Below, in pieces: positions 1 through 64,000 of a DNA stretch of 64,000 nt. The stretch is from contig NC_087082.1 in NCBI RefSeq assembly GCF_026151205.1, positions 5,401,908 through 5,465,907 of the forward strand, written 5' to 3'. The DNA comes from Bolinopsis microptera (taxonomy: Eukaryota > Ctenophora > Tentaculata > Lobata > Bolinopsidae). The notes under the pieces were generated by a model. That model did not search any database and had not been told where the DNA came from. It saw only the letters and a list, made by a program, of their open reading frames with translations. The translations under genes were made by a program, and so were the position numbers. Each line of letters begins with the position of its first letter. Position 1 is the first letter of the stretch.

Positions 1-258
1 ACACGTTTTAAAAGCGATTCTAAGTACTGGTCAATGTGAAATCTTGCATATATTATGTAGTGCTCATAGTTTATCACTTGTTTTATCTGCTCGCTGCTCG
101 CTAATCGTTTGCATGAAGCCCGCCTCTTCGAACAAAAGAGAAACCGACACGCTTTAGTTGCTCTGTTAACCTGAGCGTGAAGGAACAAAAGATAAACCGA
201 CAAGCTATAGTTGCTCTGTTGACCTATACGTGAAGTATCTCGTGTGAAGGTCTGAGGG

Positions 259-326
259 ATGGAAAATAACCAAAACTTCTGTCTTCTGCCAACCAAGAAG
301 AAAAAGTTCCGGGTCACTCTGAAGAG
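259..326 (+). CDS. candidate alternative first coding exon (a)
   Basis: An ATG at 259 opens 22 codons (basic tail with a run of four Lys, then FRVTLK) and ends AG followed by a good donor (gtaaga, 327-332). The exon therefore ends in phase 2, the phase accepted by the exons at 4761 and 20388 on the same strand. I read it as one of several alternative starts of the plus-strand gene ending at 22126. Protein function is not recognised. Evidence is ATG, donor and phase only; no promoter element is obvious just upstream. Confidence 0.4.
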
Positions 327-1153
327 GTAAGAATTATCTCTCTGTTCGTGGTTATCTTTCAGGTGATATATTGTTCTGTATAGTCTCGTTATAAACCTTA
401 AATTAGTGTGGTCTCGGAGGTGTTAAAAATAAAAGTTATAAATTATAATAAGAGACGGATACTTTATGCTTGTTATTGCCTGTTTAATAGTTATCAGTTC
501 GGAGCTGGATACAACTTAGCAGATATCGTGTCATATCGGCGCCGTGACACTTTTCTACAAACGTTGTTTTGCTACGGAGATCACAAACTGATTAATCGTA
601 TTGGAGTAGCTTCTTCTCTTCTAATAGTAGCATTTGGGTTGAAGTACCTCTGATATAAATAGCACCTCGACTGTTATCTGTTACAACACTGCTGTGTCAG
701 CTGTTTTTGTTTGTTACGTTTACTAGATCTTACATTATCAGCCAATCAAGTACCTTGGGCACTAGACCAATAAAAAATCTAGTGTTCGATCAACATCAGA
801 ACTAAACAGTTATTGTTGTCAGTTATTGTTGATATCATCTAGTAGTTCAACCTGACCGGGGGGTCAACTTTATTATCTTATTTTAGATGATCACTCTGTT
901 TGTTGATCACCACAGAGCTACTAATACTATTAGAACACTAACACGTATCTGAAGTAGAGCTGATACGTATCACAGCGTGCCAGAGGGACCTCTAAGTAGC
1001 CTTGGTGCAGAGCAAGTACCAACTCAATCAGTTCTGTGACCTGGAGATGTCACCGCTACAGATAAGAGATGTGACCTGGTTGATTTGCCGCTTTATTGGT
1101 TCTGCTTCTTGAGCCTCGTGTGCTTGATTTTGTGTTGTGTTGGTTTGTATTCT

Positions 1154-2230
1154 TAGAGGTCTCAAATCTGTGGTTTTGTAACCGGGAACGTCCTATTTTA
1201 GAGGTCTCAAATCTGTGTTTTTGTAACCGGAACGTCCTATTTTAGAGGTCTCAAATCTGTTGTTTTGTAACCAGGAACGTCCTATTTTAGAGGTCTCAAA
1301 TCTGTGTTTATGTAACCGGGAACGTCCTATTTAGAGGTCTCAAATCTGTAGTTTTGTAACCGAGATCGTCCTATTTAGAGGTCTCAAATCTGTAGTTTTG
1401 TTATCGAGAACGTCCTATTTTAGAGGACAGAGGTCTCAAATCTGTTGTTTTGTAACCGGGAACGTCCTATTTTAGAGGTCTCAAATCTGTTGTTTTGTAA
1501 TCGGGAACGTCCTATTTTAGAGGTCTTAAATCTGTTGTTTTGTAACCGAGATCGTCCTATTTAGAGGTCTCAAATCTGTGTTTTTGTAACCGGAAACGTC
1601 CTATTTTAGAGGTCTCAAATCTGTGTTTTTGTAACCGGGAAAGTCCTATTTAGAGGTCTCAAATCTGTTGTTTTGTAACCGGGAACATCCTATTTTAGAG
1701 GTCTCAAATCTGTTGTTTTGTAACCGGGAACGTCCTATTTTAGAGGTCTCAAATCTGTTGTTTTGTAATCGAGAACGTCCTATTTTAGAGGTCTCAAATC
1801 TGTAGTTTTGTTATCGAGAACGTCCTATTTTAGAGGTCTCAAATCTGTTGTTTTGTAACCGGGAACGTCCTATTTTAGAGGTCTTAAATCTGTTGTTTTG
1901 TAACCGAGATCGTCCTATTTAGAGGTCTCAAATCTGTGTTTTTGTAACCGGAAACGTCCTATTTAGAGGTCTCAAATCTGTGTTTTTGTAACCGGGAAAG
2001 TCCTATTTAGAGGTCTCAAATCTGTTGTTTTGTAACTGGGAACGTCCTATTTTAGAGGTCTCAAATCTGTTGTTTTGTAACCGGGAACGTCCTATTTTAG
2101 AGGTCTCAAATCTGTTGTTTTGTAATCGAGAACGGACTATTTTAGAGGTCTCAAACCTGTTGTTTTGTAACCGAGATCGTCCTATTTAGAGGTCTCAAAT
2201 CTGTGTTTTTGTAACCGAGATCGTCCTATT
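1154..2230. repeat. minisatellite, about 44-46 bp unit, roughly 24 copies
   Basis: Tandem units beginning AGAGGTCTCAAATCTG and ending GTCCTATTT, with short variants (TTTA or TTTTA at the junction; CCGGGAACG, CCGAGATCG or CGAGAACG inside). A block containing the CTTAAATCTG variant followed by the CGAGATCG variant recurs about 360 bp apart (near 1524 and 1883), so the array has a higher-order period of about eight units. It lies in the presumed first intron of the plus-strand gene. Confidence 0.9.
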
Positions 2231-3252
2231 CTATCTGCGTTGCAACAATTACGGCTGGCAGACGGTAACGATTATCACAAAATTCAAAAATCCTTATTTT
2301 GCTCTAACCGAGAGCCATGATTTTAAGATGGCCCGAGTAATTGACTAACTGTAACGGTCTGAACGTTGTGAAGTTTATTGAAGTATTACGGAAATCTGAT
2401 CCGGACTTTACTTTGCATGTGGCTAAAGTAATAGTTTCATCTGATTAGCGCCGCCACTTGCCGTACAATAAGCTTTGTAAACATTTCCTTTACTCCCGAT
2501 CGTCCCTATTCATCCAGTCTTTCTTAGATCCAGCCCTCATTTAATAGTCACTTTAACCGTTCTGAAGGGATGACTGGGATCGTGTTATAGTCTAAATTAT
2601 TTAAGAAACCTTGCAGCAGCTTCTGGTGCTTTAGTTTTATTCATTTGCGAGTAAGCATGATTCTTAATGCAATTGTTACTTTGTTAGCTCCAAAGAAAAC
2701 TTTAAAAGTGAAAACTGATGGATATTGGTAATTCTGCACATGTATGCAATCACTAAATCACGTACAATAAGCTGTATTATATATGATTAATTAAAGTTTG
2801 TTAACATCGATAGGTCATAGCTAATAACCCTCGTGATTAGGGAACCTCCCTATTCGGGATCCAAGTAAGGTATATTACTTCTAGTATACTTTCATGTATA
2901 GCTATAAGCGAGCCAATGACCCTAAATAATTGCAGCATCAGTTAACCACTACGATAGCAACTAATAACATGAGCCTATACTCGATACCGGCTGGGACAAA
3001 AATTTGATTAGCATTTTGTATGGCAAATTTTTCAGTATACACAAATATAAAAAAATTATGATAATGGATATTGAATTTATTAAAATTTGGATTTAAGTTC
3101 AAGAATAAGATAATAGATTAAAAAAATTCCAGATACTTGTTCAGTCTCCGCAAATCATTTCTTTCCTGGCTGTTAAATTGGTCATCACTCCTTGTGGACA
3201 TCTTAACCGGTGCTGCTAATTCGGTTATCAGTAATACATGATCATAGCTGCC
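2231..3252. other. no gene seen
   Basis: A+T-rich single-copy-looking DNA between two minisatellites. No ORF with splice borders and no repeat was recognised. Confidence 0.5.
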
Positions 3253-3390
3253 TTAACATCTGTTACAAGTGTAACCATGGTAACATCTGTTACAAGTGTA
3301 ACCATGGCCATGGTAACATCTGTTACAAGTGTAACCATGGTAACATCTGTTACAAGTGTAACCATGGTAGCATGGATCTGTTACAAGTAA
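3253..3390. repeat. minisatellite, about 25 bp unit, 5 copies
   Basis: Units of ATCTGTTACAAGTGTAACCA followed by TGGTA. Each holds the core GTAACCATGGTAAC seen in several other arrays of this window. The short ORFs on both strands here are repeat translations, not genes. Confidence 0.85.
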
Positions 3391-3898
3391 TGCAGGAAAT
3401 ACCACGTGGTCCGGATACTCTACTAAAATTATAACATTAAACATTTAAACCGTGTCCTGACTAACTCAACTGGCATTCAATAAGAGCCAGAAAACAGATC
3501 GATTCCGACCATTTCCGCTTACTTAGTTTTGTTTATCAGTTTATGTGATCTCTTGAAAGTTTTCTATTTATTTGGGATCACTTTCATAAACTGATCTGGA
3601 TATCAAAGTTTACTTCATCATATTTATGTCTCTATGCTCCTGGTTCAACAATTCCGTCATTCCAATATCTAGATTGTGTTTGTAGATATTAACCATGATT
3701 GCTAATCTGTGATTGTTCATGTGCATTTCTTCATAGTTGGCCGAACTTGCTTGTTTTGCTATGATTGCTTACTAACGTTTCTGATTATTTTCCTTGTCTG
3801 ACGTTAGTCGCCGAACAGGTTCACAGTTTTTAGTTTCATTGTTTTATAGTTGTCTATTGCACTGGACTTAACAACCAACCTAAAACAGAGAGCTGGAA

Positions 3899-3972
3899 AT
3901 GAAGGGGTTCAAGAGAAGACCTCACTTTCTGGGGAACAAGTTCAAATATTACAACTGGATCCACCTAGCAAC
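3899..3972 (+). CDS. candidate alternative first coding exon (b)
   Basis: An ATG at 3899 opens 24 codons of basic and aromatic character (MKGFKRRPHF at the start), ending AC before donor gtaaga. It ends in phase 2, like the exon at 259, and could join the symmetric exon at 4761 or the exon at 20388. A 22-bp minisatellite starts 12 bp after the donor. Function unknown; the call rests on ATG, donor and phase. Confidence 0.4.
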
Positions 3973-3984
3973 GTAAGAACAGTG

Positions 3985-4205
3985 TAACCATGGTAAAATG
4001 GGTTTGTAACCATGGTAGCATGGGTTAGTAACCATGGTAGCATGGGTTTGTAACCATGGTAACATGGGTTAGTAACCATGGTAACATGTGTTAGTAACCA
4101 TGGTAACATGTGTTAGTAACCATGGTAACATGTGTTAGTAACCATGGTAACATGGGTTTGTGACCATGGTAGCATGGGTTTGTAACCATGGTAGCATGGG
4201 TTTGT
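3985..4205. repeat. minisatellite, about 22 bp unit, about 10 copies
   Basis: Units of TAACCATGGTAACATGGGTT with small changes, again built round the palindrome TTACCATGGTAA. Placed just inside the intron following exon (b). Confidence 0.9.
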
Positions 4206-4760
4206 TGTAAGTTGTATTGTCTCAACCTCCTTACAAGCTTTTTACAGTACAATGTTGTTAACACTTAACAGTCTCTAAAAATTAAATGTTCAGATAAAAA
4301 CTTTGCTTTTACGTACATCAGAATCATCGGTAAAATCATTCTGAAAATGTTTTAACTTCAAACTTCATCTTTACAGATGTTTATAGATCGGTCAATCTAT
4401 ATTAATTTTCCATAGCCCTTGAAGTTCTTAAATATTTGTCCGTCAGTGGTTTTATTTCGTATACCTTTTTTTTGTTGGATATTTTAATGGATGTTTAAAA
4501 ACATGCAAAGTTAGACCTGTTTCACAAGAGTATATTAAACACTAATTTCGTGTCGTGACATCAAGGAGTCGTACTCGTACCAATTTGTCCTCCATTAGTC
4601 TGTAATAAATACGAAAGTTGTGGCGTTGTAGCCAAACAGATTGGGGTTGAGTAAGAATACTTTAATAAAGTAAGGAGTGAGGATGTCAGCATTGTGTGTT
4701 ACACTAGCCCCAATGTCAGCACTGTGTGCAGGCCTGGAAGTAAAAGTCAGTCCCCTGCAG
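4206..4760. other. no gene seen
   Basis: A+T-rich stretch up to the acceptor at 4760. It includes a short open frame from an ATG at 4684 that runs through the acceptor region; I prefer the spliced reading because its phase matches the neighbours. Confidence 0.4.
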
Positions 4761-4853
4761 GTGCCACAGATGTGGTCACAGAAGACCAGCCTTCACCAGC
4801 ACTATAGCTTTGCTGGACAGTCTGAACAGCCCCCCCAACGCTAACCTACCTGG
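4761..4853 (+). CDS. candidate internal exon, phase 2 to 2
   Basis: Bordered by acceptor tcccctgcag and donor gtatgt. Read in phase 2 it gives 30 open codons with HRCGHRRPAF and LLDSLNSPPNANLP, and ends GG in phase 2, so it can be included or skipped without changing frame. That suits first exons (a) and (b) upstream and the exon at 20388 downstream. The sequence is Ser/Pro/Arg-rich and not recognised. Confidence 0.4.
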
Positions 4854-5167
4854 GTATGTTCCCTCTGTTATACTTACTTGTTACTCACTATTCTCCGATC
4901 CAGTGTCTCTCATAAACGTCTCTTATCACTCCCGTTATATGTATAATTGTCAAGTTATTTTCCTACTGAAGCAAAATAGTGGGTATCCTAGAAAAGAGCA
5001 CCCTGGAGAAACTATCTGCCCGGGGATTAAACACTTCTTACAAAGTTACAACTCACTTCTTACAAAGTTACAACTCTATTACAGTAAACTGTTAGATCGG
5101 TGTTCTTCATCTCGCTTTTGTCTTTTCTTCACTTACTTTAAAATCTGTGTTAGTGTGTCGGGGAGAC

Positions 5168-5203
5168 TCTCTCTCTCTATCTCTCTCTCTCTCTCTCTCT
5201 CCT
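5168..5203. repeat. (CT)n microsatellite
   Basis: An interrupted run of CT dinucleotides. The 155-residue ORF that crosses it has no splice or homology support. Confidence 0.85.
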
Positions 5204-5844
5204 TTCGGCGGCTTCTTTGTAGGGCGGTGCCGATCATCTTAAAGTCCAAGTTTCTTATTTTATCGTATTCGATTTAAGTTTGTGATAGTATACTATTCAC
5301 ATATTCATATCATATTAAAATTTATCATTATATGCTAATCAAACGTTTAGATAAATATCTCTTCTGCGCGGCTTCTTATCAACTCTTTTCTGATAACTGT
5401 AGAGAGAATTGTTTGATCTCATAATGGGACGAATGATGTCAAATTAACTGATGACTTACACCCAATTTACTAATACAGACCTGCTATCACTCGATCACAG
5501 AAATTGACAGTTTTTCAAAGAAATTGCCGGACTCTCCTGGAATCACTTCGATTATAATATTATAGGATTAACCATGACAACTGTAGGGTGTAACCATGAC
5601 AACTATAACCATGAACCTCGTTGCGGGGGTGTAAAGCAAGTCATCCTGGGTGGTCCTTAAAGAGCAGTTGTAGAGCAGTAGACTCTCCTCTCCTCTCTCC
5701 AGCTCTCTCCAGCTCTTCTCGTGTGTGATCCTCCTAATACAGCAGAATACTCGGACTCCACAGTCCGTGATATATCTGCTGTGGTCGTTATACTTATGTT
5801 GTGCAAGCTGGATTGAAAATTCTCTACACTTTTATTTACATTAC
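5204..5844. other. no gene seen
   Basis: A+T-rich intron-like DNA with two short AACCATGACAACT repeats near 5573-5615 and a CTCTCC-rich patch near 5690-5715. Confidence 0.4.
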
Positions 5845-5950
5845 CAGTGCAGTGATTACAGTGCAGTGATTACAGTGCAGTGATTATAGTGCAGTGATTA
5901 TAGTGCAGTGATTATAGTGCAGTGATTATAGTGCAGTGATTACTGTGCAG
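5845..5950. repeat. minisatellite, 14 bp unit, about 8 copies
   Basis: Tandem AGTGCAGTGATTAC, shifting to AGTGCAGTGATTAT in the later copies. Confidence 0.9.
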
Positions 5951-6173
5951 ATGCTGTGTGCACTGTTGTTGCAGGAGATGACTGTCCACTTTTTTCATGG
6001 TATTAAGTCTCTACGAAGACACAATCATCATGTTTGCCATTCATTTGTTGTGTTTTATTTTAGAGATTCTGTTGATAATCGGTTTTATAAACTTATTAAA
6101 AATAACGAATCTTTCAAAGCGATAATTCCATTAACAATCTGACAATTGTCATGTCTCTTCAAATAATGATAGT

Positions 6174-6245
6174 ACAGTAAAACCCCGATTTATCGCGGCC
6201 ATTACGTTTCCCGCAATCTACACGATAAATTGACGTTAACTGTAG
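6174..6245 (+). mobile_element. solo end of a pogo/Tigger-like DNA transposon
   Basis: TA followed by CAGTAAAACCCCGATTTATC matches the usual look of Tc1/mariner-pogo inverted ends. The partner end was not found nearby, so this is probably a relic. Confidence 0.35.
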
Positions 6246-6714
6246 TATCTGAAATGCAATACAAAAAATGCATAATTTTTACGACAAATCAGCTCTCAAA
6301 TAATTTGTCCCTGTACCGTGACTATTTGTCAGAGAAACAAGATTAAAGCCTATTGGAAAGTTAGAGCATGTAATAAGATATATCTAATTTAGCCTGGAGA
6401 TTAGCCTGGTCAGAGCTGATATTAATATTATGTTGTTTTACGTCACAGAAATATAGAGAGATTAGAGTTGTATGCGAGCACCTATCTTTATGTAGGAGCA
6501 ACTATCTTTATGATTATGAAAATCACATTATGTTTAGATCCTTCTTCCTTGTGCAGTCTGGTTCCTCTATGTTTCTTGCTGACTGAGTTTGTATCTGAGT
6601 TGTAAAAGAGATGGTTGTTCTGTTTTTTGCTGATTTATCATTTAATGCACTGTCATTATCTACATTTAATGTTTCTTTTAATAATCATTTGGTTAAAGTT
6701 GCATTGTCTCGGCT

Positions 6715-7677
6715 CTAGTTCCTCAGCACTTTAATTGTGATGTCTTGGTGGCTTGGCATAACGCCAGACTGCTGTGTCATCGGCAATTCAGCCTTGTCCA
6801 TCTTGCTTTTCATACTGATCCTCATAACGTTCAAATGCTTTTGTACAAACCTTTTGAAGCTCTTGATGGTGAAGTAATAAACGACAGGATTGCACGTGTA
6901 GTTGAGGAAAACGATGAAAGTTGTAAATGTTGTCAGGACTTGTGGGTATTCATTGATAGTGGCTTTTAGAGTCATCTCTACACCATAGGGAAGTAAAGAG
7001 ACCGAGAAAAGGCAGGAAATTGCGATCATTGTCATTACTGCCTGCTTTTGAATTCCACTCACTTTTTTTACAAAGAAGATCATCTTGATGGTTGTGAAAG
7101 TTACAGTTAAAACTGGCAAATATATTGCGAAGCATGCAGCTCCAATAGCTGCCCATCTCGACCACTCTTCAATCTCTCCGCTCTCTACCGATGCTTCACT
7201 GGAAATGCACCTGAACATCATCTTTTGGTAGTACTGTAAACCGCTGTGCATGAAGGGTAAGAACGGCAGAATGGAGACAGCCCAAATACTTCCTGCAATA
7301 ACCTTGCCCGTTCTAGTCGACCTCACCATTGCTCTCAAGGGCCAGATCAGACATGTAAGCTTGCTGAGAGCTAGCCCACACAAGATAAGAGTAGAAACGG
7401 TTGCGGAGTAGAGGGCTACGTAGGGAGACACAACACAGAGGAAATCCCCGTAGACCCACCTATCACAGATGATAGTGAGTATAGTAGGAAGGATGTAGAT
7501 GCAAGTGTAGATCAAATCCGAGGCAGCTAGATGGCAGATGAGACACACTGAGACCTTGTCTAGGGATATAGCTCTGTACTTGAGAGAGGAGATGAGCACT
7601 ACAATGTTCCCCGTCAGAGAGGTGACCCCACAGAGAGTGGTCCAGGTTAGGAGCACTCCTCGTGCTAGCAGGTTCAT
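6715..7677 (-). CDS. class A (rhodopsin-like) G protein-coupled receptor, single exon
   Basis: A 320-residue seven-helix protein on one exon. Family landmarks in order: GN in helix 1 (GNIVVL), LAASD in helix 2, the Cys before helix 3 (DFLC) with a partner in loop 2 (FRC), Trp in helix 4 (SIWAV), Pro in helix 5 (IYLPV), and NPVVYY in helix 7 followed by a basic tail with no clear palmitoylated Cys. The DRY motif at the end of helix 3 reads SKL, and the CWxP of helix 6 is reduced to SLLP, both unusual. It should sit in the plasma membrane; the ligand cannot be told, though the pattern is peptide- or amine-receptor-like. No clear signal peptide, and the extracellular N-terminus is very short. 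It lies antisense inside the long plus-strand gene region. Confidence 0.9.
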   Translation of the reverse strand: MNLLARGVLLTWTTLCGVTSLTGNIVVLISSLKYRAISLDKVSVCLICHLAASDLIYTCIYILPTILTIICDRWVYGDFLCVVSPYVALYSATVSTLILCGLALSKLTCLIWPLRAMVRSTRTGKVIAGSIWAVSILPFLPFMHSGLQYYQKMMFRCISSEASVESGEIEEWSRWAAIGAACFAIYLPVLTVTFTTIKMIFFVKKVSGIQKQAVMTMIAISCLFSVSLLPYGVEMTLKATINEYPQVLTTFTTFIVFLNYTCNPVVYYFTIKSFKRFVQKHLNVMRISMKSKMDKAELPMTQQSGVMPSHQDITIKVLRN

Positions 7678-7759
7678 CTCCTAAGCTGATGGTTTGTGTG
7701 GGGTTAGTGTTGATATGAGGGTTTAGCAGTGTCAGTACCACTTGTCTAGTAATATTTAA

Positions 7760-8720
7760 AGGAAAAAGGGATGTATCAGCACACGACGTAGCTTGGCGAA
7801 CTATAAAAAGGAACCGAACTCAAACCTTAGGACGCTACTAACTAATCAACAAGTGAAGATCACCTGCTGGTACATGCTGCAGATGTTCCCTACCGTGAAT
7901 TAATCATAATAAATTTCCGTTTTTTTTGCTGCTCCGATCAGAATTAAGGTTGGAACTAAAGTAAAAGTAGCATACAGATCTGAATTAATGTTCCGCGTGC
8001 GAAAATAATTACTACAGCTTCAAATTTTTATATAGCAACTAAAATGAGTGCAATATTTACAAAGAAAGACCCTGCGGAGTCCGGACCTCTTGATTGATCT
8101 TTGTTTACAAACCAGAAGACACGGAACTATAGAGATCCAGGCACACACCTCAGAGGGGGCACATAACTTAGGCTCGGAGAATGGTAATCATGTAGTTAGG
8201 AACCCAACCTAGCCCTCATGCAACTGTTTGCTAACTAACAAAGACGTAAATAACCCTCCTAAGATGTAATCAAGAGCCCTCTACTTATTACACAACTCTG
8301 ATTATTTTGCTCCAGGTGACGGATGAAAGATACTTATTTCAATTTTAGTACGTGGTCTTTGAGTTAATTGAGACAGCTGCTGAGCTGCACTCTTTACAGT
8401 GCAGTGACAGCTTAAGGACTCCTATTATAATTTTAGTAGTAGTACTTAGTTTATTTTTCTCCAGTCTCCACAAAGTTACTCAAGAGTCAGCTGCACTCTA
8501 TTATAGAGCTGGTAATTAGTGAGCACCATGTAAAACTGCATACACACTGCTGACATTCTAGTACCACAATGTTGAAATCTTTAACCTAATACTACAGCTG
8601 CAGCGCAGGAGGAATGCGTGACCAAATCTAGACGTCTTGTGACCAGCGCATGACCTTTGCTTGAGAAGCAATCATCCTAATCAGATTGCTGATTTTCTTC
8701 AAGCGCAGTTCTGAGTGTCT
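7760..8720. other. intergenic stretch with one TATA-like site
   Basis: No coding exon recognised. A plus-strand CTATAAAAAGG occurs near 7801-7811 without a recognised first exon behind it. The end of this stretch leads into the CACGTG cluster at 8730. Confidence 0.4.
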
Positions 8721-8729
8721 TTCTGAACG

Positions 8730-8837
8730 CACGTGGGCAGTTCAGAGTGTCTTTCTAAACGCACGTGCGCTTCAGATCTAGCACGTGCACCTCAGATCCA
8801 TCACGTGGTACTGCTGACCACCAGTATAGGTATAAAA
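8730..8837 (+). promoter_or_regulatory. promoter: four CACGTG E-boxes and a TATA box
   Basis: Perfect CACGTG sites at 8730, 8762, 8782 and 8802, the later ones in a repeated CAGATC-spaced context, followed by TATAAAA at 8831-8837. An ATG-bearing exon with a good donor begins at 8998, about 160 bp downstream. CACGTG is the site for bHLH factors such as Myc/Max, USF and CLOCK-type pairs, so regulation by one of these is likely. The link to exon (c) is inferred from spacing. Confidence 0.55.
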
Positions 8838-8997
8838 CAAAATATGACGCAACACGAATTCCATCGCTTGCTGGCTTCATCGCAGGTTCAGTGGCTAAAG
8901 TAACAAGCCATTAAACAGTTTAACTTGGCAGTTGTGAGACTGACTGTATCGTAGTCGTTACACGTTGTAGTCACTAGGTTTTGAGAGATTGGGGAAG

Positions 8998-9071
8998 ATG
9001 AGGGTCATGATGATGTACGACCTTAGTACTGAAGTTCTGAGAGACTTTCCCGGGGATCGTCATTTGAGAAG
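8998..9071 (+). CDS. candidate alternative first coding exon (c)
   Basis: An ATG at 8998 opens 24 codons (MRVMMMYDLSTEVL, then an Arg-rich end) and ends AG before donor gtgaga, in phase 2. It lies about 160 bp downstream of a TATA box with four upstream CACGTG boxes, the best promoter in the window. The phase allows direct splicing to the exon at 20388. Function unknown. Confidence 0.5.
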
Positions 9072-10152
9072 GTGAGAGTCGTGTCTATCAGTGAGTAAAA
9101 GTGCCATAGACATTCTATTCAGGTTTGTCATTGCGATATTGTTTTGTCGTCTAATCTAATAAATAAAACCGCAGTTTAGAATATGTAGAACCGCAGTTTA
9201 GAATCAGTTGGAGTATTATTTTAAATTCCTGTCCTATTGTTTCTTTATTGTGTACTCCTGTCTGATGTCACTATGTCACAAGCAGATTTATGAAGGAGCA
9301 GGATGATTTATGAAGGAGCCACCCTGCTACAGCTCCCTAGCCTAGTTTTTTCTTTTACAATCCTGTTTTTCTTTTCTGCGGATCGCTCCGTGGACAAACA
9401 CTACAATTGTAGTTGTTAGAGACGAGGATAATCAAAGGAGCAGGGCCTATAAGTCTCCGTGGTGGGGCGGATATTGTCAACAATATAAACACACGGACAC
9501 ATTTGTTTATAAACTTCCTTGATGTGTTTACAATTGCAGGTGCCTGGTTGACGATGCATCAGGTCATGCTTGATCTACCTTATAAAGCTATAAATTGGCA
9601 AAAATTCTCAGTGGTCAGCGAAATAATTACAAACTCTCGTATATAAGACGTCTTAATCAGAGTATCGTATTTAAATAACTGCTTTGTATGTTGCTTTAGT
9701 TTCAATTTTGTAAACTATTCCAATCGTGATCTTGTCCCTTACCCATGATCCCCTAAGTTTGAGATGGTTTGTCAGACTCAGGTAAGATGATATCGTGTTC
9801 GTCTCCATGGTTACGGAGTGAGATAGAGAGCCTTGTTTCAGATTACGACACTGATCGTTTCTCAACTTATAGTCATGATAATTTTACTACTAAAATTCAG
9901 GTAGCTCACCGGGGTCCTTTATGATCAGCTTTTCTGGTAGATTAAGTTTGGTGGATGAAATTTAATCGACTGAATTTGTGATTTGGCGATATGAAGCTAA
10001 TTATATTGAAGTCAAACGTTGGTAGCGCTGGTCATTGTTTAAGAAGTATTGGGAATGGATCAGTTAAACGGGAAATGATAGCTGGGTGGCCCGCAGGAGA
10101 TAGCGAACTCTGGTCCGGGACGTGAACAGTGGAGAAGATGTGTGACTGACAG
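9072..10152. other. no gene seen
   Basis: A+T-rich, intron-like. Short open frames here lack splice borders in a shared phase. Confidence 0.4.
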
Positions 10153-10209
10153 GGTAGCCGCCTCCCTTCGCCAAGTCTACAAGATCTACCAGCGACACAA
10201 AGTCAAAAG
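10153..10209 (+). CDS. possible internal exon, phase 2 to 2
   Basis: Eighteen codons (VAASLRQVYKIYQRHKVK) between a weak acceptor (gtgactgacag) and a weak donor (gtacca), entering and leaving in phase 2. The frame stays open upstream to about 10083, so an acceptor at 10096 (ggcccgcag) with a longer exon is also possible. Offered because composition and phase fit the other exons of the plus-strand gene. Confidence 0.25.
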
Positions 10210-10774
10210 GTACCAGCCACTCTCGCGTTTTAACTTATGTTTATTTGGGGTAATCTCGATCGTGTTTTAACTAATCTTTATGTGGGCAGTATAAGAGTAT
10301 ATGTATTTAAAATTTCTGAAATCAACCCTTAGCTTCTTTTCCTGGTATTTTGATTGAATTAGATTTAATTACTATTATCATGAAAGAAGACACGTATCCA
10401 CTTTATAAATCTCTCCTTTTCTCACACTGTCTCTTTTTCATCCCTGGATAATATTGCTTACTAATACCTTATTTTATTTAATGGGAACTCCCGCCCCATT
10501 AGAAGAGTGGTCGAGCAAGCATGATGATTGTGTCCTATATGATATAGTCCTGAAGATGATGATATCAAGCAATATTTCTTATAAGTCATTACCTTCAATT
10601 TACTTGTACGAATTGCGACTACTTTCTGTAATATCTCATAATCTCAACCTGACCTGTAGTGAATGAGTAAAGATTTTATTATGCATGAAATCTCAATAAT
10701 TAAAATCAAATCTAAAATGGACCTCTTGGCCACGATACTGAAATCGGGAATAGCAAATATTTCCAAGTTACTGA
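10210..10774. other. no gene seen
   Basis: A+T-rich intron-like DNA without recognisable features. Confidence 0.4.
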
Positions 10775-10940
10775 AAATGAGGTTATAGCTATATTACAAA
10801 TGAGGTTATAGCTATATTGCAAATGAGGTTATAGCTATATTCCAAATGAGGTTATAGCTATATTACAAATGAGGTTATAGCTATATTGCAAATGAGGTTA
10901 TAGCTATATTGCAAATGCGGTTAATAGCTATATTGCATTG
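10775..10940. repeat. minisatellite, 23 bp unit, 7 copies
   Basis: Tandem AAATGAGGTTATAGCTATAT followed by T and two or three bases (TAC, TGC or TCC). Confidence 0.9.
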
Positions 10941-11365
10941 TTAATCATGTGACCAGACCAGAAACAATCTGTAATTGTTAAATGTTAGTCCCTCCCTGAT
11001 TAATCATACTCCTCTGATCCTCCTCAAACCTCCTTACTCCTTTAAATGCACGCGGACACTAGCTGCCATTTTTATACTTTCAACGCTACTATAAAACAAA
11101 TAATTTGAGGAAACGATGTAACAGAGTCGATATATTTTAATGTTGCCATGGGGTGGCAAGTCCCCATACATCGTGGTCCGGTAGTTTCATTGCGTCTTAA
11201 TATACACAGTTAGACCATCTCTATCGGTAACCCTAGTCTTTGACTTTTTGTGCTTTGGGCACAAAAGTTTTGGATTGGAAAAATGTTCTATTTCTTAAAA
11301 ATGATACTGTAGTTAAATTTTTCATCACGCGACTAGACCAGGACTAGACCTCCTTCTCATCTTAC

Positions 11366-11806
11366 GTGTTCCTACTCCTTAAACCTCAACACGTTCCTTA
11401 CTCCTTAAACCTCAACATGTTCCTTACTCCTTAAACCTCAACATGTTCTTACTCCTTAAACCTCAACATGTTCCTACTCCTTAAACCTCAACATGTTCTT
11501 TACTCCTTAAACCTCAACACGTTCCTTACTCCTTAAACCTCAACATGTTCCTTACTCCTTGAACCTCAACATGTTCTTTACTCCTTAAACCTCAACATGT
11601 CCCTTACTCCTTAAACCTCAACATGTCGGCCTTACTCCTTAAACCTCAACATGTTCTTACTCCTTAAACCTCAACATGTTCTTACTCCTTAAACCTCAAC
11701 ATGTTCTTACTCCTTAAACCTCAACATGTTCCTACTCCTTAAACCTCAACATGTTCCTTACTCCTTAAACCTCAACATGTTCCTTACTCCTTAAACCTCA
11801 CTTCAA
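11366..11806. repeat. minisatellite, about 25 bp unit, about 17 copies
   Basis: Tandem CCTTAAACCTCAACATGTTC followed by TTACT or similar, with one- or two-base length variants. Confidence 0.9.
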
Positions 11807-12411
11807 GCTAATATCAACAAGACTTGATTATTATTATAAATGACACCAGAAGACTTCTAGTAGAAGCGCGGCCACCAGTCACCACCAGATCAGATACACA
11901 AGCAGTTCCTCACTGTCAACTTCTCCTCTCCTCCTCTCCTCTCCTCTGCTTATATACTGCTCGTTGAAACACTGCTCTACTCGCTAACCACCAGATAAAC
12001 GTGATTAAGTTTAACTTGACACAGTATCTTGACACGCTCTAGTAGCTTGTCTAAAAGAAGCCACTCTGTGGTGAGCTCACTGTCTAGTTTCTCTCTATTT
12101 ACTGTTCAGTTACCTGTTTAGTTACCTGTGTCCCCTCTCAGAGAGGGGGGGGGGGGTGCTGCCAAGTACTGGCGCTACAACGATCTGATACCTGCTTGCT
12201 GTAGTTCACTGCTAGATACAGCTAGCTCCAGATAGGCGTGTGAAGATAGGGCACTTTACCGCTCTATTCCATTAACATGTTACAGTAACGCTCGCCAATC
12301 AGAGGGATGCATGGTAACCACGTGACTAAGTAAGCAAATAAATGGCTTGATCGTCTGGTCTCTTTGACAGTGAGCTACTAACGTGTGTCGCATGTTATAT
12401 CGAGCTGTAAT

Positions 12412-12500
12412 CCAGTGATAAACTTTCACTCTGTTTAATCGAGCAGTGATAAACTTTCACTCTGTTTAATCGAGCAGTGACAAACTTTTACTCTGTTAAA
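12412..12500. repeat. 30-bp direct repeat, 3 copies
   Basis: Three copies of CAGTGATAAACTTTCACTCT plus GTTTAATCGAG. It lies 150-240 bp upstream of candidate first exon (e); a CACGTG site is also present near 12319. A role as promoter elements is possible but unproven. Confidence 0.7.
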
Positions 12501-12648
12501 TTTCCTGCTTCAATTATCTTGCAGTTATCGTACTTTGACTCTACCGATCTTGTTAGTCTAGTCTTCCAGTCTACTCATTCTTATCTGCGGAACAGACCTC
12601 CTCCTTCCCGGAACATAGTCCGTCCCGGAACATAGTCCGTCCCAGAAC

Positions 12649-12788
12649 ATGACAGTGCACCAAAGCAGGACAGGGTACTCGAGCGGGTACTACATCAGGA
12701 ACGCGTGGAATGTTTCCCGGTACCCTAAACCCGCGTGGAGTATGTCTTCTCGTCCACCCTCCTCCACCTCCACCCGATCTAACACCTC
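12649..12788 (+). CDS. candidate alternative first coding exon (e)
   Basis: An ATG at 12649 opens 46 codons: MTVHQSRTGYSSGYYIRN, then WNVSRYPKPAW and a Ser/Thr/Pro-rich end. It ends TC before donor gttagt, again in phase 2, so it can join the exon at 20388. Its length and higher G+C compared with the surroundings make it one of the more convincing first exons. The protein segment looks disordered and is not recognised. Confidence 0.45.
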
Positions 12789-14037
12789 GTTAGTTTCTGT
12801 TATATTTTACTAGTTGACTTCTAATACAACCGGATATTATCCAACAATCAGTACTTCTAATACTAGCTTTAGAAAATGTCTTACGATTACATATTTGCGT
12901 TCGAGTGAGGTTACTAGAAAGTCATATTTCAAATTTGCTTAAATTTTGATTTGCTCTTTCAGAATTAACTCCTTGAGCTCGTGTACGCTAGCACCTTAAT
13001 ATAAAGACCCCCGGTCCCCCCCCCCCCCCCCCCTGCCCCTTTAAGAGGTGTATTTTTAATACGCAATAATATTAAATAAGCCGTACTTGTTTGTTTCCGT
13101 GTCTATTATATTATAGCCTACTTACGTAGGATTGACGACATTGCCGGACATTTCGTTATTTATTTTACATGAAAATAAAATACTGTGGTCTTATTAGAAA
13201 AGGGCATAACAAGCACAATATTCAGTTAATAATAACTCTTTCTAACTGATGCATCAAAACTTAGTTGCATAACTTAAAACTTAGTTGCATAATTTAAAAC
13301 TCTATAAACTTTGCATGGTTATCTTGTTCATTTCTTCTCTCCTCATTTCGTTTAACAATTCCGATCAGTTACATAAAACTTCTTTAAATTCCACATGCAT
13401 GCAACGTAATCCGCCTGACTAGATTACTGGTTTGTTGAATAAATAATTAAGTTTATTCTGTTTAGTAATAGTGGGTGAGAATTGACAATATCAAAAATTC
13501 TCTGCGAATTATGGAAAATCATGCGGATTTTAGTTTCTTTACAATTCAAATTTAACTATCATGCCATCATGGTAAAAATGTTCGATAATTTTGATAAGGA
13601 CTGAAAATCTTCCGTATAACGTTTAAATTCAATCAAAATACAGTTTTCCCTTTATCCAATTCAAATACAGAATTAAAGCTCGGTCCTGAGGGTCACTTTA
13701 TTCACGAGCAAAAGTTCCACTCACAAATCACTTGAAGTATATAATATCCTTATTTTAGTTTATAGAATTCTTCCTTTCTGCTTCGTTTCAAATCCTGATC
13801 ATTGATCTATTCTGATAAGATCCAGATTCATTTCAATTTGGTGTCTGAATATAGATATCTGCTAAAGTACACAATCAAATCATTTCTTTAAAACAGGAGG
13901 GGTCGTTATTTTCAATGGAATCTGATACCAACTTCACAACTTGAGAAAACTATAAATTGACTGTTTCTCCCCGCCCTACATTAATCAACATTATCATGAT
14001 CACAGCTGTCTACCCTGCGCTGGGTCACAAACCTTCC
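12789..14037. other. no gene seen; poly-C tract
   Basis: A+T-rich DNA with a run of about 17 C at 13017-13033. No exon recognised. Ends at the stop codon of the minus-strand FLYWCH gene. Confidence 0.5.
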
Positions 14038-16099
14038 TCATGCTATTGGATTCCTTAACAGAACCTCGGAGAACAACCTCTCGATCTCCGGAGCCCAAGG
14101 TTGAGGAGAGGGAGGGGGTGAGGTGTTCTTATCCACAGCACCAGAGAGAAGAGGCATTAGTTTAGAGAGCTCTTCCACATCCAGGAGACTCAGAAGCTCC
14201 TTCTCCAGAGACGCAAGCATAGCAGCGTTATCATGGTTACCGGGTGTAACGACGTGGTTACCGGGGGTAACGAGCATAGCAGAGAAGGGTTCTAGAGGAA
14301 ACTGGGGCGATATGTCGGGAGAGTTGAGTGGAGGGGTGTGGGGTGCAGGGTGGGGCTGCAGACTGTTGTGGGGGGATACCTGCAGGGGAAGGTGTAGTGA
14401 TGGAGCGGGTTGATTGGTGACCATGGGTAACGACGTGGTTACCGGGGGTAACGACACTTCCGGCTCCACTACCATAGGTTTCATGTCTACAGTGAGTTGG
14501 AACTGAGAGTTGTTGTTAAGATGGGCCAGACTAAAAGTGGGCATTGTTCGTGAGGGTATTCCTATTTCCAGCTGTGATCCACAACTCAGCACTGGAGCAT
14601 GATGTCCCCGCATATCTTGTCTCTGGAGCTTGGGTCTCTGTTGCCTGGGTCTTATCTTCCTTCGCTCTGGTTTGAGTTTTTCTGGGAAGTTCTCTACTAG
14701 CTTCTTAAACAAGTCCTTCTCCGAGACATCCATCTGGTCCTTCTCATGGAGTACACCTAAACGCTTAATGTCTGATATACACGTCCTTATCTGAAATACG
14801 TTCTGTTTTATTCTCTCTAGGCAGGGAAGGAGTTCCTAAATTAAACACTAGGATCTAGAAACAATATCACTACAAACAAGAAGTTCATTTAAAGAGAGTA
14901 TGCCTTGTAATATCTAAGGTATGAACTGTGCTGGAACACTCCCTATTACCTGTATCTCTAATTTGTTTGGAGGATGGTTGTGGCTTTGTCCCACTGAGAT
15001 AATATTCCCATCTTTATCAGTGCTAATCCTTGCTTTGCAAATTATGGGGTTCAGGGTTGTTTTACGACTCATCATGCACCTGCAGAAGTAAAACAGGGAT
15101 AAAAAATTGATTGAATTATTCGATGACATTCTTTTGGTATGCCTAATTTTAAAAAGACCCATACTGAAGAGTACCTTAGTGCAAGAAATATAGGCGGCAA
15201 GAATATAAGGCGCTAGAAATTAAGGCGGCAAGAAATTAAGGCGATATTTTTTTCGGAAAAAATACGATTTTTGATCGCAAATTTGGTTATAGTTTTGGTC
15301 GAAATAGTGTCAATTTTATTCTTTTATCAGTCTATAAAGCATAGAAATCTGTTTAAAAATACGATATATTGGACATTGGTCACATAAAAACTAAATGGTG
15401 CATGCACATTATATTTATAGTGATTGCTGTTCTGTCGTCTAAGTTTATAATTTTAAATTAGGTAGACATCCACTACATCAGCAAACTGCAAGTCAATTGG
15501 TATATTCATAGAGAAGGGAATAACGCTCCTCAAGAAGTTAGTCGACGAAAAGTACAGCTTCGACAAACGTTTGGAGGATGAATCAGCTGATATTATCAAG
15601 AAGCTATTTCCAGACACGACGGAGCAAGATGACGACGACTATCTTGGTTATGGATTGCAGCTGCTGGAGATATATGACTCTGATGAAGAAGGAGAAGACG
15701 AGAATATTAATTGATATATTAATGTATTTAGACTCAAGTTAATTTATTTTAAATATGTATTTCATTGAATTCTAGCAAATAACGAAATCGACATGTAAAT
15801 TTAAAATAATAAAATCACACGAAAATTTCTTATGAAAAAATCGCAAGAAAAAAAATTAAGGCGGTTAGAAATTACGGTGGTCAGATATTAAGGCGGCAAG
15901 AAATTAAGGCGATTTTGTCAGAATCGCCTTAATTTCTTGCCGCCTATATTTCTTGCACTAAGGTAGTTACCAACCTCCAGTAGATAGTGTCGTTCCTGGT
16001 TCTGTCCCGACTGAATCTGTGATCTTTGTAGACTAGATGGACTGAGTCTTTTGTCCGTCCCGATATAAAACTAACCGACATTCTGTTCCTGGGCGGCAT
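14038..16099 (-). CDS. FLYWCH-type zinc finger protein, three exons
   Basis: Exons on the minus strand: 15975-16099, 14950-15079 and 14038-14790; phases match at both joins (AG|G, then phase 0). The first two exons together give one FLYWCH domain: a hydrophobic start (SVSFISG), YKDHRFSRDR, then IYWRC split across the first intron, the second Cys in IICKARIST, and the closing HNHPP. FLYWCH domains bind zinc and DNA and occur in transcription factors and Mutator-like transposases. The third exon gives a basic stretch (KPERRKIRPRQQRPK), a long Pro/Ser-rich region with two PGNH repeats, and an acidic Leu-rich C-terminus (EKELLSLLDVEELSKL), which could be an activation or dimer region. A start at ATG 16099 is assumed; an upstream exon is possible. 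A likely nuclear regulator rather than a transposase, as no catalytic domain follows. Confidence 0.8.
15174..15963 (+). mobile_element. non-autonomous TIR transposon in the FLYWCH intron
   Basis: Both ends read CCTTAGTGCAAGAAATATAG inwards and continue with repeated AATTAAGGCGGCAAG motifs; the flanks show TA on each side, suggesting a TA target duplication. The left end holds two or three subterminal copies and the right end a further inverted set. Inside, plus strand 15498-15713, is an open frame ending in an acidic tail (KKLVDEKYSFDKRL, later EQDDDDYLGYG and SDEEGEDENIN). This may be the tail of a lost transposase or a captured gene piece. It accounts for 790 of the 895 bp of the intron and starts 11 bp past the splice donor. 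Confidence 0.8.
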
Positions 16100-16129
16100 T
16101 AAAATCACAAAACTAATTAACAGAATCAA

Positions 16130-18360
16130 ACAACAGAACTAATTAACGGAACTAGTTGGTGATCTGGTTTTGTTTGTTTCAGAAATGGGTCCTCTACAGG
16201 AAGAGCACAGACAATATACATGCTAATAACTTCTGTAATTATGAACTAAGTTACGATCTAAATAACTAACTGCAGTACTCGCATAATATGCTGACTTCTT
16301 CAAAGGTGCAAACTGAGAAATGCAGGAAAAGGTGAACAGCAAATTGTGTCCACTTCAAGAGCTGTTTCAAGAGCAGTTTCAAGAGTATTTTCAGCCACAA
16401 AATTCATACCACATTCTAATAATCTTCTCAACTAAAAATATCGATGAAATGCTGAGAGAAATAAATAAGGGACTGTTGAGGTGGAATCTCTACTGTATAC
16501 GGTATAGTACTAGTAGAACTACATATAATACACATTTAAAAACTATCGACTGTCTCAAGATCGACTGTTGAGGTCTCCTGTTCAAATTGGAAGGAAACAT
16601 GTGCGTGTAACAAACTAGATATAGTTATAGTAACACGTATAATAGTTACTATAGAAACCTTTACTATAGTTACTCAACTTAGTGAATATGATAACTTACT
16701 AACACACTAGTGCTATTATACTTATACTCTTATAGTAACTCTCTAAGAAAATATTATAATAAAATAAGCAAATATTGTAAGCAATCGTGATATTTAATAC
16801 GCTACTTAAGCAGGAATGATATCACATTTTTTGGATTAATATTTATTGGATTAATACTTAACACAATTTATAACATTATTACACACATTCATACGTAACT
16901 TTATTTATTGTCAAACACTGTAAAAGTAACAGTGGTTTCTACTCGCAACTAGTTAGGAGCATTATTCCGTGTTTGAAACCGTCAGAAAACGAAGCCTTCC
17001 AGAAACAAGAGAGAGCAAACTGTTAAACCTTCAAGTTCATTACATACGTCATGGTAACTTTAGTAACTATAGTAACTATAGTAACGTATATGCGTCATGG
17101 TTACTACTCCTACTGCTACATTATATGAGCAGTTTACTAAGTAGTTTAGTGTTTACTAGTTCCATAAGAATGGACTGTGTGCCGTCAGGGAGTGAATATA
17201 ATTAAGATAATAGGTAGTAAGGTAGTAAGGTAGGTATAATAGGGATATTCTGGTATCTGCCAAGTTCTACAGAATCACTTTTGATCAAAGAGCTGTCCAT
17301 TTTACAAGAATAGAGGAAGTATAATATTTCCGGGGTCGCCAGTTAGTGATGAGTAAGTACGTTAGTAATGACTAAGTAATGAGAATTGAGAGTGGCATTT
17401 CAACCACAACATTTGCTGGTTTTAGTAGCGCTAATTTTAAAGTTTCAGTGAGTTCCTATTCTCACATGACTACTACCACTACCACTACTACTACATGACA
17501 GGACGTATTGTATCGCAGCTGATTGTATGTATTAATAGACTGTAGTGATAGGGAGTAAGTGCATGACCCCCCCTCTATATCTAGGGAGGAGGTTTGTTTT
17601 GGCACGTGTCCAATCTGTTAAAGCTCACGTTTGTGTAACTAATATGAGCCACCAACCTGCCATTACCACATCTATTCAACTTCGAGGTCCACTCCTGGGA
17701 CCGCCTTACGACCCTTGTACATTTAGAGGCTACCAAGAGCACACGTACGTGATGTACAACAAAGTGTAAATGATAATTATCAAAAAGGTTATTTAAAAAC
17801 AGGAAGCCAGGCAACGAGTCAACATTTCAACCGATCAGCCAAGAATTGGCAAACTGAGGAACATTATTCTTAACAATATTGGTAGAGGCTCCTTTCTGTG
17901 CTGATAAAGTTGAAACCTAAGAAGGGAAATGTGATGTGAAATACTGTCTTCAATTCATGTGTACTGTGCGTGCTCAATAAGTCTCACTTTCTCACTTTCT
18001 CTGTAAACTCCAATGCGATTTTGGGAAACCAGTTTGGTGGAAATTCCCCGGTAGTGGAGCCATAATTGAGCTGTATAATTAGTAACGAGACGTACACACT
18101 GATAAGCAGCAAGTATCAAGACTGACCACCTACAAAAACACCTGATAAGCACCGCAAGATAAGAAACACCAGAACACAACACAACACTACACTAGGCAGG
18201 AAACACGCGGGTCCCAGGGAGCAAGTAGGTCGGGAGTAGGGGGAAACAAAGGGGGCTGAAGATCGACAGTGAGAGATACTGTAATCAGATTACCCCCTGA
18301 ACTCGGGCGACACATTCTAGTTCCTGTAACGGAACTCTGTCCGCTATCCCGGGTTAAGTT
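16130..18360. other. no gene established
   Basis: A+T-rich DNA with runs such as ATAGTAACTATAGTAACTAT near 17060. An open frame at 17640-17769 (NMSHQPAITTSIQLRG near its start) looks mildly coding but has no usable splice borders. Confidence 0.4.
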
Positions 18361-18371
18361 ACACGTCCGGT

Positions 18372-18474
18372 CACGTGCTGCCCACGTGCTGCTTGTACGC
18401 GCGCGTCATTGGTCAGCGTTAGGTCACGTGGGCGGCTCCGCGCGCTCTGATTGGTGGGCGTGAGCTGTCACGTG
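18372..18474. promoter_or_regulatory. G+C-rich promoter-like island: four CACGTG and two CCAAT boxes
   Basis: CACGTG at 18372, 18383, 18425 and 18469, with ATTGG (CCAAT reversed) at 18408 and 18450, in a CpG-rich patch with GGGCGG near 18430. A possible first exon follows, ending at CAG before donor gtacct near 18552; its short ATG frame does not fit the next exon, so it would be 5' untranslated with translation starting at ATG 21162. This could be a further promoter of the plus-strand gene, 2 kb before the exon at 20388. Confidence 0.5.
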
Positions 18475-18559
18475 GGGGTCAGGGACTGGGCTGCAGCACC
18501 AGATCCCTGATTGCGGGGTGTAGACCTGTGTATCTGCAGGCTAATGAAGCAGGTACCTT

Positions 18560-20172
18560 AATATCCGGGTTCGGAATGACCCCGGTTAGGTTGGTACACG
18601 CGGTATGATATTCCACTACTCTTCTAATTCATTTTCTACCTTAATTCAGACAGATTAATCTACTCTGTGAAGTTGGACAAGTGCCTGACATATTCAGGAA
18701 GTTATGCAACCTCGAAATCTGGTTCATGAATATGATAATCTAGATGTGAAAACGGTCGGAGAAACTTAAAATCTGGACAATTTCCGCTTGTTTTTAGGAC
18801 ACGCACTGTCTGTGAAAAGATACTAATATACTGTCACTAATATCCATTATCCTGTTACTAATATATTGTTGAAATCAAGCAGGATCAAGCAGCTTGTCTC
18901 ATAATATCGTATAATATTATATTGGATACAACTGCGATATTGAAGTTGAACAGAAAGAAGAATAGTGAATAGTAATCTCATATATTTTGTCATCGCATTG
19001 TCTAGTTTGCTGAACATTAATCGAGCTGTGAACACCAAACATACTCCAATCTGCTCAGGTAATCTTTCTCTGTTATCGAGAGAAAAAATTGCACGAAAAT
19101 CTTTGAAAAACTGCTAAAATCAGTTATTTTAGAATCTTTAATTTAATTTACAGACGCATTTTTTCCAGGATTGTATGAGTTTCAAGGATGTTGGTTTTAC
19201 TAATATCATTTTTTGAATCAACTGCCACTTTTATGCGGAGAAGTCAATGATAATTATGCCTAGAAAATTATCGTCTAAAATAGCTGCTATTTCTGTTCCA
19301 GAATTTTTGACAGATGTCAGAAATTTGACAAAAATAGGATTAGGTAAAAATAGAAAAATGAGAAAACCATAATAATAAAAAATACCAAAACTTTCAAATG
19401 GCTGTGGAAGGTGGTTAGGCGGTTGTTAGGCGGTTGTTAGGTGGCTGGTGCCTAACTCAAATTCGATTTCTTTCCCTTTTGAACACCATATCTCTCCATC
19501 ATCGTATAACCCATTTTGCTTCGAAATATTAAACGGGTTTATGGCCACTAATTATTTATTAGTAAGTATACCAATTACTATTACTAACCAATTAACTTAA
19601 TTAATCGCAATATTGAACGACACGACACACAACGCCTAACTGCGGATAGAATATCGTAGGAAGATGTGAGTTACACTGTAGTAGGTAGTTCTATTACCTG
19701 CTAGTAGTCGTATTAACTATCAGTACAGTACTAGGTAGTGTGTAGTAAATAGTACTGCTAGAGTTATTAACTAGTAAATAGTACTGCTTTCAGTCGTTCT
19801 TACATTCCCAGCTATAGCTTCTGCAGTAGGTACTATAAATAATAATAGTATATACTGTAGCAGTACTAGTATATTATATACGGTTGTCGGTTAGTAGCAC
19901 TAACTTGTTCTCTGAGGAGGACGTATTGTTAATGTTATTGTTTCACCTGTTATAATATACTGTTATATACTGTGAAACACAGAAGTCAGAATACAATCCC
20001 ACTCGCATATTTCTGTTCTTAAGGAAACTAATTAAACTATCCTGGCGTGGTTTCTAATGGCAGTTTTTTATTAAATTAATATGTGACACAAATTTAAAGA
20101 AATTTATCAATCTTAAGATTCTACACTCGTTTATCTGCGGCTGAATACCATCATTACTGACCCTAATTCAAA
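18560..20172. other. no gene seen
   Basis: A+T-rich intron-like DNA. Short direct repeats (GGTGGTTAGGCGGTTGTTAG) near 19410-19445; otherwise featureless. Confidence 0.4.
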
Positions 20173-20245
20173 CCAGTGGTGTAACGAAGGCCCGCGCTGT
20201 GCGGGGGGGGGCGCAATCTTAGGGGGGCGCCAATCGTAGTTTGAA
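20173..20245 (+). mobile_element. left end of a hAT-like element (CAGTGGTGTAACG)
   Basis: Begins CAGTGGTGTAACGAAGGCCC and continues into a G-rich stretch matching the inverted right end of the complete copy at 31575-31856. Its own right end was not found, so it is a fragment. Confidence 0.5.
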
Positions 20246-20387
20246 TATGGGACAATTTCAAAAAACTGTCACAGAAATCATTTTATAAGTTTAATCTTTT
20301 AATAGATTGCAGTACCAGGAGGTGACTGTGCTGTTTCTTAAATTTTGTAACATTTTGTAACATTTTGTAACATTTCCCTTATTTCAG

Positions 20388-22126
20388 GACCACAGACCAC
20401 TACTCACACTGGTGCGACAGTAAATCCTGCTCAAGTCGGATTAGTTCTGGAAATCTAAAGGGTAACTTACTTTTTCCTTGAGTTTCAGCTAGAATATCGT
20501 AACCAGGGATTGTAACGTTAATATTAACAACTAGTAAAGTAGTTTGATAAACACTAGCTTCCTGAGGCTGAACCTTATATACTTATACTAAGTTGAAATA
20601 TCATTATGTCAAGGACAACGGTTAGCGAACGAGGTTTTTTTTCTCGTATACGGTACTGGTAGCTGCGACCGTACGTGCCCACGCGCCAATCTTACTATAT
20701 ATAAAGCGAGACGATATATATATATATATATATATCTGTGCCATTTTACTGACACCACGGCATCAACTTTAACGCGACTTTCTGCAAAGACCGTAAAAGA
20801 TATACAACTGAAACTTTTTTGACTGGGTCAAATGCTTTAATGGCCTACAAATCAGCATGAAAAAATAAAAAATTGGCTAAGGAATAATGATTTTAGAGCC
20901 CAAAATTTGGACCCCCAAGTGGTGTCAAAAACGCCAATTAAATAGGTAATAATTATTTTAGTCTCTTGAGTCTTGACACCGTTTAGGGTTATATTATACG
21001 GGTTCCTGCTAGTATATATAGACTGCGCAAAGTTATTTTGCGTGATATTCTGAAATAAACAATTTTTGGCGCGCGTCACTATTAATTAAAAGAGCGGAGA
21101 GTAAAACTTAACAATAATTAATATTATTAATATTTGCTTAATTATCTCGATTTCAGATAATATGTTGGGTAACATAGATGTACCTAATTTGTACACCACT
21201 GTTACTCCTAAATCCTTCCTTCCTCCCTCTCCTCTCCGATCGAAACAGTTTGTTATGCCTCTCAAGCTGCACCAGGTTGGTTTTCAGTGTTTTAATCTAT
21301 TTTATTATCTTGGAGATGAGTTAACTACCTCCATCCTTGCTTTTATTGAGTTAGAGGATCGATTTGATTGAATATAATTTCAATTAACTGAAGAGATCAA
21401 CAACTGTACCGATCTTGTTTTTTGTGAAGATCTATGTGTAATATTTTGCTCGGACATTGAAGCCGCCCTAATTCAGTATACATGTAATATGAAAATTAGA
21501 TGAATTAGATAAGATCAGCTGATAACACAGTCCTTCAGCTGGAACCCCAACAGAAGAAGCCACCAGCCACCAGCTCTGATTTGACTGTGACGTTTGTTCA
21601 CCGCAAGATGAGTGACTCTAGTGGTAATGGCAAGCTGTCCTGCAACAGAAACGGGTAAGATGCCTCGCAGTAGCCTTATTTAATGTCCATGGTTAAATTA
21701 AGGCTAAGCAGCAAAACTACCAATAGTTACCATAGTTATACTACTAGTTACCATAGTTATACTATTAGTTACCATAGTTATACTACTAGTTACCATAGTT
21801 ACACCTAATGTGGTTATTATCCACTGCATCTGTCAGTTTAGCTGGAGTCTAATTATATCAGTCACATATTTGCAACATTAAGCACATAAAAATAACCCCC
21901 TACACCTCCCAGAGCGACCTCTAAACAAAGCAAGAACTCAGCCAACTCCTCCAAACAGACGAGCAAACAACCGGACCCAACCCCCTCACAACCAGGCTAC
22001 CCGGACCCTCTAGACCACGCTCCTATCGCGTTTATCAACAGACTTGCTGAGATGACCAGCCACCAGGCGGACACTGTCCGGTTCGAGCGGAATAAACGCG
22101 GCAAAACGAGAACTAGGATTAGTTGA
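20388..22126 (+). CDS. unknown protein, last four exons of the multi-start plus-strand gene
   Basis: Four exons join without a frame break: 20388-20461 (enters phase 2, leaves 1), 21157-21275 (1 to 0), 21539-21654 (0 to 2) and 21913-22126 (2 to the TGA at 22124). All four acceptors are good (ttatttcag, gatttcag, tccttcag, cacctcccag); donors are gtaact, gttggt and gtaaga. The 172-residue tail runs: TTDHYSHWCDSKSC, NMLGNIDVPNLY, a Ser/Pro-rich part (KSFLPPSPLRSKQF), LTVTFVHRKMSDSSG, a Lys/Ser/Gln-rich linker, then AFINRLAEMTSHQADTVRF and a basic end (RNKRGKTRTRIS). It looks mostly disordered with one short helical piece. I do not recognise the family. Upstream phase-2 exons at 259, 3899, 8998 and 12649 are candidate starts. 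Confidence 0.7.
20713..20736. repeat. (AT)n microsatellite
   Basis: An uninterrupted AT run in the intron between the exons at 20388 and 21157. Confidence 0.9.
21720..21808. repeat. minisatellite, 21 bp unit, 4 copies
   Basis: Tandem AGTTACCATAGTTATACTAC with one further base per unit; the same theme recurs inside the sulfotransferase intron at 24940. Confidence 0.9.
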
Positions 22127-23316
22127 TGTATACTTCCTGTTAGGGTTTCTCTGTTTATTTCACTGAGGGTGATCTGTGTGTGTTTCTCCGGGTGATGGGT
22201 GTTAGTCACCAGGGTGATGCGTGTTAGTTACCAGCGTAATGGGTGTTATTAATTCAGTAACCATGGTGATGGGTGTTACTAATTCATATTATTTAGGATT
22301 CAATGAAAGGAATATTTGTATGAATCAAGGCTATCCAGGACTTCTTCCGTGATCAAAGAGCCAAAAGAGCGGATTCTTCCTTGTTGATTGGCGTATCGGT
22401 ATACTAAATAACAATTGTCACATCATGGAATTTAAATTGAGACGATGAACGACCTTGGTCGCCAGATACTACCTACGGTACTACTGTTTTTAATGACCTT
22501 GGTTCACTTTATTCCCCGGAATTAGTGTGGAAACTAACGAACTGAGAGGCAATTCAAAAGAAAACGACGGTTTAAGTCAGAACTGAGGGGTTAAGCGGTC
22601 ATTTTAGTTTGACAACACCAGTAAACAGTATTATATATGAGGTCACTAAATTTGATAAACGTTTGTTGAATTTCTGAGCATTTACAGTATCTATTATAAA
22701 CGCCACTAAGAAGTGTAATCTCACTTTTACAATATACCTATATTTAAGAACTTAAATATTTCTGTTTATGTTAAGTTAAAATCGGGGCTTTTTAATTCCG
22801 AGCTGATTATCGTCACGCGGCTACGTGTAAATTATTTATACCGTTATTTCAGTTGTAAATATACTTTCCAATTCATAAAGTTATTTATAATTTATATTGA
22901 CGTGTTTTAACTTTTAAAGTAGTCTTAGAGACACAGTTTATGGTCGTATATAATTTATATTTGTAGTACAAACCAAAAAATTGGCACCATGCCAACTATT
23001 AATATGAAATTCATGCAGTAATACTCATTACTAATTACTAAAGTTTGCATACTTCATTTAAAAAACATCGAAAAATCGATCGGGTTTGCAATATCTGTAA
23101 TTACTTGATACACATTGCATTTCACTTTTCGCGCGCTAAAAAGGAAATGCATCGTGTATCAAATAATACTATACAAAGCGCCCTCTATTTTATTTCACGG
23201 CCAATAATTATAAAGGAATAAAGCAGTAACAACAGTATACTAGTACTATCACAATTCAGTAGATGCCCAAACTTGCATCTGTTTCAAAGTGAAACCTAGG
23301 TGAATAGAGTCCATTT
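22127..23316. other. no gene seen between the plus-strand gene and the sulfotransferase
   Basis: Starts with a short TGGTGATGGGTGTTA repeat (22190-22280), then A+T-rich DNA up to the sulfotransferase stop codon. The two genes converge here. Confidence 0.5.
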
Positions 23317-26265
23317 TCAGAGTTTGTCACAGAAGTCGAGGTCAATATCTGCAAACACCTCGCGAGTCTTGTTGTCGAACTTGGCAGCTAGTTCTGGAGT
23401 GAAGTAGTTGGACCAATCCCCTACTGTACCTTTCCTCATAAATGGAGCCTGGTCCTTCTTGCGCACCTGTACGGCAGATTAGCTGTGTTAGTAAAAGTGT
23501 AAGACGTTTCTGTAGGCCATTTATCTAGAGTATCTTTTAGACGGTAATTTTATTTGATGAATCTTGACTCTTGAGGCGTATAGTTCTTAGTAAATATTAC
23601 TTTTCTGCTGTATGTTAAGATTTTGATTCATGGTCATGCCTGTTTAACTGTTAATTAGTAACGATTGTTGGTTACCAAATATCAGTAATCTTACTCACGT
23701 CGTCCAGCCAGCTGTAGTTAGATTTAGGATCTGCCTTCATGCTCTTGAAGGCACTGAGTTGGAGTACCTCTGTTGCCATCTCATCTGTCATAGGAGGGAG
23801 GGAACAAAAATCATTCAGTTTCTTAATAGCTGAAAAGGGAGGCGTTGTTGTGCAAACTTATCTTGTACAGAGCATTTCAAGTAATATGGAGCAATTATCA
23901 TATGCTTATTTCTTGGAGGTGTAAATTTAATAGTTAAGCAAATCATTAAGTAAACTACACCCCCCTCCCTCCCAAATTGACAGTATCACTGTCTGTACCT
24001 GACACCCCGTCTGCGTGCATGTCTTCGTACTTCATGAAGAACACGTCCATGTCACGTGTGTTCTGGTAAAACTCCTTCACATGCTCCCACCAATCACTAC
24101 TCTCCACCTGCACAGTTGTTATACCTTTCAAAACAATTCCTTGTGTTTGATTTACTGGACATGTGATAACGACTGGCGGAGAAATGCGTTTTTTCTCCAC
24201 TAATCGATATTTTACCGGGGTAAGCACAGGGCTCCAAGTCCAAGCTCTATCTTACAGTGGTCATGATCTATCCAATAGTGATAATGACCACAGCCCCCCT
24301 ACGATGAAGAAGAAGAAGAAAATAACGACTGGCTATAACTCAAGCCAACTTTACGGAATAAACTTACTCGTTGATTATAATTGTGGCTACATATCGAGTT
24401 TATTATCAATTTTAATCTAATTCTATCACTATCCTTACCGTTCCTTTCAAGAAAAGGTCTGCAAACTCCTCAAAGGGACCGTCGTACTCAAACGCAGCGA
24501 ACCCTTTACAGTGATGATATAAACTAACACACACGTCTTTCGGGTTCCTGAAGATATTGCTCATAATCATAGTCATAGCCCTGATTTAGCAGATATTGGG
24601 CAGTCAGCACTGATCGTTATCAATTGCATTTCAATAGCTTTCATTCAGCTAGATCTGTCTTATACTAAGTATAACAAAGAGACGTGACGGTTGTAAGTTT
24701 AACTCTTACAGACGTCTTTACTTTGAAGTCATGCATATCATGAATCAGTTTCTAGAAGCTGGCAACCAGTTTTATAGTCTTACCTAGCAATATAGACGTA
24801 TTTGCAGGGAATGTTAGGATTGTAAGCGACCAAATTGTAAGAGTTGTGTGTCTTGAGATAACGAGGCCCCGGCATTTTGTCCACAATCTCATGAGGGGTG
24901 TTCTCTAACCACGGCATCACTTCAAGCAATACCTACGGTATCAGTAGTTACCATAGTTACATTACTAGTTACCATAGTTACACTACTAGTTACCATAGTT
25001 ACACTGTCACTACTAGTTACCATAGTTACACTACTAGTTACCATAGTTACACTACTAGCAATACCTCAGGTCTGTCCCATTTTCAAATATAAAAATTTCT
25101 GAACAATAATTTGACAGATTTGATGGATTTTTGCTCAGTGACCAATTAGTCAGTTAAATCATTGAGGACGGTATGAGACCAAATTGTGGTACTGGAAGTC
25201 AAAATCCTCGACAAAATGGAAAAATCATATTCTTCCATTTTTTGTCCCATTTTCGGTTTTTGAAGACGAAATTTCACAGTTTTGACCGAATTTTTCTACA
25301 GAAACCATTCCGGTCGGAGGAAGTTTCCTACAGAATGTTTAACAAAACGAAAATTCATATTTTACAAAGTCTGTCTCATTTTCAAATATGAAAATTTCTG
25401 AACAGTAATTTGACAGATTTGATGGATTTTTTTGCCCAGTGACCAATTAGTCAGCTAAATGAGGACGGTATGAGACCAAATTGTGGTACTGGAAGTCACA
25501 ATCCTCGACAAAATGGAAAAATCATATTCTCCCATTTCTTGTCCCACTTTCAGTTTTTGAAGACGAAATTTCCCCGGCAGAAATTTCACAGTTTTGACCG
25601 AACTTTTGTACAGAAACCAATTAGTAAGTCAACTATAAATGGCATATGACACAATTGAGGTGCTGGAAGCTGAAATTTCCTAGTGTAATTACGGCTCTTA
25701 TACATACAATTTGTAATAAATCCAAACCTTGTCGCCCCTGGTGAGGTCGTGTCCTGTCTTGTGAACTTTGTGAAGGTTCTGGATTATCTTCTGCGTCCAC
25801 GTGGTTCCATTTTTAGGGTATGTTGCTATCAAAACGTCGTCTGACCGCAGTTGGAATATTCTCGTGGCATCCAGATGCTTTTGCTAGGGATTTTTGTATA
25901 GACGTGAGTTGAACAAATAATTGGTTTGAAGGATAAAAAAGACACGTGCTCAATGCTCATGAGTACTAAATCGTGTTGAGTAAGTGCAGGTGTCCTTAAA
26001 CCTCTGCTCCTTATATGAAGTTTAATGCAGCCCCCTTTCCCTTCTTATGCAGCTAAATTGTAAATGTAAACACCTGAGCATTCATGTGGATATTCAATGC
26101 TGGCTGATATGTACCATTACTATTACTACTACTACTATTACTATTACTACAACTACTACTAATAGTCACCTTTATAAAGGGAGGGTAGATACGGCCGTGT
26201 AGGTAACTGTGGTTAAAAGGTAGCTGCAGCTCTCCGTACAGTCGTCTATCTTTTTCCTCCATCAT
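23317..26265 (-). CDS. cytosolic sulfotransferase (SULT family), seven exons, intact
   Basis: Minus-strand exons 26170-26265, 25728-25877, 24784-24932, 24439-24547, 23999-24107, 23699-23784 and 23317-23466 sum to 849 bp, 282 residues, close to the usual 285-300. All borders are GT/AG and phases join. SULT enzymes move sulfate from PAPS to alcohols, phenols or amines. Landmarks in order: YPKNGTTW (binds the PAPS 5' phosphosulfate), the catalytic His in LKTHNSYN, RNPKDVCVSLYHH (3' phosphate site), FFMKYEDM, and RKGTVGDW near the C-terminus, which binds the cofactor and caps the family fold. No signal peptide or membrane helix, so cytoplasmic. The first ATG follows a CAG, so an untranslated upstream exon is possible. 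Introns carry a minisatellite and a 299-bp tandem repeat. Confidence 0.93.
24940..25066. repeat. minisatellite, 21 bp unit, about 6 copies
   Basis: Tandem AGTTACCATAGTTACACTAC plus one base. In the second intron of the sulfotransferase, just upstream of its third exon's acceptor. Confidence 0.9.
25079..25690. repeat. tandem duplication, about 299 bp unit, two copies and a part
   Basis: Copies begin near 25079 and 25378 with TTTTCAAATATGAAAATTTC (or AAAAATTT) and share GGACGGTATGAGACCAAATT and CAGTTTTGACCGAA; a partial third copy runs to about 25690. All lie within the sulfotransferase intron. Confidence 0.8.
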
Positions 26266-26298
26266 CTGTAACGTGACAAGATCAATTTGAGGTGTTTT

Positions 26299-26347
26299 AA
26301 ATGTTTACCATGGTAACGGTTACCATGTTTACCGTTACCATGGTTAC
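26299..26347. repeat. palindromic GTTACCATGGTAAC cluster
   Basis: Alternating TTTACCATGGTAACGG and TTACCATGGTTAC, able to form hairpins. A short example of the core motif found in the larger arrays. Confidence 0.7.
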
Positions 26348-26999
26348 AGATACATTGTGCACTCACATAAAACTGCTGGGCAAATCATAAGTACGGTTAG
26401 TACACGAAAGTAGATGAGAACAGAAAAAGTGTGTTTGATGTTAAACAGGTGGACAGTAAACAATTATAGTAACCAACAACTGATGATAATATTAAACTGG
26501 ATATGATGAGCGAGTTATAAGCGAAACTCGAAAGTTTTACTGTAACCAAGATGTAATTTCTGTGTTCGATCTAATTACATCTTGGTGACAGTAAAAGAAT
26601 ATTGTGTTTACGAAATGTAGCACATATAAAATAGGTATCACATTTCACACAAAATAAAACATGATATTTTAATTTAATCTAAGCGACGAGAATATACCGC
26701 CATTGAAATTAAACTCACACCCAATCAGTAATGTATATTTTGCCTGTTCACTTGGATAATGTTTAAAAATTTAAAAAACCTCATTTCGTCTTATTTTCGA
26801 ATCTCGTCGAAAAAAAAACCGGATAAAACATTATAAGGTACATACGTATACTGTGGTTTAAGTGCGAATGTGAACATTGCAACAGGTGTGACACAAAATG
26901 GAAAGGTTTTCAGAAATGAAGCTGTTATCGTACAGTGAGATGCGGATTTAATTATGTAATTTCGTAAACTTCCAAATCCAATTATACGCTAATTTTCAG
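26348..26999. other. sulfotransferase upstream region
   Basis: A+T-rich. An inverted repeat AACCAAGATGTAATTTCTGT ... ATTACATCTTGGTGACAG (26540-26595) forms a stem. No exon recognised before 27000. Confidence 0.4.
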
Positions 27000-27062
27000 G
27001 TTCAGAAACCGGGCGACTGTGACTGTGCGTGGGAGAATCGGAACAGTGTGCAGTTTAAAACG
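27000..27062 (+). CDS. possible internal exon, phase 2 to 2
   Basis: Acceptor aattttcag and donor gtaaaa enclose 20 open codons in phase 2 (FRNRATVTVRGRIGTVCSLK), leaving in phase 2. The coding exon of the membrane sulfotransferase at 33420 also enters in phase 2, so this could supply part of its basic cytoplasmic tail. No start exon was identified between here and 22126. Confidence 0.3.
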
Positions 27063-27180
27063 GTAAAAACTAATTTTTCAGTTCTGATATCTTATTCTAA
27101 TTTTAGTTCAATCATTAACAAGTTTATTATAAACTCACTGTCTCAACATTTGGAGACACTTTCAACATCACTGCACTAAC

Positions 27181-27967
27181 AGTAGCACTCTGTCACTAGT
27201 AGTGTGTCACTGGTGTGTCACTAATAGTAGCACTCTGTCACTAGTAGTGTGTCACTGGTGTGTCACTAATAGTAGCACTCTGTCACTAGTAGTGTGTCAC
27301 TGGTGTGTCACTAATAGTAGCACTCTGTCACTAGTAGTGTGTCACTGGTGTGTCACTAATAGTAGCACTCTGTCACTAGTAGTGTGTCACTGGTGTGTCA
27401 CTAATAGTAGCACTCTGTCACTAGTAGTGTGTCACTGGTGTGTCACTAATAGTAGCACTCTGTCACTAGTAGTGTGTCACTGGTGTGTCACTAATAGTAG
27501 CACTCTGTCACTAGTAGTGTGTCACTGGTGTGTCACTAATAGTAGCACTCTGTCACTAGTAGTGTGTCACTGGTGTGTCACTAATAGTAGCACTCTGTCA
27601 CTAGTAGTGTGTCACTGGTGTGTCACTAATAGTAGCACTCTGTCACTAGTAGTGTGTCACTGGTGTGTCACTAATAGTAGCACTCTGTCACTAGTAGTGT
27701 GTCACTGGTGTGTCACTAATAGTAGCACTCTGTCACTAGTAGTGTGTCACTGGTGTGTCACTAATAGTAGCACTCTGTCACTAGTAGTGTGTCACTGGTG
27801 TGTCACTAATAGTAGCACTCTGTCACTAGTAGTGTGTCACTGGTGTGTCACTAATAGTAGCACTCTGTCACTAGTAGTGTGTCACTGGTGTGTCACTAAT
27901 AGTAGCACTCTGTCACTAGTAGTGTGTCACTGGTGTGTCACTAATAGTAGCACTCTGTCACTAGTCA
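27181..27967. repeat. perfect 45-bp tandem array, about 17 copies
   Basis: The unit starts TGTCACTAGTAGTGTGTCAC and continues TGGTGTGTCACTAATAGTAG. Copies appear identical throughout, unlike the other arrays. Because 45 is a multiple of three it gives a 259-residue repeat ORF; this has no start context or homology and is taken as an artefact. Confidence 0.95.
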
Positions 27968-28455
27968 GGAAAAGCAGCTAGAGCTCAGTTTGAGAAGATT
28001 ATGTCGAGATTATAACGGAGTAAAGGGTATTACAACACAACACAATATGTTAACAGGGTAAACAAAAACCAGTATACAGTTTACAGAGGAGTAACACACG
28101 GAAGAAAGGGCTGTTATTGTAACTAGTACTAACTGTATTAGTGCCCACTCAATGTATACAGGGTGAGAAACTTCAGCTGTATTTTGTTTACACTTCAGCC
28201 TCTCTACCGGGAGTAATTTCATGGTTTAGAAATATTTAATATACTACAGAATCGCTCCACATAACAATAACGTAGCAGACTATCAAACTATGACAGTCAA
28301 AATAAATGTTTTGCTATCTCTATGTGCTAAGGATGATGATTAATCACTCTACACAGTACACTCGACTGTCACGTGACTTTTTCAACCCGCTCTCTAGCTG
28401 GTCCTGAACGACTATTCGAAACCCTAACCCTCTAATCTGATCCCAACCCTATAGT
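27968..28455. other. no gene seen
   Basis: Includes a CACGTG near 28370 and, at 28419-28450, degenerate CCCTAACCCT-like sequence next to the inverted-repeat element. Confidence 0.4.
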
Positions 28456-28458
28456 CTA

Positions 28459-29101
28459 TGTAATAAGCGCCATGAGTTGGCACAGAATTTTTTGTCTCTG
28501 ATTTTGATAAATTTGGTACCAAAGTCATTATTAACTGTGAATAATGAAAATTCACCGTGTAGCACGATTCGTTGAAATGTATGTGGGCCTCCTGTGCATT
28601 GCAAAAGTGAACTATGGACGAAAAATGGTTAACTTATTGCTTAAAATGCATATAACTCCTAAAATATTGAATATTTTGAAATAATTCTTACAGAATCGTA
28701 ATGAGCTTAATCAGACGCAACTTTTGGTACCAAAATTATAATATTTAAAGCACCAAATTTTTCGAAAATTTGTTCAAAATTTTTGTGTTCAGATTAAAAA
28801 CTTTTGAAAAAAAAATTCCTTTAAATCTTAAAATATTAGTACTAAAAGTTTCGTCTCGATGAGCTGATTACGATACCATAATAACTATGTGATAATAATT
28901 TAAAATGTAAAAGTTATAGGCCAAAAACTAAAAATTTGCGCGAAAAAAGCACGCGCGGCGAACGTGGAGCGCCGTGTAGCATTTTTTCCGAAAATTGCTA
29001 CACGGTGGATTTATTTTATTCACATTTTTAGACAACTTTTGGTACCAAATTTATCGAAATCAGAGAAAAAAGTTCTGTGCTCGCGCTTGGCGCTTATTAC
29101 A
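28459..29101. mobile_element. MITE-like element, about 640 bp, inverted ends about 65 bp
   Basis: The left end GTAATAAGCGCCATGAGTTG and the right end, which reads the same inwards from 29101 (GTAATAAGCGCCAAGCGCGA), continue as CACAGAA(C/T)TTTTT ... TCTCTGATTT ... GATAAATTTGGTACC on both sides. Inside is a hairpin at 28971-29007. No transposase. Confidence 0.75.
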
Positions 29102-29110
29102 CTGACTACT

Positions 29111-29160
29111 AGCCCTAACCCAATCCTTAGCAAAGGCATATGCTGAAACCCTAACCCTAA
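29111..29160. repeat. short telomere-like CCCTAA sequence
   Basis: CCCTAACCCAATCC and AAACCCTAACCCTAACG within 50 bp; a degenerate counterpart lies at 28419-28450 on the other side of the MITE. Two to three repeats only. Confidence 0.5.
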
Positions 29161-29524
29161 CGAGAAATTATACTAACTTCCTTACACGGTCATATATATC
29201 AAGTGATCAAGACAGTTTTTCGCCAATATCTCGTCAGGGGAGCATTTAACCCCTATGTCATATATGGGGGTGATTCGGAATCAGCGTCCGAAAATACATT
29301 GATTAAAGTTGGTTTCAAATGCCGTTCTTGCTTATTCACTTATTCTATGAAAAATTAAAATTAAAATTATCTGCTAAAAGTAAAATTGTAAAAGCGCCAA
29401 ATAAAAATGAAAAAATTTGGATTTTTGATGGTTTTGAATGCTTTGAGCGTTCATTTTAATGTCCGTTCATAATTATGTCCGTTCATTAAATGTCCGGTCA
29501 AATAAGGTCCGATAAGGTATATAT

Positions 29525-30050
29525 ATATTTTACCAAAACCCATAATCATGGGTAGAGTGGACCGCTGCCAGTGTCTCTCTTTCCCAAACAAAAGGAAATG
29601 ATATTAATTTGATTGACCGTTCTCAAATGCAAAATGATACCGAGAATGAAATCGGTCGCTCGCTTTTCCCATTCATTCACGGCTTACGAATTGTATAAAT
29701 AAGTTTCGATTGATTACATCAATCAGATGCTGTAAAAATCTCTTTGGGTTGCGTTCGGGTCGATACCTAGTATTTCGGGGTAAGGGACAAGGGTGGTAGT
29801 TATTACTTATTGGACAAGCTGAAGTTTATTGAATCTTCATTGCCGAGTACAGCTGCCTTTGGGTAGTTCTTCTTAATCTATTACAATTGTAAGTGAATGG
29901 GAAAAGCGAGCGACCGATTTCATTCTCGGTATCATTTTGCATTTGAGAACGGTCAATCAAATTAATATCATTTCCTTTTGTTTGGGAAAGAGAGACACTG
30001 GCAGCGGTCCACTCTACCCATGATTATGGGTTTTGGTAAAATATCATCTC
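29525..30050. mobile_element. MITE-like element, about 520 bp, inverted ends about 155 bp
   Basis: The left arm (ATATTTTACCAAAACCCATA onwards, through GGTAGAGTGGACCGCTGCCA and GGTCGCTCGCTTTTCCCATT, to about 29690) is repeated inverted at about 29893-30050. The centre is unrelated and has no ORF. A single related arm occurs at 36896-37090. Confidence 0.85.
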
Positions 30051-31570
30051 TTTTTGATTATAATGTCAGGGTACTTTATAAAGTCGAAATATAAACTGAT
30101 ATCTTCATTAATAAGGAGGAAGTTTCAACGATTTCGAAATTTTTCCTTTAAAAAACATTTCCTTGTGTTTAGGGAAGCATATCGGTCGATCACTGACTGA
30201 ATATGCCACTTAATACTCATTCAAGTTGGCATTAAATTCATATATAATGACATTAAACTGTCGTGGCAAAGCAGAATTTGTTGGAAATCACGAATGAGCA
30301 AAATTCTCACCTTTCGCACGTGCAAACTTTGAGCGGACGTTGTGTGCGCATCCAATATTGAATCGCCTTAAATTTTTGCATGTAATTGTTTTATATATAG
30401 CTTGATAAGCATGCAAAGTTTTAAAATATTTTAAGAAGAACTGTAATTACAACGGCACTCTAAAGTTGACAGAAAATGACGAAAACAGCAATTTTCAGTT
30501 ATTTTAGCAATTTTCTATCAATTTGGGCGTGTCCCCACGTGTGCAACTTTTCGATTTTCAACTTTAAAACTAGCCTAATGCACAATTTATATCTATAGGA
30601 AGCAGAACTGAGCTCCACAACCCAAGGCATGGCCCAACACCAGAGAATACTAGAACGTAAAATTAGCGTTTTTATAAAATTATTCTTCAAAAAAGCACAA
30701 ACTTCAATGACGAATATCTTTATGAAGGAGCAAGCTAGAAAAACTTTCCGGTAGATTTTCAGAATGCTTGAACAATTATCTAAGATAAAAATTTCCTCAG
30801 ATTTTGAATAAATATACTCCTTAATGGTTAAAATTAATTTTAAAAGTTATTACTTGTCAAAAATCAAGTTTTAAAAACGGTTAACTTGATGACGTCATCA
30901 AGGGGTGTTTATGACGTCAAATAATTTTTTTATACAATGTAAACTAAAGTGTAAACAATTATTTGCAAGACCTGTGGTCGGAAATGGCTGTATCTTTTCT
31001 ACTTTTGAATCTATGGACACTTAAATACAGGCTACAATTGACTGGCAAAGCGTCTATCCCTGAATATATGTATATATATATGTATGTATCACGACAATCT
31101 ATCGTAAAACAGGGGTTCTAGAAAACCCATTTCCCGATGCTTCTGAAACCCGAAACTTTTTTTGCAGTCGATTTGGTCAACGTCTAGACGCCCTGAAAAA
31201 TTTCAGATCTCTAACTCAATTTTAACATGGTTTTTAAGGCACCTGAATATGGCGATTTTGGGTTTTTACCGAATTTCGTATAACAGTGCTGGCGAGTATT
31301 TTATGCAAATTTCTTAAAAATCTCAACATAACTATTTTTTATTCCTGTCATCTTTGACATCAAATTAGAATGTTTTGAACTAAAAATAAATCTGCTGAAC
31401 GACTTCCGATGAGTCTTAATGCCTGGAAAACTCCTGCCGGAGGCGGCTTGTAACGTGTACTAAAGGGGGTATAATAGTAAAGGGGGTATAATAGTAAATG
31501 GGGAACACAGTAAACCCACAATAAATGCAACGGTCGTGCTTGCCAGCACTGTGATTAATATGTTTACATC
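30051..31570. other. no gene seen
   Basis: A+T-rich DNA, probably old repeat material; an ATATATGTATATATATATGT run near 31067. No coding signal. Confidence 0.4.
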
Positions 31571-31574
31571 CACA

Positions 31575-31856
31575 CAGTGGCGTAACGTTGCCTGTTGGCG
31601 TCCCCGCCGAAAAAACGCCCCCTAATGGCGCCACCTCCCCTTTTAGCACCCCTCCCTGAAATTGAACAAATTAGATGATTTTAGAGGGTGCGCCGGTAAA
31701 ATCTCTAAAAAAATGTGTTACCAAAACGCGCAGTTTTGCTAGTACCGTAGTTAAGTTTTTCGAAATTTTCCCACATTCAAACGACCCCCCTAAAGACTAA
31801 AAGTAAAATTGCACCCCCGCACAGCGGGGTCGGCGGGGCCCTTTGTTACGCCACTG
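31575..31856. mobile_element. hAT-like MITE, about 280 bp
   Basis: The ends are CAGTGGCGTAACG and, inverted, CAGTGGCGTAACAAAGGGCC. The eight flanking bases match at six or more positions (catccaca / actccaca), consistent with an 8-bp hAT target duplication. The right end shares its G-rich continuation with the fragment at 20173. Confidence 0.7.
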
Positions 31857-32500
31857 ACTCCACATACTCTAGCAAGATATGGATTATTTCTTTGCAGTGT
31901 TTGGACATGATTTTCAGTAAACTATTAATAATGTATTCAGTATTCAGTAAGTTTGATTAATTATCCTACGAAAAAATTGTCTATTCACTATTATTGACTT
32001 GTTAATTTCAATCGAAAGTTAAACTGCAGAATTTGGATCAGATCTGCTAACCGAGTAGAGGGGCCTTATTATCGGGAATTCTAGTTGATCCAATTTAATG
32101 GTTAATACGTGTCAAATCTACCAGTCCAACTATACTGATACACGTGTCAGACCAATCAGACCCAATCAGTCACTGATTTTTCTGCTTGTTAATTTTTTTA
32201 AGTAGTTAGATCTTAGGAGCCCTAAGGTGTACCCTTACGGTCTTACACCATAAACACTGAGGGGTGAATTTTCAAGTGAATAAGCGTCATATTCCTGATC
32301 AATTTGGGTAGACATCAGACAGTATAAGTAAAATAAAACACCAGTTTCAAATGCAGAAAACAATCACCCGAATTACATCAAACTCAAATCCACTGATACA
32401 AATCCTTTCCTCATCGTTTCATCTCTAAATTGAAAAAAAAAACACATACAAACAACTCTCCGAGTCAATCAAGCTGTGGCGCTGAGTTCTATTTAGGGAT
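31857..32500. other. no gene seen
   Basis: A+T-rich intergenic or intronic DNA. Confidence 0.4.
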
Positions 32501-32634
32501 TCAGGTTACATAGTAACGTTAAGAGTAATCCTCAGAGAAGTCACTAGATGGTATGAAGGGGAGGGTGAGAACTTCTCAGAGAAGAAAGTCCTTGTAGATC
32601 CGTTACCCACAGTAACAGTTACCATAGCAACCTT

Positions 32635-32719
32635 GTAGATCAGTCTGTTCAGGAGAGCTGCCACATGGGCCCCGGTGTTGAGCTCTTCTGGAACAGTACC
32701 TTCCCCTCTCTCCTGGTCC
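32635..32719 (-). CDS. possible minus-strand exon
   Basis: Acceptor tgtttcag, then a frame giving DQERGEGTVPEELN and TGAHVAALLNRLIYK, ending AAG before donor gttgct. The peptide looks like ordered protein but I do not recognise it. Read without the donor, the frame runs on to a stop at 32506. It may belong with the candidate first exon at 35333-35455. Confidence 0.35.
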
Positions 32720-32756
32720 CTGAAACATAAACATGTGAGGTAACTGTAGAGAGGGG

Positions 32757-32902
32757 GACTGTTGAGGGGGGGGGGGCTGTTGGGGGGGGGGGCTGTTGAG
32801 GGGGGCCTGTAGGGGGGGAAAGTTGGGGGGGGGGCTGTTGAGGGGGGACTGTTGGGGGGCTGTTGAGGGGGAGGGGACTGTGGGGGGGGGGGGCTGTTGG
32901 GG
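32757..32902. repeat. G-rich minisatellite (CTGTTGAGGGGGG)
   Basis: G runs of five to twelve separated by CTGTTG on the plus strand, with clear potential for G-quadruplexes. The Pro-rich minus-strand ORF here is a product of the repeat. Confidence 0.85.
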
Positions 32903-33415
32903 TGCATGCTAGCCCCAGTTAGTTGTTAACCGACCAAAGTATACATAAGATCAGATATTTGTACAGATATTTTGATAGTTCCGAAGCTATTTTATTAGTT
33001 CACTTTTAGTTCTACACTTTATACAAAGTTAGTTCCAAACCTGTCTACAGATTTTGTCTCTAATCATGAGGCTGCATATCATGTGAGCAGAGCAACAGTA
33101 TACAAACCACACGTGACACGTGTACACTGTACAAGTAGCTGATCAATGCGTAATGTGACTAGTTCAAGAGGTGCTCACTAAGATCATTGTCAGAATAATA
33201 CACTACTACTTAGTACACTTACCTACTTATACTCTTTGTTTTGTGGTTCTGACTAGTTCTCGACAAGGTACGAGGTATTGTTAAAAGTTTGGCTCATTAT
33301 ATTATATATTCCCTTTTTTGGGTTTTTAGAAAATTGCGATATTTATACTACACTACTGTTATAGTAAGATAATAGTACTGTACTGTTTCATTATTAATTA
33401 ATCTCAACTAAATTT
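32903..33415. other. region upstream of the membrane sulfotransferase exon
   Basis: No exon recognised. It includes ACACGTGACACGTGTACACT (33109-33128), two overlapping CACGTG-type sites. Confidence 0.4.
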
Positions 33416-33419
33416 TCAG

Positions 33420-34830
33420 GGATATGCAGTCTGAAGACGGGACAAATAACCAACGGTCTGAAAGGAAAGGACTTTCTCTCAACTTGAAGATCACATTTTT
33501 CGTGTTCAACTTGATAATGTTCTCCTTGCTACTGTCCACTTTCTTGTCAGTACCTATACAAGCTATTCACCTGTCTATAATAGACACCACACATTTGAGG
33601 ATTCGAGAAACACCCCTGAATGATCCCCCAAGGTCCAACCTACATCCTCCCTCCCAACATTGGGCTCAGACTCAGTTTAACAAGGCTGTGACCCTGCTGA
33701 ATATCCAGCAGACTAACCAAAGTAACCAGCAGGGTACTCAGGGTAACCAGGGTAACCAGAGTAACCAGCAGGGTACCCAGGGTAACCAGAGTAACCAGAG
33801 TAACCAGCAGGGTACCCAGGGTAACCAGAGTAACCAGAGTAACCAGCAGGGTACCCAGGGTAACCAGAGTAACCAGAGTAACCAGCAGGGTACCCAGGGT
33901 AACCAGAGTAACCAGAGTAACCAGCAGGATACCCAGGGTAACCAGAGTCACCAGAGTAACCAGCAGGGTACCCAGGATAACCAGGGTAACCAGCAGGGTA
34001 CCCAGGGTAACCACCATGCTCGGTGGGACCTGTGTAATGAGTCTTACTACTTCCCAACTTTACACACAATCTACTCAGAGTTACTTATGCTGGCTCAAGT
34101 AACTGGATATACACACTGTTACACGCCAACGGCAACATTAAACCGCAGTTTGATGATATACCAGATACACCTGATAGGGTAAAAGAGGTGAACTCTCAAC
34201 TTTCTCAAAACTTCAGTATGCCAATAATATCAGCACTGTTCACTAGCGCAGCGTTAGAAGACGCTTTCAGTTTTACAGTGGTGCGCAACCCCTGGACGAG
34301 ATTAGTATCTGTGTACAGAAGTAAAATGTCCGGAGTAATGTCCAGAGAAGAGAGAAGCAGAACTGTCCAGGAGAGGAGGGAGGACTTGGGTGCGGGGTTC
34401 TCAGAGTTTGCGGAGTGGGTTGTTAGAAAGAAACAACTCTAATTTTCCGAGACCGCAACACAAACTCCTCTGTTTACCCCTGATAAAGTACGATTTTATA
34501 ATTCCTCTGGAACACGCTAGGAACCTCAGCAGAGTGCTTGTGGACTAAGATAGTCCCTGTAAGCTACAAGAAACCTCCGGGTGAAGACTGGACTAGAATT
34601 AGTGTCCGGGACATCAACTCCAGAAGAATAAACTACTCTGCTGGAGCCGGGAGGGGAGCCTCCAGATGTAAGGGAGCACAAGACGACCATGCTGGCTAAA
34701 CAGTGGTTATCAGCGTTAGATCGAGAAAACTGTGGAACAGTTGTATTCTGTTTACAAGCCTGACTTTGTGTTCATGAACTACAGTAACTTCTCCCATCCA
34801 GACTTCCCTTTCCCCTTGCATAGCAACTAA
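33420..34830 (+). pseudogene. type II membrane (carbohydrate, Sulfotransfer_2-type) sulfotransferase, frame-broken
   Basis: The exon starts after acceptor aattttcag at 33420, in phase 2, with ATG at 33424. Order: basic tail, a membrane helix (ITFFVFNLIMFSLLLSTFL), a stem with an NQ/GTQG repeat, then the catalytic domain. In this family the enzyme sits in the Golgi and sulfates glycans using PAPS. Catalytic pieces are visible but in more than one frame: AGSSNW near 34092 (5' phosphosulfate loop), RNPWTRLVSVY near 34277 (3' phosphate site), KLLCLPLIKYDFIIPLE near 34457-34512, and the end YKPDFVFMNYSNFSHPDFP near 34755-34805 with stop after 34827. Frame changes lie near 34035-34055 and after the TAA at 34440, and more follow. 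Either a recent pseudogene or a gene damaged by assembly indels. Upstream exons are not certain. Confidence 0.75.
33719..34016. repeat. coding minisatellite in the sulfotransferase stem
   Basis: Units of GTAACCAGAGTAACCAGCAG plus GGTACCCAG, about 30 bp, giving Gln/Asn/Ser/Gly repeats (NQSNQQGTQG) in the sulfotransferase frame. All units keep the frame. Long ORFs on the minus strand over it are repeat translations. Confidence 0.9.
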
Positions 34831-34879
34831 CATATTCTAGTGGGTCATACATCTGTGGCGGTGACAACTCTACATTATA

Positions 34880-34960
34880 AAGTTTTAAACTAATGTAAAA
34901 TTACAACACTATAAATCTATTACATTTATTGAGGCGTTACAGAAGGAATTGATTTAATGT
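34880..34960. repeat. copy of the 53-54 kb foldback core
   Basis: ATTACAACACTATAAATCTA then TTACATTTATTGAG matches the arms of the foldback units at 53262-53345, showing that sequence is dispersed. A 20-bp direct repeat, CGTTACAGAAGGAATTGATT, follows at 34933. Confidence 0.6.
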
Positions 34961-35332
34961 TACAGAAGGAATTGATTTAATGTAGTTGGAGGAGTCCTAA
35001 CTCTCCTCACGTTCTGAAAATGGCGTTTCTCTTGTATCAAATGTTATAGCGTATTTATTTAGCGTTATTATACGCATATATAGCATATATTTCTTGCGAG
35101 CTTGTGATTCGAAAATTGAAAGCTCATATCCCCTTGTCCCTGATTACATGCTAAAACTCTACAATGACGACTATAAATGTAAAAGTAAAATACCTACAAG
35201 TAACGGACAGCATTTCTTTGTTTTTAGCATTTGGCAACCATGGTAACACGTAGAAACTCTTACTTCCCTAACCTGACGCTAGAAGGAGCTAGTCGGAGAT
35301 GGCGAACTCGATAGCACTCCTGAGTTCCTTAC

Positions 35333-35455
35333 CGGCACCTCCGCCAATTTCTGATCTGCCACATCACGGTTTACCACTCTCGGTGTGTCCTGATTCTTCT
35401 GAATCTGACCTTTCTTCCTCGACCTTCTCTGCTGCTGCATCAGCTTCATGTTCAT
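35333..35455 (-). CDS. possible minus-strand first coding exon
   Basis: An ATG at 35455 opens 41 codons (MNMKLMQQQRRSRKKGQIQ, then VADQKLAEVP) ending at donor gtaagg in phase 0. Another frame over the same bases gives an acidic peptide ending in a stop, so the coding frame is not certain. Basic and Gln-rich; not recognised. Confidence 0.3.
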
Positions 35456-35539
35456 TGCTGGAGACGATAATTGTTGTACAATCATTAACCTATAACCTAA
35501 ACCATAGATCAGCTTACTTTTTAATTTTATAATTATAAG

Positions 35540-36890
35540 ATGTTTTTAATTACTATAAGATTTGGTCACGGATATCTCATTAATTTAATATTTCTATCAG
35601 GACCGAACGTTTTCAAATTAATTGAGATTATTGTAATGTTATTTAATCGAATATTACTAACACGACCCGAGACCCATGATCCCCTCGACCTCCGCCACAT
35701 TCTCAAACACTAACAGTACAACCAGGAATAACCTGAAACAATTGGGGGAATCAGCGCTCCATTAGCAGAAACCAATTTAGAGCTAGATCGATTAGAATCT
35801 CCATCGCCAACTGATAATCTAATCTATACTAACAATCTCAAGATGTGTGTTTGTGTGTTCGTTCGTTCGTGTGTAATTTCCGAACGGCTTAATCAAGAAA
35901 ACGATAACAGTTTCGGGGCTGTTTTTTTCGGTATAGTGCCGATAAAACTCTGACCCGCTGACTAGCCAAATGATAAGATTTTTTAAATCGGCCGGTGGTA
36001 AGTGGTTTAATCGATCATTCTGTTACCTAAAGTGTCTCACGTACTCTCACACTCTCGCGCTCTCTGATTCGAACATGAATAGAAATCTTCACCGCTGCAG
36101 GCAAAGATGATAAGAACAACAGGAATGTTTTCAATTTAAACCAGTACTCACGTTAGTGCAGTGGTGAAGCATTGTAATCCCATTTGAGTTTAGATTAGAA
36201 CATGGAGTTAGGAATAGTGTTCGGAATCTTCTACTTCTAAAATATTGTATTACTCAGTTTACTTGTTACTGGTAATTAAAATTTCTCTTCGATTTAACCC
36301 AGTTTAAAAAAATAATCTAAACAGGTTAGTCAGTGCAATATTAAATATTAGAGAAATTTCTTTCGTGCTTAAATTCTATAAACACTTATAGTTATTTTAT
36401 AAAATTTAAATGTCTGAAAATCAAACGTGAAAGTTTAATGGTGGTTCTCGTCGAAATGACAGACCAAGTTTTACAAATACAAATATATACTATGCTAATA
36501 CTATAATTATTAGCATAGAATTTTGGAGTTCTGTCTCAGTCTGATCCGATCGTTTATAATTTCAAAATACAATTTCTGGCACAAAAGTACTGTTGACCAT
36601 TGTTAATGATCTGGCCCGGCGTGCCTAACATTTCGAGAAGAAAGCGGCGCGCGCTACTTCGATTTCGAAGAAATTTAGACGAGTAACATCCATGCATCCG
36701 TCAAAAGTACTGCACAGTTGACAGTATTAAGTTAGCTTTGATTTTATCAATAAAGTATTAAGATTTATAATATTAAGATAATGCAAATGTTATGTACGAG
36801 TGGCAAGTTGCAAGAATTATGTCCATTTACGTTTTAGCAACGCAGTGGACATGAAAACTACACACTATAGTATATTAATATACAATATAT
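35540..36890. other. no gene seen
   Basis: A+T-rich DNA with a GTTCGTTCGTTCGTGTGT microsatellite near 35858 and no exon borders in phase. Confidence 0.4.
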
Positions 36891-36895
36891 ATATT

Positions 36896-37090
36896 ATATT
36901 TGACCAAAACTCATAATTGGGTAGAGTGGACCGCTGCCAGTATCTCTCTTTCCCAAACAAAAGTAAATGATATTATTATTAATTTTGAATGACTGTCTGC
37001 AAATGCAAAATGATACCGAGAATATAAAATGATAAAATCGGTCGCTCGCTTTTCCCATTCATTCACCATTCACGGCTTACGAATTGTAAA
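36896..37090. mobile_element. single arm of the 29.5-kb MITE family
   Basis: ATATTTGACCAAAACTCATA through GGTAGAGTGGACCGCTGCCA to CGCTCGCTTTTCCCATTCAT matches the left arm at 29525 with small insertions. The opposite arm is missing. Confidence 0.8.
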
Positions 37091-40000
37091 AATGATAAAA
37101 TGTTCGTTGCTAGCACTGTGATACTGATAGTTATAACATATAATAGTTATAATACTAGGCTGTGGCAACCGACAAAATGAAAAATTGCTCGATATCAGGT
37201 ATTTTGCGCGACAAGAATGATATGACCCTGTTTTCAATCACTGTTGACTAATTATGATATTAGAAATCGCCTGAGTAGCACTAGCAGCAACCGTTACTGG
37301 GCGGCGCTCAGCCTGTCATTCCGCCGAATCTTTATGTTTATGAACATTATAGCCTGGGGACGGGGGTCCCCCAGGTAACACTAACAGCGACCGTTACCTC
37401 AATCTTTTACTGAAAATTCAATACAATTAATAATATAAGGGATCATCACCCTGATACGACGAAATCAAAAATCTGCTAATCGATGTAATATTATGAGTAC
37501 CTGGGGGCCTCAGGTTTTTGTGTTCTTCGCACTTAAATTCATACATAGTTTTTGCTCATGATATTTCGCTCGCAGATCAAATCACATTTTTTCCGTTCAC
37601 CCTTTTTATATTATAGGTAGAATGTAGGAGTGACGACCCACATACAGCTATGGCTGGAGAGTCTACGCCCCAAAATCAAGATGGATCAACACTGTGTGCT
37701 GTGCTATTTGTTTTCGCTGTTTGTTCGTGGAATGTTAGGGGCTTGGGTAGTCCAGATACTGCGGTTAATGATAAAACTCGGTCTGAACGACTTTTGAAGA
37801 GGGAGTTACTGGGTAATGACTGCAAAAGGTATGGTATGGACATTGTGGGACTACAAGAAACTAAGTGCACTAATCAGGTGGATATCATACTTCACAACAA
37901 CTACAGACTGTTAATTTTGATCAGAAAGAACAATGTCATGGGGGTATCGGATTTGTTATTAGCCCTAAACTGCAACCTTTCATCACAACCTTCAAACAGA
38001 TCTCTGATAGAGTTGGGTATATTGACTTTTGTTTTCCTCTCAAGGGTGGGTAGTAATAAGAATTTCAGGATCATCAACAGTTATGGTCTCACATCTCTTC
38101 GTGCTCAACAACACCCTGACAAACTGTCCTCAGTTCTATAGAGATTTACACAATGTATCCTCTACTCCATCAAAATGGGAAATGTTCCACTGCCGGAGAT
38201 TTCAACTCAAAGCTGGGTAACGAACTAGGGTTGATGAACAATTAGGTCTGGAAGGTTTGATAGGTAGACATGGTATTGGGACTAGAAATGAAATGGGGAG
38301 CATTTACTTGAATTTATGGTTAAAGAAGGACCTAACTGCATGTAATTACTTTGTTTGATCATCCAGTAGGCACAAACTGACTTGGACTGGTGAACACAGG
38401 ACTAAGAGAAATACTCCTATATACGCTCAACTTGACTATGTGCTTTGCAGGAGGAGGTCTACAGTTTTAATAAAGGACAGCAGATCATACGGAGGCGCTG
38501 AGCTACGATCTGATCACAAACCTGTTGTAACTCGATTAACGCTGAAAAATCATGTTCTCATTCACAAAACCAACAAATCAGACAGCACTCAGTTTGACTG
38601 TTCAACTCTCTACAGGGAAAAGAACTCAGACAGAAATATCAAAGTGCGGGTTGCTGAAAGGTTTATCGGGTAAAACTTATCCAGATGACCAAATGAGAAA
38701 ATGAATGAACTTTTTTAGTGACATACGTGCGTGTGCTGAAGAAACTATACCACTGAAAGGGAAATCCTCTAAACAAAATTTCTCCAGTGATCTAACAGTA
38801 GCTTCATTAGTTGCTAAAAAGCCGGTGATCAGACTGTGAAGATCAAATCAGCCCCAAGCGGTAGTGATGTTAGTGAAGATAGGAGAGAAGTTAGAAAGAT
38901 TCAGAATAGCATTTCTAAGAGGACTAGTGCAAATAAATAACATGAAGGCCTGATGCCTCTAGCAGAAGAAATAAATAACACTGACGACACCAGAAAGATG
39001 TTTGAAGCCTCAAGATATTTAGCTGGTATAAAAAAGTCGGGTAACATAGTGGTCAATGATACCAACAACAATCCTATTGGTCCGATTTAGGGAAAGCAAA
39101 CACAGCGAAATCTTTCTTCGAAAAACAACTACAACAGAAGGAGTAGAAGCTGCAACTTTTACCTGTGATCCAAACCACCTTGATAACCCCATTACACCAG
39201 TTGAAGTTAAACTTGCTGCAAGTAAACTCAAATCAACCGTGCCCGTGGTCCAGATAATCTCCAGAAAAGAGTTGATAAAGAAAGCCCCATCCAACACTTT
39301 TGAGAAGTATGTGAGGCAATTAACGAGTCCATTGTGGGAACAAATACATTAGTTCGATAGGACAAGGTATTGTGACCCTCTTTCAGAAGCCCGGAAAACC
39401 TAAAGGGCCCCTCACAAGCCTTAACCTACTTACACTGTTAAACGGATCGAGGAAGATCTCACTCAAATTGCCTTAAAACGGGTTGAGAGTAGAATTGACA
39501 ACTACACCATGCCATGGCGAGTGCTTTCAAGAAAAGGTAGGAGCTGCTCAGAATTGTGTGGGCTCAGAGAATGCTCATATCTGTTGTGATGAGGAAGAAA
39601 TGGACATTTAGCAAAATGGGTATTGATAGAGTAAGCTTTTGATACCGTGAAAAGGATACTATCATAAATGTTTTGAAAGATGCTGGTTTTCGGAGGACGA
39701 AAATTCGCTTAGTTCAATACCTTCTATCGAATACTCTCCTTAGAGTTCGTGTTTAACTCCTCACTGTCGGAAGAGTTGAAAGTTTACTCGGACCTTTCAA
39801 GGTGACAGTCTTATCTGGAAAGCTATTCACACTTTTTCTTGCAGCAGCCTTACACCACCTCAGAGCTGTATCTGGGAGACCAAACCCACCAGTATCAGAA
39901 CTAGGTTTTCCAACTGAGTGGAAAAATCAGACGATTTGACTTTGCTGACGAGGACATCGAGAAACGAAATTTTCCTTCCTGCAGTGAAAGAGATCCAAAG

Positions 40001-40280
40001 ACTGGAACCTCCAAGTAAATGAAAGTAAAACTGAATTCAGTACCTTCTACCTGGCGAAAAAATCTGATAAAGACCTAACGTCAGCCTTTTAGCTAATAAT
40101 TGAACCATGGCGAAGTAATAAGCCCACTGGGTTTTCCTTACTGTACTGAGAAGGACATTCAAAAAAGGAAAATCCTAGCTGAAATTGCTTTTAAGAACTT
40201 CGAAAAAGTTTGTTGTCCGGTAAAAAATTTTCCCCCTTGAAAGAAAGCTGAGGTTAATAACGCTCAAGTTGTATCTGAAG

Positions 40281-43200
40281 TAAGGGAAAAGTGGGTCGAT
40301 TTAAAAGGGTTCCGTTGGATTTGAATGTTCACAAAGGATTTCTCAACGGAATATGGTAGTTAGGACCCCTACAAACTAATTAACTTGTTGCCAATTTTTT
40401 TATCTCAAGAAACACCACTTTACCACTTTTTACCACCTTTGTACCACTTTTCTGGTTTGCCAATATCTTTAGTTGTGAACGTCGTAGAAGGCTAAAAATT
40501 TAAAACCTAGAATGTTTATCTTATCAAGGAGTAAAACTTTTTAATCAACAATTTTTACATTGGACAATCACAAATTGGATAATTACCAATTAGTTAATCA
40601 CCAAAAAAAGTGAAAATTTGTTTATTGGCTTAAAATGATTGAAATCGTTTGAAACACGGAGAAAGTGTAGTTTTTAGAAAAACTTCAAAAATTTTTCACT
40701 TAAAATTTTTTTTCGAGACTTCAAAAAAAAGTTTGAAAAGTTTGAAAATTTTTTTTCGCCAAAAAGTGATCGATTGCATGAAACGTGGATAATATGCCTT
40801 GCAGAAAAATTTCGAAGATTTTTAGATTGAGAATACTAAAATCATCAATATTTGAAGTTGGAGTTCAGTAAATCTCGACATATATTAGTAATTAGAAGTA
40901 GCTTAGCGGAAAGGGCTGGACCTGAAAAAGGTTAACCACACAATATTAGAGTTTTCGAAACTAATTACAATACAGCTTATCAAATTCCACATAAAGAAAC
41001 AGGCACAAAAGGAACATTTAAGATCGAACCGATTTTACCTGCTGTACTACTTTTTATTGATTTCAATGATCAAAACCTCTGTCAATCTTGCCAATCTATA
41101 CCGGGTATCTGAATGTACCGGACCTCTTATTTACCCTATAATTAGACCCATTTTTGTGCAAGAAATACGATTTCTCACAGGGGTTTGTTTAAACTGTGCA
41201 CTTTTTATCACTCTCGCAACTCGCAAGGGGCCTGGTATTATAGGGGGGTATAGGAAGCGATGTAAAAATACCTTCCATCATCCTTTGTGCTTTTTTGTAT
41301 TTGAATGCGCATGCCGCTTCTTTTGCTATGCCATATACCTCGAATAACCCCCATATGTCCATTGCCAGGGTCGGTAAGCTGGAGATAGCATTGAAAAGTT
41401 GCTAGAAATAGCTAGTTTTAGAGTAAAACTGGTGGTAGCTGGGGGTGCTAGCAGGGATGTAGCAGAACGAAGCTACACGGGTTTCATTGGATTTGGGTTA
41501 TTTTAAGGGCCCCAAAAGAGTCCCGGGAACTAAAGTTACTTAAGATTGCAGTTTAGGGCATTTGTAAACCACGGTGTATCAGGGACACAGAGCACAGTGC
41601 AGGAGTACTGCCAATAGAACATGCAAGTGATACGTCTGCAACAGTAAAACGCCGACGAAGCTAGACTTAGAGTGAACTGATGGAAGCAGGGGGGTGCTAA
41701 AATGGAGGTACAGAACGTACTACATGATGAAAACAGAAAACAAGGCTGGTTGGACCTAAAAAGATGTGAATCTGCCCCTATAGATCCGTGAAAGAGCGAG
41801 TACAAAGAGTTTGATCACTAACCTAAAGCCCCAAAAGAAGAAGAGGCTAAAGAGACTCACTTTGATCAATAAATCCGGTACGGCAAGGTCTGTAGCCTTG
41901 AAAGAAGATACCTTTAAGTAATTCATGCAGAAAAGTCGATTTATAAAAAGGGGTTCTTTGGGATCTAAAAAGGGTGGGTCAGTCTCTCTGTTTTCATAAG
42001 ATTCTGATGAAATGCTGTTAAGCTCAGGACGGTGATCTTAATAGGTCGGATAGCTGTATCTGGTTGCTTCCACCCACCCTTTTCGCTTGAAAATAAGTTC
42101 TCCCCCCACCTCTTCCAAAAATACATTTTACCAGAGCAGGAAACCTTTTCCCTTCCTCCTTCTTTCAACACAAACACAATCAGGTTCCAGCTACTCTCCT
42201 CCTCTGCAGCCACAATCTTATCTCCTTCTTCGGAGTTTTACTGTTGCAGACACGTATCACTTGCACATCTTTTGCAGTACTCCTGCACTGTAGCTCTGTG
42301 TCCCTGACTACACCGTGGTTTACACTGCCCCTAAACTGCAATCTTAAGTAACTTTAGTTCCGGCACTCTTTGGCCATTAAAATAACCAACTCCAATGAAA
42401 CCCCGTGTAGCTACGTTCTGCTACATCCATCTAGCACACCACCCAGCTACCACCATTTACTCTAAATCTAGCTATTTCTACAACTTTTCAATGCTATCTC
42501 CAGCTCTATCCCGACCCTGGCAATGACATATGGGGGTTATTTGAGGTATATGGGATAGCAAACGAAGCGGCATGCGCATTCACAATACAAAAGCCACAAT
42601 GGATATGGAAGGTATAATTACACCGCTTCCTATACCCCCCCCCCCCCCCCCCCCCCCCTATAATACCAGGCCTCTTTCGAGTTGCGAGAGTACAAAAAGT
42701 GCACAGTTTAAAGAAACCCCTGTGAGAAATCGCATTTCTTGCACAACTGGGTCTAATTATAAGGGGAAAATAAGAGGTCCGGTACATTCAGATACCCGGG
42801 ATAGATTTGGCAAGATTGACAGAGGTTTTGATCATTGAAATCAATAAAATGATAGTACAGCAGGTAAAATCGTTCGATCTTAAATGGTCCTTTGTGCTGT
42901 TTCTTCTTATGTGGAATTTGATAAGCTGTATTGTAATTAGTTATGAAACTCTAATATTGTGTGGTTAACCTTTTTCAGGTCCAGCCCTTTCCGCTAAGCT
43001 ATTCCTAATTACTAAAATATGTCGAGATTTACTGAACTCCAACTTCAAATATTGATGATTTTAGTATTCCCCAATCTAAAAAATCTTCGAAGTTTTTCTG
43101 CAAAGCATTTTTATCCACGTTTCATGCAATTCGATCACTTTTGGCGGAAAAAAATATTTTCAAATTTTCAAACTTTTTTTTTAAGTCTCGGAAAAAAAAT

Positions 43201-43612
43201 TGTAGATGAAAAATTTTTGAAGTAGTTTTCTAAACTACATTCTCCGTGTTTCAAACGATTTCAATCATTTAGCCAAATAAAAAATTTCACTTTTTTGGTG
43301 AATAACTAAGTGGTTAATTAGCCAATTAGCTGATTGTCCGATGTAAAAACTTTGATACAAAAGTTTTACCTCCTTGATAAGATATACATTCTAGGTTAAT
43401 TTGCAGCCTTCTATGATGGTTTTTCACAACTAAGATATTTGGCAAACCAGAAAGGTGGTACAAAGGTGGTAAAAAGTGGTAAAGTGTGAGTTCCGTTGAG
43501 ATACAAAATTGGCACAAGTCTAATTATGTTCGTAAGGGGTCCTAACTACCATATTCCGTTGAGAAATCCTTGTGAACATTCGAATCCAACGGAAAAACCA
43601 CTTTTCCCCTTA
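40281..43612. mobile_element. 3.3-kb element with inverted arms of about 1.4 kb, inserted in the LINE
   Basis: The left arm from TAAGGGAAAAGTGGG (40281) to about 41665 is repeated inverted from about 42225 to 43612 (ending CCACTTTTCCCCTTA). Matched landmarks include TACCACTTTTTACCACCTTT, ACGTCGTAGAAGG, TAAACTGTGCACTTT and TTTCAATGCTATCTCCAGCT. The spacer of about 560 bp has no convincing ORF. LINE coding sequence breaks off on one side and resumes on the other, so this is an insertion. No transposase is present; a target duplication is not clear. Confidence 0.85.
42633..42659. repeat. poly-C tract
   Basis: About 27 C in the right arm of the inverted-repeat element; the matching spot in the left arm (near 41243) has only six G, so the tract expanded after duplication. 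Confidence 0.9.
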
Positions 43613-44104
43613 CTAAATGTATTAATTTACAACTCAAATAGTTGGATCCAAAAAAGCAACCAAAGAGAAAATGGACACACTTCACGTAGCCCCCTCAGGT
43701 CCATTTAAAACATCAAATGGCCTAAAGGGATGATAAGCAACAAAGCATTTTATGAAAAGGTGCAAAGTTGAAAAGTTATCAAAGCGTATCGAACACCAGC
43801 GTGGAAATTTTGGACACCCTCTCAGAGTATGGAGACACCCAGCCCAAACGGGGTCTCTCTTTTGCTATTGAATCAGATAATTTATTTATTGGAAATTGGG
43901 GAGACCTAGAATGAACTTGTTATCGGTTTTTAAGAAGTGATTTAAGTAGTAGAAATTTGCAAATGGACAACTTCCATGAATTGAACGAAATTAGAGATAT
44001 AGCTGCATGCAACAGATTTGGGAAAATCTTTTTCAAGGGTACAGTTTAACCGCATTAAGGTATTTTTAAGAATCATTTTTGTCGGTAAGATCCTGTTTTA
44101 TAAT

Positions 44105-44410
44105 AATAATACCCTTTTTATTAAAAAAGCAATAGTGAAAGTTACGAAGGACGTTTTTGCAGAAAACGTGGATTTTGGAAAACGTTTGTAGGTGGTTAAA
44201 ATATGTCGTCGGTACGTACTTTCCGTTAGTACCCCTTTCAACTACGCGCAGTGCAGCGCGCGAGTATTGCTTGCGGAGATATATGTATATAGCTAGCCTG
44301 CAATGAATGCGCGGCGCGAAATGTATTTTAATGTATAAAATGTAGTATATACTAATATATTAGGTAATAAGCCCAATTTTATTAGGTGGCATGCTAGTAT
44401 AGTTTTACTG
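44105..44410. repeat. dispersed repeat, first copy
   Basis: Shares AAGCAATAGTGAAAGTTACG, GTTTTTGCAGAAAA, ATATGTCGTC, TTGCTTGCGGAGAT and GTATTTTAATGTATAA in order with 60600-60905. Probably a transposon end or short element; no ORF. Confidence 0.75.
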
Positions 44411-46417
44411 ATGGTATCAATATTATTATTAAAAAGTGAGCTGATGGAATATTTTTTTATAGTTATAGTGAATGGAAACTAGCGTCCGCCAAAACGAAAC
44501 AACGGGCGCAATTCTTGTTACAAAACGAAACAGAGACTACTTTCTACTGTATATACTAGTACTACTACTGATTTACAAAAGTGGTCCTGGTGACCACGCC
44601 CCTACGAGCAAGAAGACAGTAATTCTGCCCATAATAATAAAAAAGGGGGGAGTTTTCCTACCTTGCAGTTGCAGATCGAGAACGTAGTAAACTGCACCAA
44701 GTAAAGGACCCTATATAATGGCCCCTAAATAAAAGCCTGTCAAAATTAAACAAAGCCATTAGTGGGACGGGATAAACTTTGCACCTGTCATTATTTTAAG
44801 TCCCATGTTGTCCTAAAAGCATTTTATTATCAAACTTTAATTTTCAGGATTGGACCCCACCATCACTACCACAGATTCCAATAACTGTTCGCTAATCGAC
44901 ATTTGACCCGCCCCAATTTTTCTTTGAAAGTTAAACATTTCTTTGGCTTACCTTTGCTCTAGCCCACTATCTTTGAAAGCCCCAATTTTCTTTGATTTGA
45001 CTGTCAAACAAAATATTTCCCGTTATCCGAAATATGCGCGCTGCTTTGTACATTTTTGATTTTATTAACTTCACTTTGATAAAAGTTTTCATTTCTTATA
45101 ATTTTAATAGCTGACAACAACTATATGATTAGTACTTCCGCTTCAGTAAAGCTAAATGTAAGAGGTTTACAACAAATTAAACTTTGCATTTAGTTAATAA
45201 ATTAAGAATATTGTTTTTAATACAGACTACAGATAAAGTAACACAAACATAAAATGTAGCTTTTAAAGCTATGTAATAAATTTAACCTACAATAAAACCT
45301 TTTAAAAAGCGTCTTTTTAAAAAAAAAACGTTTTTATAAAAATAAAATTTCTTCCGAAATAGAGGTCATATCTTCTTTTAAAGCAAAGCTGCACATAGAA
45401 GTCCCGGACCCCTCCGACATAAAGTAGACGATAAATTTGTCGAATATAGATACGGTAAATTTAGATTAAAACAATGCTAGCACTAGCAGCAGTAACCTAC
45501 TGTTCCGCTCGTGGCCAGCACACGAAACAGCAAACCGTACTTAACATTTGAGTGGGAGGTTTCACCTTCTTAATAGCCATATCACAAGGCTTCTTATTTA
45601 TCAATATCACATTTGTAGTTGGGTAACATTAAAAAAAGTGCGCCATCTTTAATCTGAAGTTCAAATCGACTCATAAATATAGCCCCCTTGAACTCTTTAA
45701 TCTGAATGCTTCTAATTTTTAGAAATAATAAGATAATGATGAGATGATTGAGATTCTTCGCAGAAATAAAGAAATATAAATAAAAGAGGTATATTAATAA
45801 TTTATAAATCATTGATAAACACTAATGCTATCTAGATATTTGTGATTATGACTGGCTAATAATAATAGTAGTACTAATAACATTATACTCATTAGAAATA
45901 CTACTTCTATCAATCTGGCGACCTGTTCTCACAAATGGGCGGTCTTATTTTCTTACCATGACTATGAGCCATGTAAATTGAAAACGAAACAGCAAACCTT
46001 AACATTTGTAAATTGAAAATGTTTCCGCGAGCGTAATTAATTGATTTAAAATCGCCCAAACTCCAAAGGAAAAAACGAAAATAACGTTAGGTGCGTGATT
46101 AATTGAGGAACTTGACGAATCAAATTTTCATTTCTAAAAATTGAATTGATAAGCTAGAATGCGTCCTTCCAAGAAATTAACGAAAAACGCCAAATTTCTC
46201 ATGTCAGTAGATAAAAAATAATTGCCAAATTCTATTAACGGAGGAAAACAGGCGCCATGTTATAATTAATATAGTTTTATACTTAAGATATGTTAAATTC
46301 CAGGTTCTCCAAACCAAAACCAATTCCTACAAAATTACATAAAAAAGGTATAACCTCAAGATCCATTTCCTGATCCAGACTTCGAGTCCAGATCTTCTGA
46401 CAAACTGTAAACCCGGG
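44411..46417. other. no gene seen
   Basis: Two kilobases of A+T-rich DNA up to the end of the CAD remains. Short open frames have no borders or recognisable content. Confidence 0.45.
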
Positions 46418-48289
46418 TCATCCTAAACATTTGCCCAGCAGCATAGCCAGCAGTGCCATCCTAACCATACACTCCGTTCTCAGCTTGTCTAAAGTATAGC
46501 GGCTCGTGGATCTGCATCTATCTCAACACTGAAGTGAGAAAAAAGGGGTATGAATTAAACGCTGTAACCATGACCAACACTGTTATCTTACACTAAACGG
46601 CTGTGATTCAAAGAACAGTTGTTCTAGAACATTGTACTAAAGAACTGACCTGAATCTCGGTTGACGCGAGGTAGAGGATGCATGACAACCATGCCAGGTT
46701 AGCTTTTATCAGAGTCTCAGGCGTTATCAGGTAGGAATCCATTACCTAGGAGTTAGTATCAACGCTCAACAGAATAAATCACTTCTTTTGGGCAGGAAAA
46801 CAAAACATCTTTACATAAATCACTCCGAGCTATAATACCTACACACTAAAGTTAACACTCAAAACAAACGCCTGAAAGAAACTCTTTTAGATTAAAAAAC
46901 ATCAAACTTTTTCAGTGCCACAATCGCATGCGAAGCAGAGTTAACAGAAACTGTGTCAAGTGTGACTTATTCGTGCGGCTCATTTAAAAAATTGAGACTA
47001 GCATTTGACTTAGACGTATCCTACTCTCCAGTTTGTTTCGTTATTATAATGCCTAGTTGTAACACAGTACGGTATTTGATAACCCACGCAGTATCCGCGT
47101 TAAACCACTCTGGCCTTAAACGTGCGTTTAATTAATTGGGTAATAGGTCTTTAATTAACTCGCACGCCACTTGTGTCCTAACATCTGATTCACATCTGAT
47201 TCAGAGCACATGTACAGTACACGCGTGCGCGGCGCGGCGGTAAAATTCAAATTAGTCCGCGCGATCGCAATACTAAGGAACCAATGCGTGATACATAACC
47301 AGCACTTTTGTAGTGAGACCGAGCTTTGAACCAACCTTTTCGTATCCTCAGGCGACGGGAATCTTTCTTTCTGTATCCGGGTTTACATATAGCACATCAG
47401 TGGATGGCATGGCGTCCAGCAGATCTCTGTAGCTAGTCTGAAATTAATCGGGGCTAAAGATTTGCTGTAGAGACTTAGTGTAATATTATAATCCGTCTCA
47501 TGCCTATTTTAGACAAATGGAAATGAAATTAGGTCCGTTAAACCACAAAATATCAGCTATATATTGGAAATAATCCATTACCTGCGGTAGTCCTTTGTTC
47601 TTGACATAATCTATCACATCAGCAGGCATGTCAGCTCAGGACGGGGACACGTATTGCAGCTTAACATTGTACAGAGTGAGTAGCCTCGCCAGACTGTGAA
47701 CAGTTCATCCGTGCTTCAAATCTCCACCATCGTCACCTGGGTAATTATCAGTGTTATCTGGTGTCCTTGTCATTTGTGTAGTGTAATTAAATGTAAAAAT
47801 TACTTAATATTACCACATTAGTGTGTTGCACTAGTCCTTGAGGCTTCAAGTGTGCCCTAATTAACAGATTAAGAGGAATACATGAGAATATTGTACCGTT
47901 ATTTTCCGTAACAGTTCCTATTTCCTCTCTGATAGTGAACACGTCCAGTAGAGCCTGTGTTGGGTGCTCCCCACTCCATCTCCCCCGTTTATCAGGGTTT
48001 ATGTAGGTGCCTTGTAGTGTGGATATGTTAGATACGTGCACATAAAGTCACAAGATAACTCACAACTTAGTATGGTTTTAAAGGGTTTAATAAAGATGAA
48101 ATAATATTATATATAGTTATAACTATTACTAACCTAGCAGCAGTAGTGACTTGTCCAGGGGGAGGATGTCTCATTACCATTATATCACAATAACCTTGAA
48201 TATTTCTAACTGTGTCCTCTACACTTTCTCCTTTCAGCAAACTACTCTCACTTGGACTAAGAGTTATCACTGTACCACCTAAACAAGGT

Positions 48290-48665
48290 TGTCATGGTTA
48301 CAGTGTTGTCATGATTACAGTGTTGTCTTGATTATAGTGTTGTCATGGTTACAGTGTTGTCATGGTTAGTGGTTTACAGTGTTGCATGGTTACAGTGATA
48401 CCATGGTTACAGTGTTACCATGGTTACAGTGTTACCATGGTTACAGTGTTACCAAGGGTTACAGTGTTACCATGGTTACAGTGTTACCATGGTTACAGTG
48501 TTACCATGGTTACAGTGTTACCATGGTTACAGTGTTACCATGGTTACAGTGTTACCATGGTTACAGTGTTACCATGGTTACAGTGTTACCATGGTTATAG
48601 TGTTACCATGGTTACAGTATTACCATGGTTACAGTGTTACCATAGTTACAGTGTTGTTGAAGTTA
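48290..48665. repeat. minisatellite, 17 bp unit, about 20 copies
   Basis: Tandem GGTTACAGTGTTACCAT, preceded by a looser form with GTTGTCAT. It lies in the CAD intron between exons 48134 and 48681. The repeat ORFs in three frames are not genes. Confidence 0.95.
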
Positions 48666-49139
48666 CAGTATTTTAACTACCTAAGCGCTGCATGGCGCTA
48701 GTAAAGGAGAGATGGGTGCGAGTACTAGGCTCAAAGAACATAGTCCCCAGAACACACCCTGTAGCTAGTGTGTGTATCTCTGTTTGTAATTTCCTCTTAA
48801 ACTGGTGAGCCACTGTGAAGATCTGGTGCAGCTGAAATTATACATTTATTAGAATAATTAAATTATTATTAAGTGGGGCTCATTTGTTTTGACAAAGTAT
48901 GAAAATAAAAATTAAACAGCCAGATAATATCCTTAATGTTATATTATAACATTGTGTAACTCACAGTGTTCCTATCGAACTGCTTCACAGTTAAGATGTG
49001 TTTGTTGTTGAGGTTGTGTCTCACGACAGGTATAAGTCGCGACACATCTGTCTCATTCAGTGTCTCAGTCATTGAGATCTGTCTCAGACACCCACTAGCG
49101 TCTGTTAGAGAGTAGTGTCTCTGTCTGCCTGGTAATAAT

Positions 49140-50570
49140 AACAGTTCATATTCTTATAGTTAGAGAGCACGGTATAGAATCACATGTAATAATGACTTAG
49201 CATATTCCACATAATACACCTCCACATGGCTCATATCAAACAAATTGCTACGACAAAATTACAGGACAATGTAACTTAACCGTCAAGACAAGTTCTGAAC
49301 TGGTCTAAGTAATGTACTACTAAGTATAGTAAGCAGTGTGCTGGAACTTTGCCAGCGCCTGCAATTGACTGATACAGCGATACGTAGATCAAGTATATTT
49401 AATAGTTCTTACGTTAGTCATAGGTCACGTGACACTTGACCAATGCGCGCGTCGTAGTAGTTAGGACTCATGGGCAGCCGCAAAAAGACAATCATATTTT
49501 TATTGGTTTTATTGTCCTTTGTTTTTTTACATGAATTACCGTTACAGGTTTGGGTTAAGGTTAGGGTATAAGGGTAACGTTTGTGGTCAGGTTCCTAACT
49601 CCGTATTTTTGTTGCCCTAGAGATCTGGACACCACCAGCGATCAGCAAAATACTCACATTCACTAGCTTTTGTTCTCTAGAATATTGAATTATGACCAGT
49701 TTGGATTTTAACACTTAATTATTTCTTTTATTTGGTCATGTGCAGCAGGTAAATGATCCACTTATATACAGACTAGACAGAGCGAAGTCCGGTCTCGTAG
49801 AGAACGAAGTCTGCTCACGGTTTGGTGTTTCACTCCATAAAGCCATCAACTATTTCATTTGCGCTGAAGTTTTATTTTGACTTTACTTTTGTCTTCACTC
49901 TTCCATTTCCTCAGTTTTTTTTCTACAGCTGGTAACCTAAAACTCTTTTCTTAACTTCTAGATCTTCTTCTAATTTAGTTTTTCAGGTCGTGGACTCTAT
50001 TGTATCACTTTGAAGTCGACAGACTCGCGCATGAGCTTATTTTACACTGTATAATTTTTAGAGATGGGGGCGATATTATTGGCACGTAGCCAGGTGCTCA
50101 TTCTTAGAGTTGCATGATATGTGTAAACACTCCCGCGCACGTAGTTCATATTCCATCGCCATGCACTGGAAACATGAGACCATTTTGCTCAGTAAATAAT
50201 AATAAATAAAAACCAATGTACAGTATATTATAAAGAGTACAGTATGAAAACCATGTTCACTTGGTCTTCTCCTTTGAGGATTAAGGTGTTGGTGCCTTGT
50301 CCTGCCTACCATTGGCCGAACTGCCCAAACTTTGTCTATTTTGCTTTCGTCGATGCTTCCTCTAAATCTCGCTAGTTATTTTCCGCAAAGGGTGACCTCT
50401 GTCGGGAACCGATCATCACGTCGATTAAACTGGCTAATTATAAACACAACATACACACTAATTATTACTACTAATATAATTAATACAAACAGCTGTAAGC
50501 TTGCGGACAGGGTCGTGGAACACTACAGATTTGGGGGAAGCAAGTCACCATTCCTCCAGCTTTATACTCC
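49140..50570. other. large CAD intron, no other gene seen
   Basis: Includes TCACGTGAC and CCAATGCGCGCG near 49424-49450 and a degenerate GGTTAAGGTTAGGGTATAAG near 49553. No exon recognised. Confidence 0.4.
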
Positions 50571-50579
50571 TGAGAGAGA

Positions 50580-50680
50580 CGTTTACACTGTTACACAGTT
50601 ACACTGTTACACTGTGACACTATTACACTATTACACTATTACAGCATTACACTATTGCACTAATTACACTATTACGACTG
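50580..50680. repeat. TTACACTG / ATTACACT microsatellite
   Basis: Tandem GTTACACTG units giving way to TATTACAC. Confidence 0.85.
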
Positions 50681-51604
50681 TAACTTAATTAACTTATCTC
50701 GCAATTAACCAAACACTCAATTAACTAAACATTGAACTGACCGTTGTCACTGTCCTCGCTAGTAAACTTAGACCCTGTCAACTCCGGACTGGCGGGAGAG
50801 CTGGGAACTAACACGGAGGAACTAGTGTCCTGTACTTGTGCTGACAGAGACTTTCTTCTTACGTCCTCACCGTACCCCGGCTCCTGCTAACACCTGGGGT
50901 CGAGTTCGTTAAATAGTTAACTTAATAATCCCGGTTCTTCCAAAAATTCAGACTTATCAGCCTCGTCAGGCATTATTAAATCTAACCTTAAAAAGCACTT
51001 GCTATCCCTCCAAAATCGAGGTGACCCTAATATAAGTAACTAATCTATATAATTATATCTCAAATTCTACATCCGGTACGGCTCTGCACACATGATATCT
51101 CTATCTGCCATGAAACATGGCTAACCTTTCAAACTATGATTTAAACATAAACCTAAACTAAAACTCAACTGGGCTCTCCTATGTCACCAAACTAGACCAA
51201 TAAGCAATTTTAGCTTAGATAATTATATTTTTCTATATTTGTATAATAAGTATATTGACGTAGTGATGGTTTGAGGGGGTTTTAAGCACAGGTCACTCTC
51301 AAATCCTAAAGATAAGCAGTGGCCTTCGGCACTTGAAACCTCTTCAAACCTCCCCTGGATTATTTATTATTGATATTGTTTGATTGTGCCGTAAAAATAA
51401 ATATTTGTTTTATTAAATATTTGTTTTATTATTATTTAATTGATAAACAATAATATAACTAAGTTATTAACAAATCAGCTGATCAATAATTATTAGTATG
51501 TCTCTGTATACCAGTAGCTATCTGTATTGGTTTACTGTAACCATGACAACACTGTACCTTGCCATCAATAAAGACAGTGTTTCCTCGAGGCCCACTTTAA
51601 GACA

Positions 51605-52260
51605 CCCCTAACTCCATTCCTTCAAACGGGGTCCAACCAGCTTTAGAAAACCGGAAAAAAGGAATTAGTTTAAAAAACACCTGGGAGGTCCCCCCCCCCC
51701 CAAACAAGGTAAAAATTTAAACCCTAAACCCCCCCCCCCCCTTTTTGGGAAACCCCCCCCCCCCCCACTTGGAACCCCCCCCCCCTTTTGGCCCCCCCCG
51801 CCCCCACGTCCCTCAAGCGGAGGGAATAGTCCACTTCCCTAGTCCCCCTTAAAAAGGTTCGGGTTTCAGGGGGTTTAAATTCTTGAGGGGTTGGTGGCAT
51901 CTCAGTATAGTCCTGAACAGTAACTAATTTTTAAATGTGGATACTTACCTCATCCATAACAAAAGTAATAAACTCCCTTGTTCTATTTCCTGTTTTATAG
52001 TAGATCATTACTTAAACTTGCACTACACTTAAAAATCCCTGCTTTTAATGTATATTTTAGTAAAAAAAAGCCCTTAAAAATAAGAGGATATATATAAAAA
52101 GGAAGGATATATATAATGTTAAGTTTTTTTAAAATATAAATTTCAATATAATAACATCCCCTTCCAAACCTTCCTAGAAGCAGTTTTCAGAGTAAAAAGG
52201 AACTGTTCCAATCCGGGGAAACCCTGGGGGTTGGTTGGGTTTTTTTTCCTCGACGTGTGG
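51605..52260. other. low-quality-looking sequence with many C runs
   Basis: At least eight runs of 8-14 C within 130 bp (51690-51800), with paired homopolymers around them (ggg/ttt/aaa). It lies where the rest of the CAD dihydroorotase exons would be expected upstream of 51558. Confidence 0.5.
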
Positions 52261-52299
52261 AGGAAAAGTTTTCAATCTATACTTTTTACAATTAAACCC

Positions 52300-52506
52300 T
52301 ATCATTAACTATAATTTTTTTATTAAAAACTTAATAAACCAAATTAAAATATAATTAACTAAATTTTACTTAACTATAAATTAACATACAAAAACTAAAT
52401 TTTATTTTAACTTAAAATTAACTAAATAATTAATAACTTAACTAAATTTTAATTCCCTAACATTAACTATACATTAACTATACATTAACTATACATTAAC
52501 TATACT
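52300..52506. repeat. A+T-rich TTAACTA repeats
   Basis: TTAACTAAATTT-like sequence leading into five tandem copies of ATTAACTATAC. Confidence 0.8.
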
Positions 52507-52555
52507 ACTACCTATCATCACGATATACTGTGATATAAAAACATAATCAGATTGT

Positions 52556-53027
52556 TTACCAGGATTTACCCCCCTCATCTGCTGCTCCTCCTCCCCCCCT
52601 CATCTGCTGCTTCCCTCCCCCCTCATCAGCTGCTGTTCCCTCCCCCTCATCTGCTGCTCCCTCCCCCTCATCTGCTGTTCCCTCCCCCTCATCTGCTGCT
52701 CCCTCCCCCTCATCTGCTGCTCCCTACCCCCTCATCTGCTGCTCCCCCTCCCCCCTCATCCTGCTGCTCCCTCCCCCTCATCTGCTGCTCCCTCCCCCCT
52801 CATCTGCTGCTCCCTCCCCCTCATCTGCTGCTCCCTCCCCCTCATCTGCTGCTTCCCACCCTCCCTCATCTGCTGTTCCCTCCCCCTCATCTGCTGCTCC
52901 TCCCCCTCATCTGCTGCTCCCTCCCCCCTCATCTGCTGCTCCCCCTCCCCCCTCATCTGCTGCTCCCTCCCCCGCATCTGCTGCTCCCCTCCCCCTCATC
53001 TGCTGCCTCCTCCTCCCCTTCCCCTCC
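52556..53027. repeat. minisatellite, 18-20 bp pyrimidine-rich unit, about 24 copies
   Basis: Tandem CTCATCTGCTGCTCCCTCCC with variation in the C run. Shorter blocks of the same unit recur at 53392-53460 and 53842-53915. The long Leu/Pro ORF over it is spurious. Confidence 0.95.
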
Positions 53028-54440
53028 ACCCTTCCCCTTAATTTACTTAAGCTAAAGAGATAAAGAAATAATTTTTCGGAGTTATTAAAACACTATTTCT
53101 GGTGGATTCGTGTAGTGTTATTGAGTCTCATAATTTTTATAGTTCTTTTATTCACATTTCTGATTGTTTTCTGAATAGACTCAGTGAACACAGATTCCTA
53201 ATGGAAATAAATAGCTGATAACGTATCGAACATTTCTACGTCATACTCATATTCTCATAAATGTAATAGATTTGTAGTGTTGTAATTAGTTTAAAACTAA
53301 TTAAAACTAATTACAACACTACAAATCTATTACATTTATTGAGAATATGAGTTTTGTAATTATTTTTAAAACTAATTAAAACTAATCTCCCCTCCCCCTC
53401 ATCTGCTGGCTTCCCTCCCCCTCATCTGCTGCTCCCTCCCCTCTCTTCTGCCTCTCCCTCTCCTCCTCCCCCCTCCACCCTTCCCCTTCATTTACTTACG
53501 CTAAAGAGAAAAGAAATGATTTTTCGGAGTTATCAAAACACTATTCTGGTGGATTCGTGTAGTGTTATTGATTCTCATAATTTTATAGTTCTTTTATATC
53601 AAAATTTCTGATTGTTTCTGAATAGACTCACAGTGAAAACAGATTCTAATGGAAATAAATAGCTGATAACGTATCGACATTTCTACGTCATACTCATATT
53701 CTCAATAAATGTAAATAGATTTGTAGTGTTGTTAATTAGTTTAAAACTAATTAAAAACTAATTACAACACTTACAAATCTATTACATTATTGGAGAATAT
53801 GAGTTTTGTAATTAGTTTTAAAACTAATTAAAACTAATCTTCCCTCCCCCCTCATCTGCTGCTCCCTCCCCCTCATCTGCTGCTCCCTCCCCCTCATCTT
53901 CTTGCTCCTCTCCCCCTCCCCTCCACCCTTCCCCTTGATTTACTTAAGCTAAGAGAAAAGAAATGATTTTTCGGAGTTATTAAAACACTATTCCTGGTGG
54001 ATTCGTGTAGTGTTATTGAGTCTCATAATTTATAGTTCTTTTATTCAAATTTTCTGATTGTTTCTGAATAGACTCTGGGAAAACAGATTCTAATGGAAAA
54101 TAAATAGCTGATATAACGTAATCGTACATTTCTACGTCCAAACTCATATTCTCAATAAATGTAATAGATTTGTAGTGTTGTAATTTAGTTTAAAACTAAT
54201 TAACAACTAATTCAACACTAGCAAATCTATTACATTATATTAAAAATATGAGTTTTTGTAATTAGTTTTAAAACTAATTAAAACTAATTACAACACTACA
54301 AAATCTATTACATTTATTGAGAATATGAGTATGGACGTAGAAATGTCGATACGTTATTCAGCTATTTATTTCCATTAGAATCTGTCTTCACTGAGTCTAT
54401 TCAGAAACAATCAGAAATTTGAATAAAAGAACTATAACAC
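53028..54440. repeat. three tandem foldback units of about 450 bp, then an inverted half-unit
   Basis: Units start near 53027, 53477 and 53927 with TTACTTA(A/C)GCTAAAGAGA; each contains TTTTTCGGAGTTAT, GGTGGATTCGTGTAGTGTTA and a palindrome round AATAGATTTGTAGTGTTGTA. The CTCATCTGCTGCT minisatellite separates them. From about 54290 the sequence runs the other way (GACGTAGAAATGTCGATACG, then ATTTATTTCCATTAGAATCT), making a long inverted structure. Confidence 0.85.
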
Positions 54441-55380
54441 ACTATTAGACAAATGACATATTTTATTAAATCAGTTTTCTGAAATATTCCGAAGATCCTT
54501 CATATGTATAAAAACTATAAATTCGAAATCAGTGGCAACATGACCGTTGACAATATAATTGTGTTGAGTTCCAAGCTTTTAGTGACTTTTTCCAGAGGAG
54601 ACAATTGAAACGAGTAATTGGGGAAATCTCGAACTGTCACAGTGAATAATAATGGTTTTCTTAATAAAGGACGAACCCGTGTTTATAATGATATTTTAGG
54701 GCCTTTTAGATTGAACGGTAATCACGTTTTTACAGTAATCACTTTTTACAGATTTCTGCGGTTTGCTTCAGTGACCCTGGTGATCACAATGAGATTACTC
54801 ATTACATGAGCAGATCTCCAGTGCATCGGACCAAAAGGAGAATGGTAACGTTTTATGCTGATTAAAATAGTGTTAAAATAGTTAAACCACAGCTGTATCA
54901 GATACCTCACAGCTTTGCTTAGCCTATTACAAGATCATGAATCTGGTCCACGATTTATAGGAAAGAGTCACGATTAACATCACGAACTAGATCACGGACA
55001 GGTATGGTTTTGCAATATTCAGATATTGACATAACATAACTCCGTTTTAAAATTTTGTTTTGAGGGTTCATTCTTCAAAAAAACTAAAATCATTACATCA
55101 ATTTTACAACGATGAGAAAATACAATATTTTGGTCTTAACAAAAAATAATTTTTCATGGAAAATAATATCTCTATCGCCTAACAATTTTCATTCAATAAA
55201 TCCTAAAATCGATCCATAAAAAATAGTCTTTCAGTTCAAATTGTTTTTTTCGCCCATTCAAAAAAATATTATCAATAATTCAAATTACACATTTTAAGCT
55301 TCTTGAGAACAAGCTAAAATTTGCGAATTAGATTTTTGTTGTAAATTTTTGTTTATAACATTTTTTTATATTTTGGGTTT
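54441..55380. other. no gene seen
   Basis: A+T-rich flank of the long-TIR element. Confidence 0.4.
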
Positions 55381-58300
55381 AGTACAGTCAAATCCGTCCT
55401 TATTTGAGCCTTTGTCGGACAAAATTCGCAACAATAGCGATTTTAAACGGGATATGGTCGGGACAGGTCCCAGGAATCATTCCAGAGAATTCCCAAAAAA
55501 TCTGACCTTGAGCAAAATCCACAATTACCACTTTTTTACCACCTTTTTACCACTTTGTTTTCCCGCAAATAAGTCACGTTCTGAATATCCTAGAAGATTC
55601 TAGTTAATGCAGTGTGTTTAGAAAACAAAAGAGAACAACTTTTTCTTTAACAACTTTTTCAAAAATAAATATATTAATTAATTAATTAAATATTAATAAA
55701 TTTTCAAATAGTTTTAAAAAATATATTTTTCATAAAAAATGTTCACAATTACATTCACGTATATTAAACTAATTTTTAATAAAAATTTTGAAATTTTTTC
55801 ACTTTCAATATTTTGGACTTGAAAAATTTCGAAATTTGTATAGAATAACCACTATTTACCACTTTTTACCACATTGGATCTCCGCTAATAAAACGACTTC
55901 TGGATGTCGTAGAAGGTTCTAGATTGAACCGATGTGTTCAAAATATAAAAGAGAACAACTTTTATCGCCCAACCTTTGGATTAGATAATTAATCAATTAA
56001 TTAATTAAGATAATAAGTAAAATTTTTAAAAATTTCAAAAATATAATTTTACCAAACATTTTTGCCGTGACGTAACACGTAAAATGAATTTACTTGAATA
56101 AAAGAACAAACGACTGTCACATAGATTAGATAACAGATAGAAAGAGATGCAGATAAATGGAATAAACGGTAAAATATCAAAATTTGTACGATACTATTAT
56201 ATTATAGATAATAACCTATTTACAACCCATCATCTCTCGACTTGTGTTGGCTTTTAAACTAGATCTTAACTGGTTCGTTTGGAGGTTGTAAGCTATCAAA
56301 CTTTTAATTTATGTTGACTTCCTCTTCGTCAAAAAGTTGAATCCTGCCTAGAAATCGTAGGACTGATCACTCCGAGAATAGTCGGATATTTTGACTACAG
56401 AAGAACACATCGTGTGCCTGATACTGTAAGCGGGCAGATTCTATGTAAGTAGCTGTCAACTGATATACAATAATAGTAATATGTTTTTACCGTATTACAT
56501 TAAGTTTTGATGTCCAGCGGATGGAGCGCGACTAGAGGCATTCTTAACCAATACAATGTATATAATTTACCAGGCAAATGAGGAGTTAATTCCGGTGAAT
56601 AGCTTTAAGAGGCGATTGATCGACAAAGTACATTTGTAGGAATGAAATACGGAAAGGGTTGCTGTCCCCAGGTTCCTTTTTTTAACTAATTATCTTTTAG
56701 TAAGTGCACTAACTTTTAAACTATGCCAGCAAATTTGAAACGGATAGTTACAGTCCTGAAGCCTTTCATACTCTGTATAAATATAATGAAACTGTTGCAC
56801 CACAGATTGGATCAACAACCCCTGGTCACTGAACGAAATTAAACGGCAGTACAACGGCCTGACCGATTCCGCTCAGAGTGACGTCTATGTGTGTTATTGC
56901 AAACAGTGACCATAGACCAGTTCCAAAGATTCTTATCGGCCAATGAAGATGAGTCTGTTGTAACTTAACTGAGGCAGAACCATCTTTAGTTCACGAACAT
57001 AGTTTAAAACAAATGTCCATTCTGTAACCTAGAGATCGCACCAAATGATAAATCCTCAAGTCGGGTTACTGGCAGGGTAAGTTTTGTGTGGGGGGAGGGG
57101 GGAGGTGGTATAGTACACATACGTTAGGCATTTTTACCCTACGTCTTGGGGCGATTCGGAGTCAGCGTCAAAAATACACTGATTAGATTAATTTCATACC
57201 CAAAGGGCCTTTAGTAGGAGGGCATACGTTAGGGTATTGTTTTCTCCGTAGCTTAGTGCACCTAGATTCCCACCTATAGGGATCGTGCACAAAGCCCAAT
57301 TACGGTATCGTAGCACCCTGTCGCATGATTAGCGATTAGGTAATCATTGATTACCCAATCAATTTCGCTAACGAGATAAACAAATTGCTTGATGACTTCG
57401 TCATTTCAGTCTGTTTCGCGCCATCTTTTCAGAATTCAGATCATATTCCGAATGTAATGGCCTATTGCAATGTGCAGTTTACAGCATGTTCGCAAACAAC
57501 GACCCACGATTTGGGTCGTTGACCCAAATAAAAATGTTCTATAGGATGTTAACATCGGCCCTATTCAAAAAAGACACAGTTTCGTTAGAGGAAACGATGA
57601 AACACGAACTAGTAACCTACCCTCCCAGTCTTTACCAGTCAAGTGAGCAACTATTGGCATCTAACAAGTCGCAATTGGCTAAAACTATACGTGAGAAATT
57701 AGGTTTAGTTGAAGAGTTATCTGGAGCTGAACAAGATAACATTCCGAGGAGTTTGGAGGGCAGGACCCTCAAATTCAAAATGGACGGTGGTATGTTGCTT
57801 CATAAAGAAGACACCACCAGTCGGATCCACGAAGTTGGTAAGTATCGGCTATTCAGTACGATCGCATCTATCGATGAAAGTGTAATAGATGCTTTTTATT
57901 CGGCAAATTCTACACCAGCTACCATACAGCATGTCGGAGAACATTTGATGCTGCAGCTGATTTCATCAAAATCAAGATCACTAGATGAAGCCAGACTTTC
58001 AGTTCTTGAACAGAATCGCAATCTTCAACAGCAGACATCAAGTGCGAACAGCTCCCGCCAACATCTGGGGCAGCTGAACAACATTCTTATCGTGTTTACC
58101 ATCAGCTGCAGGCGTGGGATGAGAATGACCTAGATCCGATAAGCTGGGGATGGAAGATGAACAATGGAGCACATGTACCAGTGACCACTCTTATGAGTAC
58201 AGCTCCGAAAAAGCTCATTCAAAACATCAGTTGCAACAGTTTAAAAGTTTAAAGTCAGCTTGTGGCAATGCTTGTTCATGCAGAAAAGCAGGAATACATT

Positions 58301-58894
58301 GTGGATCAACCTGCCTCAAATGTCAGGACAATTGCACCAATGTGCCAGCTGAGGACTCATAAGTATCTAGTATTTATTGGTTATATAAAGTGCTGCTTCG
58401 ATAAATCAATTATTTAATAAATATTCAAAAATTATAAAAATTATTTTCGATCAAAATATTTTAAATTTTACAAGTCCAAAATATTGAAAATGAAAATTTT
58501 CAAATTTTTTATAAAAATTAGTTCAATATACGTGGAATGTAATGTGAACATTTTTATTAAAATATATTTTTAAAATATCTGAAAATTTATTAATTATTTA
58601 ATTAATTAATTAAATAATTTATTTTTGAAAAAGTTGTTAAAGAAAAAGTTGTTCCCCTTTGTTTTCTAAACACACTGCTTTAAACTAGAATCTTCTAGGA
58701 TATTCAGAACGTGACTTATTTGCGGAAAACCAAAGTGGTAAAAAGGTGGTAAAAAAGTGGTAATTGTGGATTTTGCTCAAGTCAGATTTTTTGGGAATTC
58801 TCTGGAATGATTCCTGGGACCTGTCCCGACCATATCCCGTTAAAATCGCTTTGTTGCGAATTTTGTCCGACAAAAAGACGGATTTGACTGTACT
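55381..58894. mobile_element. 3.5-kb long-TIR DNA transposon
   Basis: Left end AGTACAGTCAAATCCGTC at 55381; right end the same inverted at 58894. Arms of about 450 bp match (GGACAGGTCCCAGGAATCAT, ACCACTTTTTTACCACCTTT, GTCACGTTCTGAATATCCTA, TTAATTAATTAAT). The TACAGTC ends with TA on both sides resemble Tc1/mariner-pogo ends. A second TACCAC-rich block lies inward at 55855-55925. Inside is the broken gene at 57465-58362. Confidence 0.85.
57465..58362 (+). pseudogene. transposon-borne protein with a cysteine-rich tail, frame-broken
   Basis: The open part (57465-58133) includes MKHELVTYPPSLYQS, a DGGMLLHKED stretch and a Gln-rich region. Two frame changes later, HSYRVYHQLQAW and LDPISWGWKM (58080-58150) and then CGNACSCRKAGIHCG with CLKCQ (58260-58335) complete the usual tail. 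From memory this matches a large, mostly unnamed invertebrate family whose copies end in LDPxxWGW, PVTT, then CSCRKxGxxC. The Cys cluster may bind metal or nucleic acid. A conserved segment normally present before the tail appears shortened. Its position between long inverted ends suggests it is, or travelled with, the element's own protein. Confidence 0.65.
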
Positions 58895-59069
58895 AGTTCT
58901 TTTGTACTATTTTAAATAGATATTCAATAATAATAAACCAGTCCCCAAACAAACATATTATCAAGTTGTACACTGGGTCAGTGTGTCTTTGCGGGAGATG
59001 CAGAAGTGGGAGAGGGACCTTTTGTTCCTCCGTCTGTAGTTACTTCTTCATCTGTCTTGTGTTGGTTTG

Positions 59070-60420
59070 TTAATCTTTGCAGGTGAGGTGCACATCTTCA
59101 CTGTGTCCACAGTTGTGTTCTTTATTCTTGAAGGTGCACTGGTCCCAGTCTGATGAAGCGCACTCAACATCGTCCAGTTTAATACTCAGACTGCTCTGAA
59201 CTGAGTAGTACAGCCCCGACTTCCAAGTAGCCTGGCCTTGAGGTCGCCCCATACTCTTGCAGATACTCTTAGCAGAGAAGAAAGTGAAGTCGTCGTCACA
59301 CACTGTTCCTCCGTTGTAGAGGAGGAGTCCCTCGAATTCCTGCACGCCCACCAAATTACCACCGTCATCTACTAAACTAAACGGCTGTATCTTGGCTCTA
59401 GGACACTGGTCCTTGTACAGGGTCGTATCACTGGAACACATCGCAGCAAAACAATCTATTTAACTCAGTCAGAGATGCCACGTTGTTAGCTTTAAGCAGT
59501 TTGTTGGATAACCCGCGGAACTCATCAAACGAAGCTATATTAGTTACTTTCTTCTTCCCTGAGATCCCCTTTAGCTCCGCATCGTTGACATTGTTAGTAA
59601 CCCCCACTGCTATTATCTTGATCCCATCCTTATCCTTGTCCCTCATTTCCTTAGCGATGGGTATTGGTGACCCTCCATCGTTAGAGTGCCCGTCTGTAAT
59701 CAACATAGCTACTTTCTTGTAACTAGCAGCAGCTTGTAGCATCTGTCTAGCTACTTTCAGAGCCCCAGCTGTGTTAGTCATCCCTCCCCGATACTGTAGC
59801 GCGTGAGTGTCGAACAGGTTCATACTCTTGCATAAACTGTTCTCGCAGCAGGGGTCTAACTCTACATGCACACCAGTAGAGTATGAGATGAGGCCTACAC
59901 ACATTTTCAGGTTATTTCTTTTTGCTTTAACTGCTGTAAGCTTCAGCATATTCTCTATAAAGGAAATTTCTTTGTAGTAGTCAACAGACCCAATACTCCC
60001 AGACGAGTCCAACACGACCACCGTAGTCTGGTGACACTTTACAGCTTGACAAGGCATAACTCGGGGGATCTGGTCTTCTATGGGCGTGTAGAAGTTGTTT
60101 TTCTGAAGAGGAGCTGTCGCGACTGCCATATAACTCAACTCAGAAAATGAGTAAGAAATGACGGGGGAGGGGGTGCCTAACAAGCTGTCTACCATGCTGT
60201 CTAGAAAGTCGTCTGACTCGTCGTCTGACTCGGTGCCTAATGTGGCGTCTGACATGATACTATTGGGGACTGCGTTGGGGCCTGCCTTGTAGTTAAACAC
60301 TCTAGTTTCAGGTGTAGGTGTAGGTGTATCGTCTCCTCCAAACATTGCAAACTGTATTGCATCAGCTGTCTCGTCCAGGTTGCCGCTTGAGGTTGTTAAA
60401 GTTAGGTACGTGTTATTCAA
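59070..60420 (-). CDS. von Willebrand A plus SRCR domain protein, split by one base
   Basis: One frame (60420 to 59428) gives an acidic N-terminal part (DATLGTESDDESDDFLD) and then a full vWA domain with the metal site: DSSGS, the Thr in RGGMTNTAGAL, and ITDGHSND. It stops at RLFCCDVFQ. A second frame (59441 to 59070) gives an SRCR domain (EGLLLYNGGTVCDDDF, CKSMGRPQG, DDVECASSDWDQC, CGHSEDVHLTC) and a natural stop. They join if the TTTT at 59450 were TTT, so either an assembly error or a new mutation. Such proteins are normally secreted or on the cell surface, in adhesion or innate recognition. No signal peptide here; a likely acceptor (cctcaag) at 60386 means the true start is in an unseen upstream exon. 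Confidence 0.85.
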
Positions 60421-60476
60421 TCAACAAATTTACTCATCATGTAATGGAAACCATAGTAGGAACCGACCGAAATGTA

Positions 60477-60600
60477 GGGTTGCCAACCGATATTATCGGC
60501 CGATAATTATCGGCGATAATTTCTCAACAATCGTTATCGATTATCACGATAATTTTTAAGAATTATCGCGATAATCAACACATTTTTTCTATTCCAACCT
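60477..60600. mobile_element. CGATAAT-rich element end
   Basis: Starts GGGTTGCCAACCGATATTAT, followed by alternating ATTATCGG, CCGATAATTATCGGCG and ATTATCGCGATAAT palindromes. This is a common look for hAT-type MITE ends; the other end is not identified. Confidence 0.45.
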
Positions 60601-60905
60601 TTTGTAAAAAGGCAATAGTGAAAGGTTACGAATGGTTGTTTTTGCAGAAAAATAGGGATTTTGGAGAACGAGGTGGGTGGGTTTAGATATGTCGTCATTC
60701 CGTCCGTTACCACTTACCATGACAACGAGAAATACGCGCGCAGCATGTAAGGGTTGCTTGCGGAGATGTGATGTATAGCCTGTAGTCAGCGTATGCCATG
60801 CGGGGTGCAAGTGTATTTTAATGTATAAGGCAATACGTATAAGGCAATACGTATAAGGCAATACGCCCAATTTGTACGTGACACGCGAAGTACTAGTATA
60901 TAACC
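60600..60905. repeat. dispersed repeat, second copy
   Basis: Same order of motifs as 44105-44410, with a local triplication of GTATAAGGCAATAC at 60825-60875. Confidence 0.75.
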
Positions 60906-61044
60906 GATGTGTATAAAACATGAGTATAGTTCATTTTTTGCTTACAATTTCTTAAATTATAAATACAAGTTATGCTACGGCAATTGAATTGAATCACAAG
61001 TGTTTCCCTATTTGAAGCATAATATTATGAAGTGAGCTGATTAG

Positions 61045-61066
61045 AGCTTGGGGGGGGGGGGGGGGG
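61045..61066. repeat. poly-G tract
   Basis: A run of about 18 G. Confidence 0.85.
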
Positions 61067-61076
61067 ATCATGTTAG

Positions 61077-61158
61077 TTTTTGTCCGTTTTTGTCCATTCG
61101 ATTTTGTCCGTTTTCAGAAAATAGGGTACCGAACGGACAAAAACGGACAAAAATTGTA
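61077..61158. repeat. TTTTTGTCCG palindrome, first copy
   Basis: TTTTTGTCCGTTTTTGTCC is answered by GGACAAAAACGGACAAAAA 40 bp on. Strong hairpin. Confidence 0.85.
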
Positions 61159-61539
61159 ACTTTTGATTTAAATTGTCTCCACAATTTGTAACAGGCTATC
61201 TGCAAAAATGGGTAGCACGGTTTTAATGACCATGGTCCTTTCTCAAACTTTCAATCCTCAGTTAGGTAAAATAGTAAAAAGAATAGTAATCTACACATTT
61301 TTCCAAAAAGGGATGAAAATCACTTAATTTATGAAAAATATCGTGTAACATGAACAACTTTTCCATAGTACTGGAGAGTAAAACTCTGTTAAACACAAAA
61401 GTTCTTGAGCACACTTTGAGTCAGTAACAGTAACAGGTCAATATGTTATAGACTCAAACGCGTTTAAAAACATTTTAGTAACAATAAATTGTGTAAACAA
61501 TAACACAAACAATAAATTGAACAAATTATTGAGAGATAA

Positions 61540-61882
61540 AAGAGGAGGAGGAGGTGGAGGAGGACTGAGGAGGAGGAGTACTGATGAGGAGGACTGATGA
61601 GGATGACTGATGAGGAGGGGGAGGGATGATGAGGGGGAGGAGGAGGAGGGTGAGTAGGACGAGGAGGACTCAGGACGAGGAGAACTGAGGACGACGAGGA
61701 CTGAGGACGAGGAAGACTGAGGACGACTATGAGGAGGAGGAGGAGGAGGAGGACTGAGGAGGAGGACTGATGAGGAGGAAGGAGGATGATGAGGACTAAA
61801 GAAAAGGAGGAGGAGGACTGGGGGAGGACTGAGGAGGAGGAGGAGGAGGAGGAGGACTGAGGAGGAGGAGGAGGAGAAGAAA
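61540..61882. repeat. purine-rich GAGGAGGAC/TGA repeat
   Basis: Imperfect GGAGGAGGACTGAGGACGAG repeats; nearly all purine on this strand. It continues after the second palindrome to about 62025. The long Ser/Pro ORFs on the minus strand are spurious. Confidence 0.9.
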
Positions 61883-61895
61883 GCATCTAAATGTT

Positions 61896-61960
61896 ATTTC
61901 CATTTTTTGTCCGTTTTTGTCCGCCCTATTTTTTGTCCGCCAAAAACGGACAAAAAACAT
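61896..61960. repeat. TTTTTGTCCG palindrome, second copy
   Basis: TTTTTTGTCCGTTTTTGTCC and the inverse AAAAACGGACAAAAAAC. It breaks the purine repeat, suggesting insertion of a small foldback element. Confidence 0.8.
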
Positions 61961-62033
61961 GAGGAGGACGAGGAAGACTGGGGATGAGGATAACTGAGGA
62001 GGACGAGGAGGACTGAGGAGGGGGGGGGGGTCC

Positions 62034-62545
62034 AAGGGGAACTTTAGGGAACTTTTTTTTGGGGAACTTCAGGAAACCTGGGGGACTTTCCCAAAGTTCC
62101 CCAAAATTCCCCAAAAGTTCCCCAAAAAAATTATCAGATTCTACCAATGATTGTAGGTATTGTTTTTTGTTTTTTTCGTTTATTTTATATATTTACATAT
62201 CTATACGTGCTCTGTATAGCATTCTTACGAAATTGAGCAGTAAGCACAACTATATTTGAATTGCACCGAGCAATGATAAATGATGATACAGGAGTTGAAC
62301 CAAATGTAATGCAAAAAATCAGATAGTAAGGTAACTTACAGCTCTATTGAGAATCATCATGCCAAAAAATTATCATGCTGCAAGTATCAACAAGTAAGTT
62401 AAGACTATACCATTATATAATGGTATAATAACATACAAGTTAACATTAATGGGTATTAATGTAAATTAGAGAAATTTTGAATAATTTTGGGGAACTTTTT
62501 TTGGGGAACTTCAGAAAGTCCCCCAAAATTCTCCAAAAAAATTAT
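62034..62545. repeat. two GGGGAACTT hairpins and a tandem duplication
   Basis: Hairpins at 62034-62132 (TTTTTTGGGGAACTTCAGGA / CCCCAAAAGTTCCCCAAAAA) and 62486-62540. Between and after them a segment beginning ATTATCATGCTGCAAGTATC (62368 and 62556) is duplicated about 188 bp apart. Confidence 0.8.
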
Positions 62546-62639
62546 CATGCCAAATAATTATCATGCTGCAAGTATCAACAAGTAAGTTAAGATTATACCT
62601 TATAATAACATACATGTTAACATTAATGGGTCTTAATGT

Positions 62640-63340
62640 ATGGACACGTTCATTTGAGTTTGAGGATATTGGTAAACAAAAATAACAGCGTTTTCGACGA
62701 TAGTGGCTTAATTTTGACATCTATTAACCTAGCATGTTCAGAAGTTCTGAACATTAGCCACGTAACCCATACTCCCATACGCACCGCTCAGAAAGAAAAT
62801 CTATTGTTGTTAGGCACTATAATGTTTCAAATGTCACATTTTGTGTGACTTAGTGAACTGCAGTTGTCTAATTATCATTCTTTGGTCTGAAATATAGTAA
62901 ATTAGGTCAATCTTACAATTATGATACAACATTGGTTAATGGGCACGGATCGAACGGTTACAAGGCAATATTTGGGTAACTTTGTCACACTCATGATACC
63001 ATACCTCTATTCTACTGTGAGGTGTCCTAAAAACCCTTTCAACTCATTATTTTATGGTTGCTCTACCAATCATAGCCCTAAAATACATCGTTTTGAATAG
63101 TTAGCTAATACAGGCACTTGGTTATTGGGAAATGAGGTTAATTCTGTCACAATATATGAAATTTTAAATTTTGGGCGAATTATTTATATTTGATTTTGGT
63201 TTGAAAGGCGGGAAAACTTTATATAATGACAATGTAGTTGATGCAAGTTAAGATCAGTTGATGTTTACATTGTCACAAAAAATTATACGAAATCGTAAAT
63301 AGGTTAAAAACAATGATTATAGAATGAAATAGTCTCTTAT
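62640..63340. other. no gene seen
   Basis: A+T-rich lead-in to the terminal satellite, with distant fragments of it (for example TACCTCTATT). Confidence 0.4.
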
Positions 63341-63341
63341 A

Positions 63342-64000
63342 ATAACTCTTATAATAACTGATGTGACAAAGTGAACATGTCTTGCCCCTATTTTGAAGAT
63401 CTATATTCTATACCTCTATTAGAATTCAACATTCTAAAGTTTAACAATTTTAGGTTAAATTTGTCAAAGTCACTAAAAATGTGACAAAATTAACTTTCCC
63501 TGCCCCAACAATATCAAGATAGTGTGTTAAAATTGGCATACTAGGATGCTTTATTGCCTATATAAATCAATCCAAACTACAAAATATATGTTAATGTGAT
63601 GACGATTACCTAACTCTTATAATAACTGATGTGACAAAGTAACATGTAGATTGCCCCTATTTTGAAGATCTATAACTCTATTAGAATTCAACATTCTTTC
63701 AGAAACGATTGGAAGAATATTGTCCAGAACATCAGAGCTCAATTTTAACAATTTTAGATTAATTTGTCAATTACACTGAAAATGTGACAAAATTAACTTT
63801 CCCTGCCCCAACAATATCAAGATAGTGCACGTTAAAATTGGCATAGGGTGCTTTATTACAGGTATATTAATCGATCCAAACTACGATAAATATCTTTTAA
63901 TCTGATGACGATTACCTAACTCTTATAATAACTGATGTGACAAAGTAAACATGTCTTGCCCCTATTTTGAAGAACTATACCTCTATTAGAATACTATGAA
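63342..64000. repeat. satellite, unit about 265-306 bp, running off the window
   Basis: TCTTATAATAACTGATGTGA recurs near 63347, 63615 and 63919, each followed by CTTGCCCCTATTTTGAAGA (or close) and, later, AATTAACTTTCCCTGCCCCA. The second unit has an extra insert of about 40 bp. Confidence 0.85.

Follow-up and report, generated by a model that had tools for sequence, protein, structure and literature searches.

Alternative transcription starts, combined with opposite-strand genes in the introns, are a common arrangement among animals. In mouse Rbfox1, far-apart first exons lie under separate promoters and functional E-boxes occur in two of the alternative promoters; the isoforms from these promoters encode an identical protein, and new first exons are expected to give variants (PMC7214753). 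A survey of nested intronic genes that covered 1058 eukaryote genomes along with the ctenophore Hormiphora californensis describes both these genes and trans-spliced leaders as common in H. californensis (PMC8527503). The stretch of Bolinopsis microptera DNA analyzed here (the window: 64,000 nucleotides of contig NC_087082.1, positions 5,401,908 to 5,465,907) on balance probably contains a plus-strand gene of about 22 kb in which several promoters and alternative first exons lead to a common tail, with two antisense genes in its long introns. This predicted gene model is our preferred reading, and it makes the locus a further plausible example of an already common architecture. The core of an earlier sequence-only reading, which had proposed such a multi-promoter gene, was partly confirmed: three of its four first exons survived an unbiased scan, but the donor of the fourth was misplaced and one of its symmetric internal exons was unsupported. 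As in the Rbfox1 account, distant first exons are predicted to be spliced to common downstream exons, but each is predicted to have its own start codon and N-terminus (PMC7214753). The locus resembles the surveyed nested genes in having whole opposite-strand genes inside host introns, but nesting in this case depends on the predicted long introns being real (PMC8527503).

Open frames, phases, splice-site scores, codon bias and nested-gene identities were read directly from the window, and from these we infer promoter use and splicing. Donor and acceptor matrices follow the general animal consensus; the codon model was built on 1304 codons from four genes of the window. The scan recovered all three of the following exons, which had been proposed earlier as ATG-opened and ended by phase-2 donors; both features were confirmed, and the exons are stop-free (the slash marks the exon end):

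259-326, plus strand: first coding exon A, 68 nt (22 codons and 2 nt), beginning MENNQNFCLLPTKKKKFRVTLK, donor GAG/GTAAGA
3899-3972, plus strand: first coding exon B, 74 nt (24 codons and 2 nt), beginning MKGFKRRPHFLGNKFKYYNWIHLA, donor AAC/GTAAGA
8998-9071, plus strand: first coding exon C, 74 nt (24 codons and 2 nt), beginning MRVMMMYDLSTEVLRDFPGDRHLR, donor AAG/GTGAGA

The donors score 10.4 (A), 6.2 (B) and 10.7 (C); for comparison, eight donors of neighbouring genes, whose exon ends were set by eye, range from 3.7 to 9.8, below those of both A and C. Codon scores of A, B and C are higher than those of 95.8%, 98.7% and 98.7%, respectively, of stop-free segments of the same length on the same strand, and in each exon the coding frame outscores both other frames. 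The start of A has G at -3 and G at +4, and ATG-free stretches of 146 nt and 138 nt precede A and B. The exons are of similar length to one another and to a re-drawn fourth candidate, D, described below (71 nt). Pairwise comparison of A-D, six pairs each at the DNA and peptide levels, detected no similarity; they are thus not recent duplicates, and an origin of the first exons by duplication of one another was rejected.

Chance occurrence was assessed with dinucleotide shuffles of positions 1-20387, for which prior masking of repeats and minus-strand genes left 15,777 of 20,387 bases; any candidate that touched masked sequence, such as two phase-0 candidates in a repeat at 3238, was removed before counting. 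At thresholds that were fixed after the data had been seen (donor at least 5.5, coding at least 3), the unmasked plus strand of this interval yields no ATG-opened exon other than A, B and C, and three such phase-2 exons arose in none of 300 shuffles (mean 0.19, maximum 2). When phase is ignored, the shuffle mean rises to 0.53 and 2% of shuffles reach three such exons; with a looser cut, again ignoring phase, five exons are found in 7%. When a leader of 130 nt or more lacking ATG was also required, with donor at least 6, none of 300 shuffles matched. On the minus strand, this interval has no exon that reaches the original thresholds and two just below them (donor 5.4 with coding 3.2; donor 8.3 with coding 2.3). 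Counter-evidence comes from a phase-0 candidate at 4713-4760, which falls short of the donor cut by 0.2 (donor 5.3), and raw ATG-to-donor candidates with donor at least 6 are not enriched (4, versus a shuffle mean of 8.6). Antisense ATG-to-donor candidates at 6740-7645 and 14040-14491 were set aside as mirror images of coding exons of the minus-strand genes. Also considered as an extra phase-2 first exon was a small ORF at 17644-17766 (donor 5.9, CACGTG 41 bp upstream), but it is absent from the scan list and therefore has a coding score below the list cut of 2; it was rejected.

The fourth first exon had been drawn at 12649-12788. Its ATG does open a stop-free exon, but the donor at 12788 (CTC/GTTAGT) scores 1.5, below all of the eight neighbouring-gene donors, and was rejected; the donor at 12719 (CCG/GTACCC) scores 4.1 and is also in phase 2:

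12649-12719, plus strand: candidate first exon D with corrected donor, 71 nt (23 codons and 2 nt), coding +2.7

Over 12649-12788 the proposed frame has a coding score of 3.8 versus 9.7 in another frame. Phase is weak evidence for D because 8 of the 13 GTs listed in this stretch are in phase 2. The ATG of D sits at the end of a 17-bp tandem repeat, and three bases upstream of it is an acceptor-like site (6.1, exon start 12646). Together with a similarly moderate site before C (exon start 8978, 5.4), this site favours the reading that 5' ends in this ctenophore are formed by trans-splicing and that the exons are spliced-leader acceptors rather than promoter-proximal; the commonness of leaders and nested genes in H. 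californensis points the same way (PMC8527503). We nevertheless regard trans-splicing as very improbable here. For the Hormiphora leader, which is that of one species, a 26-base segment has no match in the window with up to 3 mismatches, and the 5 matches to the short core AATTTGAGGTA are not clearly above chance, since 15 of 100 shuffles also reach 5. The plus-strand acceptors that score 9.5 or more all lie away from A, B and C, and TATAAA and E-boxes are found upstream of C:

8730-8836, plus strand: promoter-like stretch for C, four CACGTG E-boxes (8730-8802) followed by TATAAAAC

Tandem duplications of 32 bp and 20 bp account for part of this E-box group. The TATAAA, at 8831, is in itself weak evidence, there being 22 copies of this motif in the first 23 kb. 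Among the first exons, only C has both TATAAA and an E-box cluster upstream; GC content is elevated around A, C and D; around B it is not.

The two minus-strand genes that had been placed in the introns proved to be real genes, and Pfam matches identify both:

6715-7680, minus strand: rhodopsin-family receptor gene, single exon, Pfam 7tm_1 (E 1.7e-22)
14038-16099, minus strand: FLYWCH zinc-finger gene, three exons, Pfam FLYWCH (E 6.5e-14)

The best solved-structure match of the receptor is the pyroglutamylated RF-amide peptide receptor (E 9.8e-13), and the spliced frame of the FLYWCH gene is open from ATG to stop. The two genes have complete coding sequences situated between the proposed exons of the host, whose introns are themselves predictions: the receptor gene falls within the predicted introns linking A or B to the tail, the FLYWCH gene within those linking any of A-D to the tail.

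Internal exons were scanned for with cut-offs of at least 5 for the acceptor and at least 4 for the donor. Of two symmetric exons claimed previously, with phase 2 at both ends, the one at 10153-10209 could not be distinguished from background (coding -0.8, acceptor 5.3, donor 4.3) and was dropped, but the other is plausible:

4761-4853, plus strand: possible cassette exon, symmetric (2-2), acceptor 8.7, donor 6.1

Leaving aside 4800-4853, which uses the same donor, it is the sole internal candidate that is not antisense, has phase-2 entry and has a coding score of at least 0, and no 2-2 exon as good appeared in 200 shuffles. Its coding score is equalled in another frame and so is not frame-specific. 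A search for terminal exons of at least 25 codons upstream of the tail gave the following candidates:

5703-5816, plus strand: terminal-exon candidate, phase-0 entry, acceptor 10.8, 37 codons, coding 3.4
12110-12188, plus strand: terminal-exon candidate, phase-2 entry, acceptor 6.1, 25 codons, coding 7.9
12142-12235, plus strand: terminal-exon candidate, phase-2 entry, acceptor 8.3, 30 codons, coding 5.6

These, and the good splice sites of 4761-4853, would fit a reading in which the upstream first exons are real but belong to at least two separate plus-strand transcripts with terminal exons of their own, some or none of them feeding the tail. We consider this unlikely. The phase-2 candidates, both of them short, overlap in different frames and cross a G homopolymer at about 12146-12157, because of which their codon scores are inflated; the candidate at 5703 is unable to accept phase 2.

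The preferred reading, a single gene with a common tail, requires an acceptor that all first exons can share. The sequence-only reading had the exon at 20388 enter in phase 2 and continue to a stop at 22126, and this was borne out, the frame running unbroken through four exons:

20388-20461, plus strand: common exon T1, 74 nt, entered in phase 2 and left in phase 1, open frame
21157-21275, plus strand: common exon T2, holding an internal start ATG at 21162
21539-21654, plus strand: common exon T3, tail frame
21913-22126, plus strand: terminal exon T4, TGA stop, C-terminal stretch weakly DUF5537-like

Four plus-strand acceptors in positions 1-23000 score 9.5 or more, that of T1 (11.1) being the best, and the phase-2 ends of all four first exons (A, B, C and D as re-drawn) are compatible with this one common acceptor. 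A phase-2 first exon joined directly to T2 reads TAA at once, and T1 is therefore required for such exons to be in frame. T4 has a coding score of 5.8 in the tail frame versus 7.1 in another frame.

T1 also bears on a rival account, in which there is only a short gene with a proximal promoter, a non-coding first part and a start at ATG 21162, the upstream ATG exons being chance occurrences or parts of unrelated transcripts. The coding score of T1 is weak (-0.9; 17% of segments are equal or better) and it has no ATG, so that a proximally started transcript would begin translation at 21162. A suitable promoter can be proposed:

18372-18474, no strand assigned: GC-rich promoter-like stretch, four CACGTG and two ATTGG (inverted CCAAT)

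GC content is 0.61 over 18350-18560, and this region, at 18.37-18.47 kb, could serve a proximal tail start; it may instead belong to the opposite-strand FLYWCH gene. We give this account a minor though appreciable probability. It leaves unexplained three coding-like phase-2 first exons, and does not account for the open frame of T1 being precisely the one through which phase 2 connects to T2; in addition, the context of ATG 21162 is middling, with a purine at -3 but T at +4.

Under the multi-promoter model, promoters 5' to A, B, C and possibly D would each produce a transcript with a start codon of its own and an N-terminus of 22-24 residues. The long intron, with the receptor and FLYWCH genes antisense within it where it spans them, would be excised and the phase-2 donor of the first exon joined to the phase-2 acceptor at 20388, the 74-nt T1 acting as a phase adaptor between the first exons and T2. 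Downstream of this join every isoform would read the identical tail of about 173 residues (T1-T4), and the differing N-termini, of which those of A and B are rich in Lys and Arg, would probably alter where or when the tail protein acts. A more elaborate version seems doubtful to us: a compact, unclassified DUF5537-like protein with at least four unrelated N-termini of this size, made from separate promoters over 12 kb, in which the adaptor enforces the choice and the nested genes are co-regulated through the E-box clusters. On that version, skipping of T1 would put every isoform out of frame, so that only these proteins or none would be made. If confirmed, the locus would add a case of promoter choice setting the N-terminus of a protein, in a seemingly uncharacterised family; by itself the finding overturns nothing. 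Short first exons 8-20 kb upstream, across antisense genes, are easily missed, and a confirmed locus would be useful as a test of long-read annotation.

The tail protein had been called unrecognised, which is not quite so: its last exon matches a Pfam family below threshold. T4 alone matches DUF5537 (PF17690) with E 0.00061 and 19.9 bits, under the gathering cutoff of 28.4, and four longer forms give 16.8-17.6 bits against the same cutoff. The aligned 37-residue C-terminal stretch corresponds to positions 115-151 of 160 and so lies near the C-terminus in both, but the rest of the tail protein has no alignment. FAM217 (PF15344) scores 8.2-12.4 bits in the four longer forms (E 0.15 or worse), below its gathering cutoff of 27, and the Pfam search reported no FAM217 match for T4 alone. 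A PDB sequence search with the tail gave no matches, and neither Rfam matches nor tRNAs were found. Scans of viral contigs (44 pattern matches) and prokaryote genome contigs (62) yielded no confirmed match, as expected of collections without animals. Literature searches found no paper naming DUF5537 and, for FAM217, nothing relevant among the matches listed; as far as we have seen, the DUF5537-like gene family is uncharacterised. The tail protein is basic and probably mostly disordered. In a single-sequence AlphaFold2 model (pTM 0.26), the C-terminus of T4 forms a short helix followed by a beta hairpin, with pLDDT of 88 and 95 in the final two ten-residue blocks.

Three ATG-opened exons ending in phase 2 were found as the sequence-only reading had claimed, at 259-326, 3899-3972 and 8998-9071 (candidate first exons A, B and C). 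With a common four-exon tail (T1 to T4) they form a reasonably supported gene model, in which the splicing is predicted. The tail, proposed to occupy 20388-22126, was likewise recovered; joined to any of that reading's four first exons, the fourth (D) opening at ATG 12649, it gives a single open frame of 196-220 residues. When T2 is entered straight from a phase-2 exon an immediate stop follows, so T1 is needed if the upstream exons are used. The two minus-strand genes that had been placed in the introns were identified by Pfam, and both sit where the predicted long introns would run.

Predicted tail exons and minus-strand genes
6715-7680, minus strand: rhodopsin-family receptor ORF (Pfam 7tm_1, E 1.7e-22)
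14038-16099, minus strand: FLYWCH gene, three exons (FLYWCH domain, E 6.5e-14; spliced frame open)
20388-20461, plus strand: tail exon T1, phase-2 entry and phase-1 exit
21157-21275, plus strand: tail exon T2, fair coding score
21539-21654, plus strand: tail exon T3, fair coding score
21913-22126, plus strand: T4, last tail exon

Splice sites were scored with matrices for the general animal consensus and calibrated on eight donors and eight acceptors placed in the window's sulfotransferase and FLYWCH genes, which score 3.7-9.8 and 1.2-10.3, respectively. The donors of A (10.4) and C (10.7) lie above all eight calibration donors and that of B (6.2) within their range. The T1 acceptor, at 11.1, outscores every calibration acceptor, and no other plus-strand acceptor in 1-23000 reaches it. 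Coding potential was taken from a codon model fitted to four genes of the window (1304 codons). T2 and T3 fall in the top 4.8% and 3.6%; T1 and T4 are unremarkable (17% each), and a frame other than the predicted one gives T4 a higher score.

First exons were counted on the plus strand of 1-20387, with repeats and minus-strand genes masked, using score cut-offs chosen after inspection of the data. At a donor score of at least 5.5 and a coding score of at least 3, exactly three ATG-to-donor exons were found, A, B and C, all in phase 2. Shuffled sequences gave a phase-2 mean of 0.19 and a maximum of 2, three being reached in none of 300; in any phase (mean 0.53), three were reached in 2%. Cut-offs of 4 and 2 gave five candidates, four of them in phase 2 (shuffle phase-2 mean 0.62, maximum 3, four reached in 0 of 300; five in any phase reached in 7%). 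The fifth, 4713-4760, is in phase 0 and falls 0.2 short of the stricter donor cut. On the minus strand the same looser cut-offs gave two candidates, one in phase 2. When the leader also had to be free of ATG for at least 130 nt (donor at least 6, coding at least 3), only A, B and C remained, an outcome seen in none of 300 shuffles. Counting against the pattern, bare ATG-to-donor exons with a donor of at least 6 number four, under the chance level (shuffle mean 8.6). The pattern spotted in the earlier reading is real, with some changes in its parts.

The donor named for D, 12788, was rejected: it scores 1.5, below every calibration donor, and 12719 (4.1, also phase 2) fits better, lying inside the calibration range. 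D is doubtful as a first exon, because eight of the 13 listed GTs in its stretch are in phase 2 and a different frame has a higher coding score over 12649-12788. Of two proposed symmetric 2-2 exons, 4761-4853 is plausible. Its acceptor scores 8.7 and its donor 6.1, and it is the sole internal exon in the unmasked sequence with an acceptor of at least 8, a donor of at least 6 and coding of at least 3; a 2-2 exon as good appeared in none of 200 shuffles (any phase, 1%). Since other frames reach about the same coding score, base composition may be partly responsible for that score. The other, 10153-10209, was dropped, having a negative coding score and ordinary splice sites.

A plus-strand scan for terminal exons (acceptor at least 5, at least 25 codons, coding at least 2) gave, besides T4 and antisense mirrors, short candidates at 4732-4844, 4761-4844, 5703-5816, 5713-5816, 8978-9075, 12110-12188, 12142-12235 and 12646-12728. 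Only 12110-12188 and 12142-12235 are entered in phase 2 and could receive the phase-2 first exons, which would then belong to separate plus-strand transcripts with their own terminal exons; the two overlap each other in different frames across a G run, and we grade them poor. Because such candidates exist, separate transcripts keep a small probability, and the best explanation, a multi-promoter gene with A, B, C and perhaps D spliced to the common tail and antisense genes in its introns, is put forward as somewhat probable.

Upstream of C lie TATAAAAC, at 8831, and four CACGTG (8730-8802), some of them repeated copies in tandem duplications of 32 bp and 20 bp. TATAAA before C is weak evidence, because 22 copies occur in the first 23 kb; the motif is absent from the 400 bp before B, the 400 bp before D and the 258 bases that precede A. 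Around A, C and D the GC content is raised, but around B it is not. CACGTG occurs 22 times in the whole window, compared with about 8 expected from base composition. A second cluster at 18372-18469 (four CACGTG and two ATTGG) could act as promoter for the FLYWCH gene or for a tail transcript that starts proximally. A 41-codon plus-strand ORF at 17644-17766, with a phase-2 donor inside and CACGTG 41 bp upstream, is a sub-threshold candidate for one more first exon of the gene that ends in the T1-T4 tail.

In the multi-promoter gene, RNAs would begin from separate promoters at A, B, C and possibly D, every first exon would contribute a start codon and 22-24 residues of its own, and splicing across an intron holding one or two antisense genes would link it to T1 and the rest of the tail. 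Differing N-termini, Lys/Arg-rich in A and B, would change the tail's localisation or partners. As A begins at 259, the gene may have additional first exons to the left of the window. The use of alternative first exons is widespread, and the locus is probably a new example of a familiar architecture. Mouse Rbfox1 is a well-described case, two of whose alternative promoters contain functional E-boxes (PMC7214753). Genes nested in introns are widespread in animals; in Hormiphora californensis 2357 are counted in 1654 hosts (PMC8527503). Since this ctenophore has nested genes and trans-splicing, its leader was sought; no match to a 26-base part, with at most three mismatches, occurs in the window.

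Judged by eye, Ser, Lys, Thr and Pro are abundant in the tail. Over 37 residues, up to a point six residues short of the C-terminus, it aligns with the C-terminal part of Pfam DUF5537 (E 6e-4; 19.9 bits, below the curated cutoff of 28.4); a FAM217 match is weaker. Searches of the PDB, viral and prokaryote collections turned up no relative. Single-sequence AlphaFold2 predicts a short helix and hairpin at the C-terminus of T4 (pTM 0.26, with mean pLDDT at 88 and 95 over the final two blocks of ten), a fold that, modelled without an alignment, is only a hint.

Among 60 of the receptor's 159 solved-structure matches, peptide and amine receptors are best. Intron 1 of the FLYWCH gene contains a terminal-inverted-repeat element (15172-15965; 41-nt arms, 95% complementary) with a coding-like ORF whose segment 15511-15639 runs on to a stop near 15713 and which has no Pfam match. 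Three further minus-strand loci were observed. The sulfotransferase gene at 23300-26270 has about seven exons, joined by eye (Sulfotransfer_1, E 1.3e-50). Aspartate/ornithine carbamoyltransferase-like exons lie at 47580-49135 (Pfam OTCace_N, E 2.9e-38); judged against the sequence expected for such a protein, they are interrupted by two in-frame stops (47580-47760) and seem to change frame at 47920-48090, so the locus is either a pseudogene or poorly assembled. The gene at 59030-60420 has a von Willebrand A domain (E 3.3e-24), followed by what we take from its appearance to be a scavenger-receptor cysteine-rich domain. A minisatellite at 27133-27981, its unit repeating NSSTLSLVVCHWCVT, keeps a plus-strand open frame of 282 codons that is very likely not a gene. 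Finally, a stretch of about 140 bases, found by eye as an inverted pair (29545-29690 and 29895-30045) with a third, diverged copy at 36905-37080, is apparently a dispersed repeat.
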